This document shows, piece by piece, positions 1 through 64,000 of a stretch of 64,000 nt of DNA. This DNA is from Chamaelirium japonicum (taxonomy: Eukaryota; Streptophyta; Magnoliopsida; Liliales; Melanthiaceae). The position numbers and the translations under genes are program-made. Under the pieces are notes generated by a model. It ran no database searches. It was not told the DNA's origin and was given only the letters and a program-made list of their open reading frames with translations. The DNA lies in the NCBI GenBank assembly GCA_947650365.1, contig CANTAL010000127.1:496001-560000 (forward strand). Reading direction: 5' to 3'. Within the stretch, counting starts at the first letter, position 1. Every line of letters starts with the position of its first letter.

Positions 1-1464
1 TAGAATGGATCGTACGAATGAATTAGACTGGATCGTACGAATGAATTAGAATGGATCGTACGAATGAATTAGAATGGATCGTACGAATGAATTAGAATGG
101 ATCGTACGAATGAATTAGAATGGATACATTCGTGCGAATGAAGTAGAATGGATCGTACGAATGAATTAGAATGGATACATTCGTGCAAATGAAGTCGAAT
201 GGATCGTACGAATGATTTAGAATGGATCGTACGAATGAATTAGAATGAATCGTACGGATGAATTAGAATGGATACATTCGAACGAATGAATTAGAATAGA
301 TCATAGGAATGAATTAGAATGGATCATACGAATGAATTAGAATTGATCGTGCGAATGAATTAGAATGGATTGCACGTACGATCCATTCTACTTCATTCGC
401 ATGAATGTATCCATTCTAATTCCTTCGTACAATCCATTCTAATTCATTCGCACGATCAATTCTAATTCATTCGTATGATCCATTCTAATTCATTCGTACG
501 ATCCATTCTACTTCATTCACACGAATGTATCCATTCTAATTCATTCGTACGATCCATTCTAATTCATTCATACGATCCATTCTAATTCATTCGTACGATC
601 CATTCTAATTCATTCGCACGATCAAGTCTAATTCATTCGCACGAATGTATCAATTCTAATTCATTCGTACGATCTATTCTAATTCATTCGCCCGATCCAT
701 TCTAATTCATTCGTACGATCCATTCTACTTCATTCGAACGAATGTATCCATTCTAATTCATTCGTACAATCCATTCTAATTCATTCGTACGATCAATTCT
801 AATTCATTCGTATGATCCATTCTAATTCATTCCTACGATCTATTCTAATTCATTCGTTCGAATGTATCCATTCTAATTCATTCATACAATCCATTCTAAT
901 CGTACGAATGAATTAGAATGGAAACATTCGAACGAATGAATTAGAATAGATCGTAGGAATGAATTAGAATGGATCATACGAATGAATTAGAATTGATCGT
1001 GCGAATGAATTAGAATGGATTGTACGAATCAATTAGAATGGATACATTCGTGCGAATGAAGTAGAATGGATCGTACGAATAAATTAGAATGGATCGTACG
1101 AATGAATTAGAATGAATCGTACGAATGAATTAGAATAGATCGTAGGAATGAATTAGAATGGAAACATTCGAAGGAATGAATTAGAATAGATCGTAGGAAT
1201 GAATTAGAATGAATCGTACAAATGAATTAGAATGGATACATTCGAATGAATGAATTAGAATAGATCGTAGGAATGAATTAGAATGGATCATACGAATGAA
1301 TTAGAATTGATTGTACGAATGAATTAGAATGGATAGATTCGTGCGAATGAAGTAGAATGGATCGTACGAATGAATTAGAATAGATCGTACGAATGAATTA
1401 GAATGGATACATTCGAACGAATGAATTATAATAGATCGTAGGAATGAGTTAGAATGGATCATAC

Positions 1465-1520
1465 GAATGAATTAGAATGAATGAATTAGAATGAATGAAT
1501 TAGAATGAATGAATTAGAAT
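1465..1520 (+). repeat. Four 14-bp shortened monomers in tandem
   Basis: Four consecutive copies of GAATGAATTAGAAT (4 x 14 = 56 bp). Each equals a standard monomer that has lost the 9-base GGATCGTAC core. The array then resumes with GGATACATTC and flips strand near 1530. It looks like a local expansion of one deletion derivative, by slippage or unequal exchange. Confidence 0.9.
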
Positions 1521-3190
1521 GGATACATTCTAATTTATTCGTACGATTCATTCTAATTCATTCCTACGATCTATTCTAATTCATTCGTTCTAATGTATCC
1601 ATTCTAATTCATTCGTATGATCAATTCTAATACATTCGAACGAATGAATTAGAATAGATCGTAGGAATGAATTAGAATGAATCGTACGAATGAATTAGAA
1701 TAGATCGTAGGAATGAATTAGATAGGATTGTACGAATGTATTAGAATTGATCATACGAATGAATTAGAATGAATTAGAATGGATTAGAATGGATTGTACG
1801 AATGAATTAGAATGAATCGTGCGAATGAATTAGAATAGATCGTAGGAATGAATTAGAATGGATCATACGAATGTTTCCATTCTAATTCATTCGTACGATT
1901 AATTCTAATTCATTCGTATGATCCATTCTGATTCATTCGTACGATCCATTCTACTTCATTCGCACGAATGTATCCATTCTAATTCATTCGTGCAATCCAT
2001 TCTAATTCATTCGCACGATCAATTCTAATTCATTCGTATGATCCATTCTAATTCATTCCTACGATCTATTCTAATTCATTCGTTCGAATGTATCCATTCT
2101 AATTCATTCGTACGATTCATTCTAATTCATTCGTACGATCCATTCTAATTCATTCGTACGATCCATTCTACTTCATTCGCATGAATGTATCCATTCTGAT
2201 TCATTCGTACAATCCATTCTAATTCATTCGCACGATCAATTCTAATTCATTCGTATGATCCATTCTAATTCATACGAATGAATTAGAAATGAAGTAGAAT
2301 GGATCGTACGAATGAATTAGAATGGATCGTAGGAATGAATTAGAATGAATCGTACGAATGAATTAGAATGGATACATTCGAACAAATAAATTAGAATAGC
2401 TCATAGGAATGAATTAGAATGGATCATACGAATGAATTAGAATTGATCGTGCGAATGAATTAGAATGGATTGTACGAATGAATTAGAATGGATACATTCG
2501 TGCGAATGAAGTTGAATGGATCATACAAATGAATTAGAGTAGATCGTACGAATGAATTAGAATGGATACATTCGAACGAATGAATTAGAATAGATCGTAG
2601 GAATGAATTAGAATGGATCATACGAATGAATTAGAATTGATCGTGCGAATGAATTAGAATGGATACATTCGTGCGAATGAATTAGAATTGATCGTGCGAA
2701 TGAATTAGAATGGATACATTCGAACGAATGAATTAGAATAGATCGTAGGAATGAATTAGAATGGATCATACGAATGAATTAGAATTGATCGTGCGAATGA
2801 ATTAGAATGGATCGTACGAATGAATTAGAATGGAAACATTCGAACGAATGAATTAGAATAGATCGTAGGAATGAATTAGAATGGATCATACGAATGAATT
2901 AGAATTGATCGTGCGAATGAATTAGAATAGATTGTACGAATGAATTAGAATGGATACATTCGTGCGAATGAAGTAGAATGGATCATACGAAGGAATTAGA
3001 ATGGATCATACGTATGAATTAGAATGAATCGTACGAATGAATTAGAATGGATACATTCGAACGAATAAATTAGAATAGATCGTAGGAATGAATTAGAATG
3101 GATCATACGAATGAATTAGAATTGATCGTGCGAATGAATTAGAATGGATTGTACGAATGAATTAGAATGGATGCATTCGTGCGAATGAAG

Positions 3191-3407
3191 TAGAATGGAT
3201 CGTACGAATGAATTAGAATGGATCGTACGAATGAATTAGAATGAATCGTACGAATGAATTAGAATGGATACATTCGAACGAATGAATTAGAATAGATCAT
3301 AGGAATGAATTAGAATGGATCATACGAATGAATTAGAATTGATCGTGCGAATGAATTAGAATAGATTGTACGAATGAATTAGAATGGATACATTCGTGCG
3401 AATGAAG
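3191..3407 (+). repeat. Reference 217-bp higher-order repeat unit, F strand
   Basis: A clean nine-monomer unit. In order the cores read: GGATCGTACG, GGATCGTACG, GAATCGTACG, a 28-mer with ACATTCGAACG, AGATCATAGG (usually AGATCGTAGG), GGATCATACG, TTGATCGTGCG, AGATTGTACG (usually GGATTGTACG), and a 28-mer with ACATTCGTGCG ending in GAAG rather than GAAT. Seven 23-mers plus two 28-mers make 217 bp. The GAAG landmark ends at 3190 and again at 3407, exactly 217 bases apart. The two 28-mers divide the unit into a 97-bp and a 120-bp part. Confidence 0.93.
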
Positions 3408-4436
3408 TAGAATGGATCGTACGAATGAATCAGAATGGATCGTACGAATGAATTAGAATGAATCGTACGAATGAATTAGAATGGATACATTCGAACGAAT
3501 GAATTAGAATAGATCGTAGGAATGAATTAGAATGGATCATACGAATGAATTAGAATTGATCGTGCGAATGAATTAGAATGGATTGTACGAATGAATTAGA
3601 ATGGATACATTCGTGCGAATGAAGTAGAATGGATCGTACGAATGAATTAGAATGGATCGTACGAATGAATCAGAATGGATCGTACGAATGAATTAGAATG
3701 AATCGTACGAATGAATTAGAATGGATACATTCGAACGAATGAATTAGAATAGATCGTAGGAATGAATTAGAATGGATCGTACGAATGAATTAGAATGAAT
3801 CGTATGAATGAATTAGAATGGATACATTCGAACGAATGAATTAGAATAGATCGTAGGAATGAATTAGAATGGATCATACGAATGAATTGGAATGGATACA
3901 TTCGAACGAATAAATTAGAATAGATCGTAGGAATGAATTAGAATGGATCATACGAATGAATTAGAATTGATCGTGCGAATGAATTAGAATGGATTGTACG
4001 AATGAATTAGAATGGATACATTCGTGCGAATGATGTAGAATGGATCGTACGAATGAATTAGAATGGATCGTACGAATGAATTAGAATGAATCGTACGAAT
4101 GAATTAGAATGGAAACATTCGAACGAATGACTTAGAATAGATCGTAAAAATGAATTAGAATGGATCATACGAATAAATTAGAATGGATCGTACGAATGAA
4201 TTAGAATGGATTGTACGAATGAATTAGAATGGATACATTCGTGCGAATGAAGTAGAATGGATCGTACGAATGAATTAGAATGGATCGTACGAATGAATTA
4301 GAATGGATCGTACGAATGAATTAGAATGAATCGTACGAATGAATTAGGAATTATATCCATTCTAATTCATTCGTACGATTCATTCTAATTCATTCGTACG
4401 ATCCATTCTAATTCATTCGTACGATCCATTCTACTT

Positions 4437-4648
4437 CATTCGCACGAATGTATCCATTCTAATTCATTCGTACAATCCATTCTAATTCATTCGCACGATC
4501 AATTCTAATTCATTCGTATGATCCATTCTAATTCATTCCTACGTAGGAATGAATTAGAATGGATCATACGAATGAATTAGAATTGATCGTGCGAATGAAT
4601 TAGAATGGATTGCACGAATGAATTAGAATGGATACATTCGTGGAATGA
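4437..4648. repeat. Foldback palindrome at a strand switch
   Basis: The R-to-F switch falls at the perfect palindrome CCTACGTAGG (4538-4547), centred between 4542 and 4543, with no spacer. The mirror symmetry continues outward in the same HOR register for about 105 bases per side. By hand the only difference there is one T/C mismatch about 70 bases out, before a small length difference breaks the match. Few junctions in the window are true in-register palindromes; most join different monomer types. Confidence 0.85.
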
Positions 4649-6967
4649 ATAAGAATGGATCGTACAAATGAATTAGAATGGATCATGCGAATGAATTTGA
4701 ATGGATCGTACGACTGAATAAGAATGGATCGTACAAATGAATTAGAATGGATACATTCGAGCGAATAAATTAGAATATTTCGTAGGAATGAATTAGAATG
4801 GATCATACGAATGAATTAGAATTGATCGTGCGAATGAATTAGAATAGATTGTACGAATGAATTAGAATGGATACATTCGGGCGAATGAAGTAGAATGGAT
4901 CGTACAAATGAATTAGAATGGATCATACGAATGAATAAGAATGAATCGTACGAATGAATTAGAATGGATACATTTGAACGAATGAATTAGAATAGATCGT
5001 TGGAATGAATTAGAATGGATCATACGAATGAATTAGAATTGATCGTGCGAATGAATTAGAATGGATTGTATGAATGAATTAGAATGGATACATTCGTGCG
5101 AATGAAGTAGAATGGATTGTACGAATAAATTAGAATGGATCGTACGAATGAATTAGAATGAATCGTACGAATGAATTAGAATGGATACATTCGAACGAAT
5201 GAATTAAAATAGATCGTAGGAATGAATTAGAATGGATGATACGAATGAATTAGAATTGATCGTGCGAATGAATTAGAATGGATTGCACGAATGAATTAGA
5301 ATGGATACATTCGAGCGAATGAAGTAGAATGGATCGTACGAATGAATTAGAATGGATCGTACGAATGAATTAGAATTAATCGTACGAATGAATTAGAATG
5401 GAAACATTCGAACGAATGAATTAGAATAGATCGTAGGAATAAATTAGAATGGATACATTCGTGCGAATGAAGTAGAATGGATCGTATGAATGAATTAGAA
5501 TGGGTCGTACGAACGAATGAATTAGAATTGATCGTGCGAATGAATTAGAATGGATTGTACGAATGAATTAGAATGGATACATTCGTGCGAATGAAGTAGA
5601 ATGGATCGTACGAATGAATTAGAATGGATCGTACGAATGAATTAGAATGATCGTGCGAATGAATTAGAATGGATTGTACGAATGAATTAGAATGGATACA
5701 TTTGTGCGAATGAAGTAGAATGGATCGAACGAATGAATTAGAATGGATCGTACGAATGAATTAGAATGGATACATTCGAACGAATGAATTAGAATAGATC
5801 GTAGGAATGAATTAGAATGAATCATACGAATGAATTAGAATGGATCGTACAATCCATTCTAATTCATTCGTACGATCCATTCTACTTCATTCGCACGAAT
5901 GTATCGATTCAAATTCATTCGTACAATCCATTCTAATTCATTCGCACGATCAATTCTAATTCATTCGTATGATCCATTCTAATTTATTCCTACGATCTAT
6001 TCTAATTCATTCGTTCGAATGTATCCATTCTAATTCATTCGTATGATCCATTCTAATTCATTCGTACGATCCATTCTACTTCATTCGCACGAATGTATCC
6101 ATTCTAATTCATTCGTACGATCCATTCTACTTCATTCGCACGAATGTATCCATTCTAATTCATTCGTACAATCCATTCTAATTCATTCGCACGATCAATT
6201 CTAATTCATTCGTATGATCCATTCTAATTCATTCCTACGATCTATTCTAATTTATTCGTTCGAATGTATACATTCTAATTCATTCGTACGATTCATTCTA
6301 ATTCATTCGTACGATCTATTCTAATTCATTTGTACGATCCATTCTACTTCATTCGCACGAATGTATCCATTCTAATTCATTCGTACAATCCATTCTAATT
6401 CATTCGCACGATCAATTCTAATTCATTCGTTCGTATGATCCATTCTAATTCATTCGTACGATCCATTCTACTTCATTCGCACGAATATATCCATTCTAAT
6501 TCATTCCTACGATCTATTCTAATTCATTCGTTCGAATGTTTCCATTCTAATTCATTCGTATGATTCATTCTAATTCATTCGTACGATCCATTCTAATTCA
6601 TTCGTACGATCCATTCTACTTCATTCGCACGAATATATCCATTCTAATTCATTCGTATAATCCATTCTACTTCATTCGCATGAATGTATCCATTCTAATT
6701 CATTAGTACAATCCAATCTAATTCATTCGCACGATCAATTCTAATTCATTCGTATGATCCATTCTAATTCATTCCTACGATCTATTCTAATTTATTCGTT
6801 CGAATGTATCCATTCTAATTCATTCGTACGATTCATTCTAATTCATTCGTACGATCCATTCTAATTCATTCGTACGATCCATTCTACTTCATTCGCACGA
6901 ATGTATCCATTCTAATTCATTCGTACAATCCATTCTAATTCATTCGCACGATCAATTCTAATTCATT

Positions 6968-8570
6968 CGTTCGTACGATCCATTCTGATTCATTCGTACG
7001 ATCCATTCTACATCATTTGCACGAATGTATCCATTGTAATTCATTCGTACAATCCATTCTATTTCATTCGCACGATCAATTCTAATTCATTCGTATGATC
7101 CATTCTAATTCATTCCTACGATCTATTCTAATTCATTCGTTCGAATGTATCCATTCTAATTCATTCGTACGATTCATTCTAATTCATTCGTACGATCCAT
7201 TCTAATTCATTCGTACGATCCATTCTACTTCACTCGCTCGAATGTATCTATTCTAATTCATTCGTACAATCCATTCTAATTCATTCGCACGATCAATTCT
7301 AATTCACTCGTATGATCCATTCTAATTCATTCCTACGATCTATTCTAATTCATTCGTTCGAATGTATCCATTCTAATTCATTCGTACGATTCATTCTAAT
7401 TCATTCGTACGATCCATTCTAATTCATTCGTACGATCCATTCTACTTCATTCGCACGAATGTATCCATTCTAATTCATTCGTACAATCCATTCTAATTCA
7501 TTCGCACGATCAATTCTAATTCATTCGTATGATCCATTCTAATTCATTTCTACGATCTATTCTAATTCATTCGTTCGAATGTATCTATTCTAATTCATTC
7601 GTACGATTCATTCTAATTCATTCGTACGATCCATTCTAATTTATTCGTACGATCCATTCTACTTCATTCGCACGAATGTATCCATTCTAATTTATTCGTA
7701 CAATCCATTCTAATTCATTCGCACGATCAATTCTAATTCATTCGTATGATCCATTCTAATTCATTCCTACGATCTATTCTAATTCATTCGTACGATTCAT
7801 TCTAATTCATTCGTACGATCCATTCTAATTCATTCGTATGATCCATTCTAATTCATTCCTACGATCTATTCTAATTCATTCGTTCGAATGTATCCATTCT
7901 AATTCATTCGTACGATTCATTCTAATTCATTCGTACGATCCATTCTATTTCATTCGTACGTTCCATTCTACTTCATTCGCACGAATGTATACATTCTAAT
8001 TCCTTCGTACAATCCATTCTAATTCATTCGCACGATCAATTCTAATTCATTCGTATGATCCATTCTAATTCATTCCTACGATCTATTCTAATTCATTAGT
8101 TCGAATGTATCCATTCTAATTCATTCATACAATCCATTCTAATTCATTCGCACGATCAATTCTAATTCATTCGTATGATCCATTCTAATTCATTCCTACG
8201 ATCTATTCTAATTCATTCGTTCGAATGTATCCATTCTAATTCATTCGTACGATTCATTCTAATTCATTCGTACGATCCATTCTATTTCATTCGTACGATC
8301 CATTCTACTTCATTCGCACGAATGTATCCATTCTAATTCTTTCGTACAATCCATTCTAATTCATTCGCACGATCAATTCTAATTCATTCGTATGATCCAT
8401 TCTAATTCATTTCTACGATCTATTCTAATTCATTAGTTCGAATGTATCCATTCTAATTCATTCGTACGATTCATTCTAATTCATTCGTACGATCCATTCT
8501 AATTCATTCGTACGATCCATTCTAATTCATTCGCACGAATGTATCCATTCTAATTCATTCGTACGATCCA
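6968..8570 (-). repeat. Dispersed segmental duplication, copy 1 (about 1.6 kb)
   Basis: Matches about 15521-17100 in the same orientation. The offset is 8,553 bases at the start (CGTTCGTACG at 6968 and 15521) and 8,530 bases from about 8094 onward. The shift equals one 23-bp monomer. Rare variants shared in order include CTGATTCATTCG, CTACATCATT and two ATTAGTTCG sites. Confidence 0.8.
7227..7443 (-). repeat. Reference 217-bp higher-order repeat unit, R strand
   Basis: This is the reverse-complement counterpart of the F unit. It starts at the ACTTCA landmark (7227), which recurs at 7444, again 217 bases on. The nine monomer types occur in the same order when read on the minus strand. F and R blocks therefore share one ancestral higher-order repeat, so the inversions came after the nine-mer was established. 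Confidence 0.92.
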
Positions 8571-8574
8571 TTCT

Positions 8575-8840
8575 AATTCATTCGTACGAATGTATTAGAA
8601 TGATCGTACGAATGAATTAGAATGGATCGTGCGATGCAATCTAATTCATTCGTACGATCCATTCTAATTCATCCGTATGATCAATTCTCATTCATTCGCA
8701 TGATCCATTCTAATTCATTCTCACGAATATAACCTTTCTAATTCATTTGTATGATCTATTCAAATTCATTCGTACGATCCATTCTAATTTATTCGTTCGA
8801 ATGTATCCATTCTAATTCATTCGTACGATTCATTCTTCAT
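8575..8840. repeat. Irregular, diverged satellite patch
   Basis: Around a 46-bp F island the HOR order is lost and monomers carry more point changes, for example GTGCGATGCAATC, TCACGAATATAACC and CTATTCAAATTC. It could be an old boundary between two amplified segments. Regular HOR order resumes by about 8840. Confidence 0.65.
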
Positions 8841-11800
8841 TCGCACGAATGTATCCATTCTAATTCATTCGTATAATCCATTATAATTCATTCGCACGAT
8901 CAATTCTAATTCATTCGTATGATCCATTCTAATTCATTCCTACGATCTATTCTAATTTATTCGTTCGAATGTATCCATTCTAATTCATTCGTACGATTCA
9001 TTCTAATTCATTCGTACGATCCATTCTAATTCATTCGTATGATCTATTCTACTTCATTCGCACGAATGTATCCATTCTAATTCATTCGTGCAATCCATTC
9101 TAATTCATTCGCACGATCAATTCTAATTCATTCGTATGATCCATTCTAATTCATTCCTACGATCTATTCTAATTCATTCGTTCGATCCATTCTACTTCAT
9201 TCGCACGAATGTATCCATTCTAATTCATTCGTACGATCCATTCTAATTCATTCGTACGATCCATTCTAATTCATTCGTACGATTCATTCGAATGTATCCA
9301 TTCTAATTCATTCATACAATCCATTCTAATTCATTCGCACGATCAATTCTAATTCATTCGTATGATCCATTCTAATTCATTCCTACGATCTATTCTAATT
9401 CATTCGTTCGAATGTATCCATTCTAATTCATTCGTACGATCCATTCTAATTCATTCGTACGATCCATTCTAATTCATTCGTACGATCCATTCTAATTCAT
9501 TCGTATGATCCATTCTAATTCATTCCTACGATCTATTCTAATTTATTCGTTCGAATGTATCCATTCTAATTCATTCGTACGATTCATTCTAATTCATTCA
9601 TACGATCCATTCTAATTCATTCGTATGATCTATTCTACTTCATTCGCACGAATGTATCCATTCTAATTCATTTGTGCAATCCATTCTAATTCATTCGCAC
9701 GATTAATTCTAATTCATTCGTATGATCCATTCTAATTCATTCCTACGATCTATTCTAATTCATTCGTTCGATCTATTCTACTTCATTCGCACGAATGTAT
9801 CCATTCTAATTCATTCGTACGATCCATTCTAATTCATTCGTACGATCCATTCTAATTCATTCGTACGATCCATTCTAATTCATTCGTACGATTCATTCGA
9901 ATGTATCCATTCTAATTCATTCGTACAATCCATTCTAATTCATTCGCACGATCAATTCTAATTCATTCGTATGATCCATTCTAATTCATTCCTACGATCT
10001 ATTCTAATTCATTCGTTCGAATGTATCCATTCTAATTCATTCGTACGATCCATTCTAATTCATTCGTACGATCCATTCTACTTCATTCGCACGAATGTAT
10101 CCATTCTAATTCATTCGTACAATCCATTCTAATTCATTCACACGATCAATTCTAATTCATTCGTATGATCCATTCTAATTCATTCCTACGATCTATTCTA
10201 ATTCATTCGTTCGAATGTTTCCATTCTAATTCATTCGTACGATTCATTCTAATTCATTCGTACGATCCATTCTAATTCATTTGTACGATCCATTCTACAT
10301 CATTCGCACGAATGTATTCATTCTAATTCATTCGTACGATCCATTCTACTTCATTCGTACGAATGTATCCATTCTAATTTATTCGTACAATCCATTCTAA
10401 TTCATTTGCCCGATCAATTCTAATTCATTCGTATGATCCATTCTAATTCATTCCTAATATCTATTCTAATTCATTCGTTCGAATGTTTCCATTCTAATTC
10501 ATTCGTATGATCCATTCTAATTCATTCGTACGATCCATTCTAATTCATTCGTACGATCCATTCTACTTCATTCGCACGAATGTATCCATTCTAATTCATT
10601 CGTACAATCCATTCTAATTCATTCGCACGATCAATTCTAATTCATTCGTATGATCCATTCTAATTCATTCCTACGATCTATTCTAATTCATTCGTTCGAA
10701 TGTTTCCATTCTAATTCATTCGTACGATTCATTCTAATTCATTCGTACGATCCATTCTGATTCATTCTACTTCATTCGCACGAATGTATCCATTCTAATT
10801 CATTCGTACAATCCATTCTAATTCATTCGCACGATCAATTCTAATTCATTCGTATGATCCATTCTAATTCATTCCTACGATCTATTCTAATTTATTCGTT
10901 CGAATGTATCCATTCTAATTCATTCGTACGATTCATTCTAATTCATTCGTACGATCCATTCTAATTCATTCGAATGATCTATTCTACTTCATTCGCACGA
11001 ATGTATCCATTCTAATTCATTCGTGCAATCCATTCTAATTCATTCGCACGATCAATTCTAATTCATTCGTATGATCCATTCTAATTCATTCCTACGATCT
11101 ATTCTAATTCATTCGTTCGATCCATTTTACTTCATTCGCAGGAATGTATCCATTCTAATTCATTCGTACGATCTATTCTAATTCATTCATACGATCCATT
11201 CTAATTCATTCGAACGATCCATTCTAATTCATTCGTACGATCCATTCGAATGTATCCATTCTAATTCATTCGTACAATCCATTCTAATTCATTCGCACGA
11301 TCAATTCTAATTCATTCGTATGATCTATTCTAATTCATTCCTACGATCTATTCTAATTCATTCGTTCGAATGTATCCATTCTAATTCATTCGTACGATCC
11401 ATTCTAATTCATTCGTACGATCCATTCTACTTCATTCGCACGAATATATCCATTCTAATTTATTCGTACAATGCATTCTAATTCATTCGCACGATCAATT
11501 CTAATTCATTCGTATGATCCATTCTAATTCATTCCTACGATCTATTCTAATTCTTTCGTTCGAATGTTTCCATTCTAATTCATTCGTATGATTCATTCTA
11601 ATTCATTTGTACGATCCATTCTAATTCATTCGTACGATCCATTCTACTTCATTCGCACGAATGTATCCATTCTAATTCATTCGTACGATCCATTCTACTT
11701 CATTCGCACGAATGTATCCATTCTAATTTATTCGTACAATCCATTCTAATTCATTCGCACGATCAATTCTAATTCATTCGTATGATCCATTCTAATTCAT

Positions 11801-12321
11801 TCCTACGATCTATTCTAATTTATTCGTTCGAATGTTTCCATTCTAATTCATTCGTACGATCCATTCTAATTCATTCGTACGATCCATTCTACTTCATTCG
11901 CACGAATGTATCCATTCTAATTCATTCGTACAATCCATTCTAATTCATTCGCACGATCAATTCTAATTCATTCGTATGATCCATTCTAATTCATTCCTAC
12001 GATCTATTCTAATTCATTCGTTCGAATGTTTCCATTCTAATTCATTCGTACGATTCATTCTAATTCATTTGTACGATCCATTCTGATTCATTCTACTTCA
12101 TTCGCACGAATGTATCCATTCTAATTCATTCGTACAATCCATTCTAATTCATTCGCACGATCAATTCTAATTCATTCGTATGATTCATTCTAATTCATTA
12201 GTACAATCTATTCTAATTCATTCGTTCGAATGTATCCATTCTAATTCATTCGTACGATTCATTCTAATTCATTCGTACGATCCATTCTAATTCATTCGTA
12301 CGATCCATTCTACTTCATTCG

Positions 12322-13715
12322 TACGAATGAATTAGAATGAATCGTACGAATTAATTAGAATGGATCGTACGAATGAATTAGAATGGATACATTCATGCGA
12401 ATGAATTAGAATGGATCGTACGAATGAGTAACAATGGATCGTACGAATGAAATAGAATGGATCGTACGAATGAATTAGAATGGATCGTGCTAATGAATTA
12501 GAATGGATCGTACGAATGAATTAGAATGGATCGTACGAATGAATTAGAATAGATCGTGCGAATGAATTAGAATGGATTGTACGAATGAATTAGAATGGAT
12601 TGTACGAATGAATTAGAATGGAATGTATCCATTCTACTTCATTCGCACGAATGTATCCATTCTAATTCATTCGTACAATCCATTCTAATTCATTCGCACA
12701 ATCAATTCTAATTCATTCGTATGATCCATTCTAATTCATTCCTACGATCTATTCTAATTCATTCGTTCGAATGTATCCATTCTAATTCATTCGTACAATC
12801 CATTCTAATTCATTCGCACGATCAATTCTAATTCATTCGTATGATCCATTCTAATTCATTCCTACGATCTATTCTAATTCATTCGTTCGAATGTATCCAT
12901 TCTAATTCATTCGTACGATTCATTCCAATTCATTCGTACGATCCATTCTAATTCATTCGTACGATCCATTCTACTTCATTCGCATGAATGTATCCATTCT
13001 AATTAATTCGTGCAATCCATTCTAATTCATTCGCACGATCATTTCTAATTCATTCGTACGATCCATTCTAATTCATTCGTACGATCCATTCTACTTCATT
13101 CGCATGAATGTATCCATTCTAATTCATTCGTACAATCATTTCTAATTCATTCGCACGATCTATTCTAATTCATTCGTATGATCCATTCTAATTCATTCCT
13201 ACGATCTATTCTAATTTATTCGTTCGAATGTATCCATTCTAATTCATTCGTACGATTCATTCTAATTCATTCGTACGATCCATTCTAATACATTCGTACG
13301 ATCCATTCTACTTCATTCGCACGAATGTATCCATTCTAATTCATTCGTGCGAATGGATCGTACGAATTAATTGGAATGGATTCATTCGTACGATCCATTC
13401 TAATGAATGAATTAGTACAATCCATTCTAATTAGAATGAATTAGAATGGATCGTACGAATGAATTAGAATGAATCGTACGAATGAATTAGAATGGATCGT
13501 AGGAATGAATCGTGCGAATGAACGAATGAATTAGAATAGATCGTACGAATGAATTAGAATGGATTGTACGAATGAATTAGAATGGATCGTACGAATGAAT
13601 TAGAATGAATCGTACGAATGAATTAGAATGGATACATTCGTGCGAATAAAGTAGAATGGATCGTACGAATGAATTAGAATGGATCGTACGAACGAATGAA
13701 TTAGAATAGATCGTA
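12322..13715. repeat. Short mixed-orientation region
   Basis: F 12322-12623, R 12624-13345, scrambled 13346-13440, F 13441-13715. The F-to-R junction near 12623 (GAATGGAATGTATCC) is the commonest type in the window. In 13346-13440 partial monomers of both strands alternate within a few tens of bases. Confidence 0.82.
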
Positions 13716-16700
13716 CAATCCATTCTAATTCATTCGCTCGATCAATTCTAATTCATTCGTATGATCCATTCTAATTCATTCCTATGATCAATTCTAATTC
13801 ATTCGTATGATCCATTCTAATTCATTCGTATGATCCATTCTAATTTATTCCTACGATCTATTCTAATTCATTCGTTCGAATGTATCCATTCTAATTCATT
13901 CGTATGATTCATTCTAATTCATTCGTACGATCCATTCTAATTCATTCGTACGATCCATTCTACTTCATTCTCACGAATGTATCCATTCTAATTCATTCGT
14001 ACAATCCATTCTAATTCATTCGCACGATCAATTCTAATTCATTCGTATGATCCATTCTAATTCATTCCTACGATCTATTCTAATTCATTCGTACAATCCA
14101 TTCTAATTCATTCGCACGATCAATTCTAATTCATTCGTATGATCCATTCTAATTCATTCCTACAATCTATTCTAATTCATTCGTTCGAATGTATCCATTC
14201 TAATTCATTCTAATTCATTCGTACGATCCATTCTAATTAACGTACGATTCATTCTAATTAACGTACGATTCATTCATTCATATGAATTCATTCATACGAT
14301 CCATTCTACTTCATTCGCACGAATGTATCCATTGTAATTCATTCGTACAATCCATTCTAATTCATTCGCACGATCAATTCTAATTCATTCGTATGATCCA
14401 TTATAATTCATTCCTACGATCTATTCTAATTCATTCGTTCGAATGTATCCATTCTAATTCATTCATACGATTCATTCTAATTCATTCGTATGATCCAGTC
14501 TAATTCATTCGTACGATCCATTCTACTTCATTCGCACGAATGTATCCATTCTAATTCATTCGTACAATCCATTCTAATTCATTCGCACGATCAATTCTAA
14601 TTCATTCGTATGATCCATTCCAATTCATTCCTACGATCTATTCTAATTCATTCGTACGATTCATTCTAATTCATTCGTACGATCCATTCTAATTCATTCG
14701 TATGATCCATTCTAATTCATTCCTACGATCTATTCTAATTCATTCGTTCGAATGTATCCATTCTAATTCATTCGTACGATTCATTCTAATTCATTCGTAC
14801 GATCCATTCTATTTCATTCGTACGATCCATTCTACTTTATTCGCACGAATGTATCCATTCTAATTCCTTCGTACAATCCATTCTAATTCATTCGCACGAT
14901 CAATTCTAATTCATTCGTATGATCCATTCTAATTCATTCCTACGATCTATTCTAATTCATTAGTTCGAATGTATCCATTCTAATTCATTCGTACAATCCA
15001 TTCTAATTCATTCGCACGATCAATTCTAATTCATTCGTATGTTCCATTCTAATTCATTCCTACGATCTATTCTAATTCATTCGTTCGAATGTATCCATTC
15101 TAATTCCTTCGTACGATTCATTCTAATTCATTCGTACGATCCATTCTATTTCATTCATACGATCCATTCTACTTCATTCGCACGAATGTATCCATTCTAA
15201 TTCCTTCGTACAATCCATTCTAATTCATTCGCACGATCAATTCTAATTCATTCGTATGATCCATTCTAATTCATTCCTACGATCTATTCTAATTTATTAG
15301 TTCGAATGTATCCATTCTAATTCATTCGTACGATTCATTCTAATTCATTCGTACGATCCATTCGAATTCATTCGTACGATCCATTCTAATTCATTCGCAC
15401 GAATGTATCCATTCTAATTCATTCGTACGATCCATTCTACTTCATTCGCACGAATGTATCCATTCTAATTCATTCGTATAATCCATTCTAATTTATTCGC
15501 ACGATCAATTCTAATTCATTCGTTCGTACGATCCATTCTGATTCATTCGTACGATCCATTCTACATCATTCGCACGAATGTATCCATTCTAATTCATTCG
15601 TACAATCCATTCTAATTCATTCGCACGATCAATTCTAATTCATTCGTATGATCCATTCTAATTCATTCCTACGATCTATTCTAATTCATTCGTTCGAATG
15701 TATCCATTCTAATTCATTCGTACGATTCATTCTAATTCATTCGTACGATCCATTCTAATTCATTCGTACGATCCATTCTACTTCATTCGCTCGAATGTAT
15801 CCATTCTAATTCATTCGTGCAATCCATTCTAATTCATTCGCACGATCAATTCTAATTCATTCGTATGATCCATTCTAATTCATTCCTACGATCTATTCTA
15901 ATTCATTCGTTCGAATCTATCCATTCAAATTCATTCATACGATTCATTCTAATTCATTCGTACGATCCATTCTAATTCATTCGTACGATCCATTCTACTT
16001 CATTCGCTCGAATATATCCATTCTAATTCATTCGTACAATCCATTCTAATTCATTCGCACGATCAATTCTAATTCATTCGTATGATCCATTCTAATTCAT
16101 TCCTACGATCTATTCTAATTCATTCCTTCGAATGTATCCATTCTAATTCATTCGTACGATTCATTCTAATTCATTCGTACGATCCATTCTAATTCATTCG
16201 TACGATCCATTCTACTTCATTCGCACGAATGTATCCATTCTAATTTATTCGTACAATCCATTCTAATTCATTCGCACGATCAATTCTAATTCATTCGTAT
16301 GATCCATTCTAATTCATTCCTATGATATATTCTAATTCATTCGTACGATTCATTCTAATTCATTAGTACGATCCATTCTAATTCATTCGAATGATCCATT
16401 CTAATTCATTCCTACGATCTATTCTAATTCATTCGTTCGAATGTATCCATTTTAATTCATTCGTACGATCCATTCTATTTCATTCGTATGATCCATTCTA
16501 CTTCATTCGCACGAATGTATCCATTCTAATTCCTTCGTACAATCCATTATAATTCATTCGCACGATCAATTCTAATTTATTCGTATGATCCATTCTAATT
16601 CATTCCTACGATCTATTCTAATTCATTAGTTCGAATGTATCCATTCTAATTCATTCGTACAATCCATTCTAATTCATTCGCACGATCAATTCTAATTCAT

Positions 16701-17237
16701 TCGTATGATCCATTCTAATTCATTCCTACGATCTATTCTAATTCATTCGTTCGAATGTATCCATTCTAATTCATTCGTACGATTCATTCTAATTCATTCG
16801 TATGATCCATTCTATTTCATTCGTACGATCCATTCTACTTCATTCGCACGAATGTATCCATTCTAATTCCTTCGTACAATCCATTCTAAATCATTCGCAC
16901 GATCAATTCTAATTCATTCGTATAATCCATTCTAATTCATTCCTACGATCTATTCTAATTCATTAGTTCGAATGTATCCATTCTAATTCATTCGTACGAT
17001 TCATTCTAATTCATTCGTACGATCCATTCTAATTCATTCGTACGATCCATTCTAATTCATTCGCACGAATGTATCCATTCTAATTCAGTCGTACGATCCA
17101 TTCTACTTCATTCGCACAAATGTATCCATTCTAATTCATTCGTACAATCCATTCTAATTCATTCGCACGATCAATTCTAATTCATTCGCACGATCAATTC
17201 TAATTCATTCGCACGATCCATTCTACTTCATTCGTAT
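13716..17237 (-). repeat. R-orientation block with 1.67-kb tandem
   Basis: A continuous R block. The segment at about 14640-15440 matches about 16330-17100 at a spacing of 1,689, falling to 1,666 bases. The 23-base change equals one lost monomer. Shared markers are ATTAGTTCG (14958 and 15295 against 16624 and 16961) and the AATTCCTTCG variants. A degenerate spot at about 14205-14285 contains TTAACGTACGATTC twice and a CATATGAATTCATTC patch. Confidence 0.82.
15521..17100 (-). repeat. Dispersed segmental duplication, copy 2 (about 1.6 kb)
   Basis: Partner of 6968-8570. It lies inside the 13716-17237 R block, where its second half is also duplicated in tandem. The same material has therefore been copied at least twice, at two distances. 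Confidence 0.8.
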
Positions 17238-20200
17238 GAATGAATTAGAATGGATTGTACGAATGAATTAGAATGGATCATACGAATGAATTAGAATGAA
17301 TCGTACGAATGAATTAGAATGGATACATTCGAACGAATTAGAATAGATCGTAGGAATGAATTAGAATGGATCATACGAATGAATTAGAATTGATCGTGCG
17401 AATGAATTAGAATGGATCGTGCGAATGAATTAGAATGAATACATTCGTGCGAATGAATTAGAATGGATCGTACGAATGAATTAGAATGAATCGTGCGAAT
17501 GAATTAGAATGGATCGTGCGAATGAATTAGAATGAATTAGAATTAGAATGGATCGTGCGAATGAATTAGAATGGATCGTACGAATGAATTAGAATGAATC
17601 GTACGAATGAATTAGAATGGATCGTACGAATGAATTAGAATGAATATATTCGTGCGAATGAATTAGAATAGATCGTAGGAATGAATTAGAATGGATCGTA
17701 CGAATGAATTTGAATGGAATGTATCCATTCTACTTCATTCGCTCGAATGTATCCATTCTAATTCATTCGTACAATCCATTCTAATTCATTCGCACGATCA
17801 ATTCTAATTCATTCGTATGATCCATTCTAATTCATTCCTACGATCTAATCTAATTCCTTCGTGCGAATTCATTCGTACGATTCATTCTAATTCATTCCTA
17901 CGATCTATTCTAATTTATTCGTTCGAATGTATCCATTCTAATTCATTCGTACGCTTGATTCTAATTCATTCGTACGATCCATTCTAATTCATTCGTATGA
18001 TCCATTCTACTTCATTCGCACGAATGTATCCATTCTAATTCATTCGTGCAATCCATTCCTACGATCTATTCTAATTCATTCGTTCGAATGTATCCATTCT
18101 AATTCATTCGCACGATCCATTCTAATTCATTCGTACGATCCATTCTACTTCATTCGCACGAATGTATCCATTCTAATTCATTCGTACAATCCATTCTAAT
18201 TCATTCGCACGATCAATTCTAATTCATTCGTATGATCCATTCTAATTCATTCCTACGATTTATTCTAATTCATTCGTTCGAATGTTTCCATTCTAATTCA
18301 TTCGTACGATTCATTCTAATTCATTCGTACGATCCATTCAAATTCATTCGTACGATTCATTCTACTTCATTCGCACGAATGTACCCATTCTAATTCATTC
18401 GTACGATCCATTCTACTTCATTCGCACGAATGTATCCATTCTAATTCATTCGTACAATCCATTCTAATTCATTCGCACGATTAATTCTAATTCATTCGTA
18501 TGATCCATTCTAATTCATTTCTACGATCTATTCTGATTCATTCGTTCGAATGTTTCCATTCTAATTCATTCGTACGATTCATTCTAATTCATTCGTACGA
18601 TCCATTCTGATTTATTCGTACGATCCATTCTAATTCATTCGTACGATCCATTCTACTTCATTCGCACGAATGGATCCATTCTAATTCATTCGTACAATCC
18701 ATTCTAATTCATTCGTATGATTCATTCTAATTCATTCCTACTATCTATTCTAATTCATTCGTTCGAATGTTTCCATTCTAATTCATTCGTACGATTCATT
18801 CTAATTCATTCGTACGATCCATTCTAATTCATTCGTACGATCCATTCTACTTCATTCGTATGATCCATTCTAATTCATTCCTACGATCTATTCTAATTCA
18901 TTCGTTCGAATGTATCCATTCTAATTCATTCGTATGATCAATTCTAATACATTCGAACGAATGAATTAGAATAGATCGTAGGAATGAATTAGAATGGATC
19001 ATACGAATGAATTAGAATTAATCGTGCGAATGAATTAGAATGGATTGTACGAATGAATTAGAATGGATACATTCGTGCGAATGAAGTAGAATGGATCGTA
19101 CGAATGAATTAGAATAGATCGTACGAATGAATTAGAATGGATACATTCGAACGAATGAATTAGAATAGATCGTAGGAATGAATTAGAATGGATCATACGA
19201 ATGAATTAGAATTGATCGTGCGAATGAATTAGAATGGATTGTACGAATGAATTAGAATGGATACATTCGAGCGAATGAAGTAGAATGGATACATTCCATT
19301 CTAATTCATTCGTACGATCCATTCTAATTCATTCCTACGATCTATTCTAATTCATTCGTTAATTCATTCGTTCGAATGTATCCATTCTAATTCATTCTAA
19401 TTCATTCGTACGATCCATTCTGATTCATTCTACTTCATTCGCACGAATATATCTATTCTAATTCATTCGTACAATCCATTCTAATTCATTCGCACGATCA
19501 ATTCTAATTCATTCGTATGATCCATTCTAATTTATTTGTTCGAATGTATCCATTCTAATTCATTCGTACGATTCATTCTAATTCATTCGTACGATCCATT
19601 CTAATTCATTCGTACGATCCATTCTACTTCATTCGCACGAATGTATCCATTCTAATTCATTCGTACAATCCATTCTAATTCATTCGCACGATCAATTCTA
19701 ATTCATTCGTATGATCCATTCTAATTCATTCCTACGATCTATTCTAATTCATTCGTTCGAATGTTTCCATTCTAATTCATTCGTACGATTAGAATGGATT
19801 GTACGAATGAATTAGAATGGATACATTCGAACGAATGAATTAGAATAGATCGTAGGAATGAATTAGAATGGATCATACGAATGAATTAGAATTGATCGTG
19901 CGAATGAATTAGAATGGATTGTACGAATGAACTAGAATGGATACATTCGTGCGAATGAAGTAGAATGGATCGTACGAATGTATTAGAATGGATCGTACGA
20001 ATGAATTAGAATGAATCGTACGAATGAATTATAATGGATACATTCGAACGAATGAATTAGAATAGATCGTAGGAATGAATTAGAATGGATCATACGAATG
20101 AATTAGAATTGATCGTGTGAATGAATTAGAATGGATTGTACGAATGAATTAGAATGGATACATTCGTGCGAATGAAGTAGAATGGATCGTACGAATGAAT

Positions 20201-21740
20201 TAGAATGGAATGTATTCATTCTAATTCATTCGTACAATCCATTCTAATTCATTCGTACGATCCATTCTAATTCATTCGTACGATCCATTCTAATTCATTC
20301 GTTCGAATGTATCCATTCTAATTCATTCGTATGATTCATTCTAATTCATTCGTACGATCCATTCTAATTCATTCGTACGATCCATTCTAATTCATTCCTA
20401 CGATCTATTCTAATTCATTCGTTCGAATGTTTCCATTCTAATTCATTCGTACGATCCATTCTAATTCATTCGTACAATCCATTCTAATTCATTCGCACGA
20501 TCAATTCTAATTCATTCGTATGATCCATTCTAATTCATTCGTATGATCCATTCTAATTCATTCCTGCGATCTATTCTAATTCATTCGTTCGAATGTACAC
20601 ATTCTAATTCATTCGTATGATTCATTCTAATTCATTCGTACGATCCATTCTAATTCATTCGTACGATCCATTCTACTTCATTCTCACGAATGTATCCATT
20701 CTAATTCATTCGTACAATCCATTCTAATTCATTCGCACGATCGATTCTAATTCATTCGTATGATCCATTCTAATTCATTCCTACGATCTATTCTAATTCA
20801 TTCGTACAATCCATTCTAATTCATTCGCACGATCAATTCTAATTCATTCGTATGATCCATTCTAATTCATTCCTACGATCTATTCTAATTCATTCATTCG
20901 AATGTATCCATTCTAATTCATTCGTACGATTCATTCTAATTCATTCGTACGATCCATTCTAATTCATTCGTACGATCCATTCTACTTCATTCGCACGAAT
21001 GTATCCATTCTAATTCATTCGTACAATCCATTCTAATTCATTCGCACGATCAATTCTAATTTATTCGTATGATCCATTCTAATTCATTCCTACGATCTAT
21101 TCTAATTCATTCGTTCGAATGTATCCATTCTAATTCATTTGTACGATTCATTCCAATTCATTCGTACGATCCATTCTAATTCATTCGTACGATCCATTCT
21201 ACTTCATTCGCACGAATGTATCCATTCTAATTCATTCGTACAGACCATTCTAATTCATTCGCACGAATATATCCATTCGAATGTATTCGTACGATCCACC
21301 CTAATTCCTTCGTATGATCCATTCTAATTCATTCGGACGAATGTATCCATTGTAATTCATTCGTACGATCCATTCGAATTCATTCATACGATCCATTCTA
21401 ATTCATTCATACGATCCATTCTAATTCATTCGCACGAATGTATTCATTCGGACAATCTATTCTAATTTATTCGTACGATCCATTCTAATTCATTAGCACG
21501 ATCCATTCTAATTCATTCGTATGATCCATTCTATTTCATTTGTATGATCCATTCTTACTCATTCGTACGATCCATTCTAATTCATTCGCACGAATGTATC
21601 CATTCTAATTCAGTCATACGATCCATTCTAATTCATTCGCACGATCCATTCTAATTCATTTATACGATCCATTCTAATTCATTCGTACGATCCATTCTGA
21701 TTCATTCGTACAATCCATTCTACATCATTCGCACGAATGT
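17238..21740. repeat. Alternating satellite blocks
   Basis: F 17238-17722, R 17723-18950, F 18951-19296, R 19297-19790, F 19791-20212, R 20213-21740. The F block 18951-19296 has the same start junction (TCTAATACATTCGAACG) and end junction (GGATACATTCCATTC) as F 32153-32494, and almost the same length. It is thus a copied module. Confidence 0.85.
21240..21740 (-). repeat. Diverged, non-HOR satellite stretch
   Basis: Monomers remain recognisable but the 217-bp order is gone and substitutions are dense (CAGACCATTC, GATCCACCCTAATTCC, CATTCGGACAATC, CATTCTTACTCATTC). The CATTCTTACTCATTC variant recurs near 36930, 38908 and 48850 in other irregular patches. It is probably older, less homogenised array. 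Confidence 0.7.
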
Positions 21741-24050
21741 ACGAATGAATTAGAATGGATCATACGAATGAATTAGAATTGATCGTGCGAATGAATTAGA
21801 ATGGATTGTACGAATGAATTAGAATGGATACATTCGTGCGAATGAAGTAGAATGGATCGTACGAATGAATTAGAATAGATCGTACGAATGAATTAGAATG
21901 GATACATTCGAACGAATGAATTAGAATAGATCGTAGGAATGAATTAGAATGGATCATACGAATGAATTAGAATTGATCGTGCGAATGAATTAGAATGGAT
22001 TGTACGAATGAATTAGAATGGATACATTCGAACTAATGAATTAGAATAGATCGTAAGAATGAATTAGAATGGATCATACGAATGAATTAGAATTGATCGT
22101 GCGAATGAATTAGAATGGATTGTACGAAGGAATTAGAATGGATACATTCGTGCGAATGAAGTAGAATGGATCGTACGAATGAAATAGAATGGATCGTACG
22201 AATAAATTAGAACGCATACATTCGAACGAATGAATTAGAATAGATCGTAGGAATGAATTAGAATGGATCATACGAATGAATTAGAATGTATCGTACGAAT
22301 GAATTAGAATGAATCGTACAAATGAATTAGAATGGATCGTGCGAATGAATTAGAATAGATCGTATGACTGAATTAGAATGGATACATTTGTGCGAATGAA
22401 GTAGAATGGATCGTACGAATGAATTAGAATGGATACATTCGTGCGAATGAAGTAGAATGGATCGTACGAATGAATTAGAATGGATCGTACGAATGAATTA
22501 GAATGATGGAAACATTCGAACGAATAAATTAGAATAGATCGTAGGAATGAATTAGAATAGATCATACGAATGAATTAGAATTGATCGTGCGAATGAATTA
22601 GAATGGATTGTACGAATGAATTAGAATGGATACATTCGTGAGAATGAAGTAGAATGGATCGTACGAATGAATTAGAATGGATCATACGAATGAATTAGAA
22701 TGAATCATACGAATGAATTAGAATGGATACATTCGAACGAATGAATTAGAATAGATCGTAGGAATGAATTAGAATGGATCATACGAATGAATTAGAATTG
22801 ATCGTGCGAATGAATTAGAATGGATCGTACGAATGAATTAGAATGGATTGTACGAATGAATTAGAATGGATCGTACGAATGAATTAGAATGGATCATACG
22901 AATGAATTAGAATGGATCGTGCTAATGAATTAGAATGGATCGTAAGAATGACTTAGAATAGATTGTGCGAATGAATTAGAATGGATTGTACGAATGAATT
23001 AGAATGTATTCATTCTAATTCATTCGTACAATCCATTCTAATTCATTCGCACGATCAATTCTAATTCATTCGTATGATCCATTCTAATTCATTCGTACGA
23101 TCCATTCTAATTCATTCGTACGATCCATTCTACTTCGTTCGCACGAATGTATCCATTCTAATTCATTAGTTCGAATGTATCCATTCTAATTCATTCGTAC
23201 GATCCATTCTAATTCATTCCTACGATCTATTCTAATTTATTCGTTCGAATGTATCCATTCTAATTCATTCGTATGATCCATTCTAATTCATTCCTACGAT
23301 CTATTCTAATTCATTCGTTCGAATGAATCCAATGAATTAGAATGGATCATACGAATGAATTAGAATTGGATCATACGAATGAATTAGAATTGATCGTGCG
23401 AATGAATTAGAATGGATTGTACGAATGAATTAGAATGGATAAATTCGTGCGAATAAATTAGAATGGATCGTACGAATGAATTAGAATGGATCGTACGAAT
23501 GAATTAGAATGGATCGTACGAATGAATTAGAATGGATCATACGAATGAATTAGAATTGATCGTACGAATGAATTAGAATGGATCGTACGAATGAATTAGA
23601 ATGGATACATTCGTGCGAATGAAGTAGAATAGATTGTATGAATGAATTAGAATGGATCGTACGAATGAATTGAATGAATTAGAATAGATCGTAGGAATTA
23701 ATTAGAATGGATCATACGAATGAATTAGAATTGATCGTGCGAATGAATTAGAATGGATTGTACGAATGAATTAGAATGGATTCATTCGTGCGAATGAAGT
23801 AGAATGGATCGTGCGAATGAATTAGAATGGATTGCACGAATGAATTAGAATGGATTGTACGAATGAATTAGAATGGATTGTACGAATGAATTAGAATGGA
23901 ATGTATCCATTCTACTTCATTCGCACGAATGTATCCATTCTAATTCATTCGTACAATCCATTCTAATTCATTCGCACGATCAATTCTAATTCATTCGTAT
24001 GATCCATTCTAATTCATTCCTACGATCTATTCTAATTCATTCGTTCGAAT
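21741..24050. repeat. Alternating satellite blocks
   Basis: F 21741-23008, R 23009-23330, F 23331-23902, R 23903-24050. The F blocks keep partial HOR order. The switch near 23902 is the common GAATGGAATGTATCC type. Confidence 0.85.
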
Positions 24051-26291
24051 GTATTAGAATTGATCATGCGAATGAATTAGAATGGATACATTCGAGCGAA
24101 TGAATTAGAATAGATCATAGGAATGAATTAGAATGAATCGTACGAATGAATTAGAATGGATACATTCGAACGAATGAATTAGAATAGATCGTAGGAATGA
24201 ATTAGAATGGATCGTACGAATGAATTAGAATGGAATGTATCCATTCTACTTTATTCGCTCGAATGTATCCATTCTAATTCATTCGTACAATCCATTCTAA
24301 TTCACTCGCACGATCAATTCTAATTCATTCGTATGATCCATTCTAATTCATTCCTACGATCTATTCTAATCCATTCGTTCGAATGTATCAATTCTAATTC
24401 ATTCGTACGATCTATTCTAATTCATTCGTACGATCCATTCTACTTCATTCGCACGAATGTATCCATTCTAATTCATTCGTACAATCCATTCTAATTCATT
24501 CGTATGATCCATTCTAATTCATTCCAACGATCTATTCTAATTCATTCGTTCGAATGTATCCATTCTAATTCATTCGTACGATTCATTCTAATTCATTCCT
24601 ACGATCTATTCTAATTCATTCGTTCGAATGTATCCATTTTAATTCATTCGTATGATCAATTCTAATTCATTCGTATGATCCATTCTAATTCATTCGCACG
24701 AATGTATCCATTCTAATTCATTCGTACAATCCATTCTAATTCATTCGCACGATCAATTCTAATTCATTCGTATGATCCATTCTAATTCATTCCTACGATC
24801 TATTCTAATTCATTCGTTCGAATGTTTCCATTCTAATTCATTCGTACGATTAGAATGGATTGTACGAATGAATTAGAATGCATACATTCGAACGAATGAA
24901 TTAGAATAGATCGTAGGAATGAATTAGAATGGATCATACGAATGAATTAGAATTGATCATGCGAATGAATTAGAATGGATTGTACGAATGAATTAGAATG
25001 GATACATTCGTGCGAATGAAGTAGAATGGATCGTACGAATGAATTAGAATGGATCGTACGAATGAATTAGAATAGATCGTACGAATGAATTAGAATTGAT
25101 ACATTCGTGCGAATGAATTAGAATTGATCGTGCGAATGAATTAGAATGGATCGTACGAATGAATTAGAATGGATCGTACGAATGAATTAGAATGGATCGT
25201 ACGAATGAATTAGAATGGATACATTCGTGCGAATGAAGTAGAATGGATCGTACATGCAATCCATTCTAATTCATTCGCACGATCAATTCTAATTCATTCG
25301 TGTGATCCATTCTAATTCATTCCTATGATCTATTCTAATTCATTCGTTCGAATGTATCCATTCTAATTCATTCGTACGATTTATTCTAATTCATTCGTAT
25401 GATCCATTCTAATTCATTCGTACGATCCATTCGGATTCATTCGTACGATCCATTCTAATTCATTCGTACGATCCATTCTACTTCATTCGCACGAATGTAT
25501 CCATTCTAATTCATTCGTGCAATCCATTCAAATTCATTTGCACTATCCAGATCTATTTTAATTCATTCGCACGAATGTATCCATTCTAATTCATTCGCAC
25601 GATCAATTCTAATTCATTCGTATGATCCATTCTAATTCATTCCTACGATCTATTCTAATGCATTCATTCGAATGTATCCATTCTAATTCATTCGTACGAT
25701 TCATTCTAATTCATTCGTACGATCCATTCAAATTCATTCGTACGATCCATTCTAATTCATTCCTATGATCTATTCTAATTCATTCGTTGGAATGTTTCCA
25801 TTCTAATTCATTCGTACGATTCGTTCTAATAATTCATTCGTACGATCCATTCTGATTCATTCGTACGATTCATTCTAATTCATTCGTACGATCCATTCTA
25901 ATTCATTCGCACGATCCATTCTACTTCATTGGCTCGAATGTATCCATTCTAATTCATTCGTGCAATCCATTCTAATTCATTCGCACGATCAATTCTAATT
26001 CATTCGTATGATCCATTCTAATTCATTCGTACAATCCATTCTAATTCATTCGCACGATCAATTCTAATTCATACGTATGATCCATTCTAATTCATTCCTA
26101 CGATCTATTCTAATTTATTCGTTCGAATGTATCCATTCTAATTCATTCGTACGATTCATTCTAATTCATTCGTACGATCCATTCTAATTCATTTGTATGA
26201 TCCATTCTACTTAATTCGCACGAATGTATCCATTCTAATTCATTCGAGCAATCCATTCTAATTCATTCGCACGATCAATTCTAATTCATTC
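24051..26291. repeat. Older copy of the recurrent junction-signature segment
   Basis: F 24051-24237, R 24238-24850, F 24851-25254, R 25255-26291. The order of junctions and the rare variants (GTATTAGAATTGATCATG, the GAATGGAATGTATCC switch, CGATTAGAATGGATTG, a TGCAATCCATTC switch, then CACTATCCAGATCTATT at 25541) matches about 41119-43400, 51090-53370 and partly 58700-60000. The offset to the 41-kb copy drifts from about 17,068 to about 17,164 bases, so indels have accumulated. By eye it is more diverged than the 41/51-kb pair. Confidence 0.82.
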
Positions 26292-26305
26292 GAATGAATT
26301 AGAAT
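26278..26305. repeat. 28-bp perfect palindrome at strand switch
   Basis: The R-to-F switch is a spacerless palindrome with arms ATTCTAATTCATTC and its complement, centred between 26291 and 26292. It has no CGTACG core, so the two orientations are joined at CATTCGAATG. Confidence 0.88.
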
Positions 26306-27970
26306 GGATACATTCGTGCGAATGAAGTAGAATGGATCGTACGAATGAATTAGAATGGATACATTCGAACGAATGAATTATAATAGATCGTAGGAATGAA
26401 TTAGAATGGATCATACGAATGAATTAGAATAGATCGTAGGAATGAATTAGAATGGATCATACGAATGAATTAGAATTGATCGTGCGAATGAATTAGAATG
26501 GATTGCACGAATGAATTAGAATGGATCGTACGAATGAATTATAATGAATCGTACGAATGAATTAGAATGGATACATTCGAACGAATGAATTAGAATAGAT
26601 CGTAGGAATGAATTAGAATGGATCATACAAATGAATTAGAATTGATCGTGCGAATGAATTAGAATGGATTGCACGAATGAATTAGAATGGATACATTCGT
26701 GGAATGAATAAGAATGGATCGTACGAATGAATTAGAATGGATCATGCGAATGAAGTTGAATGGATCGTACGAATAAATAAGAATGGATCGTACGAATGAA
26801 TTAGAATGGATACATTCGAGCGAATAAATTAGAATTAATCGTAGGAATGAATTAGAATGGATCATACGAATGAATTAGAATTGATCGTGCGAATGAATTA
26901 GAATTGATTGTACGAATGAATTAGAATGGATACATTCGTGCGAATGAAGTAGAATGGATCGTACGAATGAATTAGAATGGATCGTACGAATGAATTAGAA
27001 TTGATCGTACGAATGAATTAGAATGAATCGTACGAATGAATTAGAATGAATCGTACGAATGAATTAGAATGAATCGTACGAATGAATTAGAATGGATACA
27101 TTCGAACGAATGAATTAGAATAGATCGTAGGAATGAATTAGAATGAATCGTACGAATGAATTAGAATGGATACATTCGAACGAATGAATTAGAATAGATC
27201 GTAGGAATGAATTAGAATGGATCATACGGAATTAGAATGGATACATTCGTGCAAATGAAGTAGAATGGATCGTTCGAATGAAATAGAATGGATCGTACGA
27301 ATGAATTAGAATAAATCGTACGAATGAATTAGAATGGATACATTCGAACGAATGAATTAGAATAGATCGTAGGAATGAATTAGAATGGATCATACGAATG
27401 AATTAGAAATGATCGTGCGAATGAATTAGAATGGATTGTACGAATGAATTAGAATGGATACATTCGTGCGAATGAAGTAGAATGGATCGTACGAATGAAT
27501 TAGAATGGATCGTACGAATGAATTAGAATGAATCGTACGAATGAATTAGAATGGATACATTCGAACGAATGAATTAGAATAGATCGTAGGAATGAATTAG
27601 AATGGATCATACGAATGAATTAGAATTGATCGTGCGAATGAATTAGAATGGATACATTCGTGCGAATGAAGTAGAATGGATCGTACGAATGAATCAGAAT
27701 GGATCGTACGAATGAAATAGAATGAATCATACGAATGAATTAGAATGGATACATTCGAACGAATGAATTAGAATAGATCGTAGGAATAAATTAGAATGGA
27801 TCATACGAATGAATTAGAATTGAACGTGCGAATGAATTAGAATGGATTGTACGAATGAATTAGAATGGATACATTCGTGCGAATGAAGTATAATGGATCG
27901 TACGAATGAATTAGAATGGATCGTACGAATGAATTAGAATGAATCATACGAATGAATTAGAATAGATCGT
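26292..27970 (+). repeat. F-orientation satellite block
   Basis: A continuous F block of regular HOR units with local gains and losses. It includes a run of three or four GAATCGTACG-type monomers at about 27020-27100, more than the one per unit expected. It ends at the GATCGTACAATCCATTC switch also seen near 5850 and 13715. Confidence 0.88.
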
Positions 27971-29971
27971 ACAATCCATTCTAATTCATTCGTACAATCC
28001 ATTCTAATTCATTCGCACGATCAATTCTAATTCATTCGTATGATCCATTCTAATTCATTCCTACGATCTATTCTAATTCATTCGTTCGAATGTATCCATT
28101 CTAATTCATTCGTACGATCCATTCTACTTCATTCGTACGATCTATTCTACTTCATTCGCACGAATGTATCCATTCTAATTCATTCGTACAATCCATTCTA
28201 ATTCATTCGCACGATCAATTCTAATTCATTCGTATGATCCGTTCTAATTCAATCCTACGATCTATTCTAATTTATTTGTTCGAATGTATCCATTCTAATT
28301 CATTCGTACGATTCATTCTAATTCATTCGTACGATCCATTCTAATTCATTCGTACGATCCATTCTACTTCATTCGCACGAATGTATCCATTTTAATTCAT
28401 TCGTACAATCCATTCTAATTTATTCGCACGATCAATTCTAATTCATTCGTACGATCCATTCTAATTCATTCGTACGATCCATTCTACTTCATTCGCACGA
28501 ATGTATCCATTCTAATTCATTCATACAATCCATTCTAATTCATTCGCACGATCAATTCTAATTCATTCGTATGATCCATTCTAATTCATTCCTACGATCT
28601 ATTTTAATTCATTCGTTCGAATGTATCCATTCTAATTCATTCGTACAATCTATTCTAATTCATTCGCACGATCAATTCTAATTCATTCGTATGATTCATT
28701 CTAATTCATTCGTACAATCTATTCTAATTCATTCGTTCGAATGTATCCATTCTAATTCATTCGTACGATTCATTTTAATTCATTCGTACGATCCATTCTA
28801 ATTCATTCGTACGATCCATTCTACTTCATTCGCACGACTGTATCCATTCTAATTCATTCGTACAATCCATTCTAATTCATTCGCATGATCAATTCTAATT
28901 CATTCGTATGATCCATTCTAATTCATTCCTACGATCTATTCAAATTCATTCGTTCGAATGTATCAATTCTAATTCATTCGTTCAAATGTATCCATTCTAA
29001 TTCATTCGTATGATCCATTCTAATTCATTCGTACGATCCATTCTAATTCATTCGTACGATCCATTCTACTTCATTCGCACGAATGTATCCATTCTAATTC
29101 ATTCGTACAATCCATTCTAATTCATTCGCACGATCAATTCTAATTCATTCGTATGATCCATTCTAATTCATTCCTACGATCTATTCTAATTCATTCGTTC
29201 GAATGTATCCATTCTAATTCATTCTTACGATCCATTCTAATTCATTCGTACGATCCATTCTACTTCATTCACACGAATGTATCCATTCTAATTCATTCGT
29301 ACGATCCATTCTAATTCATTCGTTCGAATGTTTCCATTCTAATTCATTCGTACGATTTATTCTAATTCATTCGTACGATCCATTCTGATTCATTCATACG
29401 ATCCATTCTAATTCATTCGTACGATCCATTCTACTTCATTCGCATGAATGTATCCATTCTAATTCATTCGTACAATCCATTCTAATTCATTCGCACGATC
29501 AATTCTAATTCATTCGTATGATCCATTCTAATTCATTCCTACGATCTATTCTAATTCATTCGTACAATCCATTCTAATTCATTCGTACAATACATTCGTA
29601 CGATCCATTCTAATTCATTCGTACGATCCATTCTACTTCATTCGCACGAATGTATCCATTCTAATTCATTCGCACGATCAATTCTAATTCATTCGTATGA
29701 TCCATTCTAATTCATTCCTACAATCTATTCTAATTCATTCGTTCGAATGTATCCATTCTAATTCATTCGTACGATTCATTCTAATTCATTCGTACGATCC
29801 ATTCTAATTCATTCGTACGATCCATTCTACTTCATTCGCACGAATGTATCCATTCTAATTCATTCGTACAATCCATTCTAATTCATTCGCACGATCATTT
29901 CTAATTCATTCGTATGATCCATTCTAATTCATTCCTACGATCTATTCTAATTCATTCGTTCGAATGTATCC
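27971..29971 (-). repeat. R-orientation satellite block
   Basis: A continuous R block, mostly in HOR order, with several truncated units between about 28430 and 29000 and between 29270 and 29640. It ends at the GTATCCAATGAATTAG switch, a type repeated near 37199, 39136 and 49084 (a variant near 23330). Confidence 0.87.
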
Positions 29972-32900
29972 AATGAATTAGAATGGATCATACGAATGAA
30001 TTAGAATTGATCGTGCGAATGAATTAGAATGGATTGTACGAATGAATTAGAATGGATACATTCGTGCGAATGAAGTAGAATGGATCGTACGAATGAATTA
30101 GAATAGATCGTAGGAATGAATTAGAATGGATCATACGAATGAAGTAGAATGGATCGCACGAATGAATTAGAATGGATCGTACGAATGAATTACAATGGAT
30201 TGTACGAATGAATTAGAATGGATACATTCCATTCTAATTCATTCGTACGATCCATTCTATCTCATTCGCACGAATGTATCCATTCTAATTCATTCGTACA
30301 ATCCATTCTAATTCATTCGCACGATCAATTCTAATTCATTCGTATGATCTATTCTAATTCATTCCTACGATCTATTCTAATTCATTCGTTCGAATGTATC
30401 CATTCTAATTCATTCATACGATTCATTCTAATTCATTCGTACGATCTATTCTAATACATTCGTACGATCCATTCTACTTCATTCGCACGAATGTATCTAT
30501 TCTAATTCATTCGTACAATCCATTCTAATTCATTCGCACGATCAATTCTAATTCATTCGTATGATCCATTCTAATTTATTCCTTCGATCTATTCTAATTC
30601 ATTCGTTCGAATGTATCCATTCTAATTCATTCGTACAATCCATTCTAATCGTACGAATGAATTAGAATGGAAACATTCGAACGAATGAATTAGAATAGAT
30701 CGTAGGAATGAATTAGAATGGATCATACGAATGAATTACAATTGATCGTGCGAATGAATTAGAATGGATTGTACGAATGAATTAGAATGGATAAATTCGT
30801 GCGAATGAATTAGAATGGATCGTACGAATGAATTAGAATGAATCGTACGAATGAATTAGAATGGATACATTCGAACGAATGAATTAGAATAGATCATAGG
30901 AATGAATTAGAATGGATCGGATACATTCGAACGAATGAATTAGAATAGATCGTAGGAATGAATTGGAATGGATCATACGAATGAATTAGAATTGATCGTG
31001 CGAATGAATTAGAATGGATTGTACGAATGAATTAGAATGCAATGGATCGTATGAATGAATTAGAATGGATCATACGAATGAATTAGAATGTATCGTGCTA
31101 ATGAAGTAGAATGGATCGATTCTAATTCATTTGCACGATCCATTCTAATTCATTCGTACGATCCATTCTACTTCATTCTTACGATCCATTCTACTTCATT
31201 CGCACGAATGTATCCATTCTAATTCATTCGTACAATCCATTCTAATTCATTCGCACGATCAATTCTAATTCATTCGTATGATCTATTCTAATTCAATCCT
31301 ACGATCTATTCTAATTCATTCGTTCGAATGTATCCATTCTAATTCATTCGTACGATTCATTCTAATTCATTCGTACGATCCATTCTAATTCATTCGTACG
31401 ATCCATTCTACTTCATTCATATGATCCATTCTAATTCATTCCTACGATCTATTCTAATTCATTCGTTCGAATGTATCCATTCTAATTCATTCGTATGATC
31501 AATTCTAATACATTCGAACAAATGAATTAGAATAGATCGTAGGAATGAATTAGAATGGATCATACGAATGAATTAGAATTGATCGTGCGAATGAATTAGA
31601 ATGGATTGTACGAATGAATTAGAATGGATACATTCGTGCGAATGAAGTAGAATGGATCGTAAGAATGAAGTAGAATGGATCGTACGAATGAATTAGAATG
31701 GATCGTGCAAATGAATTAGAATTGATCCATTCTACTTCATTAGCACGATACATTCTAATTCATTCGTACGATCCATTCTAATTCATTCATACGATCCATT
31801 GCATTCTAATTCATTCGTACAATCCATTCTAATTCATTCGCACGATCAATTCTAATTCATTCGTATGATCCATTCCAATTCATTCCTACGATCTATTCTA
31901 ATTCATTCGTTCGAATGTATCCGATCCATTCTAATTCATTCCTATGATCTATTCTAATTCATTCGTTCGAATGTATCCATTCTAATTCATTCGTACGATC
32001 CATTCTAATTCATTCGTACGATCCATTCTAATTCATTCGTACGATCCATTCTACTTCATTCGTATGATCCATTCTAATTCATTCCTACGTTCTATTCTAA
32101 TTCATTCGTTCGAATGTATCCATTCTAATTCATTCGTATGATCAATTCTAATACATTCGAACGAATGAATTAGAATAGATCGTAGGAATGAATTAGAATG
32201 GATCATACGAATGAATTAGAATTGATCGTGCGAATGAATTAGAATGGATTGTACGAATGAATTAGAATGGATACATTCGTGCGAATAAAGTAGAATGGAT
32301 CGTACGAATGAATTAGAATAGATCGTACGAATGAATTAGAATCGATACATTCGAACGAATGAATTAGAATAGATCGTAGGAATGAATTAGAATGGATCAT
32401 ACGAATGAAGTAGAATGGATCGTACGAATGAATTAGAATGGATCGTACGAATGAATTAGAATGGATTGTACGAATTAATTAGAATGGATACATTCCATTC
32501 TAATTCATTCGTACGATCCATTCTACTTCATTCGCACGAATGTATCCATTCTAATTCATTCGTACAATCCATTCTAATTCATTCGCACGATCAATTCTAA
32601 TTCATTCTTATGATCCATTCTAATTCATTCCTACGATCTATTCTAATTCATTCGTTCGAATGTATCCATTCTAATTCATTCGTACGATTCATTCTAATTC
32701 ATTCGTACGATCCATTCTAATACATTCGTACGATCCATTCTACTTCATTCGCATGAATGTATCCATTCTAATTCATTCGTACAATCCATTCTAATTCATT
32801 CGCACGATCAATTCTAATTCATTCGTATGATCCATTCTAATTCATTGCTACGATCTATTCTAATTCATTCGTTCGAATGTATCCATTCTAATTCATTCGT

Positions 32901-34160
32901 ACAATCCATTCTAATCGTACGAATGAATTAGAATGGAAACATTCGAACGAATGAATTAGAATAGATCGTAGGAATGAATTAGAATGGATTATACGAATGA
33001 ATTAGAATTGATCGTGCGAATGAATTAGAATGGATTGTACGAATGAATTAGAATGGATACATTCGTGCAAATGAAGTAGAATAGATCGTACGAATTAATT
33101 AGAATGGATCGCACGATCAATTCTAATTCATTCGTATGATCCATTCTAATTCATTCCTACGATCTATTCTAATTCATTCGTACGAATGAATTAGAATGGA
33201 TACATTCGAACGAATGAATTAGAATAGATCGTAGGAATGAATTAGAATGGATCATACGAATGAATTAGAATTGATCGTGCGAATGAATTAGATTGGATTG
33301 TACGAATGAATTAGAATGGATACATTCGTACGAATGAATTAGAATAGATCGTACGAATGAATTAGAATGAATCGTACGAATGAATTAGAATGGATGCATT
33401 CGAACGAATGAATTAGAATAGATCGTAGGAATGAATTAGAATTGATCGTGCGAATGAAGTAGAATGGATCGTACGAATGAATTAGAATGGATCGTACGAA
33501 TGAATTAGAATGAATCGTACGAATGAATTAGAATGGATACATTCGAACGAATGAATTAGAATAGATCGTAGGAATGAATTAGAATGGATCATACGAATGA
33601 ATTAGAATTGATCGTGCGAATGAATTAGAATGGATTGTACGAATGAATTAGAATGGATACATTCGTGCGAATGAAGTAGAATGAATCAGAATGGATCGTA
33701 CGAATGAATTAGAATGAATTAGAATGGATACATTCGAACGAATGAATTAACGAATGAATTAGAATAGATCGTAGGAATGAATTAGAATGGATCGTACGAA
33801 TGAATTAGAATGGAATGTATCCATTCTACTTCATTCGCTCGAATGTATCCATTCTAATTCATTCGTACAAACCATTCTAATTCATTCGCACGATCAATTC
33901 TAATTCATTCGTATGATCCATTCTAATTCATTCCTACGATATATTCTAATTCATTCGTTCGAATGTATCCATTCTAATTCATTCGTACGATCTATTCTAA
34001 TTCATTCGTACGATCCATTCTACTTCATTCGCACGAATGTATCCATTCTAATTCATTCGTATAATCCATTCTAATTCATTCGCACGATCAATTCTAATTC
34101 ATTCGTATGATCCATTCTAATTCATTCCTACGATCTATTCTAATTCATTCGTTCGAATGT
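29972..34160. repeat. Rapidly alternating satellite blocks
   Basis: F 29972-30229, R 30230-30649, F 30650-31119, R 31120-31510, F 31511-31725, R 31726-32152, F 32153-32494, R 32495-32915, F 32916-33111, R 33112-33181, F 33182-33815, R 33816-34160. Twelve switches in 4.2 kb make this the densest part. R 30230-30649 and R 32495-32915 are copies (420 and 421 bp, offset about 2,265) with identical flanking junction types and a shared TCTAATACATTCGTACG variant. Confidence 0.85.
33166..33197. repeat. 32-bp perfect palindrome at strand switch
   Basis: The R-to-F switch is a spacerless palindrome with arms ATTCTAATTCATTCGT and its complement, centred between 33181 and 33182 on CGTACG. It closes a very short R block of about 70 bp. 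Confidence 0.88.
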
Positions 34161-35080
34161 ATTAGAATTGATCATACGAATGAATTAGAATGGATACATT
34201 CAAACGAATGAATTAGAATAGATCGTAGGAATGAATTAGAATGGATAATACGAATGAAGTAGAATGGATCGTACGAATGAATTAGAATGGATCGTACGAA
34301 TGAATTAGAATGAATCGTACGAATGAATTAGAATGGATATATTCGAACGAATGAATTAGAATAGATCGTAGGAATGAATTAGAATGGATCATACGAATGA
34401 ATTAGAATTGATCGTGCGAATGAATTAGAATGGATTGTACGAATGAATTAGAATGGATACATTCGTGCGAATGAAGTAGAATGGATCGTACAAATTAGAA
34501 TAGATCGTAGGAATGAATTAGAATGGATCGTACGAATGAATTTGAATGGATCGTACAAATGAATTAGAAAGGTTACATTTGTGAGAATGAATTAGAATTG
34601 ATCGTACGAATGAATTAAATGGATCGTATGAATGGATTAGAATGAATCATAGGAATGAATTAGAATGGATCGTACGAATGAATTAGAATGGATCGTGCAA
34701 ATGAATTAGAATCGATCATACGAATGAATTAGAATGGATCGTACGAACGAATGAATTAGAATTGATCGTGCGAATAAATTAGAATGGATTGTACAAATGA
34801 ATTAGAATGGATACATTCGTGCGAATGAATTAGAATGGATCGTACGAATGAATTAGAATGGATCGTACGAATGAATTAGAATGGATCGTACGAATGAATT
34901 AGAATGGATCGTAGGAATGAATTAGAATGGATCATACGAATGAATTAGAATTGATCGTGCGAATGAATCAGAATGGATCGTACGAATGAATTAAAATGGA
35001 TATATTCGAGCGAATGAATTAGAATGGATACATTTGTGCGAATGAATTAGAATGGATCGTACGAATGAATTAGAATGGAT
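34161..35080 (+). repeat. F satellite block becoming irregular
   Basis: Regular HOR up to about 34490. After that monomers are shortened and substituted (GAAAGGTTACATTTGTGAG, GAATTAAATGGATCG, GAATGGATTAGAATG), with no 217-bp order up to the foreign fragment. The part from about 34905 is the left portion of a segment repeated from about 37430. Confidence 0.8.
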
Positions 35081-35146
35081 CAGCAAATTCGGAAACTTAG
35101 AAGGGCGTCAAATGTGTTATTTAAATTAACGGTTCAAATAGACGGT
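35081..35146. other. Non-satellite fragment, copy 1
   Basis: About 66 bases unrelated to the monomer, beginning CAGCAAATTCGGAAACTTAG and including GTGTTATTTAAATTAACGG. It sits between GAATGGAT and a 28-mer tail TTCGTGTGAATGAAG. There are no obvious inverted ends or target duplications, so no transposon class is assigned. It may be host DNA captured during rearrangement or a worn transposon scrap. Not recognised. The second copy at 37604 differs at a few bases. Confidence 0.85.
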
Positions 35147-35420
35147 TCGTGTGAATGAAGTAGAATGGATCGTACGAATGAATTAGAATGGATCGTACGA
35201 ATGAATTAGAATGGATACATTCGAACGAATGAATTAGAATAGATCGTAGGAATGAATTAGAATGGATCATACGAATGAATTAGAATTGATCGTGCAAATG
35301 AATTAGAATGGATTGTACGAATGAATTAGAATGGATACATTCGTGCGAATGAAGTAGAATGGATCGTACGAATGAATTAGAATGGATCAATGAATCGTAC
35401 GAATGAATTAGAATGGATAC

Positions 35421-35428
35421 ATTCGAAC
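35421..35428. repeat. Left target-site duplication
   Basis: ATTCGAAC, part of a 28-bp monomer (ACATTCGAACG). Identical to the right duplication. Confidence 0.93.
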
Positions 35429-36063
35429 TAGGGGTGGCAATTCTTGACCCGACCCGCCAACCCGACCCGAACCCGACCCGAAGTTAGCTGGTTTGGGTTT
35501 GGCCTAAACGGGTTTGGGTCATAAACGGGTCGACCCGATTGACCCGTTTATTTAATGGGTCGGGTTCGGGTTTGTACTTATAACCCGATTGACCCGACTT
35601 GACCCGTTTAACAAATGGGTCGTGTCAACCCGACCCGACCCGACCCGAGCCAACCCGAACCAACTCGAGCCAACTCGACCCAACCCGATCAAAACCCGGC
35701 CCAATCCGACTTGTCTTGACCCAACCCGACAGGTTTACATGGGTCATGTTGACCCAACCCGAGCTAACTCGAGCCAACCTGAGCCAACCCGATCAAACCC
35801 GGCCCAATCCGACTTGTCTTGACCCAACCCGACAGGTTTACATGGGTTCTGTTGACCTAACCCGACCCGACCCGACCCGACCCGTTTAGTAAACGGATTA
35901 AACGGGTCGGGTCGGGTCAACCCGTTTATTAGGCGGGTCGGGTTTGGGTTTAAATTTTTGACCCGTTTATTAAACGGGTCGGGTTCGGGTTGGGTGTTTT
36001 GCCCTTATACATATGTCTCAACCCGACCCGAACCCGACCCGACCCGACCCATTGCCACCCCTA
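35429..36063. mobile_element. Non-autonomous hAT-type DNA transposon (635 bp)
   Basis: Perfect 13-bp terminal inverted repeats TAGGGGTGGCAAT (35429-35441) and its complement (36051-36063) are flanked by exact 8-bp direct repeats ATTCGAAC (35421-35428 and 36064-36071). An 8-bp target duplication and a TAGGGGTGG-type end are hAT superfamily hallmarks. The interior is GC-rich and made largely of ACCCGACCCG, GGGTCGGGTT and AACGGGTC words on both strands. It has no transposase, so it would depend on enzyme from elsewhere. Short reading frames at 35589-35889 are by-products of these repeats. Perfect ends and exact target duplications suggest a fairly recent insertion. A satellite copy without the insertion at about 37934-37960 serves as the empty site. 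Confidence 0.93.
35645..35865 (+). repeat. Two ~103-bp direct repeats inside the transposon
   Basis: Two adjacent copies at a spacing of 103 bases. CCAATCCGACTTGTCTTGAC begins at 35701 and again at 35804, and each copy continues through GACAGGTTTACATGGGT. They differ at a few positions near their edges. This is an internal tandem duplication of the element's ACCCGA-rich core. Confidence 0.85.
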
Positions 36064-36071
36064 ATTCGAAC
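36064..36071. repeat. Right target-site duplication
   Basis: ATTCGAAC directly follows the right inverted end. The satellite then resumes with GAATGAATTAG. Confidence 0.93.
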
Positions 36072-37199
36072 GAATGAATTAGAATAGATCGTAGGAATGA
36101 ATTAGAATGGATCATACGAATGAATTAGAATTGATCGTGCGAATGAATTAGAATGGATTGTACGAATGAATTAGAATGGATCATACGAATGAAGTAGAAT
36201 GGATCATACGAATGAATTAGAATTGATCGTGCGAATGAATTAGAATGGATTGTACGAATGAATTAGAATGGATACATTCGTGCGAATGAAGTAGAACGGA
36301 TCGTACGAATGAATTAGAATGGATCGTACGAATGAATTAGAATTGATCGTGCGAATGAATTAGAATGGATTGTACGAATGAATTAGAATGGATACATTCG
36401 TGCGAATGAAGTAGAATGGATCGTACGAATGAATTAGAATGGATCGTACGAATGAATTAGAATGAATCGTACTAATGAATTAGAATGGATACATTCGAAC
36501 GAATAAATTAGAATAGATCGTAGGAATGAATTAGAATGGATCATACGAATGAATTAGAATTGATCGTGCGAATGAATTAGAATGGATTGTACGAATGAAT
36601 TAGAATGGATACATTCGTGCGAATAAAGTAGAATGGATCGTACGAATGAATTAGAATGGATCGTACGAATGAATTAGAATGGATACATTCGAATGAATGA
36701 ATTAGAATAGATCGTAGGAATGAACTAGAATGGATCATACGAATGAATTAGAATTGATCGTGCGAATGAATTAGAATGGATTTTACGAATGAATTAGAAT
36801 GGATACATTCGTGCGAATGAAGTAGAATGGATACATTCCATTCTAATTCATTCGTACAATCCATTCTAATTCATTCGTACAATCCATCCTAATTCATTCG
36901 CACGATCCATTCTATTTCATTCGTACGATCCATTCTTACTCATTCGTACGATCCATTCTAATTCATTCGCATGAATGTATCCATTCTAATTCATTCGTAC
37001 GATCCATTCTAATTCATTTGTACGATTCATTCTAATTCATTCGTACAATCCATTCCAATTCATTCGCACGAATGTATCCATTCTAATTCATTCGTACAAT
37101 CCATTCTAATTTATTCGCACGATCATTTCTAATTCATTCGTATGATCCATTCTAATTCATTCCTACGATCTATTCTAATTCATTCGTTCGAATGTATCC
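36072..37199. repeat. Satellite right of the transposon
   Basis: F from 36072 to about 36836, then R to about 37199. The F part keeps most of the HOR. The R part at about 36870-37080 is irregular (CCATCCTAATTC, CATTCTTACTCATTC) like 21350-21740. Confidence 0.83.
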
Positions 37200-37429
37200 A
37201 ATGAATTAGAATAGATCATACGAAAGAATTAGAATTGATCGTGCGAATGAATTAGAATGGATTGTACGAATGAATTAGAATGGATACATTCGTGCGAATG
37301 AAGTAGAATGGATCGTACGAATGAATTAGAATGGATACATTCGTGCGAATGAAGTAGAATGGATCGTACGAATGAATTAGAATGGATCGTACAAAAGAAT
37401 TAGAATGAATCGTACGAATGAATTAGAAT

Positions 37430-39360
37430 GGATCATAGGAATGAATTAGAATGGATCATACGAATGAATTAGAATTGATCGTGCGAATGAATAAGAATGG
37501 ATCGTACGAATGAATTAAAATGGATATATTCGAGCGAATGAATTAGAATGGATACATTTGTGCGAATGAATTAGAATGGATCGTACGAATGAATTAGAAT
37601 GGATCAGCAAATTCGGAAACTTATAAGGGCATCAAATGTGTTATTTAAATTAACGGTTCAAATAGACGGTTCGTGCGAATGAAGTAGAATGGATCGTACG
37701 AATGAATTAGAATGGATCGTACGAATGAATTAGAATGGATACATTCGAACGAATGAGTTAGAATAGATCGTAGGAATGAATTAGAATAGATCATACGAAT
37801 GAATTAGAATTGATCGTGCGAATGAATTAGAATGGATTGTACGAATGAATTAGAATGGATACATTCGTGCGAATGAAGTAGAATGGATCGTACGAATGAA
37901 TTAGAATGGATCAATGAATCGTACGAATGAATTAGAATGGATACATTTGAACGAATGAATTAGAATAGATCGTAGGAATGAATTAGAATGGATCATACGA
38001 ATGAATTAGAATTGATCGTGCGAATGAATTAGAATGGATTGTACGAATGAATTAGAATGGATCATACGAATGAAGTAGAATGGATTATACGAATGAATTA
38101 GAATTGATCGTGCGAATGAATTAGAATGGATTGTACGAATGAATTAGAATGGATACATTCGTGCGAATAAAGTAGAACGGATCGTACGAATGAATTAGAA
38201 TGGATCGTACGAATGAATTAGAATTGATCGTGCGAATGAATTAGAACGGATTGTACGATTGAATTAGAATGGATACATTCGTGCGAATGAAGTAGAATGG
38301 ATCGTACGAATGAATTAGAATGGATCGTACGAATGAATTAGAATGAATCGTACGAATGAATTAGAATGGATACAATCGAATGAATAAATTAGAATAGATC
38401 GTAGGAATGAATTAGAATGGATCATACGAATGAATTAGAATTGATCGTGCGAATGAATTAGAATGGATTGTACGAATGAATTAGAATGGATACATTGGTG
38501 CGAATGAAGTAGAATGGATCGTACGAATGAATTAGAATGGATCGTATGAATGAATTAGAATGGATACATTCGAACGAATGAATTAGAATAGATCGTAGGA
38601 ATGAATTAGAATGGATCATACGAATGAATTAGAATTGATCGTGCGAATGAATTAGAATGGATTGTACGAATGAATTAGAATGGATACATTCGTGCGAATG
38701 AAGTAGAATGGATACATTCCTTTCTAATTCATTCGTGCAATCCATTCTAATTCATTCGTACAATCCATTCTAATTCATTCGCACGATCCATTCTAATTCA
38801 TTCGTACGATCCATTCTAATTCATTCGTACGATCCATTCTAATTCATTAGCACGACCATTCTAATTCATTCGTACGATCCATTCTATTTCATTCGTACGA
38901 TCTATTCTTACTCATTCATATGATCCATTCTAATTCATTCGCATGAATGTATCCATTCTAATTCATTCGTACGATCCATTCTAATTCATTCGTACGATCC
39001 ATTCTAATTCATTCGCACGAATGTATCCATTCTAATTCATTCGTACAATCCATTCTAATTTATTCGCATGATCATTATACGAACCATTCTAATTCATTCC
39101 TACGATCTATTCTAATTCATTCGTTCGAATGTATCCAATGAATTAGAATGGATCATACGAAAGAATTAGAATTGATCGTGCGAATGAATTAGAATGGATT
39201 GTACGAATGAATTAGAATGGATACATTCGTGCGAATGAAGTAGAATGGATCGTACGAATGAATTAGAATGGATACATTCGTGCGAATGAAGTAGAATGGA
39301 TCGTATGAATGAATTAGAATGGATCGTACGAATGAATTAGAATGAATCGTACGAATGAAT
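37430..39360. repeat. Tandem segment B (without transposon)
   Basis: The second copy of segment A. It holds the foreign fragment at about 37604-37670 and the uninterrupted insertion site near 37934-37960, where ACATTTGAACGAATG replaces ACATTCGAACGAATG. From about 38397 onward it is also the left part of the 9.9-kb duplicated unit. Confidence 0.85.
37604..37670. other. Non-satellite fragment, copy 2
   Basis: Same sequence as 35081-35146, with small changes (ACTTATAAGGGCATC against ACTTAGAAGGGCGTC) and one base difference in the adjoining satellite (TTCGTGCG against TTCGTGTG). It was copied together with its satellite surroundings rather than inserted twice. Confidence 0.87.
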
Positions 39361-42300
39361 TAGAATGGAAACATTCGAACGAATGAATTAGAATGGATTA
39401 GAATGGATACATTCGAACGAATGAATTAGAATAGATCGTAGGAATGAATTAGAATGGATCATACGAATGAATTAGAATTGATCGTGCGAATGAATTAGAA
39501 TGGATTGTACGAATGAATTAGAATGGATATATTCGTGCGAATGAAGTAGAATGGATCGTACGAATGAATTAGAATGGATCTTACGAATGAATTAGAATGA
39601 ATCGTACGAATGAATTAGAATAGATATAATTCCTAATTCATTCGTACGATCCATTCTAATTCATTCGTACGATCCATTCTACTTCATTCGCACGAATGTA
39701 TCGATTCTAATTTATTCGTACAATCCATTCTAATTCATTCGCACGATCAATTCTAATTCATTCGTATGATCCATTCTAATTCATTCCTACGATCTATTCT
39801 AATTCATTCGTTCGAATGTTTCCATTCTAATTCATTCGTATGATTAGAATGGATTGTACGAATGAATTAGAATGGATATATTCGAACGAATGAATTAGAA
39901 TAGATCGTAGGAATGAATTAGAATGGATCATACGAATGAATTAGAATTGATCGTGCGAATGAATTAGAATGGATTGTACGAATGAATTAGAATGGATACA
40001 TTCGTGCGAATGAAATAGAGTGGATCGTACGAATGTAGTAGAATGGATCGTACGAATGAATTAGAATGAATCCTACGAATGAATTAGAATGGATACATTC
40101 GAACGAATGAATTAGAATAGATCGTAGGAATGAATTAGAATGGATCATACGAATGAATTAGAATTGATCGTGCGAATGAATTAGAATGGATTGTACGAAT
40201 GAATTAGAATGGATACATTCGTGCGAATGAAGTAAAATGGATCGTACGAATGAATTAGAATGGAATGTATCCATTCTAATTCATTCGTATAATCCATTCT
40301 AATTCATTCGTACGATCCATTCTAATTCATTCGTACGATCCATTCAACTTCATTCGTATGATCCATTCTAATTCATAATTAGATGGATTAGAATGGATTG
40401 TACAATCCATTCTAATTCATTCGCACGATCAATTCTAATTAATTCGTATGATCCATTCTAATTCATTCCTACGATCTATTCTAATTCATTCATTCGAATG
40501 TATCCATTCTAATTCATTCATTCAATCCATTCTATTTTATTCGCATGATCAATTCTAATTCATTCGTATGATCCATTCTAATTCATTCCTACGATCTATT
40601 CTAATTCATTCGTTCGAATGTATCCATTCTAATTCATTCGTACGATTCATTCTAATTCATTCGTACGATACATTCTACTTCATTCGCACGAATGTATCCA
40701 TTCTAATTCATTCGTACAATCCATTCTAATTCATTCGCACGATCAATTCTAATTCATTCGTATGATCCATTCTAATTCATTCCTACGATCTATTCTAATT
40801 CATTCGTTCGAATGTTTCCATTCTAATTCATTCGTACGATTCATTCGTACGATCCATTCTGATTCATTTGTACGATCCATTCTAATTCATTCGTACGATC
40901 CATTCTTCTTCATTTGCACGAATGTATCCATTCTAATTCATTCGTACAATCCATTCTAATTCATTCGTACGATCCATTCTACTTCATTCGCACGAATGTA
41001 TCCATTCTAATTCATTCGTACAATCCATTCTAATTCATTCGCACGATCAATTCTAATTCATTCGTATGATCCATTCTAATTCATTCCTACGATCTATTCT
41101 AATTCATTCGTTCGAATGTATTAGAATTGATCATACGAATGAATTAGAATGGATACATTCGAACGAATGAATTAGAATAGATCGTAGGAATGAATTAGAA
41201 TGAATCGTACGAATGAATTAGAATGGATACATTCGAACGAATGAATTAGAATAGATCGTAGGAATGAATTAGAATGGATCGTACGAATGAATTAGAATGG
41301 AATGTATCTACTCTACTTCATTCGCTCGAATGTATCCATTCTAATTCATTCGTACAATCCATTCTAATTCATTCGCACGATCAATTCTAATTCATTCGTA
41401 TGATCCATTCTAATTCATTCCTACGATCTATTCTAATTCATTCGTTCGAATGTATCCATTCTAATTCATTCGTACGATCTATTCTAATTCATTCGTACGA
41501 TCCATTCTACTTCATTCGCACGAATGTATCCATTCTAATTCATTCGTACAATCCATTCTAATTCATTCGTATGATCCATTCAAATTCATTCCTACGATCT
41601 ATTCTAATTTATTCGTTCGAATGTATCCATTCTAATTCATTCGTACGATTCATTCTAATTCATTCCTACGATCTATTCTAATTCATTCGTACGAATGTAT
41701 CCATTCTAATTCATTCGTATGATCAATTCTAATTCATTCGTATGATCCATTCTAATTCATTCGCACGAATGTATCCAATATAATTCATTCGTACAATCCA
41801 TTCTAATTCATTCGCACGATCAATTCTAATTCATTCGTATGATCCATTCTAATTCATTCCTACGATCTATTCTAATTCATTCGTTCGAATGTTTCCATTC
41901 TAATTCATTCGTACGATTAGAATGGATTGTACGAATGAATTAGAATGGATACATTCGAACGAATGAATTAGAATAGATCGTAGGAATGAATTAGAATGGA
42001 TCATACGAATGAATTAGAATTGATCGTGCGAATGAATTAGAATGGATTGTACGAATGAATTAGAATGGATACATTCGTGTGAATGAAGTAGAATGGATCG
42101 TACGAATGAATTAGAATGGATCGTGCGAATGAATTAGAATAGATCGTACGAATGAATTAGAATTGATACATTCGTGCGAATGAATTAGAATTGATCGTAC
42201 GAATGAATTAGAATGGATCGTACGAATGAATTAGAATGGATCGTAAGAATGAATTAGAATGGATACATTCGTGCGAATGAAGTAGAATGGATCGTACGAA

Positions 42301-45300
42301 TGAATTAGAATGGATCATACGAATGAATTAGAATTGATCGTGCGAATGAATTAGAATGGATTGTACGAAGGAATTAGAATGGATACATTCGTGCGAATGA
42401 AGTAGAATGGATCGTACGTGCAATCCATTCTAATTCATTCGCACGATCAATTCTAATTCATTCGTATGGTCCATTCTAATTCATTCCTATGATCTATTCT
42501 AATTCATTCGTTCGAATGTATCCATTCTAATTCATTCGTACGATTCATTCTAATTCATTCGTACGATCCATTCTAATTCATTCGTACGATCCATTCTGAT
42601 TCATTCATACGATCCATTCTAATTCATTCGTACGATCCATTCTACTTCATTCGCACGAATGTATCCATTCTAATTTATTCGTGCAATCCATTCAAATTCA
42701 TTCCCACTATCCAGATCTATTCTAATTCATTCGCACGAATGTATCCATTCTAATTCATTCGCACGATCAATTCTAATTCATTCGTATGATCCATTCTAAT
42801 TCATTCCTACGATCTATTCTAATTCATTCGTTCGAATGTATCCATTCTAATTCATTCGTACGATTCATTCTAATTCATTCGTACGATCCATTCTAATTCA
42901 TTCGTACGATCCATTCTAATTCATTCCTACGATCTATTCTAATTCATTCGTTCGAATGTTTCCATTCTAATTCATTCGTACGATCCATTCTAATTCATTC
43001 GTACGATTCATTCTAATTCATTCGTACGATCCATTCTAATTCATTCGTACGATCCATTCTATTTCATTCGCTCGAATGTATCCATTCTAATTCATTCGTG
43101 CAATCTATTCTAATTCATTCGCACGATCAATTCTAATTCATTCGTATGATCCATTCTAATTCATTCCTCATTCTAATTCATTCGTACAATCCATTCTAAT
43201 TCATTCGCACGATCAATTCTAATTCATTCGTATGATCCATTCTAACTCATTCCTACGATCTATTCTAATTCATTCGTTCGAATGTATCCATTCTAATTCA
43301 TTCGTACGATTCATTCTAATTCATTCGTACGATCCATTATAATTCATTATTACGATCCATTCTACTTCATTCGCACGAATGTATCCATTCTAATTCATTC
43401 GTACAATCCATTCTAATTCATTCGCACGATCAATTCTAATTCATTCGTATGATCCATTCTAATTCATTCCTACGATCTATTCTAATTCATTCGTTTGAAT
43501 GTATCCATTCTAATTCATTCGTACGATTCATTCTAATTCATTCGTACGATCCATTCTAATTCATTTGTACGATCCATTCTACTTCATTCGCTCAAATGTA
43601 TCCATTCTAATTCATTCGTGCAATCCATTCTAATTCATTCGCACGATCAATTCTAATTCATTCGTATGATCCGTTCTAATTCATTCCTATGATCTATTCT
43701 AATTCATTCATTCGAATGTATCCATTCTAATTCATTCGTACGATTCATTCTAATTCATTCGTACGATCCATTCTAATTCATTCGTACGATCCATTCTACT
43801 TCATTCGTACGAATGTATCCATTCTAATTCATTCGTACAATCCATTCTAATTCATTCGCATGATCAATTCTAATTCATTCGTATGATCCATTCTACTTCA
43901 TTCGTATGATTCATTCTAATTCATTCGTACAATCCATTCTAATTCATTCGTACGATCCATTCTAATTCATTCGTACGATCCATTCTACTTCATTCGCACG
44001 AATGTATCCATTCTAATTCATTCGTACAATCCATTCTAATTCATTCGCACGATCAATTCTAATTCATTCGAATGATCTATTCTAATTCATTCCTACGATC
44101 TATTCTAATTTCTTCGTTCGAATGTATCCATTCTAATTCATTCGTACGATTCATTCTAATTCATTCGTACGATCCATTCTAATTCATTCGTATGATCCAT
44201 TCTATTTCATTCGCACGAATGTATCCATTCTAATTCATTCGTGCAATCCATTCTAATTCATTCGCACGATCAATTCTAATTCATTCGTATGATCCATTCT
44301 AATTCATTCCTATGATCTATTCTAATTCATTCGTTCGATCCATTCTACTTCATTCGCACAAATGTATCCATTCTAATTCATTCGTACGATCCATTCTAAT
44401 TCATTCGTACGATCCATTCTAATTCATTCGTATGATTCATTCGAATGTATCCATTCTAATTCATTCATACAATCCAATCTAATTCATTCGAACGATCAAT
44501 TCTAATTCATTCGTATGATCCATTCTAATTCATTCCTACGATCTATTCTAATTCATTCGTTCGAATGTATCCATTCTAATTCATTCGTACGATCTATTCT
44601 AATTCATTCGTACGATCCATTCTAATTCATTCGTACGATCCATTCTACTTCATTCGCACGAATGTATCCATTCTAATTTATTCGTACAATCCATTCTAAT
44701 TCATTCGCACGATCAATTCTAATTCATTCGTATGATCCATTCTAATTCATTCCTATGATCTATTCTAATTCATTCATTCGAATGTTTCCATTCTAATTCA
44801 TTCGTATGATTCATTCTAATTCATTCGTATAATCCATTCTAATTCATTCGTACGATCTATTCTACTTTATTCTCACGAATGTATCCATTCTAATTCATTC
44901 GTACGATCCATTCTGCTTCATTCGCATGAATGTATCCATTCTAATTCATTCGTACAATCCATTCTAATTCATTCGCACGATCAATTCTAATTCATTCGTA
45001 CGATCAATTCTAATTCATTAGTATGATCCATTCTAATTCATTCCTACGATCTATTCTAATTCATTTGTTCGAATGTTTCCATTCTAATTCATTCGTACGA
45101 TTCATTCTAATTTATTCGTACGATCCATTCTGATTCATTCGTACGATCCATTCTAATTCATTCGTACGATCCATTCTACTTCATTCGCATGAATGGATCT
45201 ATTCTAATTCATTCGTACAATCCATTCTAATTCATTCGAAAGATTCATTCAAATTCATTCCTACGATCTATTCTAATTCATTCGTTCGAATGTTTCCATT

Positions 45301-48281
45301 CTAATTCATTTGTACGATTCATTCTAATTCATTCGTACGATCCATTCTAATTCATTCGTACGATCCATTCTGTTTCATTCGCACGAATGTATCCATTCTA
45401 ATTCATTCGTACGATCCATTCTACTTCATTCGCACGAATGTATCCATTCTAATTCATTCGTACAATCCATTCTAATTCATTCGCACGATCAATTCTAATT
45501 CATTCGTATGATCCATTCTAATTCATTCCTACGATCTATTCTAATTCATTCGTTCAAATGTATCCATTCTAATTCATTCGCACGATCAATTCTAATTCAT
45601 TCGTACGATCCATTCTAATTCATTCGTACGATCCATTCTACTTCATTCGCACGAATGTATCCATTCTAATTCCTTCGTACAATCCATTCTAATTCATTCG
45701 CACGATCAATTCTAATTCATTCGTTTGATCCATTCCCATTCTAATTCATTCGCACGATTCATTCTAATTCATTCGTACGATCCATTCTAATTCATTCGTA
45801 CGATCCATTCTACTTCATTCGCACGAATGTATCCATTCTAATTCATTCGTACAATCCATTCTAATTCATTCACACGATCAATTCTAAGTACGAATGAATT
45901 AGAATTGATACATTCGTGCGAATGAAGTAGAATGGATCGTAGGAATGAATTAGAATGGATTGTACGAATGAATTAGAATGGATACATTCGTGCGAATGAA
46001 GTAGAATGGATCGTACGAATGAACGAGAATGGATCGTACGAATGAATCAGAATGGATCGTACGAATGAATTAGAATGAATCGTACGAATGAATTAGAATG
46101 GAAACATTCGAACGAATGAATTAGAATAGATCGTAGGAATGAATTAGAATGGATCATACGAATGAATTAGAATTGATCGTGCGAACGAATTAGAATGGAT
46201 TATACAAATGAATGGATCGTACGAATGAATTAGAATCGATCGTACGAATGAATTAGAATGAATTAGAATGGATACATTCGTGCGAATGAAGTAGAATGGA
46301 TCGTACGAATGAATTAGAATGGATCGTACGAATGAATTAGAATGAATCGTACGAATGAATTAGAATGGATACATTCGAACGAATGAATTAGAATAGATCG
46401 TAGGAATGAATTAGAATAGATCATACAAATGAATTAGAATTGATCGTGCGAATGAATTAGAATGGATTGCACGAATGAATTAGAATGGATACATTCGTGC
46501 GAATGAAGTAGAATGGATCGTACGAATGAATCAGAATGGATCGTATGAATGAATTAGAATGAATTAGAATGGAAACATTCGTACGATCCATTCTAATTCA
46601 TTCCTACGATCTATTCTAATTCATTCGCACGATTCATTCTAATTCATTCGTACAATCCATTCTAATCCATTCTAATTCATTCTAATTCATTCGTATGATC
46701 AATTCTAATACATTCGTACGATCCATTCTAATTCATTCCTACGATCTATTCTAATTCATTCGTACGATTCTTTCTAATTCATTCCTACGATGTATTCTAA
46801 TTCATTCGTTCGAATGTATTAGAATTGATCATACGAATGAATTAGAATGGATACATTCGAACGAATGAATTAGAATAGATCGTAGGAATGAATTAGAATG
46901 AATCATATGAATGAATTAGAATGGATACATTCGAACGAATGAATTAGAATAGATCGTAGGAATGAATTAGAATGGATCCATTCTAATTCATTAGAATGGA
47001 TTCATTCGCTCGAATGTATCCATTCTAATTCATTCGTACAATCCATTCTAATTCATTCGCACGATCAATTCTAATTCATTCGTATGATCCATTCTAATTC
47101 ATTCATACGATCTATTCTAATTCATTCGTTCGAATGTATCCATTCTAATTCATTCGTACGATCTATTCTAATTCATTCGTACGATCCATTCTACTTTATT
47201 CGTACGAATGTATCCATTCTAATTTATTCGTACAATCCATTCTAATTCATTCGTATGATCCATTCTAATTCATTCCTACGATCTATTCTAATTTATTCGT
47301 TCGAATGTATCCATTCTATTTCATTCGTACGATTCATTCTAATTCATTCGTACGATCCATTCTAATTCATTCGTATGATCCATTCTACTTCATTCGCACG
47401 AATGTATCCATTCTAATTCATTCGTGCAATCCATTCTAATTCATTCGCACGATCAATTCTTATTCATTCGTATGATCCATTCTAATTCATTCCTACGATC
47501 TATTCTAATTCATTCGTTCGATCCATTCTACTTCATTCGCACGAATGTATCCATTCTAATTCATTAGTACGATCCATTCTAATTCATTCGTACGATCCAT
47601 TCTAATTCATTCATACGATCCATTCTAATTTATTCGTACGATTCATTCGAATGTATCCATTCTAATTCATTCGTACAATCCATTCTAATTCATTCGCACG
47701 ATCAATTCTAATTCATTCGTATGATCCATTCTAATTCATTCCTACGATCTATTCTAATTCATTCGTTTGAATGTATCCATTCTAATTCATTCGTACGATC
47801 CATTCTAATTCATTCGTAGTACGATCCATTCTACTTCATTCGCACGAATGTATCCATTCTAATTCATTCGTACAATCCATTCTAATTCATTCCTACGATC
47901 AATTCTAATTCATTCGTATGTATCCGTTCTAATTCATTCGTACGATCCATTCTAATTCATTCGTTCGAATGTATCCATTCTAATTCATTCGTACAATCCA
48001 TTCTAATTCATTCATGCGAATGAAGTAGAATGGAAACATTCGAACGAATGAATTAGAATAGATCGTGCTAATGAATTAGAATGGATCGTACGAATAAATT
48101 AGAATAGATTGTCCGAATGAATACATTCGTGCGAATGAATTAGAATGGATCGTATGAATGAATTAGAATGGATCGTATGAATGAATTCGAATGGATCGTA
48201 TGAATGAATTATAATGGATACATTCGTCCGAATGAATTAGAATGGATCATACCAAGGAATTAGGGTGGATCGTACGAATGA
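38397..48281. repeat. Large tandem duplication, copy 1 (about 9.9 kb)
   Basis: Blocks: F to 38716, R to 39136, F to 39629, R to 39843, F to 40264, R to 41119, F to 41303, R to 41917, F to 42420, R to 45886, F to 46581, R to 46819, F to 46977, R to 48013, then F. Copy 2 repeats this block pattern with the same rare variants (ACATTGGTGCG, CATTATACGAACC, AGATATAATTCC, CACTATCCAGATCT at 42705, ACCAAGGAATTAGGG at 48251). The offset is 9,948 at the start, 9,971 in the middle and 9,911 at the end, reflecting a few indels. By eye there are only a few dozen single-base differences. Confidence 0.92.
40387..40416. repeat. 30-bp perfect palindrome in copy 1
   Basis: Arms ATTAGAATGGATTGT and complement, centred between 40401 and 40402. 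It is a sliver of F orientation inside an R block, preceded by an odd AATTCATAATTAGATGG patch. Confidence 0.9.
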
Positions 48282-48344
48282 ATTAGAATGGATCGTACGA
48301 ATGAATTAGAATGAATCGTACGATCGAGCGAATGAATTAGAATA
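48282..48344 (+). repeat. Joint between the two 9.9-kb copies
   Basis: A short F stretch with an anomalous CGATCGAGCGAATG join. Its left part matches the sequence at about 38290-38355 just before copy 1, up to GAATCGTACG, so the tandem junction lies in shared satellite. This fits unequal exchange between misaligned HOR units, with a small deletion beside it. Confidence 0.7.
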
Positions 48345-51300
48345 GATCGTAGGAATGAATTAGAATGGATCATACGAATGAATTAGAATTGATCGTGCGA
48401 ATGAATTAGAATGGATTGTACGAATGAATTAGAATGGATACATTGGTGCGAATGAAGTAGAATGGATCGTACGAATGAATTAGAATGGATCGTATGAATG
48501 AATTAGAATGGATACATTCGAACGAATGAATTAGAATAGATCGTAGGAATGAATTAGAATGGATCATACGAATGAATTAGAATTGATCGTGCGAATGAAT
48601 TAGAATGGATTGTACGAATGAATTAGAATGGATACATTCGTGCGAATGAAGTAGAATGGATACATTCCTTTCTAATTCATTCGTGCAATCCATTCTAATT
48701 CATTCGTACAATCCATTCTAATTCATTCGCACGATCCATTCTAATTCATTCGTACGATCCATTCTAATTCATTCGTACGATCCATTCTAATTCATTAGCA
48801 CGACCATTCTAATTCATTCGTACGATCCATTCTATTTCATTCGTACGATCCATTCTTACTCATTCATATGATCCATTCTAATTCATTCGCATGAATGTAT
48901 CCATTCTAATTCATTCGTACGATCCATTCTAATTCATTCGTACGATCCATTCTAATTCATTCGCACGAATGTATCCATTCTAATTCATTCGTACAATCCA
49001 TTCTAATTTATTCGCATGATCATTATACGAACCATTCTAATTCATTCCTACGATCTATTCTAATTCATTCGTTCGAATGTATCCAATGAATTAGAATGGA
49101 TCATACGAAAGAATTAGAATTGATCGTGCGAATGAATTAGAATGGATTGTACGAATGAATTAGAATGGATACATTCGTGCGAATGAAGTAGAATGGATCG
49201 TACGAATGAATTAGAATGGATACATTCGTGCGAATGAAGTAGAATGGATCGTACGAATGAATTAGAATGGATCGTACGAATGAATTAGAATGAATCGTAC
49301 GAATGAATTAGAATGGAAACATTCGAACGAATGAATTAGAATGGATTAGAATGGATACATTCGAACGAATGAATTAGAATAGATCGTAGGAATGAATTAG
49401 AATGGATCATACGAATGAATTAGAATTGATCGTGCGAATGAATTAGAATGGATTGTACGAATGAATTAGAATGGATATATTCGTGCGAATGAAGTAGAAT
49501 GGATCGTACGAATGAATTAGAATGGATCTTACGAATGAATTAGAATGAATCGTACGAATGAATTAGAATAGATATAATTCCTAATTCATTCGTACGATTC
49601 ATTCTAATTCATTCGTACGATCCATTCTAATTCATTCGTACGATCCATTCTACTTCATTCGCACGAATGTATCGATTCTAATTTATTCGTACAATCCATT
49701 CTAATTCATTCGCACGATCAATTCTAATTCATTCGTATGATCCATTCTAATTCATTCCTACGATCTATTCTAATTCATTCGTTCGAATGTTTCCATTCTA
49801 ATTCATTCGTATGATTAGAATGGATTGTACGAATGAATTAGAATGGATATATTCGAACGAATGAATTAGAATAGATCGTAGGAATGAATTAGAATGGATC
49901 ATACGAATGAATTAGAATTGATCGTGCGAATGAATTAGAATGGATTGTACGAATGAATTAGAATGGATACATTCGTGCGAATGAAATAGAGTGGATCGTA
50001 CGAATGTAGTAGAATGGATCGTACGAATGAATTAGAATGAATCCTACGAATGAATTAGAATGGATACATTCGAACGAATGAATTAGAATAGATCGTAGGA
50101 ATGAATTAGAATGGATCATACGAATGAATTAGAATTGATCGTGCGAATGAATTAGAATGGATTGTACGAATGAATTAGAATGGATACATTCGTGCGAATG
50201 AAGTAAAATGGATCGTACGAATGAATTAGAATGGAATGTATCCATTCTAATTCATTCGTACAATCCATTCTAATTCATTCGTACGATCCATTCTAATTCA
50301 TTCGTACGATCCATTCAACTTCATTCGTATGATCCATTCTAATTCATAATTAGATGGATTAGAATGGATTGTACAATCCATTCTAATTCATTCGCACGAT
50401 CAATTCTAATTAATTCGTATGATCCATTCTAATTCATTCCTACGATCTATTCTAATTCATTCATTCGAATGTATCCATTCTAATTCATTCATTCAATCCA
50501 TTCTATTTTATTCGCATGATCAATTCTAATTCATTCGTATGATCCATTCTAATTCATTCCTACGATCTATTCTAATTCATTCGTTCGAATGTATCCATTC
50601 TAATTCATTCGTACGATTCATTCTAATTCATTCGTACGATACATTCTACTTCATTCGCACGAATGTATCCATTCTAATTCATTCGTACAATCCATTCTAA
50701 TTCATTCGCACGATCAATTCTAATTTATTCGTATGATCCATTCTAATTCATTCCTACGATCTATTCTAATTCATTCGTTCGAATGTTTCCATTCTAATTC
50801 ATTCGTACGATTCATTCGTACGATCCATTCTGATTCATTTGTACGATCCATTCTAATTCATTCGTACGATCCATTCTTCTTCATTTGCACGAATGTATCC
50901 ATTCTAATTCATTCGTACAATCCATTCTAATTCATTCGTACGATCCATTCTACTTCATTCGCACGAATGTATCCATTCTAATTCATTCGTACAATCCATT
51001 CTAATTCATTCGCACGATCAATTCTAATTCATTCGTATGATCCATTCTAATTCATTCCTACGATCTATTCTAATTCATTCGTTCGAATGTATTAGAATTG
51101 ATCATACGAATGAATTAGAATGGATACATTCGAACGAATGAATTAGAATAGATCGTAGGAATGAATTAGAATGAATCGTACGAATGAATTAGAATGGATA
51201 CATTCGAACGAATGAATTAGAATAGATCGTAGGAATGAATTAGAATGGATCGTACGAATGAATTAGAATGGAATGTATCTACTCTACTTCATTCGCTCGA

Positions 51301-54300
51301 ATGTATCCATTCTAATTCATTCGTACAATCCATTCTAATTCATTCGCACGATCAATTCTAATTCATTCGTATGATCCATTCTAATTCATTCCTACGATCT
51401 ATTCTAATTCATTCGTTCGAATGTATCCATTCTAATTCATTCGTACGATCTATTCTAATTCATTCGTACGATCCATTCTACTTCATTCGCACGAATGTAT
51501 CCATTCTAATTCATTCGTACAATCCATTCTAATTCATTCGTATGATCCATTCAAATTCATTCCTACGATCTATTCTAATTTATTCGTTCGAATGTATCCA
51601 TTCTAATTCATTCGTACGATTCATTCTAATTCATTCCTACGATCTATTCTAATTCATTCGTACGAATGTATCCATTCTAATTCATTCGTATGATCAATTC
51701 TAATTCATTCGTATGATCCATTCTAATTCATTCGCACGAATGTATCCATTATAATTCATTCGTACAATCCATTCTAATTCATTCGCACGATCAATTCTAA
51801 TTCATTCGTATGATCCATTCTAATTCATTCCTACGATCTATTCTAATTCATTCGTTCGAATGTTTCCATTCTAATTCATTCGTACGATTAGAATGGATTG
51901 TACGAATGAATTAGAATGGATACATTCGAACGAATGAATTAGAATAGATCGTAGGAATGAATTAGAATGGATCATACGAATGAATTAGAATTGATCGTGC
52001 GAATGAATTAGAATGGATTGTACGAATGAATTAGAATGGATACATTCGTGTGAATGAAGTAGAATGGATCGTACGAATGAATTAGAATGGATCGTGCGAA
52101 TGAATTAGAATAGATCGTACGAATGAATTAGAATTGATACATTCGTGCGAATGAATTAGAATTGATCGTGCGAATGAATTAGAATGGATCGTACGAATGA
52201 ATTAGAATGGATCGTAAGAATGAATTAGAATGGATACATTCGTGCGAATGAAGTAGAATGGATCGTACGAATGAATTAGAATGGATCATACGAATGAATT
52301 AGAATTGATCGTGCGAATGAATTAGAATGGATTGTACGAAGGAATTAGAATGGATACATTCGTGCGAATGAAGTAGAATGGATCGTACGTGCAATCCATT
52401 CTAATTCATTCGCACGATCAATTCTAATTCATTCGTATGGTCCATTCTAATTCATTCCTATGATCTATTCTAATTCATTCGTTCGAATGTATCCATTCTA
52501 ATTCATTCGTACGATTCATTCTAATTCATTCGTACGATCCATTCTAATTCATTCGTACGATCCATTCTGATTCATTCATACGATCCATTCTAATTCATTC
52601 GTACGATCCATTCTACTTCATTCGCACGAATGTATCCATTCTAATTTATTCGTGCAATCCATTCAAATTCATTCCCACTATCCAGATCTATTCTAATTCA
52701 TTCGCACGAATGTATCCATTCTAATTCATTCGCACGATCAATTCTAATTCATTCGTATGATCCATTCTAATTCATTCCTACGATCTATTCTAATTCATTC
52801 GTTCGAATGTATCCATTCTAATTCATTCGTACGATTCATTCTAATTCATTCGTACGATCCATTCTAATTCATTCGTACGATCCATTCTAATTCATTCCTA
52901 CGATCTATTCTAATTCATTCGTTCGAATGTTTCCATTCTAATTCATTCGTACGATCCATTCTAATTCATTCGTACGATTCATTCTAATTCATTCGTACGA
53001 TCCATTCTAATTCATTCGTACGATCCATTCTATTTCATTCGCTCGAATGTATCCATTCTAATTCATTCGTGCAATCTATTCTAATTCATTCGCACGATCA
53101 ATTCTAATTCATTCGTATGATCCATTCTAATTCATTCCTCATTCTAATTCATTCGTACAATCCATTCTAATTCATTCGCACGATCAATTCTAATTCATTC
53201 GTATGATCCATTCTAACTCATTCCTACGATCTATTCTAATTCATTCGTTCGAATGTATCCATTCTAATTCATTCGTACGATTCATTCTAATTCATTCGTA
53301 CGATCCATTATAATTCATTATTACGATCCATTCTACTTCATTCGCACGAATGTATCCATTCTAATTCATTCGTACAATCCATTCTAATTCATTCGCACGA
53401 TCAATTCTAATTCATTCGTATGATCCATTCTAATTCATTCCTACGATCTATTCTAATTCATTCGTTTGAATGTATCCATTCTAATTCATTCGTACGATTC
53501 ATTCTAATTCATTCGTACGATCCATTCTAATTCATTTGTACGATCCATTCTACTTCATTCGCTCAAATGTATCCATTCTAATTCATTCGTGCAATCCATT
53601 CTAATTCATTCGCACGATCAATTCTAATTCATTCGTATGATCCGTTCTAATTCATTCCTATGATCTATTCTAATTCATTCATTCGAATGTATCCATTCTA
53701 ATTCATTCGTACGATTCATTCTAATTCATTCGTACGATCCATTCTAATTCATTCGTACGATCCATTCTACTTCATTCGTACGAATGTATCCATTCTAATT
53801 CATTCGTACAATCCATTCTAATTCATTCGCATGATCAATTCTAATTCATTCGTATGATCCATTCTACTTCATTCGTATGATTCATTCTAATTCATTCGTA
53901 CAATCCATTCTAATTCATTCGTACGATCCATTCTAATTCATTCGTACGATCCATTCTACTTCATTCGCACGAATGTATCCATTCTAATTCATTCGTACAA
54001 TCCATTCTAATTCATTCGCACGATCAATTCTAATTCATTCGAATGATCTATTCTAATTCATTCCTACGATCTATTCTAATTTCTTCGTTCGAATGTATCC
54101 ATTCTAATTCATTCGTACGATTCATTCTAATTCATTCGTACGATCCATTCTAATTCATTCGTATGATCCATTCTATTTCATTCGCACGAATGTATCCATT
54201 CTAATTCATTCGTGCAATCCATTCTAATTCATTCGCACGATCAATTCTAATTCATTCGTATGATCCATTCTAATTCATTCCTATGATCTATTCTAATTCA

Positions 54301-57300
54301 TTCGTTCGATCCATTCTACTTCATTCGCACAAATGTATCCATTCTAATTCATTCGTACGATCCATTCTAATTCATTCGTACGATCCATTCTAATTCATTC
54401 GTATGATTCATTCGAATGTATCCATTCTAATTCATTCATACAATCCAATCTAATTCATTCGAACGATCAATTCTAATTCATTCGTATGATCCATTCTAAT
54501 TCATTCCTACGATCTATTCTAATTCATTCGTTCGAATGTATCCATTCTAATTCATTCGTACGATCTATTCTAATTCATTCGTACGATCCATTCTAATTCA
54601 TTCGTACGATCCATTCTACTTCATTCGCACGAATGTATCCATTCTAATTTATTCGTACAATCCATTCTAATTCATTCGCACGATCAATTCTAATTCATTC
54701 GTATGATCCATTCTAATTCATTCCTATGATCTATTCTAATTCATTCATTCGAATGTTTCCATTCTAATTCATTCGTATGATTCATTCTAATTCATTCGTA
54801 TAATCCATTCTAATTCATTCGTACGATCCATTCTACTTTATTCTCACGAATGTATCCATTCTAATTCATTCGTACGATCCATTCTGCTTCATTCGCATGA
54901 ATGTATCCATTCTAATTCATTCGTACAATCCATTCTAATTCATTCGCACGATCAATTCTAATTCATTCGTACGATCAATTCTAATTCATTCGTATGATCC
55001 ATTCTAATTCATTCCTACGATCTATTCTAATTCATTTGTTCGAATGTTTCCATTCTAATTCATTCGTACGATTCATTCTAATTTATTAGTACGATCCATT
55101 CTGATTCATTCGTACGATCCATTCTAATTCATTCGTACGATCCATTCTACTTCATTCGCACGAATGGATCTATTCTAATTCATTCGTACAATCCATTCTA
55201 ATTCATTCGTAAGATTCATTCTAATTCATTCCTACGATCTATTCTAATTCATTCGTTCGAATGTTTCCATTCTAATTCATTTGTACGATTCATTCTTATT
55301 CATTCGTACGATCCATTCTAATTCATTCGTACGATCCATTCTGTTTCATTCGCACGAATGTATCCATTCTAATTCATTCGTACGATCCATTCTACTTCAT
55401 TCGCACGAATGTATCCATTCTAATTCATTCGTACAATCCATTCTAATTCATTCGCACGATCAATTCTAATTCATTCGTATGATCCATTCTAATTCATTCC
55501 TACGATCTATTCTAATTCATTCGTTCAAATGTATCCATTCTAATTCATTCGCACGATCAATTCTAATTCATTCGTACGATCCATTCTAATTCATTCGTAC
55601 GATCCATTCTACTTCATTCGCACGAATGTATCCATTCTAATTCCTTCGTACAATCCATTCTAATTCATTCGCACGATCAATTCTAATTCATTCGTTTGAT
55701 CCATTCCCATTCTAATTCATTCGCACGATTCATTCTAATTCATTCGTACGATCCATTCTAATTCATTCGTACGATCCATTCTACTTCATTCGCACGAATG
55801 TATCCATTCTAATTCATTCGTACAATCCATTCTAATTCATTCACACGATCAATTCTAAGTACGAATGAATTAGAATTGATACATTCGTGCGAATGAAGTA
55901 GAATGGATCGTAGGAATGAATTAGAATGGATTGTATGAATGAATTAGAATGGATACATTCGTGCGAATGAAGTAGAATGGATCGTACGAATGAACGAGAA
56001 TGGATCGTACGAATGAATCAGAATGGATCGTACGAATGAATTAGAATGAATCGTACGAATGAATTAGAATGGAAACATTCGAACGAATGAATTAGAATAG
56101 ATCGTAGGAATGAATTAGAATGGATCATACGAACGAATTAGAATGGATCATACGAATGAATTAGAATGGATACATTCGTGCGAATGAAGTAGAATGGATC
56201 GTACGAATGAATTAGAATGGATCGTACGAATGAATTAGAATGAATCGTACGAATGAATTAGAATGGATACATTCGAACGAATGAATTAGAATAGATCGTA
56301 GGAATGAATTAGAATAGATCATACAAATGAATTAGAATTGATCGTGCGAATGAATTAGAATGGATTGCACGAATGAATTAGAATGGATACATTCGTGCGA
56401 ATGAAGTAGAATGGATCGTACGAATGAATCAGAATGGATCGTATGAATGAATTAGAATGAATTGTACGAATGAATTAGAATGGAAACATTCGTACGATCC
56501 ATTCTAATTCATTCCTACGATCTATTCTAATTCATTCGCACGATTCATTCTAATTCATTCGTACAATCCATTCTAATCCATTCTAATTCATTCTAATTCA
56601 TTCGTATGATCAATTCTAATACATTCGTACGATCCATTCTAATTCATTCCTACGATCTATTCTAATTCATTCGTACGATTCTTTCTAATTCATTCCTACG
56701 ATGTATTCTAATTCATTCGTTCGAATGTATTAGAATTGATCATACGAATGAATTAGAATGGATACATTCGAACGAATGAATTAGAATAGATCGTAGGAAT
56801 GAATTAGAATGAATCATATGAATGAATTAGAATGGATACATTCGAACGAATGAATTAGAATAGATCGTAGGAATGAATTAGAATGGATCCATTCTAATTC
56901 ATTAGAATGGATTCATTCGCTCGAATGTATCCATTCTAATTCATTCGTACAATCCATTCTAATTCATTCGCACGATCAATTCTAATTCATTCGTATGATC
57001 CATTCTAATTCATTCATACGATCTATTCTAATTCATTCGTTCGAATGTATCCATTCTAATTCATTCGTACGATCTATTCTAATTCATTCGTACGATCCAT
57101 TCTACTTTATTCGTACGAATGTATCCATTCTAATTTATTCGTACAATCCATTCTAATTCATTCGTATGATCCATTCTAATTCATTCCTACGATCTATTCT
57201 AATTTATTCGTTCGAATGTATCCATTCTATTTCATTCGTACGATTCATTCTAATTCATTCGTACGATCCATTCTAATTCATTCGTATGATCCATTCTACT

Positions 57301-58191
57301 TCATTCGCACGAATGTATCCATTCTAATTCATTCGTGCAATCCATTCTAATTCATTCGCACGATCAATTCTTATTCATTCGTATGATCCATTCTAATTCA
57401 TTCCTACGATCTATTCTAATTCATTCGTTCGATCCATTCTACTTCATTCGCACGAATGTATCCATTCTAATTCATTAGTACGATCCATTCTAATTCATTC
57501 GTACGATCCATTCTAATTCATTCATACGATCCATTCTAATTTATTCGTACGATTCATTCGAATGTATCCATTCTAATTCATTCGTACAATCCATTCTTAT
57601 TCATTCGCACGATCAATTCTAATTCATTCGTATGATCCATTCTAATTCATTCCTACGATCTATTCTAATTCATTCGTTTGAATGTATCCATTCTAATTCA
57701 TTCGTACGATCCATTCTAATTCATTCGTAGTACGATCCATTCTACTTCATTCGCACGAATGTATCCATTCTAATTCATTCGTACAATCCATTCTAATTCA
57801 TTCCTACGATCAATTCTAATTCATTCGTATGTATCCGTTCTAATTCATTCGTACGATCCATTCTAATTCATTCGTTCGAATGTATCCATTCTAATTCATT
57901 CGTACAATCCATTCTAATTCATTCATGCGAATGAAGTAGAATGGAAACATTCGAACGAATGAATTAGAATAGATCGTGCTAATGAATTAGAATGGATCGT
58001 ACGAATAAATTAGAATAGATTGTCCGAATGAATACATTCGTGCGAATGAATTAGAATGGATCGTATGAATGAATTAGAATGGATCGTATGAATGAATTCG
58101 AATGGATCGTATGAATGAATTATAATGGATACATTCGTCCGAATGAATTAGAATGGATCATACCAAGGAATTAGGGTGGATCGTACGAATG
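48345..58191. repeat. Large tandem duplication, copy 2 (about 9.9 kb)
   Basis: Blocks: F to 48667, R to 49084, F to 49579, R to 49815, F to 50236, R to 51090, F to 51274, R to 51889, F to 52391, R to 55858, F to 56491, R to 56728, F to 56886, R to 57925, then F. Compared with copy 1 it has one extra 23-bp monomer near 49595 and lost about 80 bases of satellite near 56140 (against 46190-46270). It also has a GTACGAATGAATTA-type expansion near 56462. Similarity stops at about 58191, where GAATGAATTAG in copy 1 becomes GAATGCATTAG followed by different monomers. Confidence 0.92.
50358..50387. repeat. 30-bp perfect palindrome in copy 2
   Basis: Exact counterpart of 40387-40416 at offset 9,971, showing that this rearrangement predates the large duplication. 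Confidence 0.9.
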
Positions 58192-58700
58192 CATTAGAAT
58201 GGATATATTCGTGCGAATGAATTAGAATGGATTGTATGAATGAATTAGAATGGATCGTATGAATGAATTAGAATGGATCGTACGAATGAATTAGAATGGA
58301 TCGTACGAATGAATTAGAATGAATCATACGAATGAATTAGAATGGATACATTTGAACGAATGAATTAGAATAGATCGTAGGAATGAATTAGAATGGATCA
58401 TACGAATGAATTAGAATTGATCGTGCGAATGAATTAGAATGGATTGCACGAATGAATTAGAATGGATACATTCGTGCGAATGAAGTAGAATGGATCGTAC
58501 GAATGAATTAGAATGGATCGTACGAATGAATTAGAATGAATCGTACGAATGAATTAGAATGGATACATTCGAACGAATAAATTAGAATAAATCGTACGAA
58601 TGAATTAGAATGGATCATACAAATGAATTAGAATTGATCGTGCGAATGAATTAGAATGGATTGTACGAATGAATTAGAATGGATACATTCGTGCGAATGA
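58192..58700 (+). repeat. F satellite between copy 2 and the partial third copy
   Basis: Regular and near-regular HOR monomers, starting with atypical ones (GGATATATTCGTGCG, GGATTGTATG, GGATCGTATG). There are no foreign bases. The exact start of the third copy cannot be fixed because satellite continues through it. Confidence 0.75.
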
Positions 58701-61700
58701 AGTAGAATGGATCGTACGAATGAATTAGAATGGATCGTACGAATGAATTAGAATGGATCGTAAGATTGAATTAGAATGGATACATTCGTGCGAATGAAGT
58801 AGAATGGATCGTACGAATGAATTAGAATGGATCATACGAATGAATTAGAATTGATCGTGCGAATGAATTAGAATGGATTGTACGAAGGAATTAGAATGGA
58901 TACATTCGTGCGAATGAAGTAGAATGGATCGTACGTGCAATCCATTCTAATTCATTCGCACGATCAATTCTAATTCATTCGTATGATCCATTCTAATTCA
59001 TTCCTATGATCTATTCTAATTCATTCGTTCGAATGTATCCATTCAAATTCATTCGTACGATTTATTCTAATTCATTTGTACGATCCATTCTAATTCATTC
59101 GTACGATCCATTCTGATTCATTCGTACGATCCATTCTGATTCAATCGTACGATCCATTCTAATTCATTCGTACGATCCATTCTACTTCATTCGCACGAAT
59201 GTATCCATTCTAATTTATTCGTGCAATCCATTCAAATTCATTCCCACTATCCAGATCTATTCTAATTCATTCGCACGAATGTATCCATTCTAATTCATTC
59301 GCACGATCAATTCTAATTCATTCGTATGATCCATTCTAATTCATTCCTACGATCTATTCTAATTCATTCGTTCGAATATATCCATTCTAATTCATTCGTA
59401 CGATTCATTCTAATTCATTCGTACGATCCATTCTAATTCATTCGTACGATCCATTCTAATTCATTCCTACGATCTATTCTAATTCATTCGTTCGAATGTT
59501 TTCATTCTAATTCATTCGTACGATCCATTCTGATTCATTCGTACGATCCATTCTAATTCATTTGTACGATTCATTCTAATTCATTCGTACGATCCATTCT
59601 AATTCATTCGTACGATCCATTCTATTTCATTCGCTCGAATGTATCCATTCTAATTCATTCGTGCAATCTATTCTAATTCATTCGCACGATCAATTCTAAT
59701 TCATTCGTATGATCCATTCTAATTCATTCCTCATTCTAATTCATTCGTACAATCCATTCTAATTCATTCGCACGATCAATTCTAATTCATTCGTATGATC
59801 CATTCTAACTCATTCCTACGATCTATTCTAATTCATTCCTTCGAATGTATCCATTCTAATTCATTCGTACGATTCATTCTAATTCATTCGTACGATCCAT
59901 TATAATTCATTCGTACGATCCATTCTACTTCATTCGCACGAATGTATCCATTCTAATTCATTCGTACAATCCATTCTAATTCATTCGCACGATCAATTCT
60001 AATTCATTCGTATGATCCATTCTAATTCATTCCTACGATCTATTCTAATTCATTCGTTTGAATGTATCCATTCTAATTCATTCGTACGATTCATTCTAAT
60101 TCATTCGTACGATCCATTCTAATTCATTCGTACGATCCATTCTACTGCATTCGCTCGAATGTATCCATTCTAATTCATTCGTGCAATCCATTCTAATTCA
60201 TTCGCACGATCAATTCTAATTCATTCGTATGATCCATTCTAATTCATTCCTACGATCTATTCTAATTTCTTCGTTCGAATGTATCCATTCTAATTCATTC
60301 GTACGATTCATTCTAATTCATTCGTACGATCCATTCTAATTCATTCGTATGATCCATTCTACTTCATTCGCACGAATGTATCCATTCTAATTCATTCGTG
60401 CAATCCATTCTAATTCATTCGCACGATCAATTCTAATTCATTCGTATGATCCATTCTAATTCATTCCTACGATCTATTCTAATTCATTCGTTCGATCCAT
60501 TCTATTTCATTCGCACAAATGTATCCATTCTAATTCATTCGTACGATCCATTCTAATTCATTCGTACGATCCATTCTAATTCATTCGTACGATCCATTCT
60601 AATTCATTCGTACGATTCATTGGAATGTATCCATTCTAATTCATTCGTACAATCCATTCTAATTCATTCGCACGATCAATTCTAATTCATTCGTATGATC
60701 AATTCTAATTCATTCCTACGATCTATTCTAATTCATTCGTTCGAATGTATCCATTCTAATTCATTCGTACGATCCATTCTAATTCATTCGTACGATCCAT
60801 TCTAATTCATTCGTACGATCCATTCTACTTCATTCGCACGAATGTATCCATTCTAATTCATTCGTACAATCCATTCTAATTCATTCGCACGATCAATTCT
60901 AATTCATTCGTATGATCCATTCTAATTCATTCCTATGATCTATTCTAATTCATTCGTTCGAATGTTTCCATTCTAATTCATTCGTATGATTCATTCTAAT
61001 TCATTCGTATAATCCATTCTAATTCATTCGTACGATCCATTCTACTTCATTCGCACGAATGTATCCATTCTAATTCATTCGTACGATCCATTCTGCTTCA
61101 TTCGCATGAATGTATCCATTCTAATTCATTCGTACAATCCATTCTAATTCATTCGCACGATCTATTCTAATTCATTCGTATGATCCATTCTAATTCATTC
61201 CTACGATCTATTCTAATTCATTCGTTCGAATGTTTCCATTCTAATTCATTCGTACGATTCATTCTAATTCATTTGTACGATCCATTCTGATTCATTCGTA
61301 CGATCCATTCTAATTCATTCGTACGATCCATTCTACTTTATTTGCACGAATGGATCCATTCTAATTCATTCGTACAATCCATTCTAATTCATTCGTACGA
61401 TTCATTCTAATTCATTCCTACGATCTATTCTAATTCATTCGTTCGAATGTTTCCATTCTAATTCATTTGTACGATTCATTCTAATTCATTCGTACGATCC
61501 ATTCTAATTCATTCGTACGATCCATTCTGTTTCATTCGCACGAATGTATCCATTCTAATTCATTCGTACGATCCATTCTACTTCATTCGCACGAATGTAT
61601 CCATTCTAATTCATTCGTACAATCCATTCTAATTCATTCGCACGATCAATTCTAATTCATTCGTATGATCCATTCTAATTCATTCCTACGATCTATTCTA

Positions 61701-64000
61701 ATTCATTCGTTCGAATGTATCCATTCTAATTCATTCGCACGATCAATTCTAATTCATTCGTACGATCCATTCTAATTCATTCGTACGATCCATTCTACTT
61801 CATTCGCACGAATGTATCCATTCTAATTCCTTCGTACAATCCATTCTAATTCATTTGGACGATCAATTCTAATTCATTCGTTTGATCCATTCCCATTCTA
61901 ATTCATTCGTACGATTCATTATAATTCATTCGTACGATCCATTCTAATTCATTCGTACAATCCATTCTACTTCATTCGCACGAATGTATCCATTCTAATT
62001 CATTCGTACAATCCATTCTAATTCATTCGCACGATCAATTCTAAGTACGAATGAATTAGAATTGATACATTCGTGCGAATGAAGTAGAATGGATCGTACG
62101 AATGAATTAGAATGGATTGTACGAATGAATTAGAATGGATACATTCGTGCGAATGAAGTAGAATGGATCGTACGAATGAACGAGAATGGATCGTACGAAT
62201 GAATCAGAATGGATCGTACGAATGAATTAGAATGAATCATACGAATGAATTAGAATGGAAACATTCGAACGAATGAATTAGAATAGATCGTAGGAATGAA
62301 TTAGAATGGATCATACGAATGAATTAGAATTGATCGTGCGAACGAATTAGAATGGATTATACGAATGAATGGATCGTACGAATGAATTAGAATGGATCGT
62401 ACGAATGAATTAGAATGAATTAGAATGGATACATTCGTGCGAATGAAGTACAATGGATCGTACGAATGAATTAGAATGGATCGTACGAATGAATTAGAAT
62501 GAATCGTACGAATGAATTAGAATGGATACATTCGAACGAATGAATTAGAATAGATCGTAGGAATGAATTAGAATAGATCATACAAATGAATTAGAATTGA
62601 TCGTGCGAATGAATTAGAATGGATTGCACGAATGAATTAGAATGGATACATTCGTGCGAATGAAGTAGAATGGATCGTACGAATGAATCAGAATGGATCG
62701 TATGAATGAATTAGAATGAATTATACGAATGAATTAGAATGGAAACATTCGTACGATCTATTCTAATTCATTCCTACGATCTATTCTAATTCATTCGCAT
62801 GATTCATTCTAATTCATTCGTACAATCCATTCTAATCCATTCTAATTCATTCTAATTCATTCGTATGATCAATTCTAATACATTCGTACGATCCATTCTA
62901 ATTCATTCCTACGATCTATTCTAATTCATTCGTACGATTCTTTCTAATTCATTCCTACGATCTATTCTAATTCATTCGTTCGAATGTATTAGAATTGATC
63001 ATACGAATGAATTAGAATGGATACATTCGAACGAATGAATTAGAATAGATCGTAGGAATGAATTAGAATGAATCGTACGAATGAATTAGAATGGATACAT
63101 TCGAACGAATGAATTAGAATAGATCGTAGGAATGAATTAGAATGGATCGTACGAATGAATTAGAATGGAATGTATCTATTCTACTTCATTCGCTCGAATG
63201 TATCCATTCTAATTCATTCGTACAATCCATTCTAATTCATTCGCACGATCAATTCTAATTCATTCGTATGATCCATTCTAATTCATTCATACGATCTATT
63301 CTAATTCATTCGTTCGAATGTATCCATTCTAATTCATTCGTACGATCTATTCTAATTCATTCGTACGATCCATTCTACTTCATTCGTACGAATGTATCCA
63401 TTCTAATTTATTCGTACAATCCATTCTAATTCATTCGTATGATCCATTCTAATTCATTCCTACGATCTATTCTAATTTATTCGTTCGAATGTGTCCATTC
63501 TAATTCATTCGTACGATTCATTCAAATTCATTCGTACGATCCATTCTAATTCATTCGTATGATCCATTCTACTTCATTCGCACGAATGTATCCATTCTAA
63601 TTCATTCGTGCAATCCATTCTAATTCATTCGCACGATCAATTCTAATTCATTCGTATGATCCATTCTAATTCATTCCTACGATCTATTCTAATTCATTCG
63701 TTCGATCCATTCTACTTCATTCGTACGAATGTATCCATTCTAATTCATTCGTACGATCCATTCTAATTCATTCGTACGATCCATTCTAATTCATTCATAC
63801 GATCCATTCTAATTTATTCGTACGATTCATTCTAATGTATCCATTCTAATTCATTCGTACAATCCATTCTAATTCATTCACACGATCAATTCTAATTCAT
63901 TCGTATGATCCATTCTAATTCATTCCTACGATCTATTCTAATTCATTCGTTCGAATGTATCCATTCTAATTCATTCGTATGATCCATTCTAATTCATTCG
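58700..64000. repeat. Partial third copy of the large unit, diverged
   Basis: F to 58937, R to 62045, F to 62751, R to 62988, F to 63172, R to the window end. It follows copy 2 from about 52200, with offset 6,546 at the ACGTGCAATCC switch, 6,569 at CACTATCCAGATCT (59245) and 6,273 near 63704. It has more substitutions and more monomer gains and losses than the copy 1/copy 2 pair. The right end lies outside the window. Confidence 0.85.

Follow-up and report, generated by a model that had tools for sequence, protein, structure and literature searches.

The closest described system is the Chio1/Chio2 satellite of the holocentric plant Chionographis japonica, and a mixed strand orientation of Chio arrays has already been published (PMC10264360, available text). 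As routes by which the satellite could have spread to 100 centromere units, the same text names inter-locus gene conversion, reinsertion of circular DNA and inversions that have a single breakpoint within an array, and it leaves the choice open. The available part of a second report (PMC12722358) gives a 9-mer, TTCGTACGA, in the Chio monomer. This 9-mer is common to Chio and to the Chama satellite of Chamaelirium luteum, which differs by its 60-bp monomer and by a single large centromere per chromosome (same source, available part).

We analyzed a window of 64,000 nucleotides, positions 496001-560000 of contig C139 (873,162 bp) in a eukaryotic assembly of 1.52 Gb. The whole window is satellite except for a 635-bp insert and one small non-satellite patch within the array (35083-35150).

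1..64000, no single strand: satellite array of 23-bp monomers and 28-bp variants in a 217-bp higher-order unit, with 81 strand switches (TRF periods 23, 46, 97 and 120; HMMs)
35429-36063, no strand given: 635-bp insert with 13-bp terminal inverted repeats (TAGGGGTGGCAAT/ATTGCCACCCCTA) and an ACCCG-rich interior, sitting inside a 28-bp monomer

The insert has 8-bp direct repeats (ATTCGAAC) on either side and resembles a hAT-type MITE.

A profile trained on the data resolves the 217-bp unit into nine monomers, a to i, of which seven are 23-mers and two (a and f) are 28-mers; its mean top-base frequency is 0.964. The 28-bp variant is a 23-bp monomer type with an extra ACATT. Besides this 5-bp indel, each of the two 28-mers in the unit has two further differences from the plain 23-mer. 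The reverse-strand monomer contains TTCGTACGA. The array is very probably Chio1/Chio2, because the monomer sizes, the 5-bp indel, the higher-order cluster, the mixed strand orientation and the 9-mer all match; by analogy, its role is very probably centromeric. The likeness in 23/28-bp monomers, 5-bp indel and mixed orientation was judged from the published description rather than from monomer letters (PMC10264360, available text).

On C3, a contig of 100 Mb, the 217-bp unit is dense at 30.009-30.045 Mb, in exact steps of 217 bp. The same 44-mer occurs only sparsely on C1 and C2. The higher-order unit itself may be specific to a few centromere units.

Recurrence of the strand switches

A two-strand HMM of the 23-bp monomer placed 81 strand switches in the window. 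The 217-bp HMM placed 85, of which 79 passed filters for tract length (at least 40 bp) and against a large share of non-satellite DNA nearby. Over 264 kb of contig C139 the count was 413 switches; 77 were dropped by the filters and 336 kept, including the 79 in the window. The initial annotation had proposed that the junctions fall into about a dozen recurrent types. Recurrence is real: an exact 32-mer twin exists for 219 of the 336 junctions, whereas joining the same tracts at random gave 2 in 336. When repeat phases were kept as observed and copies were drawn at random, exact twins appeared in 140 of 336. Part of the exactness is therefore a matter of repeat phase, and the rest is carried by the neighbour and flank tests described below.

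The proposed number of types was also close. The 79 window junctions form 18 context clusters, 14 of which are represented at least twice in it; two of the four singletons have a relative outside the window. These numbers depend on the threshold. The 81 window switches give from 10 to 34 clusters, and the 336 junctions give 92, 74, 60, 42 and 29 at cut-offs 2 to 6. The 264 kb contain 93 contexts.

The annotation had listed five recurrent junction words. They amount to three junctions, because words 2 and 4 and words 3 and 5 are strand partners:

12623..63174, no strand given: class F1 (word 1), 17 junctions in the window, with flank haplotypes F1a, F1b and F1c
1632, 18949, 24053, 31510, 32153, 34161, 41120, 46818, 51091, 56729 and 62988, no strand given: class R3 (words 2 and 4)
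899, 19790, 24851, 30648, 32914, 39845, 41918, 49816 and 51889, no strand given: class R4 (words 3 and 5)

Most of the places given for these words hold, with coordinates 3 to 10 bases off the starts of the exact matches. Word 1, GAATGGAATGTATCC, is exact at seven of ten places; the other three (near 41303, 51274 and 63172) carry GAATGGAATGTATCT instead, at the same junction. It has four additional exact matches on the minus strand of the window and 325 copies genome-wide. Word 2, CGAATGTATTAGAATTGATC, is exact at all seven places. Plain tracts contain it as well: a forward tract at 1733 and, on the minus strand, reverse tracts at 46697, 56608 and 62867. The 20-mer by itself is therefore no junction marker. 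The copy at 1733 may show how the right side of R3 looked before the switch. Words 3 and 5 are exact throughout (3/3 and 4/4 places), and the one-base variant of word 5 is present near 39843 and 49815, as had been noted. Word 4 is exact at three of four places and has one base changed at 31510.

The annotation had named differing flanks within one class as evidence against its reading, and such flanks do occur in part, since the word-1 class has three flank haplotypes. Each of them is uniform. In F1a and F1b the reverse side starts with the type-f 28-mer (CGCACG or CGCTCG), and in F1c with a type e monomer. F1a and F1b have GAATGTATCCATTCTACTTC in common, which occurs 33 times in the 264 kb, 26 times with the junction's TG ahead. 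They therefore probably descend from one ancestor and would have exchanged flanks later.

Two-strand modules and their distribution

Several junctions occur together in composite blocks, which the window contains on either strand:

23894..24242, plus: F1a-R3-F1b module (F/R/F/R), with its two F1 cores 334 bp apart and with junctions near 23901, 24053 and 24239
46582..46818, plus: F6-R3 module, a 236-bp reverse tract bounded by the 7-bp inverted repeat ACATTCG/CGAATGT
56493..56729, plus: F6-R3 module, second copy, within a 9.95-kb duplication
62752..62988, plus: F6-R3 module, third plus-strand copy
19790..20209, plus: R4-F1c module, 419 bp
30229..30648, minus: R4-F1c module, 419 bp
32495..32914, minus: R4-F1c module, 419 bp
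39845..40264, plus: R4-F1c module, 419 bp
49816..50235, plus: R4-F1c module, 419 bp, copy within the 9.95-kb duplication

The length of several modules is nearly constant. F1-R3 measures 186 bp in 13 of 13 cases, F6-R3 236-237 bp in 12 of 12 and F1-R4 419 bp in 5 of 5, with 612 bp in 6 of 7 cases of its other arrangement. The length varies in F11-R4 (406-522 bp, n=8) and F2-R7 (947-2194 bp, n=6).

Next to these lengths, the neighbours of a junction are informative. Among within-class pair-sides, the same neighbouring class was found at a rate of 0.226 versus 0.068 when labels were shuffled within junction type, and the same neighbour at the same spacing at 0.136 versus 0.003. After removal of the second copies of five duplicated blocks, which left 288 junctions, the rates were 0.203 versus 0.060 for the neighbour, and 0.112 versus 0.0024 for neighbour plus spacing. 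Both strands carry 16 of the 19 classes with at least four members; junction-bearing blocks would therefore have been inverted in turn.

Flank identity separates two kinds of class. Plain repeat of the same phase has a median identity of 0.912. In R4, F6, F11, R15 and R17 the flank medians run from 0.975 to 1.00 at 15-95 bp from the junction and from 0.938 to 1.00 at 95-175 bp. In only 7 of the 24 largest classes (these five, R19 and R22) do both near-flank medians reach at least 0.95. The palindrome-centred classes R5, F2, F10 and R7 have medians of 0.827-0.944 near and 0.763-0.934 further out. R3 gave 0.938/0.963 near and 0.812/0.913 further out. The annotation had also named concordant flanks as support for its reading, and some classes have them. 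Distances on the left flank go with those on the right in R4 (r 0.93, p 0.017) and in F2, F10 and R7 (r 0.78-0.83, p 0.001). The correlation is borderline in F11 (r 0.95, p 0.086) and F6 (r 0.80, p 0.051); R3 (r 0.03, p 0.32) and R5 (r 0.18, p 0.11) show none.

Larger blocks have been duplicated as well. Within the 264 kb we found four near-tandem duplications, offset by 10.65, 9.95, 10.12 and 9.11 kb and 97.9-99.1% identical. One of them lies in the window and accounts for the 9.97-kb offsets among the annotated junction coordinates:

38187..46498, plus: first copy of the 9.95-kb near-tandem duplication, 98.4% identical to 48132-56493
48132..56493, plus: second copy of this duplication
61114..64000, plus: partial further copy of 44957-48013 (97.1%)

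The four duplications of the 264 kb, at 471-488, 534-553, 559-575 and 604-626 kb of C139, look unrelated to one another and are all offset by 9.1-10.7 kb.

Genome-wide searches, in one genome, covered the cores of F1, R3, R4, R5, F6 and F10, one segment of plain repeat and, with two different spacings, the F1-F1 module. The F1a-R3-F1b module was found in 28 copies, 14 on each strand; the spacing is 334 bp except in one copy, where it is 333. On C3 there are two copies near 31.16 Mb and three at 61.4-61.5 Mb; the others are on C124 (2), C139 (7), C166 (5), C176 (3) and C240 (6). The control searches across the genome, with the pattern reversed or with a spacing of 350-379, gave 0 matches each. 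Nine copies of the module were 0.958 identical between regions (25 pairs) and 0.952 within them (11 pairs).

The R3 core has 103 copies genome-wide, of which at least 100 were located, on C3, C124, C139, C166, C167, C176 and C240; among the matches listed, nine sites on C3 are at 30-31 Mb and eight at 61 Mb. The 78 copies of the R4 core lie on C3, C124, C128, C139, C166, C176 and C240. No R3 core was found on C1 or C2 among the matches listed, and no R4 core among all 78 sites. Two arrays on C3, 30 Mb apart, thus have junctions in common that C1 and C2 lack. The F6 core has 48 sites. R3 follows at exactly 233 bp (between core starts) in 26 and at 223 bp in two, and these partnered sites lie on C3, C139, C166, C176 and C240; the remaining 20 sites, which include single or paired ones on C2, C4, C5, C7, C8, C11, C15 and others, have no R3 partner. 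The short contigs may belong to the C3 units or to others.

C124 (28-95 kb), C166 (718-762 kb) and C176 (385-442 kb) carry similar R3 series with differing inner lengths, which suggests allelic or paralogous arrays with large internal length changes.

Origin of the junctions

We observe that junctions recur, that they occur on both strands, that block lengths are fixed and that blocks are shared by two C3 arrays and five other contigs. It is quite likely, in our judgment, that this is a centromeric Chio satellite whose asymmetric junctions are inherited in composite blocks that have been duplicated, re-inverted and shared between arrays. Strand switches would have arisen at many points in the array, and asymmetric junctions (the F1 haplotypes, R3, R4, F6, F11 and others) would then have been inherited as parts of the repeat. 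They would move inside composite forward/reverse blocks, several of fixed length, which would be duplicated as near-tandem copies of about 9-11 kb. Re-inversion of whole blocks would place the same block on either strand, and blocks would come to be common to several arrays. Unequal exchange or break-induced copying could be the amplifier; gene conversion or reinsertion of circular DNA could account for transfer between arrays. The annotation had pictured a few founding inversions followed by amplification and shuffling of composite modules. Amplification and shuffling are supported for the asymmetric classes by the agreement in neighbours and spacing; the idea that the founders were few does not agree with 93 contexts in 264 kb, and the data do not show balanced inversion (see below). 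Against our reading stand the discordant flanks of R3, the 20 F6 sites that have no R3 partner, the exact twins of the phase-keeping control, and the small number of large classes, 7 of 24, that reach 0.95 in both near flanks.

A different origin, which we regard as improbable, is that inversion struck repeatedly at the same hotspots, given by dyad symmetries of the monomer, and that the junctions are not inherited copies. Perfect palindromes with arms of at least 7 are indeed frequent: they lie at 44 of the 336 junctions and 14 of the 93 contexts (p 6e-5), against a rate of 4.4% in random joins and 0.6% in plain repeat. Among them, 24 junctions centre on CGTACG, in 10 contexts. The perfect-palindrome cores of R5 and F10 occur exactly at 3,382 and 2,241 sites genome-wide, and the flanks of these classes are no more alike than plain repeat. 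Hotspots cannot, however, yield common neighbours at fixed spacing or the 334-bp and 233-bp modules, and 292 of the 336 junctions are free of such a palindrome. An assembly or read artefact, through hairpin reads or misjoined repeats, is very hard to credit. The array is highly repetitive, and the junction at 4542 has perfect palindrome arms of 39 bp, but in none of the 336 junctions do arms of 120 bp reach 97% identity (median 0.79), the same modules occur on separate contigs with a divergence of a few percent, and the authors of the genome also report mixed orientation (PMC10264360, available text). The least credible alternative is that recurrence reflects nothing more than recent 10-kb duplications seen several times. 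Many of the annotated coordinates do lie about 9,970 bases apart, in copies that are 98.4% identical; yet the agreement in neighbour and spacing persists among the 288 junctions left without second copies, and the modules are present on other contigs.

The window also gives an example of a palindrome-centred junction:

33165..33197, no strand given: palindrome-centred R>F junction of class R5, near 33181, on CGTACG with 16-bp perfect arms

A join of forward with reverse repeat at the self-complementary TCGTACGA would be expected to yield two products, which would be the R5 and F10 palindromes. Among the matches listed, the first 50 sites of each are all on C1, in several separate clusters. The CGTACG-centred junctions recur in unrelated contexts and look independently formed. 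The singleton R>F junction at 4542, centred on TACGTA, has the longest arms among the palindromic junctions listed for the window and is perhaps a young fold-back. A looser dyad test was dropped; it gave 6.75% false positives in plain repeat, equal to its null, and the perfect-palindrome test took its place.

Parental overlaps were examined in 54 founder clusters, 6 of 60 being excluded for want of overlap data. The forward and reverse parents overlap by at least 5 bp in 17 of the 54 (9.3% of random joins), and bases from neither parent are present in 18 (9.8% in the null). Taken over their full distribution, the overlaps are shifted only weakly, with p 0.012 when class maxima are used and 0.087 with medians. 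CATTCG/CGAATG lies within the overlap in 8 of 54 clusters versus 1.8%. The ACATT of the 28-mer, together with CG, makes ACATTCG, which is the inverse of CGAATG in other monomers. Founding may thus have occurred by joining at short inverted microhomology, either at the self-complementary TCGTACGA of both strands or at CATTCG, inverted in the 28-bp monomer, although here we lean slightly to doubt. A strict microhomology test based on the consensus gave mostly negative overlaps, with 202 of 336 junctions usable, and was replaced because repeat variants upset it.

Balanced inversion was rejected as the general founding step, since flipping a tract restores the repeat phase in 1 of 215 distinct tracts, where 1.3 are expected. 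Inverted repeats at tract ends were not enriched (0.242 versus 0.213). The sole phase-restoring tract is the F6-R3 block. Its ends carry the ACATTCG/CGAATGT repeat in both copies examined, and inspection of the flipped block by eye shows forward repeat from end to end. A search for the uninverted allele of this block returned repeat-background matches alone (best 90.8%). The block is only a candidate for a balanced inversion.

Significance and comparison with known systems

Many strand flips are copies of older flips, and as tags they can be used to follow the copying and movement of centromere DNA. Inherited junctions with fixed neighbours are informative markers within near-identical repeats; with their help, exchange between units can be placed on a map and put in order. 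Private inherited junctions, set against the generic palindromic ones, tell spread from new formation. A broader proposal, which we put forward tentatively and think rather unlikely as a whole, is that two-strand modules, not single monomers, are the units that move centromere DNA between holocentromere units. The satellite would make its own switches, in that the 5-bp insertion of the 28-bp monomer gives an inverted copy of a motif present in the other monomers. Private junctions would be inherited barcodes, which show that the two C3 arrays 30 Mb apart share or have exchanged array DNA, with no R3 or R4 core on C1 and C2 among the matches listed.

The literature searched, as far as its texts were available, describes neither inherited junction classes nor two-strand modules. 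The human HSat2,3 arrays (PMC4022460) resemble the present array as a short-unit satellite of unrelated sequence; the available text of that report gives possible inversion breakpoints, which are neither classified nor traced there. For Chio1/Chio2, the available text of PMC10264360 describes mixed orientation, with no mention of junction classes, inherited two-strand modules or junction sharing between units. Mixed forward and reverse arrays, as in that system, are present here too, with 81 switches in the window.
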